Part shown: positions 1 to 64,000 of the stretch, one piece after another
Layout: each line of letters starts with the position of its first letter
How positions within the stretch are numbered: position 1 is the stretch's first letter
NCBI GenBank assembly: GCA_948144175.1
Contig: CANXME010002008.1
Span: 372,001 to 436,000, forward strand
Source: Closterium sp. NIES-65
Lineage: Eukaryota > Streptophyta > Zygnematophyceae > Desmidiales > Closteriaceae
Direction: 5' to 3'
Length of the DNA stretch: 64,000 nucleotides
Notes under the pieces: model-generated
The model's input: the letters and a program-made list of their open reading frames with translations, nothing else
Databases searched by the model: none
Told to the model about the DNA's origin: nothing
Position numbers and translations under genes: made by a program

Positions 1-1
1 G

Positions 2-998
2 GAGCAGGAGCAGATGTGTGTGGGGCAAACATTGACAGCACAGACGAGTGTGGGCGACCAGAGGGATCTAGCAAAGGCTATGGGCGACCAGAGGGAGCTA
101 GCGAGGGCCATGCTTCAACTGGACGCACTCTCCTCTGCTGGCCTGCTCATGGGCCTCCCTGCTGCTGCCGCTGCTCACTCTGCTGCTGCTGCTACTTCTT
201 CTACATCTGCTGCTGCTCCGTGCTCGTCTGCCCCCACTCGTGCCCCTCCTGCTTCTCCCTCCACCGTCTCCTCCCCCCGTTCTGCCCCCTCCTCTCGCCC
301 CCCATTCCCTCCCTTTCCTTCCCCAGCACCGCTCTCCACCACATTCCCCCGCTCTTTCTCCACCCCTCAAGGCCGAATCCCTGCTTTTTCCCCCTCTTTG
401 TCATCTCTCACTAATTCTCTCCCAAATACACTCCAGCCTATCAACCCTTTCCCGCACAACCCTTCTCTTCCTCTCCCCACCTCCGCTTCTATCTCTGTTC
501 CCTCTACCTCCTCTGCTGCACCCACCAATCACCCCCTCCCCTGCCTCTCTCGCTTCGCCACAGTGTCAGCTTCCGACCAATCAGCAGCCGGCGGTCTGAC
601 CACCCGGGCAGCTGAAATTGCGAGTGGGGTGCAAAATCTTTTCGACGCGCTCATGCGCTCGGACATCCTCCCTGCCCCCTCCGTTCCATCCTTCTCATCT
701 CAACCGTCCATTCCTGATGCTACGCGAAGATCGGCACCGTTGACCCAGCATCCACATCCCCATCTCCCATCCCCATACCATCCTGCCCCAAGTCAACCTC
801 CCGCCTTCTCTACCCTCCCGCCTCCCCTCACATCCTCTTCCCGAGCTCCTTGGGCTGGGGGGAAGAACCCAGGGATGGCAGGAGGGGAGGTAAACGTGTC
901 TAGTGTGTCAACCACAGGGCGTCTAGAGGGCGGTGAGCTGTGGACTGGTAGAAGCAGTGGCACCACCGGATCTGCTGGTAGCGCTGCTGCTGCTGGTG

Positions 999-1030
<32 letters not shown>

Positions 1031-1397
1031 ACTCGTCCTGCTGCCTCTGGTAGTGCTGGCAGTGCACACATCATTGGATCAGGCGGTTTTGTAATCCCTT
1101 CTCCACATCTCAACCATCTTCTTGCTCTCCCTTTTCCTCTCGCTACTTCTCCTGCTGCTGTCCCTGCTGGTAATATTGCATCTGCTGCTGTCCCTGCTGG
1201 CAATATTGCATCTGCTGCTGTCCCTGCTGGTAATATTGCATCTGCTGCTGTCCCTGCTGGTAATATTGCATCTGCTGCTGTCCCTGCTGGTAATATTGCA
1301 TCTGCTGCTGTCCCTGCTGGTAATATTGCATCTGCTGCTACTGTTGCTGATGTTGATGGCGGTGGTGGTGGTGGTGGTGCTGCTGCTGCTGCTCCTG

Positions 1398-1435
<38 letters not shown>

Positions 1436-2952
1436 GCCGCAGATAGAGACAACTGTGATACGCTGCCCAACCCGTCTCAGCTGCCCGATTTTTCTCAACT
1501 GCCCAATTTCTCCCAGCTGCCGAAATTCCTAACGCAGGAGCAACTGGCACTACTGAAACAGGTATGCACCATACCCACACCTTCTGTACCATACCCACAC
1601 CTTCTGCACCATCACCAACCCCGCTGCACCATCACCAACCCCGCTGCACCATCACCGCGCCCTCTGCACCGATTCTGCATTGGTCTCCCTCAATCTACAC
1701 AACCCCTTTGTTTCCCCCTCCATTGCCCTCTTCCCCAACCCTTCCCCATCCCCCTCCCTCTCGTTCTCTGTCCTTTCGCCAACATGTGACCTTTGCTCCG
1801 ATCGTGCCCCACTGTCGACTCACCTCCATCCCCATCCCCATCCTCATCCCCATCCCCATCCCCATCCTCATCTCCATTCCCATCCCCATCCCCATCCTCA
1901 TCCCCATCCCCATCCTCATCTCCATTCCCATCCCCATCCCCTTCCCCTTCCCCATCCCCATCCCCATCCCCATCCCCATCCCCATCCCCATCCCCATGCC
2001 CATCCCCATCCTCATCTCCATGCCCATTCAATCATTCTTGTACGCCCACTCTCTGTCCCCATCCACTGCATGCCCCATCCGATCGCAGTGGCTGGAGGGG
2101 GGTCGCAGCGGGCAAGGCATGCAGAGCCAGGGGGGACTGGAGGCCACTGCTGCTGTGCCTGGTGGCTTGGGGGGCGAGTTTGGATCGACTCAACAGTCAG
2201 CCCAGGGCCCTGCAATCGTCACTACACCTGTCACTGCAGCTGTTACAGCACCTGCGGCAGCACCTACGGCAGCACCTGTTACTCCACTTGTGGCAGCACC
2301 TGAGGAAGCACCTGGGGCATCAACCGTGGCAGCACCTGTGGCAGCGCCTGTGGCAACACCGGTGGCAGGACCTGTGGCAGCACCTTCAACAGCACCTGTA
2401 GCAGCACCTGTAACAGCACCTATGGTAGCAGCAACTGGAGACTCAATGGACCGTTCCAAGGGCCCTCAAGGTGCACGAGGGAAGGGCGACGAGGTCTTTC
2501 GGATTCCACAAGACCGGCCGACGATGACCTTCGAGTCAACTCGAAAGTCAACTGGAGAGTCAGGGGACTGTTCCCAGGGCCCTCAAGGTACAAGAGGGAA
2601 GGACGACGAGGGCTTTCGGGTTCCCCGAGACCGACCGTCGATTCCTGGCCGAAATACAAGAGCTGAGGCAGCCACTGACAAAGTGCATGCCATTCCCTCT
2701 GCTGACAGGGGTGTGGGAATTGGTGGAAAGTACGAGGAAGGAGAAGAAATGGTTGGAGGGAGGGTGGAGGGTATTGTTGTGAGAAACAGCGAGAATGAGA
2801 GACAGGGTGCTGCCGGTGATGAGGTTCGAAGGGAGGAAGAGGTTCCAAGGGAGAAAGTGGGTCAACAGGAGGACGATATGCGGGGCAGTGATGTACAGGG
2901 AACAGTTGAGAAGAACAGTCACCAACCGCAAGAGGAGCAGAAGCAGGGTCGG

Positions 2953-3008
<56 letters not shown>

Positions 3009-6000
3009 CCACCACCACCAACATCAGCAGCAGGAGCAGCGGCGGGAGAACCGACAGCAAGAGAACCTGCATCAGGAGAACCAGCAGCAGCAGGAGCAGC
3101 AGCAGCAGGGCCAACGGGAGGAGCAAGGGGAATCAGCAGCAACAGGAATGGATGTTGATGGTACACTCAAGGAGGGTGGGCACGGAGGGGACGAGGAGCA
3201 AGAGACGACTTTTGAGGCGCCTCAAAAGCAAGGAGTGGGGGAGCAAGGAAGGGGCAAGGAGGGGGGTGGTAGAGAAGACAGTGGGGACAGGCAGGGGGAT
3301 AGGAATCCTGTTGTTCGCCGAAGCTGCAGTGATGGTGGTGGCAGGCTTGGTTCGGAAACTGGTTTGGATAGGCGGTCCCCTCGCCCGGAGCAGCTACAGG
3401 TGGTTCGGCGGTGGAATACCGGGAGGCTCGGCAGCTGGTCGGAAAGGAGCAGCTTGAGCAGTGGACAATCTGGACCGTTGATCTCGAAGAAGCGGCCGAT
3501 CACAAGCGTTGATCCCAGCACCCCTAGTCCCAGCCCACAGCATCAAAGGGAGCAGAACCAGCAGAGCCAGCAGCCACCACAACTGCAGCTGTCACAGCAA
3601 CAGCCCCACTGGCAGCAGCCGCAGCAGCAATGTGAACAACAGCAGCAGCAGCAGCAGCTGCCACACCAGCAGCAGAAGCAGGGGGAAGAAGTCCAACAAA
3701 AGGACAACCAAGACCGCCCGCCGCCACGACCCATGCGCACCCGTCCCATGCTCAAGCGGAGCATGGCGGGACCCCTACCAGGCGCGCCTATAGCCGTCAT
3801 AGACGGCACAATCCAGCTCGTCGGCGATCTCTCCCTCCTCGACGGTGGTGGCTCCTTCCCCCCTCCTCCCTCCGCCCACTCTTCCCCTCACCCCCTCTCC
3901 ACGTCTGCTCCCTTCCCCACCCGCGGCAACACCGCCCCCCTGTCTTCAAATCCCCTTGTGCTCGCCGTGTCTCCACACCCCAGCCCATCTCCTGGCGTGG
4001 CGGCCCGGCCTTGGGGGATGAAATCCCCTCTGCCAGGTGAATCGCAGAAAAGAGATGCGGTACTGTCTCCGTCTCCCCGTGCTGCTGCTGCCCGGCCTTG
4101 GGGTTTGAAGTCGCCACTACCACGTGAGCCACAGAAAACGGCGCCAGTATTTAAAGCGCCTCAGGAGCCTCAAGCAGCAGCGCTTCCATCGGGTGCTGAG
4201 GCACAGAAATCGAGTGCAGGTCTGGTCAAACCAATTGTAGCAGGCGTGGACAGGCCCGCAGTGGAAGCAGCAGCAGCGGCTGCAGCTGCAGGTCTGGATC
4301 GGCCGAGACTCGATGTGACGGTGGAAGGTGGTGGCGCAGTGCTGGGAGCAAGTGAAGCACCATCGCGTGCTGCTTCTTATGGAGAGCCAGGTGTAGCAGC
4401 AGTGGCAGCACCAGAACTGGGAACGGCAGCAGCACCAGCAGCGCCAGCACTAGCTGCGCCAGCAGCAATAGATTCACCTGGATACCAGGCTAGCCCAGCC
4501 AACCCAGCCAGTTTTGAGACGTCTCAAAGGTCGCCAGCAGCAATAGATCCACCTGTATACCAGGCCGGCGCAGCCAACCCAGCCAGTCCTGCTAAGCGAA
4601 TTCTGAAACACAGCCAGTCAGCCCGGCTCCCTCCTCCGGACCGCCCGCGCCTCTCCCCTGCCCTCCGGAGCTCTAGCTTCGGGAGCCAAGGCTCGGCGTC
4701 AGGCTCGGGACAGTTTGCGGCTGATTCGACCGAAGGTGAAGCAGCCTCAGGAATGGAGGATATGGTGTTTGAGAGGAGGGATGTCGGGACTCAGGTGAAT
4801 CCTTTAGAGGGGTCGAGTGGGGGAGAGGGAATGGATAGTGTGTGGTCGGGGAAGTTCGTCCAGGAGTGGAGTGGAAGACGAGGGGGGCAGCATCTTGCCA
4901 GCGTGACTGAAGGCATTGCGAGTCAAGCCGATATGAGAGAGAGACACGCTACTGGCAGTGAGGCCAGAGCTAGTGAGTTGAGAGATGGTGGGAAGGAAGA
5001 TGGTGGGAAGGCTGATGGTGGGGATGCTGCAGCGTGCAGAGAGGAGGAGGATGCTGGTGCTGCGACTTCTGAGTCCATTCCACAAGCAGGAGGCAGCATG
5101 GAGTTCAATGGTGCTGCGACTGGTGCAGCTACTGGTGCAGCTACTGGTGCTGCACACACTGCATCTCTTAGGGAGGACGAGCGGATGGGTCGGCAAGGGC
5201 AACAGCAGGATTACGAGCAGCATAACAGGCATGGGCAGCAGAATAACGATTATACTCATGTGCAGCAGCAACAGCAGCAGTTGGTAGAGCAGCAGCTGGA
5301 AGATGCAGAGGAGGAAAATGAGGGAAGGGAGGAACATGAGGAGGAGGAGGAGGAGGAGGGACATGAGGAGGACGGGGAAGGGGAGGAGTTGCAAGAGCAC
5401 GAGGAGGTGTATGAATACATGGGTGTGCGATCAAGCCTCACTTGTGAGGCGCCTCGAAAAGAGTTGCAAGAGCACCAGGAGGAGGACAGGGAGGAGGAGG
5501 TGCAAGAGCACAAGGAGGTGTATGAGTACATGGGTGTGCGATCAAGCCTAACCATCACCCGCAGCAGCACCACCACCATTCCCTCCCACCCCTACTCGCA
5601 CGTCCACAACCCCACCCAGCCAGAGTATCCCAGTGCACAGCTTGTTCATTCCGAGCCTAGTGCGTCTCATTATCATGAGCCCACGAACGCACCAATGGAT
5701 TCGGGTGACTATGACTTGGACACTGCAGCCAGTGGCAGAGCCAGCAGTGGTGCTGATGCAGCAGCAGCCTCCACTCCACCGCCAGTTTCTCCTGCTGCTG
5801 TTGCTGCTGTCACAGCGCCTGCAAGCACGGGTGCAACGCCCAACACCATCAGTGCAGCCCTCTCCCCTGTACACCCACCTCCGCCTGTGTCTGCCACGGC
5901 TGCTTCTGCCGAGGCTGCTTCTGCCGAGGCTGCTTCCACTCTCCCTGCTTCGGGTTTCGGCCCGAGTCCGTTTGGTCAGCTTGCCTCTCAATGGATTCTC

Positions 6001-7050
6001 TCCAATCTTCCGCCCCAACCTGTTGCCACCCAGTCAAACCCATCCGTCCCGAACCTTCCAGACGTGCTGCCGAGCCTCTTGAACGGCCCTCCAAACCTCG
6101 AAAGTACCCGTCCGAGCCTGATAACCTCTGCAGCACCTGAGATCACTTATCCCTCCATGTCTGACCTTATAGCAGGGTGGTTTTCAGGTGATAGCCCAGG
6201 TGTGATTATGCAGCAGTGGGGCTCTATGGGGGGACTAGGCTCAGGGATAGGACCCAGCCCAGGTGTGACTATACAGCCGTGGGGTACTATAGGGGGGATG
6301 GGCTTGGGAACAGGACCCAGCCCAGGTGTGACTATGCAGCAATGGGGTACTGTAGGAGGGATGGGCTCAGGAATAGCAGCCAGTCCAAGTGTGACTATGC
6401 AGCAGTGGGGCTATATGGGAGGGATGCGCCCAGGGGTAGCAGCAAGCCCAGGTGTGACTGTAATGCAGTGGGGCTCGTTTGCAGGGGGGGGCGGAACGGG
6501 AAATGGGTTCGGAGGGCTCGGAGCGAGCCCAGGCGTGATTATACAGCCATGGGGCTCTATCGCGGGAGCAGCTGGAGTTGGGACAGCAGCAGAGTTAGGT
6601 GCAAGGATAGGGGCCGAGGCGACAGCAGGTGCAACCCCAGGTGTGACTGTACAGCAGTGGGGCTCTAACGAAGGGGCAGCAGCACCAGAAGCAGCAGCAG
6701 CAGCACCAGCAGCAGCAGCAGCACCCACACTAGCAGCAGCGGCAGCAGCAACCCTACCAGGACTAGAAGCTTCCCTAGAGCAGCTACTACAGCAGATGAA
6801 CCCATCCTCGTTACAAGACGCCAGTGCGATAATAGACGCTCTCAGCTTCCAAGCGTCCCTGGCAGCTTCAGCAGGGCTGCCGTTCTCCAACCTGCCCGCT
6901 TCACACGGTCAGAGTGGGGGGAGCCCTCCCACCTGTGCTGCAACTGCTGCCACTGATGCACCGGCCGCTCCTCCCGCTGTTGCCAATACTACAGGTGGTT
7001 CCGCTAGTGATGAGCCGCCAGGTTCAGCGTGTGAGCCCATGGATATATAG
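2..7050 (+). CDS. Very long low-complexity protein, 5' partial, two exons
   Basis: The reading frame is open from base 2, so the gene probably begins before the window. Exon A is 2-1561 and ends in CAG before GTATGC. Exon B is 2089-7050, after a CAG acceptor, and ends at TAG. Both junctions are phase 0, giving about 2,173 visible residues. The protein is mostly compositionally biased: Pro/Ser, poly-Ala, poly-Gln/His (about 2959-3010), Ala-Pro-Val runs (2220-2440) and Glu-rich stretches. It has a six-copy repeat VPAGNIASAA and about seven repeats built on PGVTxQQWG (6190-6670). The few non-repetitive segments are near FLTQEQLALLKQ at the end of exon A and LEQLLQQMNPSSL near the C terminus. I do not recognise the family. 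A BAG6-like proline-rich protein crossed my mind but nothing diagnostic is visible. The intron call rests on phase, on splice sites and on the shift to simple repeat between the exons. Confidence 0.6.
1154..1333 (+). repeat. Six-copy 30-bp coding repeat
   Basis: Six nearly identical 30-bp units encode the decapeptide VPAGNIASAA in the forward frame. The unit is a multiple of three, so several other frames on both strands also stay open and make spurious ORFs here. One unit differs at a single base (GGCAAT instead of GGTAAT). Confidence 0.95.
1562..2088 (+). other. Intron filled with (CCCATC)n-type microsatellite
   Basis: GT-AG intron between the two visible exons of the first gene. It is pyrimidine-rich throughout. 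From about 1826 to 2031 it is a CCCATC hexamer array with CTCATC, TCCATT and CCCTTC variants. Its length and repeat content explain the translated Pro-Ile and His-Pro runs in overlapping frames, which are not protein. Confidence 0.65.
3209..3228. repeat. 20-bp perfect palindrome inside the first gene
   Basis: CTTTTGAGGCGCCTCAAAAG is a perfect palindrome in the coding sequence (codons FEAPQ). Related copies in the same gene: 4513-4528 (TTTGAGACGTCTCAAA) and an imperfect one at 5441-5460. Confidence 0.9.
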
Positions 7051-7083
7051 GCTCTCAGCTCCTCCGATTGAGGTGCCTTGTGA

Positions 7084-7420
7084 GCCTTTGCAGCCTTCAC
7101 CTCATGATCACTTGTTACAGCCTTTGCAGCCTTCACCTCATGATCACTTGTTACAGCCTTTGCAGCCTTCACCTCATGATCACTTGTTACAGCCTTTGCA
7201 GCCTTCACCTCATGATCACTTGTTACAGCCTTTGCAGCCTTCACCTCATGATCACTTGTTACAGCCTTTGCAGCCTTCACCTCATGATCACTTGTTACAG
7301 CCTTTGCAGCCTTCACCTAATGATCACTTGTTACAGCCTTGGCAGCCCTCACCTCATGATCACCTGTTACAGCCTTTGCAGCCTTCACCTCATGATCACT
7401 TGTTACAGCCTTTGCAGCAT
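7084..7420 (+). repeat. 36-bp tandem array just after the stop codon
   Basis: Nine full copies of a 36-bp unit (starting GCCTTTGCAGCCTTCACC and containing TGATCA) plus a partial tenth lie 33 bp downstream of the TAG of the long gene, probably in its 3' untranslated region. Copies 7 and 8 carry a few substitutions; the others are almost identical, so the expansion is recent. Confidence 0.95.
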
Positions 7421-7465
7421 TGTGGCTCCCCTTGTTACAGTTCCATTTTTTGTCGCCTCAAAAGA

Positions 7466-7471
7466 AATAAA
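7466..7471 (+). promoter_or_regulatory. Candidate polyadenylation signal AATAAA
   Basis: AATAAA about 415 bp after the stop codon of the long gene and just beyond the 36-bp array. This is the first canonical hexamer downstream, so it is a plausible 3' end signal. The call rests on sequence match and position only. Confidence 0.35.
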
Positions 7472-8035
7472 GAGTGTTCAGGGATCATGCCGGTACGTCA
7501 CTTCTGCTGGGCATTGAGGCTTCCCATACAGCACTTCCAACCACCTGTCCTCTTCTGCTGGTCGCCTGCTTTGTGCGCTACTGTATACCGTATATTTCAT
7601 TATACAGTACCGATCACTCCCCCTCAGGGTTCGAAGGGAGCAGCAGACCCAGTAGTTCTCCCCAAGTGCTTGTGGTGGTAAATGCTCATTTTTCTTGCCT
7701 TGTATGGCATGGGGTGGGGTGGTATGGCATACATGTGCCCGCTCCACTGCATTAGCCCTTCCTGGATTTTGTATTGAATAGTGGCCGTGATTTGAGTGTA
7801 GCATCTGAAAGAATATCACCGTAGTCTCTGCTTGTGCTCTCCTTTCAGCCCTGCAAAAAAACTTGTGTATTGTCAAACATTTGTAACAACACAAACCCTA
7901 CTGGGTTACAGAGTAACAGCTAAACACAACCACCTGAGCGCAATCACGTATGCGCATGATATCAGTCCGGTGGTCATGCCTGTCATGCTCTCCTCCTGAG
8001 TGTCCTCATACTCTGCCTGCTGTCTGTCACTACTG
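7472..8035. other. Convergent intergenic region
   Basis: Lies between the 3' end of the forward long gene and the stop codon of the reverse deoxyhypusine synthase gene. The short ORFs here show no recognisable domain. It should hold the 3' untranslated region of deoxyhypusine synthase on the minus strand. I see nothing else in it. Confidence 0.4.
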
Positions 8036-11000
8036 CTACTCCTTTGCTTGCACCTCCTGCTTTGCTTGCTCCTGCTGCTGCACTCGCTCCTGTAAGTGGG
8101 GGGCAAACGTCTCGGCTACAAGCAGGGGGAAGGCAATGGTGGCATCGCAATACACCTGCAGGTGGCCAAGGGGAAAATGGAGGATGGAGGAGATGGGTGA
8201 AAGGGCAGAGGGGATGGGTGAAATCACATGGGAATTCTTAGTCAACTCAAAAGCAGAGGGAAGGTGATGGAGAAATCATTATGCACCTGCAGGCAGGTGA
8301 AATGAAGCCATCAGATTATAGGCTTTTACTGCAGAGATGGGCGAATGAGATAGGAAGAATGGCAGAGGCGATGCTTGACTTGGAATTACGACACTACATG
8401 TGCTCTCTCACTACCCCTACAGTGCCATCACATACGCCACCTGCTCCCCGTGCCTTCTCTCCCCACAGCATGTGTGTCTGCTCACACTCTCACACTTTCA
8501 CAAGGCGACATTGAGCCAGCTTAAAGGAGATTTCTCTCTCTCCCTCTCAACTTCACAGCGGTGGCATCTTCTCGGATCATCCCCCAGCTCACAGCCTCGT
8601 CCGGCCTGGCCCCCGAGTCGCTCCCATCAAACTCCGAATAGCCACATAATCCTCCCCGTTGCGCATCATCCAATAACCCTCCCAGTACCTTCTCTTCCCT
8701 CGCCACATGTGCTCGCTTCAGAGGACTCTCAAAAGGGACTCTTCTCACCTTAACTGCACTCGCATCTCCTCTGATCTTCCCCCAGCTCACAGCCTCGTCA
8801 GGCCTGGCCCCCGAGTCGCTGCCATCGAACTCGCTCGCCGTGTTGATGTAGACCGCGTAGTCCGCCCCGTTGCGCATCATGTTGGCGTTGCAGATGTGGT
8901 GCTTCGGCAGCCCCCCTCCCAGAATGATCACGCCCGTTCGCCGCGGGGTGGCGTTCACTGCCTCACCGTTCATCCGCCGGATGTCTGGGGGGAAGAGGGG
9001 AGGTGGGGAAGAGGGGGAAGAGAGGAGGAGGAGGAGGAGGGGAGCCGCAGGGGTGGAATTGTTGTTGGGGTGGGGGGAAACACTGTTCATTCGCTGCCAG
9101 GGGGTGTGTCAGGGGCAAGGGTGAGGGGGGGTGTCAAGTGGTGGGAGGTCAGCCCCGTTGCGCATCATGTTGGCGTTGCAGATGTGGTGCTTCGGCAGCC
9201 CCCCTCCCAGAATGATCACTCCCGTGTGCCGCGGGGTGGCGTTCACTGCCTCGCCGTTCATCCGCTGAATGTATGGGGGGAACCATGGGGCGTTCAGGGA
9301 AGAGGGTGAATAAGGAAGGTTGCGAGTAAGGAGGGTGCCTAAAGGGATGGTGAGGGGTTGAGTGAGGAGATGTGTCAGGGAAGGAGGTTGCCAGCCCCGT
9401 TGCGCATCATGTGGGCGTTGCACCAAGTCAACCTAGTCAACGCAGGTCAACGCACCTTGCACGAGGTCAATGAGGAGCCCGGGCGAGCGGAAGGAGTGGA
9501 AGTAGATCATGTCACCCAGGGACCCGTCCGTGATGGCTGGACAGAACACTGAGATGCCGTTCTGACATTACAGGGGGGGTGGTGGCGCACAAACGCAAAG
9601 ATGCACAGGATATGCTTTTCTGTTATTTTCCTATTTTTTAATCAAGGGTTGAACTGCTGACAGTGTGATGGAGAAGAGGCGCACCTAGAGGCGGGGGAAG
9701 GCTGACCTTATGGGCCCAGTAGAGAACCGACTCCTCATGGTTGATTTCCTTCCCCAGGCGGTCGATGAGCTTGGAGGGCGTCCACACCACGCCCTGCTTG
9801 AGACCGGCACGGCACACATGGGCAGGGGTAAGGTCAAGGACAGTGAACGTGCGGTTAGACTCACATGTCACACCGCTTATCCGACATAAAGAGTCCCCTG
9901 CTTGATGTGGTGTGTGTGAGCACATGAGGGACGAGAGGAGGAAGGGCAGTGAATGTGGAACGAACACAGATGATAACTGACTGAAAGGCAAACGGCAAGC
10001 AGCAATGCGGAGAAAAGGGTGCTCCCTTCGTTTTTCTCCCCCTTACCCCCTTAGCTCTCACCTCTTATTTCTCCCTCTCCCTCTCCTTTTCCCTCCCCCT
10101 CTTCTCCCCTCTTTCCTCTTCCCCCCCCCTGTCATTTTCCCCTCACCTCACCTGCGTCTGCTGCTCCTCGAGACAAGCATCCAGCACGGGCAGGACCCAG
10201 TCTTCAAAGAGGCAGTAGTTGTTGTTCAGTATGAGCAGGTTGACCGTCCTGCCAAGACACCACCTCCCACTCCCTCTCTCTCTCCCTCTCTCGCTCACCT
10301 CGCCCCCCCCTCACCTGCGTTTTCTGCTCCTCAAGACAAGCATCCAGCACGGGCAGGACCCAGTCCTCAAAGAGGCAGTAGTTGTTGTTCGGCACGAGCA
10401 GGTTGCCGATGCGGTTCAGCCCCTTGGCCCGCAGGTCCTTCCCCGCCAGGGAGAAGTCACCCAGGAGCGTGGGCGCCAGGCACTTTATCACGTCCTCTTC
10501 TATGCCCCCCGCTGTTGTCACTATCACATCCACCTGGATGGGTGCGTGGTTAGATGAGAGAGTGTAAGGGAAAAAACATAAATGAGGGGTTTGACTATGA
10601 GAGAAGCGCAGCAAGCAAGACCATGTAAAGGTACAACAAGAATAAGAGCATGACTGAGCGTAGGGGCCGTTACACGAACGGGAGTGGGGGATGGAGGAGG
10701 AAAGAAAGAAGGATTGATTGAAGGAAAGAAATGAGGGGATTAAACAGATGTGCTTACCAGTTTGTGCTTTGCCAGGAAGCAGAAGGTCTCTCGGAGCATT
10801 AGCCCGAGAGACAGGAGCTCATGAGGTTGGATTGGATGTGAAGCCCAGGAAGATCTTGCACCGCACCGACGACCGGAAGGCCGGGAGTCCCGGTATACTT
10901 GAGTGATACAACCCCCTGACTAACTCACACGAGGCAGTGACCCACCAGTTTGTGCTTTGCCAGGAAGCAGAACGTTTCTCGGAGCCCCGAGCTCATGAGG

Positions 11001-12090
11001 TTGGAGGTGAATCCCAAAAAGATCTTGCACCGCACCGACGACCGGAAGGCTGGGTCCCTCTCCTCTTCTGTATCGTCCGGCTTGGGTGGGTCGTCGCTCA
11101 GCCGCCATGCAAGCTGGGGAGGGGAGGGAAAGGAGGAAGGGGGTGAGTGATGGGTATGAGGTAAGAAGGGACGACCGGAAGGCTGGGTCCCGCTCCTCCT
11201 CCGTGTCGTCCGGCTTGGGTGGGTCGTCGCTCAGCCGCCATGCAAGCTGGGAAGGGGAGGGGGGGGGTTCAGGGTTCGGGTTTAAGGTTTCAGCTGAGGG
11301 TTGAAGGAAGGACGGAGAGGTAGCAGCCGGGTCCCTCTCCCCCTCCGTGTCGTCGGCCTTGGGCTCGCTCAGCCGCCACGCGAGCTGGGGAGGGGAGGGG
11401 GGTTTTGAGGGTTGAAGGTTTAGAGGTAGGGCGGAGAGGTAGCAAAGGCAGGAATCCTCCACTCCCCTATGACTTCGGTATTGGGCGGATGATCTTCGCG
11501 CAGCCGCCACGAGATTGGAAAAAAACGGATCCAGGGTTTTGGGGTTTGACATGGAAAAGTCAAGGTGGGGGAAAAGGGATGGGGAATGGGGGTTCAGGGA
11601 CTACGAAAGAACGGAATGACAGGAGCTTAACGCGGGACGAGCAGGCACAGGGACGGCCGTGGGGGAACATCAGACGCGAGGAACGAGATCGCACCATTCG
11701 GTTGACTTCATTAATCGCCTGTCCCAGACACGTGGCTTGGAACCCCGTCGTCACCATTCGCTTCATCAGCAGCGAGTAATCCACCGTCACCGATCCCGCC
11801 CCTCCTACTCCCACTGCTGCTGGTACGGCCCTACAAGCTTCCCCTCGCCCTGTTTGTTCTGCTGTAGCAGTCGTGACTGCATAGCTATCTCGAGTATCGC
11901 CATCCGCGCTACAGGGGGTTTCGATTCCGCTACCCTCTCGCGGCTGATCGCGGCGGGGAAATTCGCGCGCGGGGAGAACAGAAGCTTCGTGGAAGGTGTG
12001 CCCGCGGACACGTGGCGTGCTGTCGTCTACAGCCTCGGATCGCTTCAGAGCCGCGTCTAGCGCGCATTGCGGTGGCTGCTTTTGCTCCAT
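8036..12090 (-). CDS. DHS: Deoxyhypusine synthase, 7 exons
   Basis: Transfers the aminobutyl group of spermidine, with NAD, to one lysine of eIF5A, the first step of hypusine formation in the cytosol. Exons in coding order: 12090-11695, 11113-10946, 10533-10315, 9793-9707, 9561-9456, 8984-8749, 8155-8036 (stop TAG). Every junction is GT-AG and phases agree, giving 443 residues against about 370 in human. Landmarks: [18 protein letters not shown] (exon 3), [20 protein letters not shown] (exon 5), [10 protein letters not shown] with the expected active-site lysine at about residue 353, [15 protein letters not shown], and [10 protein letters not shown] near the end. The extra length is mainly a low-complexity stretch of about 65 residues in exon 1, between HTFHEAS and TTGFQAT. 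Introns carry partial copies of exons 2, 3 and 6. The start is the ATG that begins MEQKQPPQ, upstream of the conserved N-terminal block. Identification is firm; exact exon ends come from reading by eye. Confidence 0.92.
8551..8638 (-). pseudogene. Partial copy of DHS exon 6 (3' half)
   Basis: Downstream of the true exon 6, the minus strand repeats its 3' half ([18 protein letters not shown] and onward, with GMIRED instead of GKIRGD), followed again by a GTGAGA-like donor context. Changed residues and the lack of the catalytic half mark it as an intronic duplicate. Confidence 0.85.
9151..9270 (-). pseudogene. Partial copy of DHS exon 6 (5' half)
   Basis: Upstream of the true exon 6, the intron holds another copy of its 5' half, including a CAG acceptor and the [18 protein letters not shown] segment, then diverges. 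A shorter third fragment with the same [14 protein letters not shown] stretch lies at about 9395-9425. Splicing this copy in place of exon 6 would lose the DSGARPDE block. Confidence 0.85.
10150..10246 (-). pseudogene. Partial copy of DHS exon 3 (3' end with donor)
   Basis: The end of exon 3 ([20 protein letters not shown] and the following GTGAGG donor) is repeated once more downstream in the intron, at high identity. It is a duplicate exon end that keeps a working-looking splice donor. Confidence 0.85.
10756..11515 (-). repeat. Dispersed copies around DHS exon 2
   Basis: The true exon 2 is 11113-10946. A degraded copy of its 3' half lies at about 10756-10895. Copies of its 5' part (the [12 protein letters not shown] region with a CAG acceptor) lie at about 11165-11247 and 11320-11391, and a weaker one near 11480-11515. 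Each keeps the pyrimidine-rich tract and AG, so several acceptors compete here. Confidence 0.8.
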
Positions 12091-12410
12091 GGAGGAGTAA
12101 CGCGCTTATGGCGCTTATGGCGCCTAGGAGCCTTGTAAAAGATCGTGCTGATCTACCGGTTCTTCTGTGCCGATGGTCTAGCTGCGGGGTTGAGTTGTGA
12201 GTGTTTCAGAATGGAGCGCCAGCGCAAGTGAGGCGTACATTTTGCCAAGCAGTGAGCATTATGGACCAGTACAAGCAGACGCGTTTGTGGACGGTGTAGC
12301 ACGTTCGCCACACATTTCAATTTCCCTGCAAGTAAAAATAAATAAGTGAATCCATCAAACATGGCAAGTCCTAGGAAAACCAACACAGCACAACCAACCC
12401 ATTCTTGAAC
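12091..12410 (-). promoter_or_regulatory. Spacer between alpha-mannosidase stop and DHS start
   Basis: About 320 bp separate the mannosidase stop (TAA at 12411) from the DHS start codon, both on the minus strand. It must contain the mannosidase 3' end and the DHS promoter and leader. I see no clear TATA box or other motif that I would commit to. Confidence 0.35.
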
Positions 12411-15400
12411 TTATTGAGTGAGAAGCTGCACTGCGAAAGTGCGGATTTCCCCTGGGGCTAATTCCACTGTAAGGGAAGATGGGTCCACAGGCCCGCCCTG
12501 GGGTGAATGCTCCTTAGAACGGCTTGAATCGCCATCGACATGCCATGTCATCGGACGGCGCATATCCGATCGTTTCTGATTAGCCATTAGACTCAACTCT
12601 GTCACTCCTTGTATCTGCACCAATCAGAGCACACAGAAGCTAATGTGAACAAACGGGGGGACAAAAACAGGCGTGCACCAGCAGCTGGGGGCATCATTAA
12701 GACAGCACAAATGATTGTGTATGGGTAATGTACAATAGGATATGATGCATTACCTTTTGTGACGAAAGGAGTTGCCTTAAGTCAACGCGCTCGATTCTGG
12801 ATTGTGTTGGATGCTCGTCAGCCTACGGGGATGGTGGTGATGGTGGAAAGAGGGGAGTTGCCTCGAAACACAAGCGAGGGCCTGAACAATATATGTTCTA
12901 GAGGTGCTCTAGGGCAACACAACGAAGTGATTGAGGCATCTTTACAGAGAAAGTGGGGAGTAGAAAGCTCTGAAAGTGATGCCAGGTACGGTGTATGGTG
13001 TCATGGGGAGCGGCACAATGATCCGTGCGCACACTGTTCTCAAGCTTGCCATACCTCGTACAGATGCGCCAGTCGCAGCACAATGTTCCTTGGGGACAGT
13101 TCCTGCATGAGAAAGAGTGCAGGGGAAGCAACAGGCAATGAGGCGCCGCCACATTGGACCAAGCCGGCGTGGTTGTGATCAGCTAGGAATACATTAGCAC
13201 AAAGACGGTACGTCCTCGTCTCACAACACCGTGCCATGGAACAACTTATGAGGCGTCTCAGAAGTGTTCAACAAGGAATACATTAGCACAAAGACGGTAC
13301 GTCCTCGTCTCACAACACCGTGCCATGGAACAACTTTTGAGGCGTCTCAAAAGTGTTCAACAAGGAATACATTAGCACAAAGACGGTACGTCCTCGTCTC
13401 ACAACACCGTGCCATGGAACAACTTTTGAGGCGTCTCAAAAGTGTTCAACAAGGAATACATTAGCACAAAGACGGTACGTCCTCGTCTCACAACACCGTG
13501 CCATGGAACAACTTTTGAGGCGTCTCAAAAGTGTTCAACAAGGAATACAGTAGCACAAAGACGGTACGTCCTCGTCTCACAACACCGTGCCATGGAACAA
13601 CTTTTGAGGCGTCTCAAAAGTGTTCAACAAGGAATACATTAGCACAAAGACGGTACGTCCTCGTCTCACAACACCGTGCCATGGAACAACTTTTGAGGCG
13701 TCTCAAAAGTGTTCAACAAGGAATACATTAGCACAAAGACGGTACGTCCTCGTCTCACAACACCGTGCCATGGAACAACTTTTGAGGCGTCTCAAAAGTG
13801 TTCAACAACGAATACATTAGCACAAAGACGGTACGTCCTCGTCTCACAACACCGTGCCATGGAACAACTTTTGAGGCGTCTCAAAAGTGTTCAACAACGA
13901 ATACATTAGCACAAACACAGTACGTCCTCGTCTCACAACACTGTGCCATGGAACAGGATTGAGACGGGATGGAAATGAGGGGCTGCCAGGAGGGTCGAGC
14001 TGTCTCGATAAAGCAAGATTTGCAAGCTAAGGGGTTCAATCTGAACTGCGAGGAGATATGGGGGCTCCATCTGACCTGGAAGGAGCTAGGGGGCGGGGGG
14101 GGGGGGGGGGGGGGGGGGGGGTTCAAGCTGACCTGGAAGGAGATGACAGCAACGTTGGGTGGCAGGGAGTAAGCAGACTTGGGTGTGCGAGAATTGCTGG
14201 CACGTTCTCCCTGCGAGATGGAGTAACGCCACCTGTGGGTTGCCTCCGCTGCTCTTATGGCCTCCTTTGTCTGTGGGGGAACAAGGGTTAGTGGGTGTGG
14301 TGGGTTGACAGGGTGAGTTGGATATTGGATTTTCCCAAAGAAGCAACTGATCTGACAGGGAGGCAGTGGGATGCCGTGGGCTGATAAGGATGGACAGCTG
14401 TGACAGGGATATGGTTGCTTGCAGGGGTTCAAGAGGAGGGATTACAGGGTGAAGGAATCAAGAGGAGGAAACTGGCAAGATCTCGTAAATTGCTGCAACA
14501 GATGAAATAGGGTTGACTTGGCAGGAAAAAAAGGCACGAATGAACGTCAACAGACAAACTCGTTGCACAGACAAACTCGTTGCACAGACAAACTCGTTGC
14601 ACAGACAAAAAGCATGCGCAGACGCTAAGGGCAAACATGGCAGACAAACAAGAACCATGCTCGCACCTCAACAGCAAACGCCAGCTGCAGAGGGGCAATA
14701 AGGCGCTGGGCGTGCACCCTCCTCCACTCCGCCCCCTGCCCCTTCCCCCCACCCTCTCCCTCCTGCCTCTCCCCGCCACGCCTTTCCCGAGGCCGGCCCA
14801 TCTCTGAGAAACCCTGATTCGCCTCCTCTTTGCCCCCTCCTCCGTCCGTCTCAGCCCCTCGCCTTCCATGGGGGGTTGCAGTGGCCGTGTCAGCATCAGC
14901 AGGGGCAACGGCAGAAGTGGTTGCTGTAGGTTGCTCCTCATCGTGCTCCTCATCTGCCACCCCTGTGCTGCCCCCTGGGTGCAAGCCAAAGCGGATGGAG
15001 CCTATGACCTGGAGAGGAAGGGTGGGGAAGAAAAGGGGATCAAGAAGGAAGGACGGAAATAGTAGCACTTGCACACTCGACTGGCAGCCTGGCAGGCACT
15101 GAACCCCGCTTGCTTGCATTGGCGGCCGCTTTCTCTGACCACATTTCTTGGATGTAGCTTGTTTTCCGAGGGCATTGTCCTGAGGTATGCCATGCATAGT
15201 ACACCTATGCGCATACCATGAGGTGACTTTTGAATGGACTCAGAAGTCGCATGCTCTTTTGCACCATGCCATGCATAGTACACATATGCGCATACCATGA
15301 GGTGACTTTTGAATGGACTCAGAAGTCGCATGCTCTTTTGCGCCATGCCATGCATAGTACGTACACATATGCGCATACCATGAGGTGACTTTTGAATGGA

Positions 15401-18400
15401 CTCAGAAGTCGCATGCTCTTTTGCGCCATGCCATGTATAGTACACATATGCGCATACCATGAGGCGTTCATTGTTGCCATTGAATGCGATTTGCTCGTTG
15501 AGAATCTCCCCCACTCCCTTCATGTCCACTGTCACCAGTGCCCTGCATTCACACGCACAGAGGTGTGAAAGTACAAACAAATGTGAATTTCATTGCCTCA
15601 TTGAGAATCTCCCCCACTCCCTTCATGTCCACCGTCACCAGTGCCCTGCATTCACACGCACAGAGGTGTGAAAGTACAAACAAATGTGAATTTCATTGCC
15701 TCATTGAGAATCTCCCCCACTCCCTTCATGTCCACTGTCACCAGTGCCCTGCATTCACACGCACAGAGGTGTGAAAGTACAAACAAATGTGAATTTCATT
15801 GCCTCATTGAGAATCTCCCCCACTCCCTTCATGTCCACCGTCACCAGTGCCCTGCATTTGCACACGCAGAGGTTTGACATCACAGGTTTGGGTAAAATTC
15901 GTATGGAACATCATAGTGACTGAGTGTGCCCAGACATGTCAAGGTTCGTATTATACCCTTACAACAAGATTCTTCTTAGCATGTCAAGATTATCATTCTA
16001 AGATTCTTCTTAGGCTCATTGGTGCAGCATGGCCCAAGCTGAAACAACGCCTCTGGTACAGAGCACTCACCGGTGCAGCATGACTTCGAGCTGTCCGGCT
16101 GCCAGGCTGGCAGCACCGGCTGCTCGGTCCACCAGCAGTGACAGCTGTGACTCGCCATCCCCGATGAACGCGCCCACCGTCACCTGCAGGAGGGAGAGAG
16201 GAATGAGGAAGCAGGGAGGCTCCTTCAGGTTTCTCAAAATCGTCAATAAACGCCCCCAGCGTCACTTGGGGGAGGATAGGGAGCATGGATGCAGGGAAGC
16301 TTAGTTAAGGCGCATCAAACACCCTTATGAGTGCACCCACCATCACCCTTGGTTCAACTCAACTGGCTGATTGGACTAAGAATTGGTTGAACTGGATTGA
16401 CAGTAATGATTGGTTGAACTGGACTGACAGTAAGGATTGGTTGAACTGGACTGACAGTAAGGATTGGTTGAACTGGACTGACAGTAAGGATTGGTTGAAC
16501 TGGACTGACAGTAAGGATTGGTTGAACTGGACTGACAGTAAGGATTGGTTGAACTGGACTGACAGTAAGGATTGGTTGAACTGGACTGACAGTAAGGATT
16601 GGTTGAACTGGACTGACAGTAAGGATTGGTTGAACTGAACTGACAGTAAGGATTGGCTGGAGTGCACTGACCGGATAGAAATTGCCTGCGATGGGATCGG
16701 TGAGGGTAAGCTCCCAATCAGCGCGATGGTCTACGATCTGTGGTGGAGAGAGAGGCGCGATGGGATTGAGGGGGGAGAGGGCATGGGATTGAGGGGGGAG
16801 AGGGCATGGGATTGAGGGGGGAGAGGGCATGGGATTGAGGGGGGAGAGGGCATGGGATTGAGGGGGGAGAGGGCATGGGATTGAGGGGGGAGAGGGCATG
16901 GGATTGAGGGGGGAGAGGCGCAATGGGATTGAGGGGGGAGAGGGCATGGGATTGAGGGGGGAGAGGGCATGGGATTGAGGGGGGAGAGGGCATGGGATTG
17001 AGGGGGGAGAGGGCATGGGATTGAGGGGGGAGAGGGCATGGGATTGAGGGGGGAGAGGGCATGGGATTGAGGGGGGAGAGGGCATGGGATTGAGGGGGGA
17101 GAGGGCATGGGATTGAGGGGGGAGAGGGCATGGGATTGAGGGGGGAGAGGGCATGGGATTGAGGGGGGAGAGGGCATGGGATTGAGGGGGGTGACAGGGC
17201 AGGGAGGATGGTGTGGGGAGACAGGGAGTATGGAAAACGAAGGGAGGGTTGGGAGAACAAGAATCTGGAAAGAGAAGTGTGCGAAGGTGGGAAGGCAGAG
17301 GGGAGGGGACAATGGATGGGTGGAAATAAGAAACAGATAAGGTGGAAAGGGGAGCGAAAGAGCAATCAGGCAGCTCTCACCAAGCAGCAAACAGCATTCA
17401 CTCGTTTCACTTTAAGTACTGTTGGTTGTTGGTGATAGTGGCTGCACTGAGAATGCAAGTATTCGTTTTAAGCTGCTTGCCCCTGCTTATGAGCTCACCC
17501 GTTTGAGGTACCGCCTGCCATTAGAGTCAGTGAAAAATGTCTTGTTGCTGTTGATGGGGGCTGAAAAGCGAGTCACAACCTCGTGACCCTTGCTGTCTTC
17601 GGGGGTTGGCCCGATCTGTGGGGTGTGGTTGGGGAGGGAGGGAATGGAAATATGTTCTGAGTCCAATCAAAACACACAAAGCAGGTCACCACTTCGTGAC
17701 CCTTGCTATCGTAAGGGGTAGGCCGGATCTGTGGAGTGTGGTTTGGGAGCGAGAGAGTGTGGAGACACAATAGGGTATGAACAGCAGCACACAAGAAGGG
17801 AGTGATGTGGGGTGCAGGGAGATGCTTTAAAAGGAATGCTTGAGCAACTTTTCAAAACGCCTCAAAGGTGTTCGTTACAGGAGTGTTTTCAGCACTCCAT
17901 CATGCGTAAGCACTGAGAGCACAGACACTTGCACAGGCATGCAAAGCGCGACCAATAGGAATCTTCATCGAGCGAGCAAGGTGGTTTGACAACGAGCGTG
18001 GGTACCTTTCAGGTCAAAGAGCATGATTAGGTCTGGGAGGGAAGAGAAGGACACTTACCACATAGTGCAGTTCGGCATAGTCACAACCTGGGTACACCCG
18101 GAAGGTCTGCAAAGAAATGCATGCAGCAGTCGAGGGGTGGGGGGAAGGGGGAGGGCGGAAAGCGGGAGGCAGGGGAGAGTGGGAGCAGAAAAGTGAATGC
18201 AGAGAGAGCACTGGAGAAATAGGAAACGGAAGGAGCTGCAGAGGGGCGTACCTCTGAAATCCATGGGGCAACTTGTCGAGAGAACTCTTCCACGATTGGT
18301 CCACGTTGAACGCGGATGGACACCTGGACACGTCAGCATGGCCAAGAGAATGCATGAGGTTCCATGAGGATTGTGTTTGTGTAAGTGCACAAACAGAAGT

Positions 18401-21400
18401 GTGAGTGACAAACACTTGCTTTCCTTCCATTCCATCCCATGGAGAGTCCATGAGATACCAGAAGGACAAAACACTGTGCATTTGAGTCAAGTGCAAATAC
18501 TTGTAGCCTCATCCATGATTCTACAAACGCCCCACGATGTTTGACAATTATCGAACTGACAAACCCTGGTCGTGCTGAGCTGACGTGGACGCTTACTTCG
18601 TCAGGACCTGGCTGTCAGGCTTGAGCTAGCGTGGACACCGAGGCGTCCACAGTAGCGCAGACAGATCCTGATTCCACTCACCCGGTCGTCTCTCTGAGTC
18701 GGGTTGGCTGCTTCAGTAGTGGGGTCAAAGATGTAGGCTCCACCCTGGAAGGCGGAGGGGGGGGAGGGTAGGGGGGAGGCAAGAGGGCAGGAGGGGGGAT
18801 ATGCAAGGAGAGGGGAGGGGCGCATGGGTGGGTGTTTAGAGGGGGGTTGAGAGGGTTTCCAGGAGAGGTAAAAGGGGATTGGGAGGGAGGGGAGGAAGCA
18901 GGAAGTGAGAGGGAGATTCAAGAAAGTGGGGTGGAAAAACGGGTGGGAGGGGAGATGGCAAGTGGTGGAGAAAGGGACAGGCACAAGTCTAGGGGATTCA
19001 GCAGATACCTTGCTTGTGTTGTGACATAATCCACTACGCACCTTGCGCGTGACATACTCCACCACTCTGTACCTTGTGTGTAACATTCTCCACCACTAAG
19101 TACCTTTTGTGTGACATATCCCACCACCGTGTACCTTGCGCATAATATACTGCACCGATGTGTACCTTCTGCGTGACATTCTCCACCGCTGTGCACCTTT
19201 TGTGTGACATACTCCACCGCTGTGTACCTTCTGCATGACATTCTCCGCCGCTGTGTACCTTTTGTGTGACATACTCCAGGACGTCCGACCTGACAGGCTT
19301 CACCACATCCTGCCAGAGCAGCAAGGAAGCAACAGAGAGGTTTTTTTTCGCAAAAGGGTAAGGCAGAGCGAAGGCAAGAAGTGGGTGGAACAGGGAGTGA
19401 GAGGGTTATTGCAGGAGTGGGGATGTCGATTCGCTGTCTGTTTGCCATCTGTTTGTTGAAGGAGCTTTAAGTTGATTCAAAAGTCACTACCTACCACCCC
19501 AAGCAGAACACCCACTCACCACAGTCACATGTTCACCATCAGTCTGTCGAACGAGCTCCATCTGCGTCATGCCATACGCTGCCTAGGAGAAAGTCACTTG
19601 CAGAGCAGTGTCTCCATCCTTTCCTGCACCAGTAGGCTCGGCACCAGCACCAGGACTATCCCATCCCATCCCAAGCAGTTAGCTCGCACTCACCACAGTC
19701 ACTTGTTCACCATCTGTCTGTCGGACAAGCTCCATCTGCGTCATGCCATACGCTGCCTTGGAGAACGTCACTCGCAGTGCACTCTCTCCCTCCTTGCCTG
19801 CACCAGTACCCTTGCCAGCAGCACCACCAGCAGAAGATGAGTCGGCTTTAAAGCCCCCTAGAACGATGTTTTCAGCTGGAGAATTTGCTGTGCTTGCGCT
19901 GTTGGGGGTTCCGGTTGGGTCTTTGAGGGCAGGGACTTCTGCAGACTCTGTAGTGCTGATGACGGCTGCTCCTTGTGTGCCTGTGTGGGGGGCATATGAC
20001 GGGCGAAAGAACAGGGATGACATGACTGTGTGAGGAAGGGAAAGAGCGCAGCGCAGGGGAGGGGATTAAGGGAATACAAGGTGGATTATGTCACTGTCGC
20101 TGTCACTGTCACTGTCCCTGTCACTGTCACTGTCCCTGTCACTCTCAGTCTCACTGTCACAGTCACTGTCACTGTCACTGGCTCATACCTGGTGGCACGG
20201 CAGTGAGGAAGAAAGTAGTGTATCCAAGAGGAGGCACCTCGGCACGGAACACAACCGACATTTGCCGCCCCTCCTGCTGCTGCTGGGCCCCGTCCATTTG
20301 CCCCTCCTGCTGCCCTGGCTGCTGGGGCTGCTGCTGAGACTGCTGGGGCTCCTGGGGCAACTGGCCAGTGTATGCAGCAACATAGAAGGCGCGTGTGTTG
20401 GGGTCTACGAGGGTTTCGGTGACGATTTGGGCTGGGATGGGGGAGTTGGACGAGTCTGTCACCAGGACTGATGGCGAGGACACCTGTAAGGTAGGAGATG
20501 CGGGCCGGGTGTGCAGTTGGATTGGGGGGAGTGGAAGGGAACGGGGGGCGGGTGGGGAATTGGGGTGGGGTGTTTGGGAAGGGGCAGGGTTACGAAATAA
20601 AGAAAGATGCAGAGAGGTGGAAAATTGCCGAGAAAAATGGAAGAGGGATGCAAAGGGAGGTAGGAGGGGCGTACCGGGAACCGAACGATCTCTGTGCGGG
20701 GCCACCCTAGTGGGTTGAACACAGTCACCACCTGGTTGGGGTTTCAGCACGAGAAAGTCCGTTGTTAGCGGAATTAAGAGTTGACTTTCCAGTCGACTAA
20801 AATGCGACATAGTTGCCTGGTTGGGAACGCAGCATGGGGCGTGGCTCAATTAACAACACGAAGTGTGTGTGGAGAAGGAATCTGAACGGTGCAGGAGGAG
20901 AGATGCATGTTAGAAACAGGACGACATGAAGAGGAGAAAAGGAGGTGCGGTATACCAGGACTTGGTCTGGGCTGAGTTTTGTTTCAGATGGGGGACAATA
21001 GGAGAGGTTGAGCAATGGACACTGCAGCAGAAGTGGAGAAGTGTAAGTAGAAGGGGATGGAAGAGGAATGCAGGGGATGGGATGGGGTGTGGAAGGGGAT
21101 GGAGAGTGTGAATGATGGAAAAATATTAAGCCAACGAAAGTAGAAATGGGAAATTTCTACTTCAAATGGGAAACCACAGTGAGGGCAACATATTCTCAGA
21201 GTGAAGAGTAAGTGAGGCCGCTACTTGCCCACACAACTGAAAAGCCTGGAAACTGCATGGTTCGGTAGAAGCTGTAACACAACAAAAGCATTGCATACCA
21301 TTTGAAAGTCCAGCACAGGCATGCCGTGCGTCGCCCCTCCCTCGCTTGCACTCCTTCGATCACCACCCTCTGTGCTCGCTTGCTCGCTGCCCTCGTTCCC

Positions 21401-24400
21401 TTGACGCGCATCGGCCGCACTCCCTCCCTCCCTCAGAAGCCGCCTTCCCCTGTTGCTGCTGCTGCTGCCGGCACCAATCCCACTCCCCCCCACTTCCTCA
21501 CCTGACTCTCCATTCCCACCCACCACTCTGCTACTCTCTCCCGCTATGCTGGTTCCCCTTCCCCTCAGCACAATCTCTTGCCCCCTTCTCCCAGGCGAAA
21601 CCTCCTCTTGTGGAGCATGAACATCAACGGTTCCTGATGGTTGTTCCTGTTGATTCGCATCTGTCCATTGCACTGTCTGCTGCGACTGGAGTGTCTCTTC
21701 CAAAGGGGGCACTTGGCGGTTGTAAGGGAAGAACGAAGGCGTATCCACTGAGTGCTGCGGCTCTCCCTCATTCGAGCCTGCATCACCATGAGTCAATTCT
21801 GGGTGCAGTTGAGAGAACAGCGGGTCAGGCTCGCTACCGTCTGGCATAGGCGGATCAAATGGACTGGCAGTTTCGAGGGTTGGCTTTTCAGGAAACGACT
21901 GGGGCTGATTCAGGTCTACAGGATCCCATGGCTGGGCTTGTAACTGAGCAGCAGGATCAAGTGTGGGGTCATTGAAGGGAGGGAAGTCTGAGGGCCCCAT
22001 TGTTGGGTCAGCAGTGGGTGTGAAGAAGGCTCGAGATGGGTCTTGGGGAGTTGAGCTGGACGTTGGGGAAGAGGAGCGCGGCGGGAGAGTGGTGGGGGCT
22101 GCTTGGGTGATGAGGTGAACAAGAGCAGCTGCCACTACAGTGGAGGCCTGGAGTGATTGTAAGGAGGGGAGAAACGGGATGGAAACAGGGGAAAGGTGTG
22201 GTGTAAAGGTGGGTCACTCAAAAAGGAGTGAACACCAAAGCATAGACAGCGAGTGAAATGGTATCCGGCATAAGTGGACGGCCTAGACTCTCGACACCCT
22301 TCCCCACAACTGCAACCACCTTTCACCTCCCTCCCCTCGCCCACCCTTGAGATGATTCTTGCAGTCTGACCATGAGGGCAACATTCACTTGCTGCTCTAC
22401 CCCACCCAACCCCCCCATACCACTCTTCCCACCGCTTCCACCCCCACCCTCCCCCGCTTTCCTCACCTCCTGTGCGGCTCGGTGCAGGCGGATTGTGTAG
22501 TCGTCATTCACGTGCTGCTGGGCCGTGCCTGTGATGGCATCGTGGTGCTGTGCCACCGCCACTGCCTCCTCCAAAGGGAACGTTGACGCCACCCTCCTCC
22601 TCCTCGCACCCGCACCCACCCTCTCCCACTCCTCCCACTCACCACTCTCAACATTCCCTCCCACTCCCCCTTCTCCACTCCCTCCTCCCCCACCCTCTCC
22701 CATGGCTCCACCACGTTCGGCCCCTTCTGTCCCGCTGGTGGGTTTCAGGTTCTTTCCCAGGTGATTGTCAAACAGAAACTCGTCTGTAGCGATCATCCTG
22801 TGGGTCTTCAGCCCCCAGTCCCTCAGAGCGGTCTTGCCCACCGCAGCCTCGAGAATTGTGGTCGCCTGGGCGAGTTAGGAGCAGGGGGGTGAAAAGTACA
22901 GAATAGTCGCTGGGAGAGGAAGGGACACAGGGAACCCCCCATGTGAATTGGAAGTAAAGAAAACTAGAGAAAGGGGGGTGATAGGGGTGCAGAGAAAGCG
23001 GCCATGTGTGTAAGTACAGGAGTGCATGAGAGGCGACAGACAGGTGGGTGGGTGTAGACAAGGGGGAGGTTGACAGTTGACTTGGCTGAGACAAGGACGG
23101 GCAAGAAAAAGTGGACCATACATTGGTTCGTGACACGTCAAGTCAAGACAAGTCAGCTCAAGTCAATTCAAGGCCAAAACGGCGTACCAGCAGCAGGGAG
23201 CTGCAGGCGCGAGCAAAACGCTTGAAGTTTGCCCGGCTGGCGAAATACCCCGTCCAGACGAAGTTTGGGGCGTCAGCATAGCTGAATTTATGGTTAGGGA
23301 GGGAGAAGAGGAGATAAGAGTAAATGGCAGGGTCTTGAATAATAAGAAGCATGGAATAAACCAAGTGCTGGCAGGGCACCGCAGGGGAGGGAGGAGGGAG
23401 AAACAAGGGTGGAAGCAATAAATCGGAGGAGACACAGGAAAGGTCAGAATGCATGTATATGGATATCGTAATTACTGATATTTTTGAAAGATCACGTAGT
23501 CATTACGCACGGGAACATGTCACCGGTCTTGAGAGGCCACGTCTTGTTCTCCTTTTGAACAGCGTCCACATAGAGGGACGGTGTGGAGTAGAGGGCATTG
23601 ACCCGGCCATCCTGACAGGGGTGGGGGCGCGAATGAACACACGTAACACGTTGCACAAGAGGTTTGTGAGAGCGTGCATAGCATTGCAGGGCGTGGAGTA
23701 GAGGGTGTGGACGGGGCCATCCTGGAGAACAATCGTCAAGCACAGTGTAGGTAAGGCAGGCAAACAAGCAGCTGACAAAACCATGAACGAGGATTCAATC
23801 AAGCCATGCCAGAACATGCCAAAAGCTGGTGGGATGGAGGGTTGGAGTGGTGGAAAGGTGGAGGCGCCTGCCTCTTAGAGGAGAGGTGCCTGGCTCTTAG
23901 AAGAGAGGCGCCTCTATGAGGACAGGCGCCTGCCTCTAAGAGGAGCGGCGCCACTTAGAGGAGAGGCGCCTGCCTCTCACTCAAAGGAGAGAGGCGCCTG
24001 CCTCTCACTCAGAGGAGAGAGGCGCCTGCCTCTCACTCAGAGGAGAGGCGCCTGCCTCCCACTCAGAGGAGGGGCGCCTGCCTCTCACTCAGAGGAGAGA
24101 GGCGCCTGCCTCTCACTCAGAGGAGAGAGGCGCCTGCCTCTCACTCAGAGGAGAGAGGCGCCTGCCTCTCACTCAGAGGAGAGAGGCGCCTGCCTCTCAC
24201 TCGGAGGAGAGAGGCGCCTGCCTCTCACTCAGAGGAGAGAGGCGCCTGCCTCTCACTCAGAGGAGAGAGGCGCCTGCCTCTCACTCAGAGGAGAGAGGCG
24301 CCTGCCTCTCACTCAGAGGAGAGAGGCGCCTGCCTCTCACTCAGAGGAGAGAGGCGCCTGCCTCTCACTCAGAGGAGAGGGGCGCCTGCCTCTCACTCAG

Positions 24401-27400
24401 AGGAGAGGGGCGCCTGCCTCTTACTCAGAGGAGAGAGGCGCCTGCTTCTCACTCAGAGGAGAGAGGCGCCTGCCTCTCACTCAGAGGAGAGAGGCGCCTC
24501 TAAGAGGCGTGGACGGGTGGATGGGTGGAAGGGTGAATGGTTGGAGGTGTGGAGGGGTGGAGGGGTGGATGGGTGGATGGGTGGAGGGATGGAGGGTTGG
24601 AGGGGAGAAGGGGTGGAAGGGTGGATGGGTGGAAGGGTGGATGGGTGGAGGGGTGGATGGGTGGAGGGGTGGTGGGGTGGAGAGGTGGATGGGTGGATGG
24701 GTGGATGGGTGGAGGGGTGGAGGTGTGGATGGGTGGAGGGGTGGATGGGTGGATGGGTGGAGGTGTGGATGGGTGGAGGGGTGGATGGGTGGAGGGGTGG
24801 ATGGGTGGAGGTGTGGATGGGTGGAGGGGTGGATGGGTGGATGGGTGGAGGGGTGGAGGTGTGGATGGGTGGAGGTGTGGATAGGTGGATGGGTGGATGG
24901 GTGGAGGGGTGGATGCGTGGAGGGATGGATGGGTGGAGGGGTGGAGGCATAGAGTGGTGGATGAGTGGAAGGGTGGATGGGTGGAGGTGTGGAGGGGTGG
25001 ATGGGTGGATGGGTGGAGGGATGGAGGTTTGGAGGGGTGAAGGGGTGGAAGGGTGGATGGGTGGAAGGGTGGATGGGTGGAGGTGTGGATGGGTGGAGGG
25101 GTGGTGGGGTGGAGGGGTGGATGGGTGGATGGTTGGAGGTGTGGAGGGGTGGAGGGGTGGAAGGGTGGAGGGGTGGATGGGTGGAGAGGCGGAACGGTGG
25201 ATGGGTGGATGGGTGGAGGGGTGGAGGGGTGGAGGTGTGGATGGGTGGAGGGATGGATGGGTGGATGGGTGGATGGGTGGAGGGGTGGATGGGTGGGTGG
25301 AGGGGTGGAGGGGTGGATGGGCGGAGGTGTGGATGGGTGGATGGGTGGAGGTGTGGATGGGTGGAGGGGTGGATGGGTGGAGGTGTGGATGGGTGGAGGG
25401 GTGGATGGGTGTATGGGTGGAGGGGTGGATGGGTGGAGGGGTGGAGGTGTGGATGGGTGGATGGGTGGATGGGTAGAGGGGTGGATGGTTGGAGGGTTGG
25501 ATGGGTGGAGGGGTGGATGGGTGGATGGGTGGATGGGTGGATGGGTGGATGGGTAGAGGTGTGGAGGTGTGGACGGGTGGAGGGGTGGATGGGTGGAGAG
25601 GTGGAACGGTGGATGGGTGGATGGGTGGAGGGGTGGATGGGTGGAAGGGTGGAGGGGTGGAGGTGTGGATGGGTGGAGGGGTGGATGGGTGGATGGGTGG
25701 AGGGGTGCTGGTGTGGATGGGTGGATGGGTGGAGGTGTGGATGGGTGGAGGTGTGGATGGGTGGATGGGTGGATGGGTGGAGGTGTGGATGGGTGGAGGG
25801 GTGGATGGGTGGAGGGGTGGATGGGTGGAGGGGTGGATGGGTGGAGGGGTGGAGGGGTGGAGGGGTGGAGGGGTGGATGGGTGGATGGGTGGAGGGGTGG
25901 AGGTGTGGATGGGTGGAGGGGTGGATGGGTGGATGGGTGGAGGTGCGGATGGGTGGGAGGGGTGGATGGGTGGATGGGTGGATTGGTGGAGGTTTGGATG
26001 GGTGGAGGGGTGGATGGATGGAGGGTTGGATGGGTGGAGGTGTGGATGGGTGGAGGGGTGGATGGGTGGATGGGTGGAGGTGTGGATGGGTGGATGGGTG
26101 GATGGGTGGATGGGTGGAGGGGTGGACGGTTGGAGGGTTGGATGGGTGGAGGGGTGGAGGGGTGGAGGTGTGGATGGGTGGATGGGTGGACAGGTGGACG
26201 GGTGGACGGGTGGATGGGTGGATGGGTGGATGGGTGGACGGGTGGAGGGGTGGATGGGTGGAGGGGTGGACGGTTGGAGGGTTGGATGGGTGGAGGGGTG
26301 GAGGTGTGGATGGGAGGATGGGTGGATGGGTGGATGGGTGGACGGGTGGACGGGTGGATGGGTGGATGGGTGGACGGGTGGAGGGGTGGATGGGTGGAGG
26401 GGTAGAGGGGTGGATGGGTGGATGGGTTGATGGGTGGACGGGTGGACGGGTGGACGGGTGGATGGGTGGATGGGTGGATGGGTGGACGGGTGGAGGGGTG
26501 GATGGGTGGAGGGGTGGACGGTTGGAGGGTTGGATGGGTGGAGGGGTGGAGGTGTGGATGGGTGGATGGGTGGATGGGTGGATGGGTGGACGGGTGGACG
26601 GGTGGATGGGTGGACGGGTGGAGGGGTGGATGGGTGGAGGGGTAGAGGGGTGGATGGGTGGATGGGTTGATGGGTGGAGTTGAGGAGGGGTGGAGGTGTG
26701 GATGGGTGGAGGGGTGGATGGATGGAGGTGTGGATGGGTGGAGGGGTGGATGGGTGGATGGGTGGAGGTGTGGATGGGTGGATGGGTGGATGGGTGGAGG
26801 GGTGGACGGTTGGAGGGTTGGATGGGTGGAGGGGTGGAGGGGTGGAGGTGTGGATGGGTGGATGGGTGGATGGGTGGACGGGTGGACGGGTGGACGGGTG
26901 GATGGGTGGATGGGTGGATGGGTGGACGGGTGGAGGGGTGGATGGGTGGAGGGGTGGACGGTTGGAGGGTTGGATGGGTGGAGGGGTGGAGGTGTGGATG
27001 GGTGGATGGGTGGATGGGTGGATGGGTGGACGGGTGGACGGGTGGATGGGTGGACGGGTGGAGGGGTGGATGGGTGGAGGGGTAGAGGGGTGGATGGGTG
27101 GATGGGTTGATGGGTGGAGTTGAGGAGGGGTGGAGGTGTGGATGGGTGGAGGGGTGGCGGGGTGGAGGGGTGGATGGGTGGTGGGGTGGATGGGTGGTGG
27201 GGTGGAGGGATGGAGGGGTGACTGACCAAGTTGACGTAGTGAGCCTGTCCATGTTCTTGAACCTCGTAACGCACATAGCAGATACAACTACCAAACCAAG
27301 CCATACCACCATGCCATAGCATGTCAACCTCACACACCATACCACACCATGCCGTGCCACAGCACCCCCACGTCGACTGCTGACCTGGTTGACGTAGTGA

Positions 27401-30400
27401 ATGAGCTTGTCGATGTTCTTGAACCACATGAATGGTGCCATACATACCATACCCTACCGCATTGCATCACACCGCACCGTGCCACAACGACTGACCAGGT
27501 TGACGTAGTGAATGAGCTTGTCCATGTTCTTGAACCACGTGAAGCGATACCGCACATACCATACCCTACCACACTGCACCACACCACACCACACCGTGCC
27601 ACGCCGACTGACCAGGTTGACGTAATGAATGAGCTTGTCCATGTTCTTGAACCACATGATGGCCTCGTTGAACGAGAAGTCCTCGCCCATGGGGAACAGC
27701 AGGTGGTTCGTGCGGAACGCCCGCGCCTAAAGGGGGAAATAGAGGGAGATGGAGAGGAAGAGGGAGAGAGAGAGCACGTGGAGCGAGAGGGAGCGGCGAG
27801 ACGGGGAAGAGGGGTGACAATGGAAGGATGGTGAAGGTGGAAAGATCCCCCATACATGCATGGAAGAAACTCTTCATACGGCATTTTTGGTGTGCTTGAC
27901 TCATTTGACATTCAGCTGACCGAAATGGAACAAATCCCGTATATGCTCGCTCACCATGGCCTCCTTGATGACTCACCTTGCATATGCTGACTCACCCTGT
28001 TCAATGTCTCCTGAACAAAAAAATTCACAAATTGCTCCACGTTGGGATTTCTCTCGTTCGGCCAGTCCTGACGATGCACACAGTGAGAGGTAAGGGGGCA
28101 CAGAGGAACGGGAGACGAGGGGACACAGTGAGTGACGTGATGGCACGTGACATTACCATGCCATTCACGCCTCACTCACACCTATGCGCCATAGCATGCT
28201 TCACCTATGCGTTCTTTCGCATTTATGCTAGAACGTCAACCACTTCTCAACGACCCAACACTAACTCCAAACCAGGGCATTGTGCTATCAAGCTGACTCA
28301 TGGTACCAAAACTCCTGTAAGTAGCATTTCCCTTGATTCAAGAGTCCCAGGCTCACAGCTTGTGCCTGACTCACTATGATGCTTCAGGCCACGAACCAGC
28401 CTCCCCCCACCCACTCTCCACCAACCTGCTTACCCTGAATCGGTACTCTGGGCTGTCTGTCTGCTGGTAGCGGAACTCCTGCGGCGAGTAGTATCCATCG
28501 TACAGAATCCCAGTGAACACCTGCGTATCCCTGGGAGCACCTGTGCCCGCCCGCCACACGAACTCCATCTTCTGCTCTGCTTTGCGCTTCTCCATGTCTT
28601 TATAGTCCGCTCGGCCAAAGATAAAGGCGTCCAAGCCACCCTGGCCGTGACACAGGGGTAGACGGTACGGGAGTAAACGAGACAGGATTGCAAAACGCCT
28701 GACGGACGAGAACAGGGTACAGATAATAACAGCTCCGACCAATATTATGAGAGGCTGGAAGTTGATGTTGCTACAAAAGGAGCTGTTGCAAACGAGGATT
28801 TCTTAAACAGGAGAGGGCAACCATAGAAAACGGAAAACTTTTCTCACCTGCGAGGTGATGAGGCTAGCCTGGGTGGCGGAGTGGCCGAAGGGGTCAATCT
28901 GCCATGCGACGCGTGGAGTGATGTTGAAGTGCTCCTGGATGAAGCGATGGCCCATGGACATCTGGTGCACCATGTCCGTGTAATGGCACACCGCCTCATC
29001 GTGCATCACCCACCCGCCGTTGCTACACAAACAAGGCACAGGGCATGGGAGGCGGGAGTGGGGGGAGAGGAGATAATGAAACGATGGCCCATGGACTGTC
29101 CATGGCGGCGTGGTGGAAGGTGAATGGCTGGGAGTACCCTGAACTGGCAGGCCTTGCGCGCCGTGCGGTGTCACAGGCCGTTTCCGCCTCTCCATGCGAG
29201 CGGGGATGGTCTGTGTTGGATGGGGTGCACACGGCGCGCAGGAACAGGCTTGGGTCGGAGAAGGTGCGCGACCTAGTGTTCGTGGCGCACAACTGGCCGG
29301 TTGTGCACGGCCACCACCAGGGCGCAGCTGGTGGAGCAGGGCCAAGTGGGGAAGTGAGGAGGGCGGGGGTGGTGGAGGGTAACATTCCCACCCCTCCCCT
29401 CCCCAAGGGATACAAGTTGGAGGAGGACGGGGAGAGGGAGGTGGACGAGGACGACCCGGCAGTTGACGAGTACAAGGACCAGGAAGCGATGGACGAAGAG
29501 GGGGAGAAGGAGAGCGAGGATGATGGGGATGCGTGATGGTTGACTTGATGCAGTGCAGTGGTAGTTTAGTAGTATGCATGGTCGTAAGTGGTTGGATTAA
29601 ACGTAATGTGTGTGAGACCTTGTGAAATGTGTGACACGTGACTCACCTTAATCTCATATTTTGGGGGGAAATTTTGTGGTTGGGGAAAATTTTGAGGTAT
29701 GACACCCCCCCCCCCCTCTCCCAAGCCCTATACAATTTTTTTTGGCCTGCCCGGGGGTGTTTTTTGCCCTGCCCGGGCTTGCGTCTTTTGGTGCGTCTTA
29801 CAGGTCCAGGTTCAGCGTCCTGCGTCTGGGCGCATGCGTCCAGGACGCAGGACGCGTCTTTCTGATCTAAGCATGGACATCTGGTGCACCATGTCCATGT
29901 AGTGGCACACCGCCTCATCGTGCATCACCCACCCACCATTGCTGCACAGCACACCGTACAGCAGGGAATCGAGCAGGATAGGGTATGAGTGCGTGAGAGC
30001 CTATTCCAGGCAGAAAATGTGCGCCTGTGTATGGCCTTGCAGGCAAGGCGAGAAAACGGTCGCATGTGCCGAAACGTATTGGCGTCAAGTGCTCAGGTGG
30101 TGTCTCAGATTCTCGACCTTTGGCCTCACATGAAGAATCGCGTGCATGTGAGGCAACACCTCACGAAGTGAGGCCGGAATTTGGCATGTAACAACAAAAG
30201 TCAGGCGTGTGAGTTTACAGGACAGGTTCATAGATGTGAGGACTTGCACAAGCATGATGAGCAGTGACGTCTGAGGCGACATGAACGTTCAGCTTAGCCA
30301 AATTCATCCCTTGGATAGCTTGTGGACTCACATGAACTCAAGTTGACCAGAAGCGACAAGCTTCCTGACTCTATTTCTCATTGTCTCACCCTGCTGCTGC

Positions 30401-31006
30401 CACCATAAGAAGAAAAACCCCTGCCACACGATCAGTTGAAACATACGCGTTAATGCATGTCTCGTTTCACGGCGAATCAGGGCAAAAACTGCATCTTAGA
30501 GACGCGACAGCTCACCTGTTCGACTTGGATGAATTTACGGTCAGGATTATCTGCGAGCTGATCAACGACGGTCTCGATGATGTATTGTACTTGGTCAAGC
30601 TGTAGAGGAGAATCTCAGAATCAGCGTAAGTGACAAGAATGATAACAAGCAAATACGATATGCGGCTTGAACTTACGTAGTACTCATCAACTGTCTTCAC
30701 CCATCCGAGATCGTCGTGGGAATGAGCAATCAAATGGACGTTCAATTTTCCTTCCACAATTCCCGCTGACGTATTATAACGAATCGGTAACCGTTCTTCA
30801 AACGAAAACGAACTCTTGTCGACGGAATTCTTTAGCATTTGAGGCGAATCGACATATTCCGTCTGCTGCTGGTCTTCCGTAAAAGATTGATATTTTAAGT
30901 GGGTAGACATTGACTGCTGTACAGCTAGCAGTGTGAATCCCGTTAAGATGCCAACAAAAAAAGGCGGAGCAAGCATTGCAGTTCGGCTTATCCATGTCGG
31001 TGACAT
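12411..31006 (-). CDS. GH38 alpha-mannosidase (vacuolar/lysosomal type), 28 exons
   Basis: Exo-acting glycoside hydrolase that removes alpha-mannose from N-glycans, expected in vacuole or secretory pathway. Exons in coding order: 31006-30677, 30599-30516, 30420-30332, 29022-28848, 28640-28434, 28067-27996, 27726-27613, 23611-23511, 23281-23188, 22865-22467, 22147-21299, 21021-20956, 20731-20675, 20483-20189, 19980-19694, 19309-19259, 18744-18682, 18323-18252, 18106-18059, 17615-17499, 16737-16672, 16183-16071, 15542-15458, 15008-14667, 14270-14133, 13102-13055, 12822-12754, 12614-12411. Phases agree at all junctions; about 1,544 residues against roughly 1,000 for the family. Zinc/catalytic motifs: HSHDDLGW (about 95), WQIDPFGHS with the nucleophile Asp (about 211), HHDAITGT (about 529). 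Other landmarks: [36 protein letters not shown] hydrophobic N-terminal segment (about residues 11-30) suggests a signal peptide or anchor. Extra length is low-complexity insertions in exons 10, 11, 14, 15 and 24. The start could also be the ATG at 30976. Confidence 0.93.
13187..13955 (-). repeat. 89-bp tandem array, about 8.6 copies
   Basis: Units start at about 13187, 13276, 13365 and so on every 89 bp, nearly identical, in the mannosidase intron between exons 25 and 26. Each unit carries a near-palindrome with arms CTTTTGAG and CTCAAAAG around GCGT (for example 13334-13353), CCATGG, and a GGTACGTCC motif resembling a splice donor on the plus strand. The first and last units are more divergent. 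Confidence 0.95.
14092..14121. repeat. Poly-G tract
   Basis: About 30 consecutive G on the plus strand (C on the minus strand) with one interruption at its start. It lies in the mannosidase intron just downstream of exon 25, between two copies of that exon's end and donor (the true donor at 14132 and a copy near 14070-14095). Confidence 0.9.
15193..15457 (-). repeat. Tandem copies of the exon 23 donor region
   Basis: Three further units of about 80-85 bp follow mannosidase exon 23 (on the minus strand). Each repeats the last exon bases CTCATG, or ACCTCATG, plus the GTATGCGCATATG donor context. The unit also holds a degenerate palindrome (TGACTTTTGAAT...ACTCAGAAGTCGC). Any unit could serve as a cryptic donor. 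Confidence 0.85.
15543..15880 (-). repeat. 103-bp tandem copies of the exon 23 acceptor and 5' part
   Basis: Upstream of exon 23 on the minus strand there are three more copies of the acceptor region plus the segment coding [14 protein letters not shown], at a 103-bp spacing. The copy nearest the donor (15542-15458) continues into the rest of the exon and is taken as the real one. The others run instead into a shared filler after GAGATTCTCAA. Confidence 0.9.
16226..16345 (-). pseudogene. Fragment copies of mannosidase exon 22
   Basis: Upstream of exon 22, two decayed copies of its 5' end (VTxGAFID-like at about 16226-16265 and VMVGALI-like at about 16325-16345) keep the GTGACGGTGGG-type start. 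Both are too short and altered to replace the exon. Confidence 0.7.
16404..16660. repeat. 27-bp minisatellite
   Basis: About nine to ten copies of a 27-bp unit (AAGGATTGGTTGAACTGG plus nine bases) directly beside the donor of mannosidase exon 21. The unit is a multiple of three, so all frames stay open; the translated Trp/Asn/Asp-rich or Gln/Ser-rich peptides are artefacts. Confidence 0.95.
16744..17197. repeat. 23-bp purine-rich minisatellite
   Basis: About 19 copies of a 23-bp unit (GGGATTGAGGGGGGAGAGGG plus CAT) immediately upstream of mannosidase exon 21 (minus strand). On the transcribed strand it is an unusually long C/T-rich tract leading to the acceptor. Confidence 0.95.
17687..17731 (-). 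pseudogene. Partial copy of mannosidase exon 20
   Basis: A copy of the acceptor and first 15 codons of exon 20 ([15 protein letters not shown], against [15 protein letters not shown] in the true exon 17615-17499), about 115 bp upstream. It runs into non-coding sequence, so the downstream exon with FFTDSNGR is taken as real. Confidence 0.85.
19035..19258 (-). repeat. Tandem copies of the exon 16 donor segment
   Basis: After mannosidase exon 16 (19309-19259, ending EYVTQK) the minus strand repeats units of about 30 bp that encode EYVTQK, ENVTQK or EYVTRK followed by GTACAC, GTGCAC or GTGCGT. About seven candidate donors lie in a row; the last one (near 19040) has the best consensus, so the exact exon end is uncertain. 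Confidence 0.85.
19512..19600 (-). pseudogene. Partial copy of mannosidase exon 15 (3' end)
   Basis: A second copy of the end of exon 15 ([17 protein letters not shown] region plus GTGAGT donor) lies about 100 bp downstream of the true end at 19694. It carries a few substitutions, including CTAGG for CAAGG. Confidence 0.85.
20092..20182. repeat. CACTGT hexamer microsatellite
   Basis: About 15 copies of CACTGT with CCCTGT and CTCAGT variants, directly beside the donor of mannosidase exon 14. Confidence 0.9.
23690..23726 (-). pseudogene. Partial copy of mannosidase exon 8
   Basis: The segment reads [11 protein letters not shown] on the minus strand, against [11 protein letters not shown] in the true exon 8 (23611-23511), with a CAG acceptor in front. 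It is a short duplicated exon start about 80 bp upstream. Confidence 0.8.
23862..24497. repeat. 28-bp array built on GAGGCGCC
   Basis: About 20 units of 28 bp, each with AGAGGCGCCTGCCTCTC (a near-palindrome) and CACTCAGAGG; the units at the left edge are irregular. It lies in the 4-kb mannosidase intron between exons 7 and 8. Confidence 0.95.
24500..27215. repeat. 2.7-kb GGATGGGT/GGAGGGGT minisatellite
   Basis: About 340 units of an 8-bp block, mostly GGATGGGT, GGAGGGGT, GGAGGTGT and GGACGGGT, arranged in higher-order blocks; the segments around 26400-26690 and 26840-27120 are almost identical to each other. It fills the mannosidase intron between exons 7 and 8. The plus strand is very G-rich with short G runs. 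Lack of stop codons leaves all three minus frames open for more than 900 codons of Pro/His/Ser/Thr, which I regard as non-coding. Confidence 0.97.
27217..27560 (-). repeat. Three tandem copies of the end of mannosidase exon 7
   Basis: Copies at about 27217-27265, 27380-27435 and 27488-27545 repeat the [13 protein letters not shown] coding segment and its GTCAGT-type donor. The most distant is the most decayed (FKNMDR...). The true exon is 27726-27613. Intervening filler is CATACC-rich and also shared between units. Confidence 0.9.
29096..29536 (+). mobile_element. hAT transposase C-terminal fragment inside a mannosidase intron
   Basis: The plus strand encodes a segment typical of the hAT dimerisation region: a Trp-Trp pair, [31 protein letters not shown] and [12 protein letters not shown], then an acidic tail ending at TGA 29534. 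The DDE catalytic core is absent and I found no start codon or terminal inverted repeats, so it is a truncated remnant. It lies antisense to the host gene, in the intron between exons 3 and 4. It is flanked by the true exon 4, a short exon 4 scrap (about 29074-29095) and a longer copy of the exon 4 start (29874-29942). Confidence 0.8.
29874..29942 (-). pseudogene. Partial copy of mannosidase exon 4
   Basis: Repeats the acceptor and first part of exon 4 ([14 protein letters not shown]...MVHQMSM) with a few changes, then breaks off. It is separated from the true exon 4 (29022-28848) by the hAT fragment. Confidence 0.88.
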
Positions 31007-31883
31007 GCTGGTGGTTATGTCGAATACGAGCAGAAAATTTACGAAAGTCAACGTCTCCGATGAGAGATCTTCGCGGATCACCTGACAGTCAGGGCACTTT
31101 AGGGTTCTATCCAACAACAATGCGAGAAATGGGTTGACGATATCGTGTGGAGTGCGTCAAATAGTCGTAGAAGTCTTCTGGTGGACTGTACAATCGAGAT
31201 AACCCCAGCTGGTCGCGAAATTCAGAGGGCTGGCCGAGAGACGAACAGACAACTTTGAGCCAACAGCTCCTCGATTGTTGTAATGCCTGCTGCACACATA
31301 TGTGAGCGTGAGAGCTTCACCACCTAAACACCTCCCCCAGCACAGTAGTATGAACCAGCATTGTTCTGCATTACCTCGTTTTCGGGACGCCATTTCCAAC
31401 TGAACAACTGGACCATTCAACTTCCCCTTCCTCCCACAGGGAGCACAGAATCGCTGCTTCTGCTTGCTGGTTTGCTTTGGTGGAATCTACAGTTTTGGCT
31501 GGGTAACATCGGCTCGGCTCGGCAGGGACAAAGTTCAGGTCTGTAGTCCAAGTGCTCGCTGTGAAGGATGCCTCTTCTGCCAGATGAGCTCTGTGATCCG
31601 TGGATGAGAAAGAAATGGACGGCTCGCACAGGTTCGCTAAAGCATAGTCTGAAGCAAATAATATCTGTGAACTCAGCCAATCCCGAGGTTCCCAGACAGC
31701 ACAAACCGGACCAATAGGCCCCTGTCATGACAACTTACAATCACATTTAGTGTATATGTCGTACCCGATATTGCAAAGCATGCAAAGGAGAACGTAGGGT
31801 CTGCAAAGGCACATCAAATTGATTATTAACGATTGTCATTATAGGCAATACGAACCTATTGCACACCAGCTAAATTGATTATA
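31007..31883 (-). other. Intergenic region upstream of alpha-mannosidase
   Basis: Holds the presumed promoter and leader of the mannosidase gene and the 3' end of the upstream reverse ORF. Short ORFs are present but none has a recognisable domain, and I see no confident promoter motif. AT content rises towards 31740-31880. Confidence 0.35.
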
Positions 31884-32831
31884 TCACGATGTGGATGTGG
31901 GCTTCATAAACGCGTGTCGCACAATGTCAACTATTCCACCACGCCTTTCTCTTAGAGTCGCATCCGCCACCTCTTTTCGCGGCGACGAGGTGTTAATTCG
32001 CCGAATGAATTGAGGTGGAATTGTCACTTCGATGTCTTGGAGGTTAACTGATCCTGCTGTGGCTGATTTCCGGAAGACTCGCCGGCTTCTGTTCCGACTA
32101 GCAGGGTCCGCAAAAAGGGCATCAACTGACTCGGAACTGCGGTTTTTTGAGAGGTTTCCGCCATACAGCTCGTCTGATCCGTCGTTACACGTCTCCCGGC
32201 TCCACCAGCGTCCGAGCGAGCTTGGGCTTCGGCACGTCGCAGGTTGACGGTCTTTGGTTGAGAAAGAGCCGGAATTTCTCCTCTGAGAGCCAAGTTGGTT
32301 TTCTCCCGCGCTCAGAAGCTCCGTAGATGCTTCCGCCACTCGCGCGCTCAACTCCGCGGACGCCTGTTGCGCCTCGACGACAGCAAGCGCCGCCCCCCGA
32401 ATGCGCGACCTAGCGTCGTCAATCCACACAGGATCGCACGCGAGCTCTGCGATTCGCCATGAGCAGGTCGGGCACAACGCCTCTGCGCAGTCTCGCCGAT
32501 CCGGTAACGCTACGAGTGCATCACGACGGGGTGTGCAGAGGTGAGCGTATACTGCTTCCTGTCCCATTCTGGTATCACAGGTAGGAGAAATCGGAGCTTC
32601 CATTGGCGAAAGCCGCCTCGGCCTCGCGTCAATGCACTCGAACGGCTCCCCCGCTCTGACAGTTGTAGTATGGGGGTTGGCGATTAGGTTGGCGCACTCC
32701 CGAGCCGCGTCGTGGCGCTCGAAGCTGAGCGAGAGCGTGGAGTCTGGGGAAAGGAGATCGCTTGTGCAGGTCGAGTTTTGTGCGCAACGTACGGCAACGC
32801 TGTGCATAAGTACGGCGCTTGACAGACTCAT
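31884..32831 (-). CDS. Hypothetical intronless protein, 315 residues
   Basis: An uninterrupted 315-codon frame from ATG (MSLSSAVLMHSV) to TGA, without simple repeats, in a region otherwise poor in long frames; this argues for a real gene. It has several Cys pairs (CPTC near residue 120), an Ala/Glu-rich helical-looking stretch in the middle (ALAVVEAQQASAELSARVAE), and a basic Ser/Arg-rich second half. No signal peptide or membrane segment is obvious. I do not recognise the family. It could be an exon of a larger gene. It is co-directional with the mannosidase gene downstream. Confidence 0.5.
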   Translation of the reverse strand: MSLSSAVLMHSVAVRCAQNSTCTSDLLSPDSTLSLSFERHDAARECANLIANPHTTTVRAGEPFECIDARPRRLSPMEAPISPTCDTRMGQEAVYAHLCTPRRDALVALPDRRDCAEALCPTCSWRIAELACDPVWIDDARSRIRGAALAVVEAQQASAELSARVAEASTELLSAGENQLGSQRRNSGSFSTKDRQPATCRSPSSLGRWWSRETCNDGSDELYGGNLSKNRSSESVDALFADPASRNRSRRVFRKSATAGSVNLQDIEVTIPPQFIRRINTSSPRKEVADATLRERRGGIVDIVRHAFMKPTSTS

Positions 32832-35156
32832 GGTGGATTATTCAACGTTTTGAGAGACTTCGGGTTTGAATAGCTATTAGAAGTGGTGTAAGTTGAATTG
32901 GTAAGTGATGGAGCCTCGCAACCTATATACATCGCGGGCATTTTGTACAGTACGATGTGGCTGCAAGGGCGAGGCCGTGAGGGTATTGCAGCCGAAGTGT
33001 AAGTCTGTGATGGTTATCGCCGCCGCATCCGCCGTTACTTACAACCCGAGCGAGCCGCCGAGTCTCCATGAACCAGAGTGACTGAAGTCTTGTTTTTTGT
33101 ACGTAATGGCTACACCTCCTTTCCCCCGCCCGCCCCCCATGGTCGGTGGTCGGTGTGAAAGGGGCAATGTCTCCATATGTCCGCATGCTTGCAGCATTCA
33201 TTTCAAACATCGAAGCTGCTTGGCTGATTTCAGTCCGAATAAGGACCAAGCAGCAATGCTCCAACAAGGATTTGTCTCGGGTAACCCGCTTAGATTCGTA
33301 GAAGCTTTTGCGGAACGCGCAGGCAACCAACACACAACCACAAGCAGATTCTTTCGCGAATCAGCGTGCTATACGCACTTGACGAAAATGTTGCAGTGCA
33401 AAGCAAGTCATTCTTGAAGTCCCTTGGGAAAAGATCATATTAGGGCCGAACAGTACCAGAGGGGTGTTCAAAGTAGGGCCGGTAAATCTCGACCGTAGGA
33501 TTTCAACCCGGAGCTGACCAAACGACTCGGCGAACAAGCCGAACCATGAGTAAAAGAAAATTGCTCAAACTAACCGAAATTCATGTTCATTGTTTTTTTT
33601 TTTTTTAAGGGTTTTGACCACCGTCTACTACAACGCGCGCGTCGCCTTCTTCTGGAATTAAAATTCGGGGTGTGAAATCGTGAGTACGTAACAACATAAT
33701 ATATCTGGGTGATACATATCACCCTACCCGATCGGAAATGCACAATAAAAAAATATATTACCCATTCGGAAACGGATGCGACTCGGGAGGCATCAGCCCT
33801 AAATATCAGGGAGGGCCCCTTATTTAGGGTTGATCCATCCCGAAATTACAGCCAGGTTACCTATGAGTTTTAGTTTTTTCTGGCTGCCCTAGAGTTCCTA
33901 GTAGAGTCGGCTCGCTAAACGACACGCGAGCGAAAATGCGAGCCGGTACATGCCACTAGTAACATAACTATGTGCAATAAACAAAGACCCCCTGTTAGTC
34001 CCTCCTCGCGCAGTGGTTTGGTAAGTTTCGGGCCTCTCGGCCCCTGGTCGATCACCCCTCTGGCACTGTTCGGCCCCTGCATGATCTTCTCCCAAGTCCC
34101 TTCAAAGACAACGATGTTTCGCGAGTGCAATTTCCAACTCGTCTGTGGTTTTCTGTCGCATGGTGTCGGCCTACAAACGAAAGAAACGGAGTAACGTATG
34201 ATCCCTTGCCACTGGTCGCATGGCACGCGGGACAGTTGATGGGTGGTTGCTTTTTCACGTGAAGTTATGTATCTTTTGTGATATGGATGGACAAGGAGGA
34301 TTCCTAAAAACTCGATATGATGGGCTTCACTATGTTTGAAACGTATGTCATTCTCTGAGTCTCCATTAATATTTCTTCTTATACACAAAGAGTTCAGTGA
34401 TTCGTCAATCTCATCATGTGTGCATAGGTGGTGTCAGCAATCCATGCTGACGATATACTGAACCAATCATAGACGGTTGCGAAGAGTGCAACGTCACCCT
34501 GGCGTCAGCGAAGCTGCTGTTTGTTTATTCATGTTTTCCCAGCCCCCGTGTCCATCACCTTTTGAATGTTCTTTTGAAAGGTGAATGACCAAGGTGAGGC
34601 AGACAACCACCTTGCCACGTATATATATAATCGTCCATGCAAACGTTTACGACTTCTGGGCAGCGAGGGTTGCCCACCACAACTCGTAGTGTCCTTTCGT
34701 CGTCGCTTCCACGGAGGTGGCAGGAGGCGAGTGCAACTGGCGACCGTCGCCGTGTTGGCGAACCCGAACCCAGCAGGATGTTGCCGGGTACCCTGCTCTC
34801 CCCCTGCCGTGTCAACCTGACGTGCCAGCTCAGGGCCCCCAAACAGAACAATACAAATTCCCCATAAACAACACGACAGCCATTATCTCGTTATCTCATG
34901 CCATCTCTAGTTTCTGGTCTATGATTCTGCGGAAATTGGTGAGCAGTACACAGCCCGTTGCCTTCGTGCCGTTGTAGAACGTAGTAAGCAAATGCTCAAT
35001 GGTCAATGATGTGATAAGCCCAAAAATCGCAGTTCGCGTATTTTGGTTCAGTTTATGATGTTAGAGTAATAACGCCCGTTCTGGGTATCTGGGCTATTCA
35101 AGCTGAGTGGTAGCACTAAGGCTTTTAAGTTATTGATAGACTTGGATTCAGAACAA
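32832..35156. other. Intergenic region between divergent genes
   Basis: AT-richer than the flanking genes, with a poly-T run at about 33592-33606. Only short ORFs occur, without recognisable motifs. It separates the reverse 315-residue ORF from the forward ABCB gene, so it should hold both promoters. I see nothing else I can support. Confidence 0.4.
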
Positions 35157-38100
35157 ATGGGGGAAACGGACGGATCCAAGACGCGACATGGAGGGGGATC
35201 GGATCACCCTGCGGCAACGATCCATCCTGGGAACCCAGACGCGGGGATTCTGGAAAGCACGGATCATTCTGGGCTTCCACACGGCGGAAAGCCGTTACTT
35301 CTTGAGGAGAAAATGGTAGGCGACTCGCCCGTCGCCGTCTCCGAGACACCGAAGAGGGAGACGGAGGCGACCGAGAAGAATGAAAAGGATGAGACAGAAG
35401 AGGAGGAGCTGAAGGAGAGGAAGGGGAAGAAGCCGGCGGTGGCGTACTGGCGGCTCTTCTCCTACGCGGACCGTACGGACGTGGCGCTCATGGCGGTCGG
35501 CACGCTCGGCGCCGTGCTTCACGGCGCCGCGCTGCCGATCTCGTTCCTGTTCCTGGGGAAAATGGTGGACTCGTTCGGCACGAACGACCTATCCGGCGTG
35601 AATACGGTGAGGGGCGTCAGGGGGAGGCGCGTGCGGGAAGCATGGATGAAGGCGGCATGAGGGGAGGGGATTATTGGGGACTCAGAAATGACTTCTGCTG
35701 TTATCGTCCAGTTTCTGGGGAGAATGGTCGACTTGTTCCGCACGAACGACCTTTCCGGCGTGAACATGGTGAGAGGCGTCAGCGGGAGGGGCATGATTAT
35801 GGGGAGGGCGTGAGGGGAGGGGCATGAGGAGAGGGGCATGAGGAGAGGGGCATGAGGAGAGGGGCATGAGGAGAGGGGCATGAGGAGAGGGGCATGAGGA
35901 GAGGGGCATGAGGAGAGGGGCATGAGGAGAGGGGCATGAGGAGAGGGGCATGAGGAGAGGGGCATGAGGAGAGGGGCATGAGGAGAGGGGCATGAGGAGA
36001 GGGGCATGAGGGGAGGGGCATGAGGAGAAGACCAGGATGGGAGGGGTATGCTGTAGGAAGACGAGTACGTGTGGGTGTATCATACAGCGGCGAGTGGGCT
36101 TGTATGGCGGACAATGTGCCTGGTTACGTTGCTTTCTTGCTTGCCTCGCTCTCTCCGTCTCTACTGTGCTAATGTTTTCACATTTTTCACTTGTGGTGTG
36201 CATGTGGTGTGTGTGTGATGTGTATATGATGTGCATGCCGTGTGCATGTGATGTGCATTTGTGTGTGATGAGCATCTGATCTGATGTGCAATTGTATGTG
36301 ATGTGCATGTGTGTGCATGTAACGTGCATGTGATGTGTATGGATGTGCATGTGGCAGTTTGTCCTCGCTATGGTCTACATCGCTTTATGCTGCTTGGTTG
36401 GCGGATGGCTAGGTAATATTCATCATTCATTTACATCAGAGTCTCAGAACCACCGCATTTTTTATACAAAGGGATCCACGTCATCATCCACGTCATCGTC
36501 CATGTCTCTCCAAAACCCGTTAACTTTTCTCACCTCAAATGCCATCTCCTCCCCTTCCCCTCTCTCCAGAGGTGGCATGCTGGATGCATACAGGCGAGCG
36601 GCAAAGTGCGCGGGTGCGCCGGCTGTACCTGCAGGCGCTGCTCGGCAGGAGGAGCAGTCTGGGCCCTTGTGTTCCACTCCTCTCCGCCACTCCCCACACC
36701 TCCCTTTCTCCTCCCCCTTTCCTCCTTCGCAGAGGTGGCGTGCTGGATGCACACGGGCGAGAGGCAGAGTGCAAGGGTGCGTTGGTTGTACCTGCAGGCA
36801 CTGCTGCTTCATCCAGAGCAATGGGGGTACTCAGCCTTTCAGTCCTCTCCTGGCCTTCCCCCATCCCTTCCTCTTCCTCCCCCATGGCAGAGGTGGCCTG
36901 CTGGATGCACACGGGCGAGAGGCAGAGCGCGAGGGTGCGCCGGCTGTACCTGCAACTCACATTTCCCCCTCTTCCCATCTCCTCCTCTGTCCTCCGCTTC
37001 CCCTGCCATCCCCGCAGAGGTGGCGTGCTGGATGCACACGGGCGAGCGGCAGAGTGCGCGGGTGCGCCGGCTGTACCTGCAGGCGCTGCTGCGGCAGGAG
37101 GTGGCCTTTTTTGACCTCGAGGCGTGCTCGGGGGAGTTGGTGAACCGCGTATCATCTGATGTGCTGCTGCTGCAAGATGCCATCTCGGAGAAGGTGGGTG
37201 TGTTGGTGCTAGAGGCCCCTCAAAATATATGTTGCTGTGGCAGGAGGTGGCCTTTTTTTACCTCGAGGCGTGCTTGGGTGTGATGAGACGAGTTTTAAGT
37301 CGACTAAAAACTCGTCTCAGAATATGTGTTGCTGCGGCAGGAAGTAGCATTCTTTGACTTCGAGGCCTGCTCGGGGGAGCTCGTGAACCAGCGTGTGGCG
37401 ACGTGTGGCATCGTGTGGCAGCGTGTGGCAGCGTGTGGCAGCGTGTGGCAGCGTGTGGCAGCGTGTGGCAGCGTGTGGCAGCGTGTGGCAGCGTGTGGCA
37501 CCGTGTGGCAGCGTGTGGCAGCGTGTGGCACCATGTGGCAGCGTGTGGCAGCGTGTGGCAGCGTGTGGCACCGTGTGGCAGCGTGTGGCAGCGTGTGGCA
37601 GCGTGTGGCAGCGTGTGGCAGCGTGTGGCAGCGTGTGGCACCATGTGGCAGCGTGTGGCAGCGTGTGGCAGCGTGTGGCACCGTGTGGCAGCGTGTGGCA
37701 GCGTGTGGCAGCATGTGGCAGGGCACCTGGCCCTACTCCACACACCTATCCTCTCTCCAATCCTTGCTTCCTTGCCCCCCAACCAGGTGGGCAACTGCAT
37801 TCACTACTTCTCCACGTTCGTGTGTGGCTTCATAGTCGGCTTCACCAGCGTGTGGCAGCTGGCTCTGGTCATTCTCGCCGTGTGCCCGCTCATCATCGCC
37901 ACGGGAGGGATCTATGCGGCTGTGCTCACGGGCCTCATGACTCAGGGAGAGAAGGCTTACACCGAAGCAGGGAAGATTGCTGAACAGGTACGTGTCTCAA
38001 CCGACTGTCTTTTGGGTATTGGCAGGGAGGAGCAGGAAAGATCGAAGAACAGGTGCGCACAGGGCAGTCATACATGGCAGAGGACAGCAAGGAGGACAGA

Positions 38101-41100
38101 AGAGGAAAAGGTCTTTCATCCTTCCCCCTGTTTGTCCACCCAAACCCCCTCCCTCCACCATCACAGGACAGGCGGTGGGGCAGGTGCCCCCAGTGCAGTC
38201 ATACGGGGCAGAGGACAGGACAGTGGAGGCGTATGGGCGTTCCCCCAACGAACCCCTCACCACCCACAACCTCCCTCACCACCCCCTCTTTACCACCCTC
38301 TCCCCTCCATCGCCCCCACCACATCAGGCGGTGGGGCAGGTGCGAACAGTGCAGTCGTACGTGGCAGAGGACAGGACAGTGGAGGCATATGGGCGGGCTT
38401 TAAGAGACACGTTCAAGCTGGGAGTCAAGGTGCGTTGATAGGTGCTTGTCCTTGCCTATCCGACCCTGGGTCTGGGTGTGCTATCTATATCCCCATGCAT
38501 TGGCAACGGAGGCTCAATCCTCACCACCATGTTCGCCATCACCCTTGGCAGCCTGGGGCTTGGCAGGTCAGGGGAGGGGAACCCACTACCACTCTCGTTT
38601 CCCTCCCTCTCCCTCTCCCGTGGCCTTCCTACCAGGGCGGATTAGCCAAGGGAGTGGGCCTAGGCGCAATCTACGGACTCATGTTCGCGTCCTTTGCGCT
38701 CATGTTCTGGTTCTCCGGCCTTCTCATCGCACAAGGCATCGGCAACGGAGGCTCAATCCTCACCACCATGTTCGCCATCGCCCTTGGCAGCCTGGGGCTC
38801 GGCCAAGCCCTCCCTAACGTCACAGCCTTTTCCAAGGGCTGTGTGGCAGCGTATAAGATCTTTGTGACTATAGCGAGACGGCCGGTGATTGGCGGGGAGG
38901 AGGAGGGGGGGAGCGGTGGGAAGGAGTTGGAGGCGGTGGAGGGGCGGGTGGAGTTTGAGAAGGTGTGCTTTGCATACCCGGCTCGGCCTGAAGTGCCGAT
39001 ATTTAAGGTGAGCTAGCTGCTTTTTGTCGACTGAAACACGGGTGCAGGGGCGGGTGGAGTTTGAAAGGGTGTGCTTTGCGTACCCGGCTTAACCAGAAGT
39101 GCCGATATTTAAGGTGAGCTAGCTGCTTTTTGTCGACTGAAACACGGGTGCAGGGGCGGGTGGAGTTTGAAAGGGTGTGCTTTGCGTACCCGGCTTAACC
39201 AGAAGTGCCGATATTTAAGGTGAGCTAGCTGCTGCTTTTCACTGAGTTTTGGGACTTCTCAACACACTCACCCGGCTTGGCCTGAAGTGTCGATATTTAA
39301 GGTGGGCAAGTGATACCGTTGCCATCGTTTCAGCTTAAGGATGCATGCCGTAGGCCTCCGCAGCCCACCTGTCCGTTACTGACAGCTCTTCCACCTTAAG
39401 GATGCCGTATTTAAGACTTTTGAGGCGCCTCAACAGTGAGCAAGTGATTGCATCAATCCCTCTCCACCAGCAAGCCAACTGGCATCATCTTTTGAGAATT
39501 CTCAAAACCGGAGAGATTTGTAGGCCAGCTATATTGGAGTGACTTTGAGAATTCTCAAAAGTCACTCCACCAGCAAGCCAACTGGCATCATCTTTTGGGA
39601 AATCCTAAACACGGTCGTTTTAATCCCCTCCCTTGACCATGCCGGCATTACAGTCACCCTGGTGGGCCCATGAGGCAGCAGCAAGTGAACCGCTCTCGCC
39701 CCAGTTCCCTACCACTCATCCTTCACCTCGCTTCACCTTCTCTCTCCTCCATTCACATTCCCACTTCCCTCCCCACACTCTCAGGACTTCTCCCTCTCGA
39801 TCCCTGTTGGCACCACGGTCGCCCTGGTCGGCCCATCAGGCAGCGGCAAGTCAACCGTCGTGGCGCTCATCCAGCGCTTCTACGACCCGACAGCTGGCAG
39901 CGTTTCATTGGACGGCACGGATCTGCGCCAGCTCAGCCTGACGTGGCTGCGCTCCCAGCTGGGGCTTGTCAGCCAGGAGCCGTCCCTGTTTGCTACCAGG
40001 TGAGGTGGGGTGAGGTGGAGTGCGGTGGAGTGAGGTGAGCTGATTGATGATGCAAGTGTGTGTGATGTATAGCACCCTTCACCATTCTCTCTCCCTTCTC
40101 TCCCTCTCTCTCCCCCTCCCCATCACACAGCATTCTGGAGAACATTCGGTACGGCAAGGAGGACGCGACACAGGAGGAGGTGGAGGAAGCAGCAAGGATC
40201 GCCAACGCGCATTCCTTTGTGACTGCGCTACCGCAAGGGTACAACACACAGGTGAGCAAGGGTACAACACACAGGTGAGCAAGGGTACAACACACAGGTG
40301 AGCAAGGGTACAACACACAGGTGAGCAAGGGTACAACACACAGGTGAGCAAGGGTACAACACACAGGTGAGCAAGGGTACAACACACAGGTGAGCAAGGG
40401 TACAACACACAGGTGAGCAAGGGTACAACACACAGGTGAGCAAGGGTACAACACACAGGTGAGCAAGGGTACAACACACAGGTGAGCAAGGGTACAACAC
40501 ACAGGTGAGCAAGGGTACAACACACAGGTGAGCAAGGGTACAACACACAGGTGAGCAAGGGTACAACACACAGGTGAGCCGGTTTGCATTGATGCAGGTT
40601 AGGGATGGAGGTGAGACGGTTTGCATTGATGCAGGTTAGGGATGGAGGTGAGACGGTTTGCATTGATGCAGCTTAGGGATGGAGGTGAGACGGTTTGCAT
40701 TGATGCAGGTTAGGGATGGATGCTGAACGGAGTTGATGTAAGAGGTGGAGGAACTCAGATTGCCACCGCGCATTGCCAATGCCATTGCTGTGAATGCGCG
40801 TGCAGGTGGGAGAGAGGGGCGTGCAGCTGGCAGGAGGGCAGAAGCAGCGCCAGAGCAGTCACGCAAGTACCCATCCCGTTATCCTTGTCTTTGCCCCCTT
40901 GCAAATCTGCAGGTGGGAGAGAGGGGCGTGTAGCTGTCAGGAGGGCAGAAGCAGCGGATTGTCATTGCTGTGACAGTGCTAATGCGTTGACCATCACACG
41001 CATCCAACACCCTCTCTTCCCTGCCCGTCCCCCATATCGATGTGCGTGCAGGTGGGAGAGAGGGGCGTGCAGCTGTCAGGAGGGCAGAAGCAGCGCATCG

Positions 41101-44100
41101 CCATCGCCAGAGCAGTCGTTCGCAACCCCCGCGTGCTGCTATTGGACGAGGCCACGTCAGCACTGGACAGCGAATCAGAGCGCGTGGTGCAGGCGGCTCT
41201 GGACGGTGGGCTGATGCGTGGCAGATCAACGGTTGTGATCGCACACCGGCTGTCCACGATCCGGAATGCAGACAAGATTGCTGTGGTGGCCGGGGGAAGG
41301 GTGGTGGAGGAGGGGACACACGAAGAGCTGATGGCGCATGGGGGGGCGGAGGAGTGGGGAGGGGGAGGGGAGGATGATGAGGGGAGGGGTGTGGTTAGTG
41401 CAAAGGAAGGTGCGAGGAAAGAGGGGGGCGTGTATGCTAACTTGGTTCGCCTGCAGATGGTAGCTGGGGAGGATCGCTACGTAAGCCTGAATGCTCTGGC
41501 CAATCAGGTTCCAGGATTGAAAGCAGCCGGCCGCCTTCGAATTGACGTGAACCAATCAGGATACGAGGAGGACGTGGGTAGGAAGATCTCGAGGGCGCTC
41601 TCAGCATCCTCCACGCCACGTGGGTTCAGAGATCCTGCTGCTGACGTGGGCCAATCAGGGAGCATAGAGAACGTGGGAAGTAAGCTCTCGAGGGCACTGA
41701 GTTCCCTGTCAGCAGCCTCCACTCCACGTGGCTTCAGAGAGCCTGCTGCTGACGTGGACCAATTAAGGAGCATAGAGAACGTGGGAAGGAAGATCACCAG
41801 GGCGCTTAGCTCCCTCTCAGGAGCCTCCACTCCACGTGGCTTCAGAGAGCCTGCTGCTGACGTGGACCAATCAGGGAGCATGGAGGACGTCGGAAGGAAG
41901 ATCTCCAGGGCGCTGAGCTCCCTGTCAGCAGCCTCCACTCCACGTGGCTTCAGAGAACCTGCTGCTGACGTGGACTTTGACTTGGATCTAATGGGATCTG
42001 ACGTGGAGGAGGAAGAGGAGGAGGGAGGAGAAGGGGGAGGAGGGAAGCGAGTGTGGGGGGAACTGAGGAAGGTTCTACCAGCTCCCCTGAGGGCGTTGCT
42101 CCCTGGCGGCAAAAAGAGAGGAGATGACAAGGGGGAAAACAGTCAGGAGGGCAAGGAGAGTGGAGAGGAGGAGGAGGGCGCGAAGGGAGAAGGAGAAGGA
42201 GAAGGGGAAGTAGAAGGAGAAGGAGTGGGGGGAAAGAAGGCGTCGTGGTGGCGACTAGCGCGTATGAGTGCTCCTGAGTGGCCCTTCACTGCTCTGGGCG
42301 CGGCTGGTGCTGTCATGGCAGGCGCGTTCAACCCCGTGTATGCGCTTCTGCTCATTGATGTGAGTGCAACTGTGGTTTGGGTGGGATTGTAACGTGAGTG
42401 TGACACTGCTGTAACGTGAGACACTGCTTTGGGTGCAGCTGGTGCTGTGATGGCAGGGGCGTTCAAGCCGGTGTATGCGCTTCTGCTCATTGATGTGAGT
42501 GGGTCTGTAGTGTGGGTTGGTGTGTGTTTGTAATGTGAGTGTGTCAGTGCCCTGGGCGCCACTGGTGAGTGTGAGTGTGATGGCAGGGGCGTTCAACCCC
42601 GTGTATGCTCTGCTGCTCATTGATGTGAGTGGGTCTCTTGAGTCGGCTCAAAATTCACCTGTTGAGTTCTCTAATTTTGAGACGTCTCAGAAGTCTATTG
42701 AGTCGGCTCAAAATTCACCTGTTGAGTGATTGCTGGTGAATTCACCTGTTGAGTGATTGCTGGTGAATTCACCTCTAAAAGTCTTCTCCGCTGGTGCTGT
42801 GATTGCTGCGGCGTTCAACCCCGTGTATGCTCTGCCGTTCATTGATGTGAGTGGGATTTTATTGTGAGTGCATTGTGATGTGAGCGTGATTGCAACGTGA
42901 GTGGGATTGCAGTGGAGTAATCACCTTGCCTTGTCTTTCCCTTCCCGCTCTTCTGAACCACTCTCTAGGTCATATCAGCTCTGTAAGACCCACAACATAG
43001 ACTATGACACGGACGATGGGGACTTACACTTCACTGCTCCTTCCTATCACATTCTGCCATCTCCACACCCCCCCCCCCATCTCGACCACTCCTCTTCCCT
43101 CCTTCAGCTGGTTGCGGCTCTCTACAACCCTGTTACCGATGAGATGAAGCGGGCCATAGTCTTCACTACTCCACCCACATTGTGCCATCCCCCTCCCATC
43201 CCCAACCGCACTGCAGGTGATAGCGGCTCTCTACAACCCTGTTACCGATGAGATGAAGCGGGCCATAGTCTTCACTACTCCACCCACATTGTGCCATCCC
43301 CCTCCCATCCCCAACCGCACTGCAGGTGATAGCGGCTCTCTACAACCCTGATACCGATGAGATGAAGCGGGCCATAGTCTTCACTACTCCACCCACATTG
43401 TGCCATCCCCCTCCCATCCCCAACCGCACTGCAGGTGATAGCGGCTCTCTACAACCCTGATACCGATGAGATGAAGCGGGCCATAGTCTTCACTACTCCA
43501 CCCACATTGTGCCATCCCCCTCCCATCCCCAACCGCACTGCAGGTGATAGCGGCTCTCTACAACCCTGATACCGATGAGATGAAGCGGGAGGTCAACAAG
43601 TGGGCCATAGTCTTCACGGCTCTCGGCGTGCTGGCGCTGCCAGTGCACTCGGTGCAGAACTACGGCTTTGGCGTGTCGGGAGAGGCGCTGGTGAAGCGAG
43701 TCAGAGAGAAGATGCTTGCAGGTGCGTGGGGGAACATTGCCAGGTTGGGAAAGGTACGGATTTGGTCTTCACGGCTCCAGGTGTGCTGGCCTTGCCAGTA
43801 CACTCAGTGCATAAATGCGGTTTTGGGGTGGCAGGGGAAGCACTGGTGAAGCGAGTCAGAGAGAAAATGCTGGCAGGTGCGTGGGTGGTGGAAGGGTGTC
43901 AACATCTTAAGCACCTGTCCTGGAAGGGTCTGCTTTGGCGTGCTGGCCCTGCCAGTACACTCAGTGTAGAACTACGGCTTTGGTGTGTTGGGGGAAGCAC
44001 TGGTGTAGCGAGTCAGAGAATATTCTCAAAGGTATGTAACATAGGAACATCACAACAGGAGGGGGAGGGGGAGGGGATTCACGGCTCTGAGTGTGCTGGC

Positions 44101-47100
44101 GCTGCCAGTGCACTCGGTGCAGAACTACGGCTTTGGCGTGTCGGGAGAAGCACTAGTGAAGCGAGTCAGAGAGAAGATGCTTGCAGGTGCGTGGGGGAAC
44201 AAAGCCAGGTTGGGATCGGTAGGGCTTTGGTCTTCCCTGCTCTGGGCATGCCCTGCCAGTGGCACTCCTTGCAGGATTGTAGCTCTGGGGTGGTGGGGGA
44301 AGCTGCGGTGAAGTGAGTCAGAGAGAAGACGAGAAGACGTTAACACCAGTGGAGTCATCACCAGTGGAGAAGACGAGAAGACGTTAACACCAGTGGAGTC
44401 ATCACCAGTGGAGAAGACGAGAAGACGTTAACACCAGTGGAGTCATCACCAGTGGAGAAGACGAGAAGACGTTAACACCAGTGGAGTCATCACCAGTGGA
44501 GAAGACGAGAAGACGTTAACACCAGTGGAGTCATCACCAGTGGAGAAGACGAGAAGACGTTAACACCAGTGGAGTCATCACCAGTGGAGAAGACGAGAAG
44601 ACGTTAACTCGTCTTGCCACCGACCCCACTCCCCCTTCTCGCCCTCCTTCCCCCCTTCCTCTCCCCCCCCCCCCCCCCCCCCCATGCAGCCATCCTAGGC
44701 AATGATCGATCGGGTTCGATAGGGACGCCAACGCCAGCGGAGCTATCGCATCTCACCTCGCCAACCATGGCACTCCCTCCTTTCCTCCCTTCCTCCTCTC
44801 CTCCCTCATCCCTCCCCCCACAGCCATCCTAGGCAACGAGGTGGCATGGTTCGATCGGGACGCCAACGCCAGCGGCGCCATCGCCTCTCGTCTCGCCACA
44901 GACGCCACGCTAGTCAAAGCGGCCGTGGCGGACCGCATTGCCCTTGCCACGCAGAACCTGTCGGTGATTGTCATCGCGTTTGTCATCGGGTTCGTGGTGG
45001 AGTGGCGGGTTGCGCTCGTGGTGATTGCAACGTTCCCGCTGCTCATATTTGCGGCACTCATGGAGGTGAGCTCAGGAGAGAGAGAGGATAGCAGAACCTG
45101 TCGGTGATCGTCATCGCGTTTGTGATCGGGTTCGTGGTAGAGTGGCGGGTCGCTCTCGTGGTCATCGCGACTTTCCCTCTACTGATTTTCGCTGCGCTCA
45201 TGGAGGTAAGGGGGTGGGAAGGCGGATATGCGCGCCCTGCAGCCATGCAGAACCTGTCGGTGATTGTCATCGCGTTTGTGATCGGGTTCGTGGTGGAGTG
45301 GCGGGTCGCTCTCGTGGTCATCGCGACTTTCCCTCTACTGATATTCGCTGCGCTCATGGAGGTAAGGGGGTGGGAAGGCGGATATGCGCGCCCTGCAGCC
45401 ATGCAGAACCTGTCGGTGATTGTCATCGCGTTTGTGATCAGGTTCGTGGTGGAGTGGCGGGTCGCTCTCGTGGTCATCGCGACTTTCCCTCAACTGATTT
45501 TCGCTGCGCTCATGGAGGTAAGGGGGTGGGAAGGCGGATATGCGCGCCCTGCAGCCATGCAGAACCTGTCGGTGATTGTCATCGCGTTTGTGATCAGGTT
45601 CGTGGTGGAGTGGCGGGTCGCTCTCGTGGTCATCGCGACTTTCCCTCTACTGATATTCGCTGCGCTCATGGAGGTAAGGGGGTGGGAAGGCGGATATGCG
45701 CGCCCTGCAGCCATGCAGAACCTGTCGGTGATTGTCATCGCGTTTGTGATCAGGTTCGTGGTGGAGTGGCGGGTCGCTCTCGTGGTCATCGCGACTTTCC
45801 CTCTACTGATTTTCGCTGCGCTCATGGAGGTAAGGGGGTGGGAAGGCGGATATGCGCGCCCTGCAGCCACGCAGAACTTGTTGGTGAGTGTCATCGCGTT
45901 TGTGATCGGGTTCGTGGTGGAGTGGCGCGTGGCACTGGTCGTCATCGCCACGTTCCCTCTGCTGATATTTGCAGCGCTTATGGAGGTGAGGAGGGGGAGT
46001 GGGATAGCGTAGCTCTCGCCACGCAGAACCTGCATGCTCTGCAGTCACTGACAGTCATGCCCTGCAGTCACTGACAGGCATGCTCTGCAGTCACTGACAG
46101 GCATGCTCTGCAGTCACTGACAGGCATGCTCTGCAGTCACTGACAGGCATGCTCTGCAGTCACTGACAGTCTTTTGAGTGTGCAGCCATGCATGAGTCGA
46201 ACCCCTTCCTCTCCACCTCTCATTCCTCCTCTCCTCCTATCACCCCTCTTCTACCCCTCCTCTTCTCGCCCCTCCCATCCACATCGCCTCCTTTCCCCCT
46301 TCCCAGCAACAATTCCTGGCAGGGTTTGCAGGCAACCAGAGCTGCAGGCAACCAGAGCTCATCCCACGCGGTCGCCAACATCCGCACTGTAGCACCAACA
46401 ACCTCCATCTCATCTCTACCCCCCTCTTCCCCTCCCCTCCTCTCCCCCCTCGCAGCAACAATTCCTGGCAGGGTTTGCGGGCAACCAGAACTCATCGCAT
46501 GCGGGCGCCACCACCATAGCAGCAGAGGCGGTAGCCAACATCCGCACTGTAGCAGCATTCAACGCACAGGACAAAATCCTCGCACTGTTCACTGCCAGGC
46601 TGGCAGGACCCCTCAGGCGCTCATTCCTTCGCGGGCAGGTTGGTGGGGCAGGTTTCGGCCTGAGCCAATTTTTCATGTATGGGTCGTATGCGTTAGCACT
46701 ATGGTACGGGTCGACTTTAATTCCCAATACAGCGTCATATGGTGATGTGCTTAAGTCATTTATGGTGCTTATAATGACGTCGATGGCTATAGCTGAGAGC
46801 ATTACTCTCGCTCCGGATATTGCGAAAGGAAGCGTGGCCGTTCGATCGGTCTTCAAGACCACAGATCGGACGCCCAAGATTCTTTCTGACGATCCGACGG
46901 CTGAGGTGGTTTCGACTGTTCGCGGAGAGATTGAGTTTCGATCGGTTTCTTTCGCCTACCCGGCCCGCCCGGAAACGCCCGTGCTGCAAGACCTTTCTCT
47001 CCGGGCAGCGCCGGGGAAGATGCTGGCGCTGGTGGGCCCGTCGGGCAGCGGAAAAAGTTCCGTGGTGGCTCTGGTGGAGCGGTTCTACGATCCGACGGCT

Positions 47101-49422
47101 GGGAGTGTGCGGGTGGATGGGGAGGACATCCGGACCGTTCATCTGAAGACTCTGCGATCTTTCATCGGGCTGGTCAGCCAAGAACCCGCCCTCTTTGCTA
47201 CCACGTAAGCAATGTGGTGTTTTTGAGAAATCTCGAAGCACTCTGCATTGTGGTCTCTTTCTTTTTCACCCCTCCATGGCCCCATGCCTCCATGCTCCCA
47301 CGTCTCCACGTCCCCCCAGCATCCACGGCAACATCCTGTACGGCCAGCCAGGCGCCAGCGAGGCAGAGGTGGTGGAAGCAGCGCGTGGTTGAGGCGCCTC
47401 ACTGATACCCAGCGCGTAGTTGAGGCGCCTCACTGATACCCAGCGCGTGGTTGAGGCGCCTCACTGATACCCCGTGTCACTTTAGAGTCGACTCAAAAGT
47501 GACCTCGTTACCTTCCATGTCCCCGTGTCTCCATCTTCTCCTCCCAGCATCCGTGGCAACATCTTGTACGGTCAGCCAGGCGCCAGCGAGGCAGAGGTGG
47601 TGGAATCAGCTTGAGGAGGCATGTACTTGAGGCGGGTCTCGAATAGGCTTCATGCCTCCCGATCCTTGCATGACCCCATGTCTCCACGCCTTGTTGTGCT
47701 CCTTGCAGCATCCGCGGCAACATCCTGTACGGCCAGCCAGGCGCCAGCGAGGCCGAGGTGGTGGAAGCAGCACAAGCAGCCAACGTGCATGGGTTCATCA
47801 GCAGTCTGCCCGAGGGATACGACACGCAGGTGAAGGGGGGGGGGGAGGGAGGCGTGGGTGGGATGCTGATAGGTGCTCGTACCTGGTGTAATGGAAGAAG
47901 CCAAGACAGCCAACGTGCATGGGTTCATCAGTGGGCTGCCCGAGGGATACGACACGCAGGTGAGAAAGGGGGGGCGGTGGGGAGCTTGTTGGATGTGGCC
48001 TTACCTGGTGAGGTGGAAGCAGCACGAGCAGCCAACGTGCATGGGTTCATCAGCAGTCTGCCCGAGGGATAGGGGGTTGCTCGCTTGGTGATTTGCTCTT
48101 CATCTGTACGCGTGCCCGGTGGCGTGGTGTTAGGAGCCGAGCAGTCGGCTCAGTTTGGGTTGGGTTCGGTTGGGTTAGGTTTGTTTGGGTTGGATTGGGT
48201 TCCTCAGCGCCCGTTCCCTTCCCCCATATCAATGTGCGTGCAGGTGGGAGAGAGGGGCGTGCAGCTGTCAGGAGGGCAGAAGCAGCGCATTGCCATCGCC
48301 AGAGCCATCCTGAAAGACCCGGCAGTGCTGCTGCTGGATGAGGTACGGTGGTGGTGGGTGGTGATGTGGGTGGTGATCGGTGGTGATGGGTGGAGTGCTC
48401 ATAGCAGTCTTAGTGAGCTGAGCACACTCTCTGCCATCGCCAGAGCCATCCTGAAAGGCGGTGCCATCTCTGCCAGAGCCATCCTGAAAGACCCAGTGGT
48501 GCTGCTGCTGGTTGAGGTGCAGTGTCTATCTCATAAGTGTCCCCCCTCACTCACCTGCTCACTCCCCTGTCACTCACTCACTCCCCAATTTCTCGCTCAC
48601 TCCTTACTCATTTACTCACTCACACGTCCTTCGTTGCCTCAAATTTCTCCATCCTGCATGGCTCTCCCCTGCAGGCCACGTCAGCATTGGATGCGGAGTC
48701 TGAGGTGGCGGTCCAGTCAGCGCTGAACCGCATCATGATTGGCCGCACCACGATTGTCGTCGCGCACCGCCTCTCCACCATCTGCCACGCGGACTGCATT
48801 GCTGTGCTGCAGGTGAGTGGAGGGGGGGATGGACAAGGGAGAGGGAGTGTGTCTGTTGGGTTGAGTAACAGAGTGATGGGATGTGTGGAGGGTTGAGTGC
48901 CTGAGTGATTCTCGCCTCTCCACCATCTGCCATGCGGACTGCATTGCTGTGCTGCAGGTGAGGGAAATGCTGGGGTTGGGGATGGGGGGCGGGTGGCATG
49001 GTTGTGGAGGGCTGAGTAGCAGAGTAGCGAGGTGTGCATTGCGCCGCCTCTCCTCTCCACCATCTGCCGTGCCGACAGCATTGCTGTGCTGCAGGTGAAG
49101 GAGGAGGGAATTGGGAGGAGGGGTGTTGGCCTGCATAGCAGAGTGATGGGGTGTGTGGTGGGTTGAGTGACTGTGTGGTGGGGGGAGGGTGTGGGAGATG
49201 GGAAGGGCTTGCTGCTGTAGCTCCATGGCTCTCATTTCCCACCGACGTGGTAATGCTTATATACTGTATCTACATTGTATCATGTCTCTTAACTAAGTGC
49301 TTATTGTGTTGTAGGGTGGGAGGCTGGTGGAGCAGGGCACTCACATGGAGCTCATAAGTGTACCCAATGGTGCTTATGCCACTTTAGTGCAGTTGCAACA
49401 AAGGAATAAGGTCGCCATGTGA
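35157..49422 (+). CDS. ABCB: ABCB-type full ABC transporter (MDR/P-glycoprotein family), 16 exons
   Basis: ATP-driven membrane transporter with TMD1-NBD1-TMD2-NBD2 order; plant members move auxin, lipids or xenobiotics, but the substrate cannot be read here. Exons: 35157-35606, 36358-36412, 37018-37193, 37787-37987, 38328-38429, 38636-39007, 39785-39999, 40131-40251, 41052-42359, 43544-43721, 44824-45065, 46456-47204, 47709-47829, 48244-48342, 48675-48812, 49315-49422. All junctions are GT-AG and in phase; about 1,544 residues against 1,200-1,300 usual. NBD1: Walker [10 protein letters not shown] (about 468), LSGGQ (about 572), Walker B VLLLDE (about 592). NBD2: GPSGSGKSS (about 1334), LSGGQ (about 1438), VLLLDE (about 1458). 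Q-loops [18 protein letters not shown] and AHRLS H-loops are present, so both sites look competent. Excess length is an acidic N terminus and a long NBD1-TMD2 linker with repeats. The start ATG at 35157 is the first in frame. Confidence 0.95.
35704..35790 (+). pseudogene. Partial copy of ABCB exon 1 (3' end)
   Basis: Repeats the end of exon 1 ([18 protein letters not shown], against [18 protein letters not shown]) together with its GTGAGA donor context, about 100 bp downstream of the true donor. Confidence 0.9.
35812..36030. repeat. 14-bp minisatellite
   Basis: About 15 units of GAGGAGAGGGGCAT in ABCB intron 1, directly after the exon 1 copy. Translated Pro/Leu/Ser peptides on the other strand are artefacts. 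Confidence 0.95.
36571..36957 (+). repeat. Three upstream copies of ABCB exon 3 start
   Basis: Copies at about 36571-36655, 36731-36805 and 36889-36956 repeat the exon 3 acceptor and the segment [20 protein letters not shown]. Each has its own pyrimidine tract and CAG. The fourth copy (37018-37193) continues to the end of the exon and is taken as the real exon. Confidence 0.92.
37220..37392 (+). repeat. Two downstream copies of ABCB exon 3 middle part
   Basis: Copies of the [20 protein letters not shown] coding segment at about 37225-37275 (decayed) and 37322-37390. A 34-bp near-palindrome (37285-37318) separates the two copies. Confidence 0.88.
37285..37318. repeat. 34-bp near-palindrome between exon copies
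   Basis: Thirty-two of 34 positions are symmetric, with GAGACGAGTTTT and AAAACTCGTCTC as arms and AGTCGACT at the centre. It separates two partial copies of ABCB exon 3. Confidence 0.9.
37393..37720. repeat. 10-bp minisatellite GCGTGTGGCA
   Basis: About 32 units in ABCB intron 3, with CCGTGTGGCA and CCATGTGGCA variants. The same 10-mer occurs in the following exon 4 (about 37849-37858, in the SVWQ codons), so the array may have seeded from exon sequence. Confidence 0.96.
38023..38250 (+). repeat. Copies of ABCB exon 4 end and exon 5 start
   Basis: At about 38023-38095 the sequence joins an exon 4-like end (GKIEEQ) directly to an exon 5-like run ([11 protein letters not shown]), and at about 38165-38240 another exon 5 copy reads [20 protein letters not shown]. 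The true exon 5 is 38328-38429. Confidence 0.85.
38502..38566 (+). pseudogene. Partial copy of ABCB exon 6
   Basis: Repeats the [20 protein letters not shown] segment found in true exon 6 (38636-39007), placed about 240 bp upstream of its counterpart and without flanking acceptor. Confidence 0.85.
39040..39305 (+). repeat. Copies of ABCB exon 6 end with shared stop codon
   Basis: Two copies (about 39044-39114 and 39157-39222) repeat the coding segment [14 protein letters not shown] and the GTGAGC donor, both with the same TAA in place of a sense codon after CCGGCT. A third, shorter trace lies at 39268-39305. The shared stop indicates that one decayed copy was itself duplicated. Confidence 0.9.
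39416..39565. repeat. Cluster of three palindromes in ABCB intron 6
   Basis: TTGAGGCGCCTCAA (within 39418-39433), TTTTGAGAATTCTCAAAA (39490-39507, perfect) and a 27-bp near-palindrome at 39539-39565 with GTGACTTT and AAAGTCAC arms around GAGAATTCTC. Confidence 0.9.
39640..39700 (+). pseudogene. Decayed copy of ABCB exon 7 Walker A region
   Basis: Resembles the [17 protein letters not shown] coding region of exon 7, but with a TGA and another stop inside the Walker A codons. It lies 145 bp upstream of the true exon (39785-39999). Confidence 0.8.
40252..40573 (+). repeat. 23-bp array repeating the exon 8 end and donor
   Basis: Fourteen identical 23-bp units follow ABCB exon 8. Each unit is the intron start GTGAGCAAG followed by the last exon bases GGTACAACACACAG. 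Including the original, this makes 15 consecutive CAG|GTGAGC donors. Use of any later donor would add sequence out of frame or with shifts, since 23 is not a multiple of three. Confidence 0.97.
40579..40725. repeat. 37-bp tandem array
   Basis: Four units of 37 bp (GGTTTGCATTGATGCAGGTT and onward, ending GGTGAGAC) directly after the 23-bp donor array in ABCB intron 8. Each unit again ends in a donor-like GGTGAG. Confidence 0.93.
40802..40965 (+). repeat. Two copies of ABCB exon 9 start
   Basis: About 40806-40855 and 40913-40965 repeat the CAG acceptor plus GERGVQLxGGQKQR codons. The second has a stop codon (GTGTAG) in place of the VQ codons. The true exon 9 starts at 41052. Confidence 0.88.
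41545..41965 (+). repeat. Four-copy coding repeat in the ABCB linker
   Basis: Within exon 9, after NBD1, about four units of 36 residues follow each other, each with a [16 protein letters not shown] core and [17 protein letters not shown] and RKIT resemble basophilic kinase sites. The NBD1-TMD2 linker of ABCB transporters is known to be phosphorylated, so a regulatory role is plausible but inferred. Confidence 0.92.
42423..42850 (+). repeat. Copies of ABCB exon 9 end
   Basis: Three copies (about 42423-42495, 42560-42625 and 42788-42848) repeat the [18 protein letters not shown] segment and its GTGAGT donor, with substitutions ([13 protein letters not shown] in the last). Palindrome-related sequence lies between the second and third copies (42635-42700). 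Confidence 0.9.
43108..43543 (+). repeat. 109-bp tandem copies of ABCB exon 10 start
   Basis: Four units at about 43108, 43217, 43326 and 43435 repeat the acceptor and [12 protein letters not shown] codons, then jump directly to the AIVFT codons, skipping the EVNKW codons present only in the fifth, true exon (43544-43721). Each keeps a pyrimidine tract and a CTGCAG acceptor. Confidence 0.93.
43775..44320 (+). repeat. Copies of ABCB exon 10 end
   Basis: Four decayed copies (about 43780-43880, 43930-44030, 44085-44190 and 44225-44320) of the [20 protein letters not shown] to KMLAG segment, several with the GTGCGTGG donor. The second copy has a stop codon and ends in a GAGAATATTCTC palindrome (44016-44027). 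Confidence 0.88.
44321..44612. repeat. 44-bp tandem array
   Basis: About six units of 44 bp (AGAAGACGTTAACACCAGTG and onward) in ABCB intron 10, nearly identical. It starts within the codons following the last exon 10 copy (GAGAAGA). Confidence 0.95.
44686..44760 (+). pseudogene. Decayed copy of ABCB exon 11 start
   Basis: Resembles the exon 11 start ([20 protein letters not shown]) but with a deletion, so it reads out of frame. It follows a poly-C tract (44666-44684) and a CAG. The true exon begins at 44824. Confidence 0.85.
45095..45985 (+). repeat. Six extra in-frame copies of ABCB exon 11 3' half
   Basis: Cassettes at 45095-45205, 45251-45361, 45407-45517, 45563-45673, 45719-45829 and 45875-45985, at 156-bp spacing. 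Each is 111 nt (37 codons), preceded by AG and followed by GTAAGG or GTGAGG, and starts and ends in phase 0, as exon 11 ends. Each encodes the hydrophobic [17 protein letters not shown] and [19 protein letters not shown] segments, that is, membrane helices of TMD2. None carries a stop codon. The intact transporter needs none of them. Confidence 0.96.
46060..46165. repeat. 23-bp repeat before ABCB exon 12
   Basis: About five units of GCATGCTCTGCAGTCACTGA plus CAG in ABCB intron 11, after the exon 11 cassettes. Confidence 0.85.
46306..46400 (+). pseudogene. Decayed copy of ABCB exon 12 start
   Basis: Repeats [11 protein letters not shown] and, after an internal deletion, VANIRTVAP codons. It has its own CAG acceptor. 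The true exon 12 begins at 46456. Confidence 0.85.
47321..47615 (+). repeat. Two copies of ABCB exon 13 start
   Basis: About 47321-47390 and 47549-47614 repeat [19 protein letters not shown] or [19 protein letters not shown], each ending in a stop codon soon after (TGG TTG AGG context and GCT TGA). Between them lie three units with TTGAGGCGCCTCA and a 28-bp near-palindrome (47476-47503). The true exon 13 is 47709-47829. Confidence 0.9.
47390..47503. repeat. Palindrome cluster between ABCB exon 13 copies
   Basis: Three units with TTGAGGCGCCTCA at about 30-bp spacing, then a 28-bp near-palindrome (47476-47503) with GTCACTTT and AAAGTGAC arms around GAGTCGACTC. Confidence 0.9.
47893..48072 (+). 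repeat. Two copies of ABCB exon 13 end
   Basis: Repeats of the [18 protein letters not shown] segment with GTGAGA donor (about 47893-47960) and of [14 protein letters not shown] ending in TAG (about 48014-48072). Confidence 0.9.
48430..48518 (+). repeat. Two copies of ABCB exon 14 end
   Basis: Fragments encoding AIARAILKG and [15 protein letters not shown]. In the second, the Walker B aspartate is replaced by Val, so inclusion would inactivate NBD2. Confidence 0.85.
48905..49094 (+). repeat. Two copies of ABCB exon 15 end
   Basis: Copies at about 48911-48958 and 49048-49094 of the [15 protein letters not shown] segment plus GTGAGG or GTGAAG donor. The second has a small insertion. Confidence 0.88.
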
Positions 49423-51958
49423 TGCATTTCATGCAATAACTACTTCTTTGTCCGTCCATTATTAGTATCTAGTGCATTCTTGTGCAATAAATTACTCCTA
49501 GTCCACCCATGATATATCATGGGTACGAGGGTCATTGCAGTTACTGCATTGGCCCTCAATTCCTGCAATGCCCGAAACACGCAATATGCTCCAGTAATCA
49601 GTGCACCAACCCCTCCCACCCATTCCCTCTTCTCCTTCATCAGCCATTGATTTTTTTTGTTATTGTTTAGTGTGCAATTTGCCAAGGTAGGCACCTGACT
49701 AAGCAATGTCCTGCCCATTCCAGCGCAAGTGTGTGAACTAGGATTGCGGTAAACACCGTATGCACACAAATACACATGCTTGCAAGAGCATCTGCAAGTA
49801 GTAGTTGCATGTCTGCATGTCTGCAGGACATCACTACAGAACTTGTTTATAAGTAATCATGAAGTGCAGTAGTTATCTTTGCTGACTGAGAAGCTTGTAC
49901 GCGTATTCAGGTCAAAAAGTGAGTTGTACCAACCACTTGCCCTGCTTCAACAGCAATCCCTTCCTTACGAGACCAGACAAGACGACGAGCCGACTCGATC
50001 CACACCACACATACTCGATTGGATGAACCTGGCAAGTCGTCATTGGTGCACAGAGGTGATCATTTATTGGAGCGTTTAGAGCCAAGTGTCGATTGGCTGC
50101 TTGGTTGCAGCATTCGCGACGAAAACGCGGGCTCGAATGAAGAGGCTTCGTGTACTGCTTCGGAGAGTTTGCACTTGGTTTTACTGTGGACTACACTGAA
50201 CATCTCTTTGGAAACAAAGCCACAGCTTCTGGGCAGGAAAGATCAATGGTTGAGGCGGCTCAATCGTCGGAAGCCCATGCCAAAACGCTTTGTTTTGTAT
50301 CACGTGTAAGGTTGTCAAGTTTTGGAGGAAAAACAGGCTTGGCTACCCAAACATCATCACATGTCGAAGAACTGCAAGCCTTTTTGAAGCTCTGAATGCA
50401 GTGTGTCGACTGATAAGGAGGAGCCAGAAAATGGATATTTTTGAAAAGGGCATCAGGTGTATGCAGTACACATTACAGATCTAGAAATGGTTGCCAGAAG
50501 CGGTCCAAAAGAATATTTTGCTGTATGTTCCGAAATCGTGAAGCTCCTACAGCCCAGTCCGAATGCAAAAGTGGGAGGGTGCAGGATATTTTTGTGCACA
50601 CCATCTCCCGTAATTACTACGGCCATATCGTGATTCCACCGAGTGTGAACGAGGATTGTATTGTTGTTCCAGGATTATCAGGCAGTAACCTGTCCAGGGT
50701 GGTTATGCAACCAGAAATCCATTTTCGACCACAGTATCCTAGTGGTTTGTTGGCAACGCCACATCAACGTCAAGAATACAGCACACATGTGTAGAGCAAG
50801 GCCGTCACATGTGACGACGCGCGATTGGACATGACCCAGCTGTCACCCGAGCCGACCTGGAAACAAGTGCGTCCCCTCGTCGCTCACGCGCGAGTTCGCC
50901 ACCCCTCGGCTGCAACGTGGGGGGCCGGGGCGGGGGGCGTTGGCAGAGCCCCGCCCCGCGCCAGCCTGGCGGGGGACTCATGCGAGGGAGCTGGCCGCCC
51001 TGACGCTCGGTCGACCGTCACCCCCCTGCGTCGTCCCAGGCAAAAGGGGTGCGTCACCCTCAATTCCGATGAGCGATTCAGTGGCTTGATCACGGACACT
51101 CCCTCCCATTTCTCACTTCGTCTGGCGCCTTCCTTCGATCAACGTGCTCCTGCTATGCACCTACTGTACGATTCACTTCGAGGGTGGCTTTTTGACACAT
51201 CTCAGAACGGTTGTATCTGGTGCCTACGTTTCCAGAACGGCACAGTCTGGTAACTGCTTCTCGCTAGTGGAGACTTTGGTGCACGACTGAATTGCAGTAC
51301 TGTTGACATCCCAACCGATTTCATTCCAAGGTCGGAGGGGTCACTTCGCCATGTTGTAACCAGGTTAACCGTTAAAAAAAAAAACCTACGCCGTTTCAAA
51401 CCGCTTTGTAGGAGTGTTGCTCAGAACAAACTGAATTTCGACCTTCCGTCACAGCCTTGGGGCGCTAAAACAAATAAGACATGATTCCCATTCCCCATAA
51501 CCATTTATCATCTTTCAGGCCGCCGAATTGGTCACTCTGATCTTCTCTCGCGACGTTGCACAAAGCGCTCTTCTTGTGGTGAGTGCACGACGCGCTTAAA
51601 AAGTATACGCGCTGCGATCATGAGCTCCGCCATGGTGAACCATGCGTCTGGGAACCGCGGCCTGCTACTTAACAGAGGCTATTCGCAGAAGGAAGCAAAG
51701 GCTCGTAACTGGGAAGGTGAGCACAGCACGACTTGAATCTTCTCGCAGATGACACGTTCTCCGTTTCGTGTTGTGTGCAATGTAGCTTTCTTCAGCATTA
51801 TTTTTATTTCTCGAAGAGTTTTGGGCGTTCTGACAAGGATTCGAGCAACTTGACAGCTCATGTAACATTATCCGATTGACGTGGTGGATCAGCGTTGTGG
51901 TAAAGGCTAACAGCAATGGCATGCTCCCCTCGCAGATCTTGAAAAGAGATGCCAAGCC
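49423..51958. other. Intergenic region after ABCB
   Basis: Contains the ABCB 3' untranslated region and the promoter of the next forward gene. Several ORFs of 60-142 codons occur (for example 50825-51253) but none shows a recognisable domain or repeat-free family signature, so I do not call them. Nothing else is evident. Confidence 0.4.
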
Positions 51959-53425
51959 ATGGACTCCTCCAATGCAAGAATCGACGGCATAGATCTCACG
52001 TCGCTCCTCGAAGATCTGGAAATCGACGGCGCCGCCGGCAGCGACGATGTTGCAAGCGCAGACGGCGATTTCGCGGGCGGCGGTAGCAACGGTCCCAGAA
52101 ACGTCACCGCATTCATGTCCCGCGCAGCGACCGTGTCGAATCCAGCTTCAGTGGTCACTATCACTTCAGTGACTTACTCTCCATCATACGTCGACGGCGA
52201 CGAAGATTCTCCTCATTTCAACACTCCGACTGGAGGCAACTCGAAGCCTCGACGACGGAGTTTCACGCTGGACCGTCACAATAAACGTGGTAGTGCAACC
52301 AGTGACGCGGCCGCAGCCGCCGCAGCAGCATCGGCCGCGGCAGCATCATCGGCCGCGGCAGCATCATCGGCCGCGGCAGCATCATCGGCCGCCGAAGCAT
52401 CATCTTCGTCGCCCACAGCCAGGAATGCAGCTGCCTCGTCGGCGGCTCGAAGCGTCTTTTCGTACCATTCCCCGCTTCACGCGGCGGGCGGAGCAGCGCG
52501 AAACAGCACTCCTCCGACCTCGGGATTTGTCGGCAGAACCATGGGGAGTCCGTCCCCGTCTCTCGTCCAACCGCATCTGCTGCATTCTTCGAAAAGCGTT
52601 TCGGAAAATCCCCACAATCAACCCATGCAGATGCATTCATCGCAAAGCGACTCCGCGGTGGCGTCGTCTGGACGGAGTAAATACGGCATGCAGAGTGGTG
52701 GGAGCTTGTTCGGCTCCACATGCAGTGACGGAAGTTCAGGCATTGCGACTCCTGCGAATGCTGCGACTGTTGCGAATGTTGGTGCTTTTCCAGCGCAGAG
52801 ATTTGTCTCAGGAATGGTGTTTTCGAGTCCAATCCACGTGAATCACCAGGATTCTTCTTCGGACGCGTTTAACTCAGCTGGAACCGCCACGTCTGGATCG
52901 TCGCTTGAAGAATCATCTGTATACCCTGGGTCGTCGCATGGATCATCTCCTGTAGTGTCATCCAGATCCCTGCCTGGTGCGTCCCCCCCAGGCTCCGCAG
53001 ATCCCGCCACCTTGATTCCTCGCCATGCCAGCTTGACTGCACTCTCCACTTCCTCTGCTGCTTCCTCGGCAGCAGCTCGTCACGTCCGGAGCAACACGGG
53101 CAGCCCGAAAACAATTTTCAGATACGTGTTACTACCCGGGCAGACGCCGCCAGGTTCTATCAGTCAGATCGAGAAGACCGGGCAGGAGGCGAGCAGCACG
53201 ATGGGCAACGGTATGAAGGGCATCGGGGAAGGGGCGGTGGTGGTGCAGGAGAAAGAAAGGCCTGAAAAGGCTTTCTTAAGTGAAAGCGGAAGTGGATTTG
53301 CTTGGGCATCTGTCAATGCTCCGGCTGAAGCAGCGCAAACGAAACTGAGGGTGAGAGCGGGAGCTAGTCCTGCTGCTGTTGAGGCTTATCTGAATATGAA
53401 AGCCCGGCGAGCAGGACGAAGATAG
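51959..53425 (+). CDS. Hypothetical intronless Ser/Ala-rich protein, 488 residues
   Basis: A single 488-codon frame from ATG (MDSSNARIDGIDLTSLLEDL) to TAG. It starts with an acidic Leu-rich segment (DLTSLLEDLEID), has a poly-Ala/Ser region (about residues 115-150), many Ser/Pro and Ser-Gly stretches, and a more ordered basic C terminus (SPAAVEAYLNMKARRAGRR). No catalytic motif or membrane segment is seen. The composition suggests a largely disordered, possibly nuclear regulatory protein, but that is only inference. An AATAAA lies about 105 bp after the stop. Confidence 0.6.
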   Translation: MDSSNARIDGIDLTSLLEDLEIDGAAGSDDVASADGDFAGGGSNGPRNVTAFMSRAATVSNPASVVTITSVTYSPSYVDGDEDSPHFNTPTGGNSKPRRRSFTLDRHNKRGSATSDAAAAAAAASAAAASSAAAASSAAAASSAAEASSSSPTARNAAASSAARSVFSYHSPLHAAGGAARNSTPPTSGFVGRTMGSPSPSLVQPHLLHSSKSVSENPHNQPMQMHSSQSDSAVASSGRSKYGMQSGGSLFGSTCSDGSSGIATPANAATVANVGAFPAQRFVSGMVFSSPIHVNHQDSSSDAFNSAGTATSGSSLEESSVYPGSSHGSSPVVSSRSLPGASPPGSADPATLIPRHASLTALSTSSAASSAAARHVRSNTGSPKTIFRYVLLPGQTPPGSISQIEKTGQEASSTMGNGMKGIGEGAVVVQEKERPEKAFLSESGSGFAWASVNAPAEAAQTKLRVRAGASPAAVEAYLNMKARRAGRR

Positions 53426-53528
53426 GGGGAGTCCTCGAGCTGAGCTCACACGCACACACACTCCCTGGAGTTAGCGATGCAATGCAAAGCTTTGCATGGG
53501 GTGTAAGAGAACCATTTAGCCCTCCTGT

Positions 53529-53534
53529 AATAAA
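53529..53534 (+). promoter_or_regulatory. Candidate polyadenylation signal AATAAA
   Basis: Lies about 105 bp after the stop codon of the 488-residue ORF and before the retrotransposon region. The call rests on motif and position only. Confidence 0.4.
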
Positions 53535-53900
53535 TACTGTAATGAACCATGCTAGGGTGGTTGGTTAGTCAGGTTGCTATCTGTTGGTGGTATGGTATGG
53601 CAAGCAATCCCGAGTTGATTGACGGCTGTAAGGAATTTTCCCGAATTCCTTATTGGGGTTAACTGCTTCGCGTACAACCCGATTTTCGGAGTTTGCACGC
53701 TCGGTCGATTTCAACGCTGCCGAGGCTCCTCGCACCGCCTTCGGCATTTCCATCGCCAATCCTGCACCCAACCTCGTTCGTCCGAGGTTTCCTCCTAGCT
53801 AGGCTAGCCCTACATTAGTCTATGCTTTCATTGTATTCTCAGTTGATCAATCTCAGTCTCGTCATTCGTTTACCTGCTCCCTTTTACAACTCATAACACC

Positions 53901-53912
53901 TGGTATCAGAGC
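53901..53912 (+). other. Primer-binding site for initiator tRNA-Met (gypsy element)
   Basis: TGGTATCAGAGC is the standard complement of the 3' end of plant initiator tRNA-Met, two bases after the presumed LTR end. It primes minus-strand DNA synthesis. Confidence 0.85.
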
Positions 53913-54099
53913 TAGTTTCCTAGTTCACCCCGCTTTTCCGAGGGTAGTTTGGTGGCATAGAGTGTGGCTGGTTTAGTGACTACACGACGGTTGGCTGCAG
54001 GGATTGTTGATTCAATCCTGCCCGACTCAGATAGTTTGTGTTTTCACTTGCCTGAAGGCCACGGAGACCCAACTGCCCACCAGACGTAGCGCTAGGCAC

Positions 54100-55143
54100 A
54101 TGGATCAAGAGGCGGTTAAAAGGATGATGGCGCAAGTGGCAGAAATGCAGGAGAGCATGAGGAGATTAATGGCGGAAGTGACAACACTACGAGAGGAAAA
54201 CGCTGAGCTACGCCAGACGCGAGGTGAAGTGCGTCAGGAGTCGCCTGTGGACGAAGGCGAGGGCAAAAGTCAGGCGATGAGCAATCCGCTGGATGCGCTC
54301 ACACGTGACTTCGAAGAGGAGGACAGGCAACGAGCGGCAGCAGCGCCAGTTGCAGTAACGACGATCAAGATCAAGCCCGTTAACCCGCCCCCGTTTAATC
54401 CTACGGACAGGACGGTTACGGTAAAAGGGTGGTTGTTCGGGGTCGAGGTCTTTTTTACTGCAGCCAGAGTTAATGACGACGCCACGCGTATAAATTACGC
54501 GGTTTCGCTTCTTCGAGGTGCAGCGCTTGAGTGGTGGCGCCGAACCTTGGAAACATGGATGCCGACAGGTGTGACGCATGCGGCAGACCAGACCTCAACA
54601 GTGACTAATCAAGTGGCACAATCAATCTTCGGAGTGACCGCGATACGCACGTGGAAGGAGTGGGGCGCAGCCTTACGAGATCGCTTCGAGCACGTATCCG
54701 CCTCGGAGCAAGCTCGCATGAAGCTGCGTGCATGGTCGCAGATGGCTTCTGTCCAAGACTACACGGCGTCATTTATGGGCCTCGCCGACCAAGTTGATGA
54801 CATGTCAGAAGCTGGGCGGTTAGATAAGTACATCAGCGGCCTCAACTACGAGATACAGTACGAGGTTCGCAGAGGCCGCCCGACGTCATTTCTTGCAGCA
54901 TTACGGCTGGCGGAGTCTACAGATGCGCTGATGCAGTACGCGAGAGCAGCTTCCCGGGAGGGAAACCGCTTTCGTGGCCAGACCCATCGGGCCACGATCA
55001 ACGCCGTCAATACACCCGGTCGCCCTCCTAAGGGACCGTGTTACCGGTGTGGGAAGACGAGTCACTACAGGAGAGAATGCCACGAGAAAACGCCGCTGAC
55101 GGGGAACGATAGGAAGGAGCAGGGAAATGGGAAAAGTCAGTAA
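54100..55143 (+). CDS. gag: Gypsy Gag polyprotein
   Basis: 347 residues from the ATG of MDQEAVKRMM to TAA. Order: a coiled-coil N terminus (about residues 1-50, heptad-like MAQVAEMQESMRRLMAEV), the retrotransposon Gag domain (VKGWLFGVEVFF, LRGAALEWWRR, W..Y...F region), and a CCHC zinc knuckle CYRCGKTSHYRREC near the C terminus. It forms the virus-like particle and binds the element RNA. An in-frame extension upstream to 54004 exists, but the chosen start fits typical Gag N termini. The frame is intact. Confidence 0.9.
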   Translation: MDQEAVKRMMAQVAEMQESMRRLMAEVTTLREENAELRQTRGEVRQESPVDEGEGKSQAMSNPLDALTRDFEEEDRQRAAAAPVAVTTIKIKPVNPPPFNPTDRTVTVKGWLFGVEVFFTAARVNDDATRINYAVSLLRGAALEWWRRTLETWMPTGVTHAADQTSTVTNQVAQSIFGVTAIRTWKEWGAALRDRFEHVSASEQARMKLRAWSQMASVQDYTASFMGLADQVDDMSEAGRLDKYISGLNYEIQYEVRRGRPTSFLAALRLAESTDALMQYARAASREGNRFRGQTHRATINAVNTPGRPPKGPCYRCGKTSHYRRECHEKTPLTGNDRKEQGNGKSQ

Positions 55144-55174
55144 TTAGCGGGCCCTTTACTAACCGTGCTCCGTC

Positions 55175-55179
55175 GCCCG
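55175..55179. repeat. Target site duplication GCCCG, left
   Basis: GCCCG directly precedes the 1,450-bp LTR element and recurs at 56630-56634 directly after it, the 5-bp duplication expected for LTR element integration. Confidence 0.9.
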
Positions 55180-55303
55180 TGATAAAGTTTAAAAGAAAGG
55201 AGAGGGTTGCACTAGCAAGAATGAGGGTACAAATAGCAAACCCTAGAAGGGTTGTACTCGCTATAGAGCACCCCACTACAGACTAGAGCATAACATTCTG
55301 ACA
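55180..55303 (-). repeat. 3' LTR of the 1,450-bp element
   Basis: 124 bp, TGATAAAG...CTGACA on the plus strand. The partner at 56506-56629 has the same length and a few substitutions. Confidence 0.92.
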
Positions 55304-56505
55304 CACCCCCATAGCCAAAGTGGGGTGTAATCAGCAGAGCAAGCAAAGCAGTACAAGCTCAGGGTGGATCACAATGTCACCACACATTCTTAGCACAAGT
55401 TCAAGAAGCAATAGTTTAAAGTTCACAATTATGAGCAAAGCTAGTGGTAGTCACAACGGGCAAGTGAGGAGGAGGAAAGAGACTATGAGAGGAGAGGAGG
55501 TAGTGAGCGGCAGCTGAAGCTGCTGGCACACGGCGCAACTGGAGCAACTGGCACACGGGCAACTGGAGCAACTAGCACACTGGCAACTGGAGCAATTGGC
55601 ACACGGGCTACTGGAGTAACTGGCTCCGCGGCTAAAAGTAGCGGCAGACGAGCAATGGACTCACGGGCGACTGGAGCAACGGGCTCACGGGCGACTGGCG
55701 CAACGGGCTCACGGGCGACTGGCGCAACGGTCTCACGGGCGACTGTAGCTGCTGGCTTCACGGCGGCCACCCCCTTCAACCTCCCCAAACTATCCCACTC
55801 CCCCTGACACACACTCGCTGCTACACCGCTAGCTCCACTCCCCCTTCACCCCCCCTTAGTACCACTCCAACGGCTCCAACAAGTCCACCCCCCCTCAGCG
55901 GCAGCTGCAGCACAGGGAGACGGAGGAGGAGGAGGAGCAGGGAACGTCACACAGTGGCTTCACCCCCATACCCCTCACCCCCAAACCCTAATTCAGTTAA
56001 CAGGCTGTAGGAGGGGTGGGGCGCCAGTAGAAGCACGGGGGACAGCGGGGAGGGCAGGGGCAGCGAGGAAAGGGCCGCCCACAGGCCTGGAACAGCCGCC
56101 CGAACCGCGCGCAGGCGGCCCGAGCTGCGCGCGGGCCTGGCGCAGCCCATACGGGCCGCGCGCAGCCTGTACGGGCCGCGCGCAGGCCACGACGGGCGTC
56201 GAGGGGCGACGCGCGGGTCCCCGTCGCCCGTCGCAGCGCCTCCCGAGGGCGACGCGCCGAGTGTCGGGGCACAAGCCCGCCGCGCGCCTCGGGGCGCACA
56301 GCGGGCAGAGAACCGCCGCGCGCCACGGGGCGCACGGCGAGCAGAAAACCGCCGCGCGCCTCGGGGCGCACGGCGGGAAGAAAAACTGCTGCACGCCACG
56401 GGGCGTGCGGCACAGAGAGTAGCAGTGGAAGTTGCAGCGGAAGCAACGAGGTGGTGAGCCCACCCACAGGATCGATCCAAGGGGGATCGACCTGCTCTGA
56501 TAGCA

Positions 56506-56629
56506 TGGTAAAGTTTAAACGAAAGGAGAGGGTTGCACTAGCAAGAATGAGGATACAAATAGCAAACCCTAGAAAGGTTGTACTTGCTATAGAGCACCCC
56601 ACTACAAGCTAGAGCATAATATTTTGACA
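56506..56629 (-). repeat. 5' LTR of the 1,450-bp element
   Basis: 124 bp, followed on the minus strand by the primer-binding site (56505-56491) and bounded by the right copy of the GCCCG target duplication (56630-56634). Confidence 0.92.
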
Positions 56630-56822
56630 GCCCGAACTCCACCATCCCCACTGAGTCGTGGTTCCGATTCATGCAATCGATCTCACTCGGACGAATAACG
56701 GGGATACACATGTGGATCACCCTGTGCTGGTCGCTGACAAGGTGTTAAAAAATAACATGAAAATGTTCATCGATGGAGGTGCCAGCCATAGCCTCTTCAA
56801 CTTGTCGAGCGCAAAAAAATGC

Positions 56823-57197
56823 TGTCAGAATCCCAACCACTAGACCACTGGGATAAAAGGGCTTGTTTCAGTAGCGGGTCAGTGCGCCCATAACCCCCCA
56901 GGCGAATGTGTCTGTAACCCTCTCCAGGATCAATCGGGCATCCACAGTGCAGATCTACTGACACCCCTCCCCACTAAGAGGCCCAGGACTAAGCACAGCG
57001 GCAACGGCCTACATGTGCATACACCGGGAATCGAACCCGAGACTGCTCTGATACCATGTCAAAATCCCAACCACTAGACCACTGGGATAAAAGGGCTTGT
57101 TTCAGTAGCGGGTCAGTGCGCCCATAACCCCCCAGGCGAATGCGCCTGTAACCCTCTCCAGGATCAATCGGGCATCTACAGAGCAGATTTACTGACA
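56823..57197 (-). mobile_element. TRIM element, 375 bp, with tRNA-like promoter boxes
   Basis: Terminal-repeat retrotransposon in miniature inside the gypsy protease region. LTRs of 141 bp (56823-56963 and 57057-57197, TGTCA...TGACA) flank a 93-bp interior. Target duplication AATGC at 56818-56822 and 57198-57202. On the minus strand TGGTATCAGAGCAG (57056-57043) is a perfect initiator-Met primer-binding site directly after the LTR. It carries no coding capacity. A TGGTCTAGTGG A-box lies at 57081-57071 and a GGTTCGATTCC B-box at 57037-57027. Confidence 0.93.
57027..57081 (-). promoter_or_regulatory. Candidate internal Pol III promoter (A and B boxes) across LTR/PBS
   Basis: The A-box TGGTCTAGTGG (57081-57071) fits the tRNA consensus TRGYNNARNGG, and the B-box GGTTCGATTCC (57037-57027) fits GGTTCGANTCC; they lie 33 nt apart. 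The B-box sits in a hairpin-capable TCGGG/CCCGG arm with a 7-base loop, as in a T-arm. An acceptor stem is lacking, so this is tRNA-like, not a tRNA gene. Confidence 0.6.
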
Positions 57198-58154
57198 AAT
57201 GCAAGCTGCAACTTGACAGGTGTCTGCCCAAAATTGACGCCCGCCTCGTGGATGGGACGCCTCTGGCGATAACGGAAGAAACACGGACGGTCAGGATCGA
57301 ATGCGGCGACGATTTCGGCTTCATCATGAAGTTTATCGCGACAACATTGGACGACTGCGACGTGCTGCTAAGACGTGGTTGGCTGCGACGGCACAACCCC
57401 GTCATCGACTGGACAACGGGATCGTGCAACATCCACAAGCACGAGGGGCTAATTAAACTACCTCCATGGACGCCTGACTACATCCAAGCCTCGTGCGTCA
57501 AAGCTATCACTATAGCTCGCAACTTCAACAGAGGTGCGCAATTGTTCGCTGTTTGCTTACGCGAGTTGGCGGTTGACACCGACGGAAAGGACATCGAGAA
57601 GCTGTGTGCAGCTGTACCACCGGATTTAGTGGAGCTGATTCGGAGGTACCCGGACATTTTCCCCGACGACCTGCCACCTGGACTGCCACCCGAGAGACAT
57701 GAGGACCACAGAATCCAGCTGGAACCTGGCGCGCAGCCGACTGTTCGGACACAATGGCGGTTGACCCAGCCGGAACTTGAGGAGCTGCGAATTCAAATTG
57801 ACGCACTATTGGAGAAAGGGTTCATTCGGGCCAGCACATCTCCCTTCGCAGCACCGATCCTATTCACCCCGAAGAAGGACGGCGGGCTTCGCATGTGTAT
57901 CGACTATCGCGCGCTCAACCGGGTCACCATCAGGTCTTGCTACCCAATCCCACACACCGACGACCTCCTCGACCAACTTTGCGGCGCTCGATATTTCTCA
58001 AAGATTGACTTACGTGGCGGTTACCACCAGATTCGAGTCTTTGCCGACGATTGTCACAAGACTGCGTTTCGCACACGCTACGGGAGTTACGAATTTACAG
58101 TGATGCCTTTCGGCCTCACGAACGCGCCTTCGACTTTTCAACTGACCATGAACA

Positions 58155-58333
58155 TGTCAGAATATAATACTTGTCTAGCCTGCAGTGGGGTACTCTATAG
58201 CGAGTACAGCCCCTTAGGGTTTCCTATTTGTATCCTACTGCTTGCTAGTGCAAACCCCTCCTTTGCTCATTTCTCTCTTGCCTAGCTAGGACTTACCTAG
58301 CTGTGGCTCCTCACTATAGCTACTATTCTCACA
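58155..58333 (+). mobile_element. Solo LTR, 179 bp, inside gypsy reverse transcriptase
   Basis: TGTCAGAATA...TTCTCACA with target duplication GAACA at 58150-58154 and 58334-58338. Its first ~110 bp match the LTRs of the 1,450-bp element and the copia 3' LTR. It splits the gypsy RT codons between [11 protein letters not shown] and the YLDD motif; the frame resumes exactly after one copy of the duplication. It most likely arose by LTR-LTR recombination. Confidence 0.92.
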
Positions 58334-58865
58334 GAACAGAGATTTTCGGGATCTTCTAGACCGATGTGTCATCTTCTACTTGGACGATATCCTGATTTTT
58401 AGCAAGACACGGGAGCAGCACCTCCGCGACCTGTATGTAATGTTTAAGCGGCTGCAGAAGAACCGACTCATCACCAAGGGCTCTAAGTGCGAGTTTTTTA
58501 AGCAGGAGTTGGAGTTCTTGGGGCACGTCATCTCGCGCGACGACATTAAAATCGACCTGGCGAAAATCAAGACCATACAAGAGTGGAAGTCCCCGACGAA
58601 CGTCACGAAACTCCAGAGTTTTCTAGGATTCGTGAATTACGTCCGGCGGTTTATCCCGAATATGGCAAGGATAACCGGCCCGCTAACCGACCTGCTACAC
58701 AAGGAGAAGAATTTTGTGTGGGGGGAGGAGGCACAAGCGGCTTTCCAGGAACTCAAGAATTTCCTCGTTTCCCCTCCTGTGCTGCGCATCGCCGACCCAT
58801 TGAAGCCGTTCGAAGTTGTAACCGACGCCTCAGATTTCTGAGGAAAGTCGAACGAGAATGGATGG

Positions 58866-58969
58866 ACTATGAATGAAGTAAGTACAAATATGAAACCATG
58901 ATTGGTTGTACCCCCTATGGGATACCCCACTACAGCCTACACAATAGCATAAGCTATAATGTTCTGACT
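58866..58969 (-). repeat. 3' LTR of the copia element (approximate ends)
   Basis: Similar to the 124- and 179-bp LTRs (shared TACCCCACTACA and GTACAAATA-like blocks on the plus strand). It ends near TTCTGAC and is followed by a C-rich strip that is a polypurine tract on the element strand. The left end is uncertain by about 10 bp. Confidence 0.7.
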
Positions 58970-58999
58970 CGCCCCCACAGGCAAAGTGGGGGAGAACAA

Positions 59000-59241
59000 G
59001 GGGTCACAAGACCAGTCAAGCAAAGCAAGCAAGGCTCAGATTGGATCACAAAGTCACCACACATTCCGAGCACAAGTTCAAAGGCCAGAAGGCCAGTTCA
59101 CATACAGGAGCATGTGTATATATAAGAGACTAAACAAGCAAGAGCAAGAGTATATAGAAGTGACTGTACAAGCAAGGTCAAGAAACAGGCAAGTGAGGCA
59201 AGACAGGCACAAGACCAAGCTGAGTGCAGAAGCGCTGATGA
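59000..59241 (-). other. Copia 3' non-coding region shared with the 1,450-bp element
   Basis: The stretch 58980-59090 matches 55310-55430 of the non-autonomous element (for example CAAGCAAAGCA, GGATCACAA and CACCACACATTC in the same order). This links the two as one family sharing terminal sequences. Confidence 0.8.
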
Positions 59242-62200
59242 TCACAAGGCGCAAGTGCTTTTGGTGAAGACATCAGCAGTGTTGGCCTCAGAGGCCACGT
59301 ACGCAAGCCGCAACTGTCCACGCTGCTGTAGCTCACGAGCAAGGAAGTAGCGGAGAGCAATGTCCTTTGTTCTGTGCTCCACTCGCTGCTCTCGACACAA
59401 GACCAGCATGGCCTTGTTGTCTACGTACAGGACTGGAGGAGAACGAGGCGGCTCTCCAAGGTCGATCAGCAGGTAGGTGAGCCAGCAAAGCTCCTGTGCA
59501 GCCATGGCCCCGGCGTAGATCTCAGCCTCACAACTGGAGCCGATAACAGAAGACGAGCGAGTAGCCCGCCACGAAACATAACCGAAACCAAGGCTGAAGG
59601 TGTAACCCTGTGACGACCGCTGCGTAGCCTGGTCGTCAGCCCAAGAAGCGTCCGCGTGTCCAGTGAGGACCACTGGACTCCACCCTCTAAGCACAAGCCC
59701 CATGCCCAACGTACTGCACAAGTAGCGCAACACCCTCTTCGCTGCAGCCATCTGCTCTGGTCGGTGTCTCCCAGGAGCAACATAGCGTGCGAGAATGCTA
59801 AGAGGGTATGCAAGGTCAGGTCGTGTGCAGGTCATCAGGTACATGAGGCAGCCAACAAGATCTGGATAAAGGCCACTCGACTCTACGGACTCATCCGAAG
59901 GCAGAGCTGAGAGCGAGTGGCGAGTAGGCAGAGGAGTGGCCTGAGGCGAGGAGTACGTGAAGCCGAAGCGCTGAAGGACCTGCTGCACCATGTGTGACTG
60001 AGTCAGGGTAATGGTGCGGCGTGCTCTGTCCCGGGTGATCTGCAAGCCAAGGTAGCTGCGCAGTTCACCCAGGTCAGTGCACGTGTGTCTCTTCTGCAGC
60101 TCGGACTTCACGTAGGCGAGTCTAGCAGAATCAGCTGTGGCAAAGACCAAGCCGTCGACGTACACGAGGATGTAGAACGGCGGCAGAGAGGTGTCGGTGC
60201 GTAGAAACAGCGACGGGTCGGCAGTAGAAGGAGCAAACCCAAGAGCCGCAAGTGTAGTCTTCAGTGTGTCGTGCCACTCTCGTGGCGCCTGGCGGAGACC
60301 GTAGACTGGACGCCGGAGACTCCATGGGGTACGAGGAGGGAAAGACCCAATGAAGCCAGGTGGGCGGCGCAGCCAGATCTCCTCGTGCAGGCTGCCCTGC
60401 AAGAAAGCTGTGCTGAAGTCGAGAGAGTGCAGCTCGTAGTCACGGTGAGCAGCAACGTGCAGTAATACCCGAAGAGTGGTCATCTTCGGGGTGGGGGAGA
60501 AGGTCTGAAAGTAGTCAACTCCCTGCCGCTGACTGAAACCACGAGCCACGTAACGCGCCTTGAAGACAGGCGGAGAACCCGGCGGCCGCTTCACCCTGAA
60601 GATCCACATGCCGCTGACGATGTTCGCCCCAGGAGGGGGGACAGCGTCAACGTAGGTGCCTGTGGACTTCCAGGAAGCCATCTCTGCATCCATAGCTGCC
60701 TTCTACTGAGAGGAGTAGGGACCCTCTATCGCCTCCGCGTAAGAGCGCGGAGTCGGGATGTCAAGTGCATCCGAGTCTCCGTCAGGGGTAAGCAATACGG
60801 ACATGAGATGAGGTGAAGCAGCCGCCAGACTCTGGAACTCCTCCTGCCTATCCTCAAGGACGTCCGTGCCAAGAGCACACTCACCCCCGACGGACGGAGA
60901 GCAGACAGACTCAGACTCAGCGACAAGACTAGTGGCGTAGTCTAAGCGACAACGAGCAGCAAAGTCGACGAGCTCAGTAACGAGAGCAGACGCAGCAGTA
61001 GACTCGAAAGAAGGGTCAGTGATGGCAGTAGCAAGGAGACGCGTGACAGTACGACTAGCAGCACGAAGAGAGTCCGACTCAGGGTCCGCAAGAGCAGGAA
61101 GAGAGGACTCACAAGGGGAAGGCAAAGGGGCACGCAGAGGAGCAGTAGACGGACGCAGAGACATCCGGTGCGTGCCAGGGACAGGAGGAGGACGCTGGCG
61201 CGAACCGCAACCACTAGTGTGAGCAGCACGAACAGGTGACGCAGGACAAAACGCAGGCTCACGACGCTCAGTAAGACCTCCAGTAGGACCAGCGTAGGGA
61301 GAAGGAGCAGGCAAAGGGGAGGCAGGCTGTAGCTGTGACTGTGACGGGACAGGCTGTGGACACTCTAAGGTAGGAGGCGGACCTGCTGCAGGAGTGGAAC
61401 AAAGTACGGTCGAGGCCGCGTGGCGACGCCAGAAGCAGCAGGGACAGCACTAGTACCCTCAGCTGGAGCACCCACCCCAGCAGAACCTCCAGCAACTCGA
61501 GAACCTCAAGAAGCACCAAAAGCACCCCCAGTAGGACCGTTAGCAGTAGTCTCAGCACCAACACCCTCAGCAGCACCAGCTCCAGTCGAACCCGTAGGCC
61601 CAGCAGCTCCAGTACTCCCAGTACGAGCACCTCCGGGAACCGCGACCGCAACACCCTCAGTAGTCGAAGAACCTCCAGCACTAGCAGAACGGCGCCAGCG
61701 CCGGGCAAACCACTCACGCAGCTCTTGTGGAGAGAGGGGCTCCCGGCGAGAAGAAGCACCCGGAGAACCTCGAGGCGGAGCACCTCCACGCTCAGCACCC
61801 CCAGGCGTAGCACCGCCAGGCTCAGCACCCCCAGGCTCAGCACCCCCAGGCGTAGCACCCCCAGGCTCAGCACCCCCAGTCGCAGCACCCCCAAACACAG
61901 CACCCCCAGGCTCAGCACCCCCAGGCTCAGCACCCCAAGACGTAGCACCCCGAGGCTCAGCACCACCAGACTCCGAACCCCTAGGTCTAGCGCCCCCAGG
62001 CTCAGCACCCCCTGCAGCACCAGAGTCACCAGTGACCTCGACAGGCTTGACTGCGTCTACCTGGGACACACCTGAAAGGGCAGGACCCTGAGGGGGAAGG
62101 GAGTCTACCTGGGGGGGACCTGATACAAGGAAGAGTGGGGGTGGGGGGAGGGACGAAGTGCGGTAGGGGAAGAGGCGGTAGTAGGGGACCGACTCGTCAA

Positions 62201-64000
62201 ACGTGACGTCCTGGGAGGACAGAACACGTCGAGAGGTGGGGTGGTAGAATTGCCACCCAGGCGCGTCAGGGGGGAACCCCAGGAAGACGCAAGGAGCAGC
62301 ACGAGGGGACAGCTTGTCCGCAGACAAGTCGCGGACAAACGCCCGAGATCCCCAGACCCGGAACACTGACGCATCGCCAACCTTCCCCGTCCACAGCAAG
62401 GCTGGGGAGGTCTCCGGCCTGGAGACTCTGGGGTGGAGGTTGATCTGATGCGCCGCGTACCTCACCGCAAACAGCCACAGAAAATGGGGGGCAGCCACAT
62501 GCATCATAGACGTACGAGCGACGTCCATGACCATGCCAATGCGGCGCTCAGCAATCCCATTTTGCTGCGGTGAGTCCGGAAGCGTGAAGGTCTGACGGAT
62601 GCCTCGTCCACGACAGTAGGCTCGCAGAAGGCCAGAGGAGAACTCTCCGCCTCTGTCCGAGTGCAGACGCAGAACAGGGAAGTCCGAGCCAAAGCTCTTC
62701 CTGAGCTGGAGACGAGCAGCGCGGATTCAGTCGATCTGTTCCTCACTGACATCACCCTTGCTGCGCAAGGGGAAGATTGTGGTGTAACGCGAGTAGTCGT
62801 CAACAACGAGCAGGAAGTAGCGCTCGTGACCCTGTCCACGTATGCGGGCTGGGCCCCACACGTCGATGTGAAGCGTCTGCAACGGGGCGTCTGTCGGAGG
62901 AAACTGGGAGGAGTGAGGGGCAGCACGCTGGCGCCCCTCGACACAGGGGACACAGGTAGGGCCACCGCCCTGAGGAAGGGGAGGGAGGGACCAGGGGAGA
63001 CCAGACACAAGAAGACGAGAGGCCATGCCTCTGAGCCGAAGCAGTGAGGGGTGGCCAAGGCGGTGGTGCCAGAGGAGAGTCTCGTGAGACAGGAGACGAC
63101 ACGAACAGGGGGCAGACTCAGGACCAGACCTGGACGCCGCAGCAAACACCTGACCCGACTCAGCTACCTTACCAGACTTAGCAATTGGAGGAGACGCAGT
63201 GGTCAGAGTGTACAGGCTCGACCCCGGCTGACGGGTGAACGTAGCCAGGTGTCGGCCTGTGCTAGCCTTTGTGCAGTGTGTCACTCGCTGACGCGCAGGA
63301 GTGAACTGGTGGACACCTGCATCCTGTAGGTCAGCACCACTCACCAGGTTTGTCGCGAACGAGGGGAGGTAAAGACCAGACAGGGTGCCAGAGGGAGCCG
63401 CTGGACACGGGAGGACTGTGGAGAAGCGAGACAGTACAGGACCCCCGGAGGGGTCAGCCAAAGACACCGCAACCGGCCGATTGAGCGGCGTGAATGTGGT
63501 GCGGTCCCAAAAGAAGTAGCGAGACGCCCTAGAGTCAAGGGTGAAGGTGAGGGAGGCCGAAGCCAACGTAGTACCTGAGAGCGCAGACTCACCAGTACGT
63601 GAGGACGCAGACACACTAGCACCTAGAGCAGTAACGTCGCAAGCACCTAGGGCAGCAGCCGCACCAGTACCTAGAGCAACAGACTCAATGCCCGGATCGG
63701 GCGGGAAATAGCGGTAACAGTCACCCTCATCACTAGTAGACACAGAATACATGGCAGAGAGAATAGCATCAAAGTCAAGATCAAAGATGGCAACACCCGC
63801 CCTAGACAGCTCGCCCCAGCGAGGGATCTCTGAGGCCTCTGGGAACTGGTGACGCCACGCGTCCGTCACGCGGCCAAAGCAGCGCTGGGTGGGGTGCGTG
63901 CCCTCACACTGCTCACCCGCACGGTCGCCGGTGCGCAGGATGTGGGTGCACGGACCAAAACCCCCACCCCGCTGGCGTGCAGTGTACCACTCACGGAGCT
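59242..64000 (-). pseudogene. pol: Copia pol polyprotein with two nonsense codons and a frameshift
   Basis: Open from the right edge. Protease site reads LDSRAS (usual LDSGAS). GAG-pre-integrase LWHHRLGHPSLLRL with CVPC (about 63100-62900). Integrase HIDVWGP and VVDDYSRY, stop TGA at 62727-62729, then SDRGGEFSSG and SPQQNGIAERR. A Gly/Ala/Pro-repeat linker (GGAEPGGA units, about 61800-62030) ends at a stop at 61506, where the frame changes. The next segment (61314 to 60703) ends in TAG 12 bp before RT, which begins near MDAEMASWK. RT shows KARYVARGFSQ, DFSTAFLQG and YVDG where YVDD is usual; RNase H shows HADASWA, SSCEAEIYA, YVDNKA and ADVFTK. Inactive as it stands. Confidence 0.9.
61795..62025 (-). 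repeat. 15-bp coding repeat in the copia integrase C-terminal linker
   Basis: About 15 units of a 15-bp motif (GCACCCCCAGGCTCA on the plus strand) encode GGAEP or GGATP pentapeptides between integrase and reverse transcriptase. It is a simple expansion within the element. Confidence 0.9.

Follow-up and report, generated by a model that had tools for sequence, protein, structure and literature searches.

We have described here an unusual arrangement of introns in a 64,000-nucleotide stretch of the genome of the freshwater green alga Closterium sp. NIES-65 (the window), in which partial copies of exons, mostly with a splice site attached, lie in the introns directly beside the exons that they resemble. 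The reading towards which we lean is that these copies arise by tandem duplication of stretches of ~20-240 bases that straddle exon-intron borders, probably when diverged versions of a gene undergo unequal exchange, and splicing is predicted to pass the copies over.

Three genes of the window, encoding deoxyhypusine synthase (DHS), a lysosomal-type alpha-mannosidase and an ABCB transporter, were rebuilt from homology and GT-AG borders. The models contain 51 exons with all reading frames intact, and each of their 48 introns has GT-AG ends. The top identities of the DHS product, at 75-84%, are to Closterium proteins P0127-P0135, and residues 1-570 of the alpha-mannosidase match the jack bean and lysosomal alpha-mannosidases. 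All 1544 aa of the single-copy ABCB model agree (100% identity) with P0241, a protein annotated in Closterium sp. NIES-64 that omits all of the copies.

Comparison of the 51 exons with the 48 introns on both strands (blastn, E<=1e-3) gave 79 matches in the sense orientation and none in the antisense, and among the 79 there is no case in which an exon of one of the three genes matches an intron of another. In 76 of the matches the exon is the immediately adjacent one; the three non-adjacent matches are put down to the nucleotide-binding (ATPase) halves of ABCB matching each other, because these two halves are homologous. Chance similarity is ruled out, both by the lack of antisense matches and by the absence of any match in Markov-shuffled introns (five replicates). 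The copies, 48 of which lie downstream of their own exon on the donor side and 28 upstream on the acceptor side, have a strict polarity in that downstream copies correspond to the end side of the exon and upstream copies to its start side, with none of the 76 wrong. By blastn, 61 extend to the exon edge and 15 end short of it. A GT comes next in 38 of the 39 donor-side copies that extend to the exon 3' end (14 of these 39 being units of one 23-bp array at exon 8), and an AG stands directly before 21 of the 22 acceptor-side copies that include the exon 5' start. Identity between copy and exon ranges from 73 to 100%, and blastn found no whole-exon copy among the 76. The copies are thus direct, adjacent and order-preserving, and in the 61 that extend to the edge the unit takes in the border, nearly always with its splice site, as is required of tandem genomic duplication across exon-intron borders. 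The initial annotation of this DNA had reported exon copies of this kind, always local and in direct orientation, from at least 20 independent events, and its account is borne out by the 76 copies, which are spread over 31 exon sides (Table 1).

Other parts of that account need qualification. Copies are present in 25 of the 48 introns overall, and the statement that almost all sizeable introns contain them is correct for ABCB (14/15) and DHS (5/6) but not for alpha-mannosidase (6/27). The median intron length is 528 with copies and 232 without, and to describe the introns as built from copies is too strong, the copies making up 4,533 of the 26,270 intron bases. The offsets of the copy sites modulo 3 (12:11:16 and 6:8:8, with the exon-8 array included) show no clear preference, as is expected if the copies are untranslated.

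Table 1. Genes and exon-copy sites in the window. Positions are those of the window; C1953 is the contig carrying a second copy of the locus.
Feature	Position	Strand	Description
DHS (deoxyhypusine synthase)	12090-8036	-	7 exons, 443 aa, intact; model, homologues and PDB matches of one exon stretch
Alpha-mannosidase, lysosomal-type	31006-12411	-	28 exons, 1559 aa, intact; model and homology
ABCB transporter	35157-49422	+	16 exons, 1544 aa, intact; model and identity to P0241
DHS exon 2 start	11384-11326, 11246-11170	-	two acceptor-type copies, AG kept
DHS exon 2 end	10758..10885	-	donor-type copy, GT kept
DHS exon 3 end	10152..10242	-	donor-type copy, GT kept
DHS exon 6 start	9148..9272	-	acceptor-type copy, AG lost
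DHS exon 6 end	8551..8634	-	donor-type copy, GT lost
Alpha-mannosidase exon 4 start	29872..29941	-	acceptor-type copy
Alpha-mannosidase exon 7 end	27227..27542	-	three donor-side copies, one 2 nt short of edge
Alpha-mannosidase exon 8 start	23690..23721	-	acceptor-type copy
Alpha-mannosidase exon 15 end	19520..19652	-	donor-type copy
Alpha-mannosidase exon 16 (19309-19259) end	19040..19278	-	31-bp array into intron 16
Alpha-mannosidase exon 20 start	17678..17728	-	acceptor-type copy
Alpha-mannosidase exon 23 start	15584..15851	-	three acceptor-type copies, 103-bp unit
ABCB exon 1 end	35695..35764	+	donor-side copy, alignment 4 nt short of edge
ABCB exon 3 start	36570..36954	+	three acceptor-type copies
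ABCB exon 3, internal	37233..37394	+	two copies downstream, palindrome 37284-37319 between
ABCB exon 5 start	38050..38239	+	two copies (three on C1953)
ABCB exon 6, internal	38497..38564	+	copy upstream, without splice site
ABCB exon 6 end	39041..39301	+	three donor-type copies (two on C1953)
ABCB exon 7, internal	39644..39692	+	copy upstream, without splice site
ABCB exon 8 end	40233..40579	+	exon end + GTGA, 23-bp array, 15 units
ABCB exon 9 start	40806..40968	+	two acceptor-type copies
ABCB exon 9 end	42422..42846	+	three donor-type copies; palindromes 42635-42714 between last two
ABCB exon 10 start	43114..43480	+	four copies, 109-bp unit; three reach 5' end with AG
ABCB exon 10 end	43765..44329	+	four donor-side copies, two at edge
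ABCB exon 11 start	44690..44763	+	acceptor-type copy
ABCB exon 11 end	45091..45985	+	six donor-type copies, 156-bp unit (four on C1953)
ABCB exon 12 start	46307..46397	+	acceptor-type copy
ABCB exon 13 start	47320..47610	+	two acceptor-type copies; palindrome 47480-47499 and 31-bp array between
ABCB exon 13 end	47892..48071	+	two donor-side copies, one at edge
ABCB exon 14 end	48432..48516	+	two donor-side copies, one at edge
ABCB exon 15 end	48913..49094	+	two donor-type copies

Some of the copies form arrays that run across the border itself. The alpha-mannosidase exon 16 array overlaps the exon end and has a unit composed of exon end and donor, and the ABCB exon-8 array, with units that are 100% identical, starts inside exon 8 (which ends at 40251) and continues into intron 8.

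A search with ABCB exon 11, in which only two candidates passed a first look, identified two loci, one on the window contig (C1710) and one on C1953, each 100% identical across the exon, with six exon-11 end copies on the former and four on the latter. Alignment of window positions 40719-51075 with the C1953 copy (L035) shows 13 indels and 49 mismatches in ~10 kb, some of the mismatches being noise of the alignment next to indels. The larger indels are tandem units, of 88 (2x44), 312 (2x156), 69 (3x23) and 31 bases; an 81-base indel was read by eye as an imperfect tandem duplication, and an in-frame 12-base indel lies inside the coding region. Relative to the window, C1953 has one more copy at exon 5, one fewer at exon 6 and an exon-8 array that is 46 bases shorter; an 89-bp array differs by 356 and 267 bases, and there are further array changes of 79 bases, of 54 bases twice (27-bp array), of 207 (23-bp array) and of 220 (17-bp array). 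The 103-bp array at exon 23 differs by 178 bases, a non-integer unit count in the alignment, and there are also indels that are not tandem units, among them three close to 33 kb, of 442, 85 and 680 bases. The number of units is therefore variable between close copies of the locus, as it is in a VNTR, with differences of 88, 312, 69, 31, 106, 46, 356, 267 and 79 bases.

This comparison also bears on the idea that the copies are an assembly artefact of long noisy reads, to which we give hardly any credence. The NIES-65 assembly, of 876 Mb, comes from haploid-phase samples and was built with PacBio Sequel, Canu and Arrow (PMC10407611). Because arrays are hard to assemble, the precise number of copies may be wrong, and so may some of what distinguishes C1710 from C1953. 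However, the same copies are found on a second contig, with 49 mismatches between the two in ~10 kb, the copies differ among themselves in sequence, and exon copies appear in the predicted proteins of other strains, so that an error confined to one contig does not explain them. Among these proteins, P0243 (NIES-54) carries an exon-9 end copy, P0244 (Naga37s-1) has exon-3 heads repeated, and P0252 (Yama58-4) has pieces resembling exons 9, 11 and 13. The deposited NIES-65 ABCB model, P0242, contains translated copies of the exon 9 start, the exon 9 end and the exon 10 start, all readable in the window DNA. Published gene prediction made use of transcriptome data and PASA (PMC10407611). The expectation that the copies mislead gene predictors is thus realized in P0242 and P0244, and some exons in the published proteins of Closterium are presumably false.

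The local duplications are concentrated at exon-intron borders. After merging, those of the three genes comprise 24 that cross a border, four that are purely intronic and one that is purely exonic. The border-crossing share of 24/28 compares with the 8.8 that would cross one if units of similar lengths, which were entered by hand, were placed at random (P 1.4e-9), and addition of eleven short intronic and two short border arrays gives 26/41 against 10.0 expected (P 1.5e-8). The excess is an upper estimate, since the border class gains from the merging of neighbours and from the filtering of low-complexity sequence, and it may be inflated because a conserved exon partner keeps old pairs detectable for longer. 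Among pairs at least 90% identical, a subset that removes this detectability bias only in part, 13 of 17 cross a border (P 2e-4). The suggestion that a mechanism duplicates segments across exon-intron borders is therefore upheld insofar as the border is favoured, with some of the detectability bias still in the figures.

A simpler process deserves consideration, namely random tandem duplication within one haplotype, in which exonic duplications are purged, border-crossing ones are neutral because a working splice site is left, the copies then decay neutrally, and those of exons stay recognisable; we regard this as possible but doubtful. Local direct duplications are certainly common, being present in 18 of 20 regions of 10 kb sampled at even steps on six contigs, with 137 direct and six inverted pairs, in a sample that consists largely of shared repeats (many of the regions have the repeat found at 58.8-64 kb of the window). 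The sampled region L010 is a satellite. It is also in keeping with random duplication that the sole exon-internal array detected by BLAST in the three genes, in ABCB exon 9, still has an open frame, and that tandem units make up the majority of the larger indels separating the segmental copies in window positions 40719-51075. The border share noted above is not what such a process predicts, and neither is the manner in which the copies have diverged from their exons.

In 62 copies (the exon-8 array excluded) the differences from the exon at codon positions 1:2:3 are 77:67:273, and comprise 245 synonymous and 128 non-synonymous codons and nine in-frame stops. With one copy taken per exon side (n=30) the differences are 35:39:131, a third-position ratio of 3.54 (bootstrap 2.6-4.8). 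Simulation of a neutral copy alongside a synonymously evolving exon (three settings of 300 runs, 900 in all) gave mean ratios of 1.69-1.98, and the highest single ratio, 2.71, lies below the observed value, which argues against random duplication with neutral decay. Differences among the copies in multi-copy sets are also biased to the third position (37:26:68, with fixed differences of 4:3:21), and the signal therefore extends beyond one founding split, which counts against a derivation of the copies from another version of the gene. A faster synonymous clock in the exons was considered as a source of the bias and is not supported, in that 4/981 exon third positions and 38/5,250 intron positions are changed between C1710 and C1953, numbers that are small and, for the introns, partly alignment noise. 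Beyond the splice site, the flanks of 47 copies were compared with those of their exons; seven score above every one of 40 random flank pairs, 22 of the 47 rank within the best few, so that loss of flank similarity is not general, and the other 25 are no better than several random pairs, in a test that is weak for pyrimidine tracts. That similarity often ends near the splice site, as in these 25 flanks, is a further point against random duplication. We read the third-position bias, together with the lost or unproven flank similarity, as indicating that the copies may frequently derive from another version of the gene.

There are signs that diverged versions have met at this locus. Exon 1 is 88.4% identical between C1710 and C1953, with 44 differences, whereas exons 2-8 are 98.9-100% identical, and with this divergence of 12% in exon 1 against 0-1.1% in exons 2-8 the two segmental copies are a mosaic, which suggests exchange between diverged haplotypes. 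Other observations speak against such an origin of the copies. The diagnostic sites are few and divided: of two in exon 3, one window copy agrees with the C1953 exon at both, one agrees with the window exon at both and one is split, and the window copy of exon 1 agrees with the window exon at two of three. A diverged second exon 11 (a homeologue), which would represent the proposed source, was not found in this genome by the exon 11 search described above.

Unequal exchange between such versions could produce the observed arrangement as follows. Tandem duplication of a border-straddling stretch would put a partial exon and a splice site into the neighbouring intron, and would be tolerated since an intact exon, flanked by its two splice sites, is always left (exon definition); a partial copy without a partner site is predicted to be ignored under the same rule. 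Once a first copy is present, exon and copy could pair out of register, and the arrays would grow and shrink. Exon and copy would often differ in the haplotype or paralogue of their origin, and this would account for the third-position differences and the many unmatched intron flanks. The exon, as the part that is still similar between diverged haplotypes, would anchor the exchange, which would account for the preference for borders as well as for the coding-like divergence. The 15 copies that end short of the border, and the scarcity or absence of copies in several other ABC genes, weigh against this account.

The coding-like divergence could alternatively reflect use of the copies, either as alternative exons or as regulated decoy splice sites under selection, and retention of the splice site in 59 of the 61 border-reaching copies, as well as a frame that is open across 306 codons of the ABCB exon-11 array, would be compatible with this. 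We consider it very improbable, since none of the 76 copies is a complete exon, array size is variable between the segmental copies, the 62 copies contain the nine in-frame stops, and the NIES-64 protein uses none of them.

Copies are sometimes joined at a short palindrome, which raises a further possibility for their origin. A 20-bp palindrome, CTTTTGAG-N4-CTCAAAAG, has 25 matches in the window (at most three mismatches) where 0.25 are expected, and 13 matches in six of the 20 sampled regions; a pattern with an N6 centre has only two matches in place of the 25. Direct repeats flank 24 of 31 palindromes (at most two mismatches) compared to 90 of 600 random positions, and flank 14 of the 31 tightly compared to 51 of 600, the 31 including eight from one array and three from another. 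Configurations of copy, palindrome and copy with little or no gap are seen at 2432-2642 and 4457-4587, and also in L015, L026 and L031, those of L031 including two exon-copy sites, and nine of the 15 perfect palindromes of at least 16 nt in 264 kb belong to this family. One record among viral contigs carries the exact palindrome. Insertion of the palindrome might duplicate ~20-190 flanking bases in the fashion of a very long target-site duplication, and the abundance of the element, its flanking repeats and the sites with little or no gap are as such a process would predict. As the source of the exon copies we nonetheless think it decidedly unlikely, since by our reading a palindrome is present at the copy junction in five of the 25 copy-bearing introns, and so accounts for some exon copies only, and since two arrays contribute 11 of the 31 palindromes. 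The direct repeats flanking the palindrome vary from ~20 to more than 190 bp, unlike the target-site duplications of a DNA transposon or MITE, which have a fixed length. In Haematococcus organelle DNA a repeat that is hairpin in nature has reportedly proliferated; the Closterium palindrome is similar in being a short repeat dispersed in the genome, but is present on gene-bearing contigs, taken as nuclear, where direct repeats often stand on either side of it. As a pointer to a possible duplication mechanism, the palindrome at the junctions is of interest in its own right.

The process extends beyond the window, although it is unevenly distributed. Among other ABC loci, with exon ends judged from tblastn, L031 has border copies at five borders, including a 55-base exon end with GTGGGT that is repeated unchanged, and L032 and L002 have one possible border copy each. 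L033 has one 57-bp pair, and L004 and its twin L005 contain arrays, but L003, L008 and L009 have no local duplication at E 1e-6. A mechanism acting genome-wide, as had been proposed, is thus supported only in part.

These features set the Closterium copies somewhat apart from known classes of duplication. Tandem exon duplication generates repeated or mutually exclusive exons, and is local, direct and in order; the copies described here are likewise local and direct with order kept, but they are never whole exons with both splice sites, and the NIES-64 protein has none of them. Minisatellites (VNTRs) gain and lose units between near-identical copies of a locus, as do the arrays described here, although in these the unit consists of an exon end and its splice site, and many of the copies are diverged at third positions. 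Introners are said to multiply intron content across a genome, and intron content is multiplied here too, but none of the 79 exon-intron matches is between genes among the three genes compared, introns of different genes having been compared with each other only in the window self-BLAST. We know of no genome with border-crossing duplications at most introns of a gene together with differences in their number between sister copies.

That a new intron can arise through a single duplication across a border is known. In the potato RdRp gene, a tandem duplication across an intron-exon border, including the polypyrimidine tract and 3' splice site, was one event that yielded one new intron and added exonic sequence (PMC4974935). 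The Closterium duplications are also tandem and border-crossing, but they number dozens of copies inside existing introns, at acceptors as well as at donors, and the single-copy model matches the protein of NIES-64. We found no description of exon-border copies in Closterium in the open-access literature, including passages of PMC10407611, PMC4974935 and PMC11096116.

A more ambitious version of these ideas, which we put forward as speculation and think unlikely, is that the nuclear genomes of Closterium have an engine of intron growth in which exon-anchored unequal exchange between diverged haplotypes, helped at many sites by a mobile 20-bp CTTTTGAG-N4-CTCAAAAG palindrome that on insertion duplicates tens to hundreds of flanking bases, seeds partial exons with live splice sites faster than they decay. 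If this were true, exon definition must filter decoys in many genes. These loci offer a natural system for studying how dozens of near-identical decoy sites are passed over by the spliceosome, for intron growth without transposons, and for the raw material of new exons and introns in close algal relatives of land plants.

The window locus and its segmental copy on a second contig (region L036 on C1953) differ between approximately 33000 and 36000, where identity over exon 1 is 88.4% and there are large indels, but the two are 97.8% identical to the left of this segment and 98.9–100% identical over exons 2–8, and the pair is thus, as judged from this identity profile, a haplotype mosaic. Many of the 10-kb regions sampled from the genome contain sequence 72–92% identical to the end of the window (58850–64000), which is by this measure an abundant repeat, perhaps a retroelement.

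The first 7 kb (1–7050, plus strand) is a long, coding-like stretch rich in tandem repeats, many with a period that is a multiple of three, and in three of its duplications (2432–2642, 4457–4587, and 5362–5552) a palindrome sits between the copies. These near-perfect palindromes form a family, CTTTTGAG-N4-CTCAAAAG, with a variable and often self-complementary centre, and two direct repeats often flank them, one on each side. Alpha-mannosidase and ABCB also contain arrays of their own, which are listed with the palindromes in the table.

Within a single ABC gene, an ATPase exon of one half and its counterpart in the other half are 85–93% identical in DNA sequence, both in the window and at two other ABC loci of this genome (L031 and L032); in the window pair the likeness also takes in the end of the intron preceding the exon. 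The pairs look like products of recent conversion between exons within one gene.

Coordinates of exon pairs, arrays and palindromes in the window and in other regions of the genome
Feature	Region	Position	Remark
ATPase exon pair	L031	3540-3843 + 7532-7835	
ATPase exon pair	L031	4103-4314 + 8575-8786	
ATPase exon pair	L032	2671-2884 + 5584-5797	
ATPase exon pair	window	41024-41151 + 48216-48343	
16-bp-unit array	window	24504-27220	2.7 kb, ~170 copies; mannosidase intron 7
108-bp (36 aa) repeats	window	41543-41975	ABCB exon 9, frame kept
Palindromes	window	3209, 4511, 5441, 8716, 13245-13887, 15227-15408, 39417-39561, 42635-42714, 47480	
Palindromes	L015, L016, L025, L026, L031		beyond window
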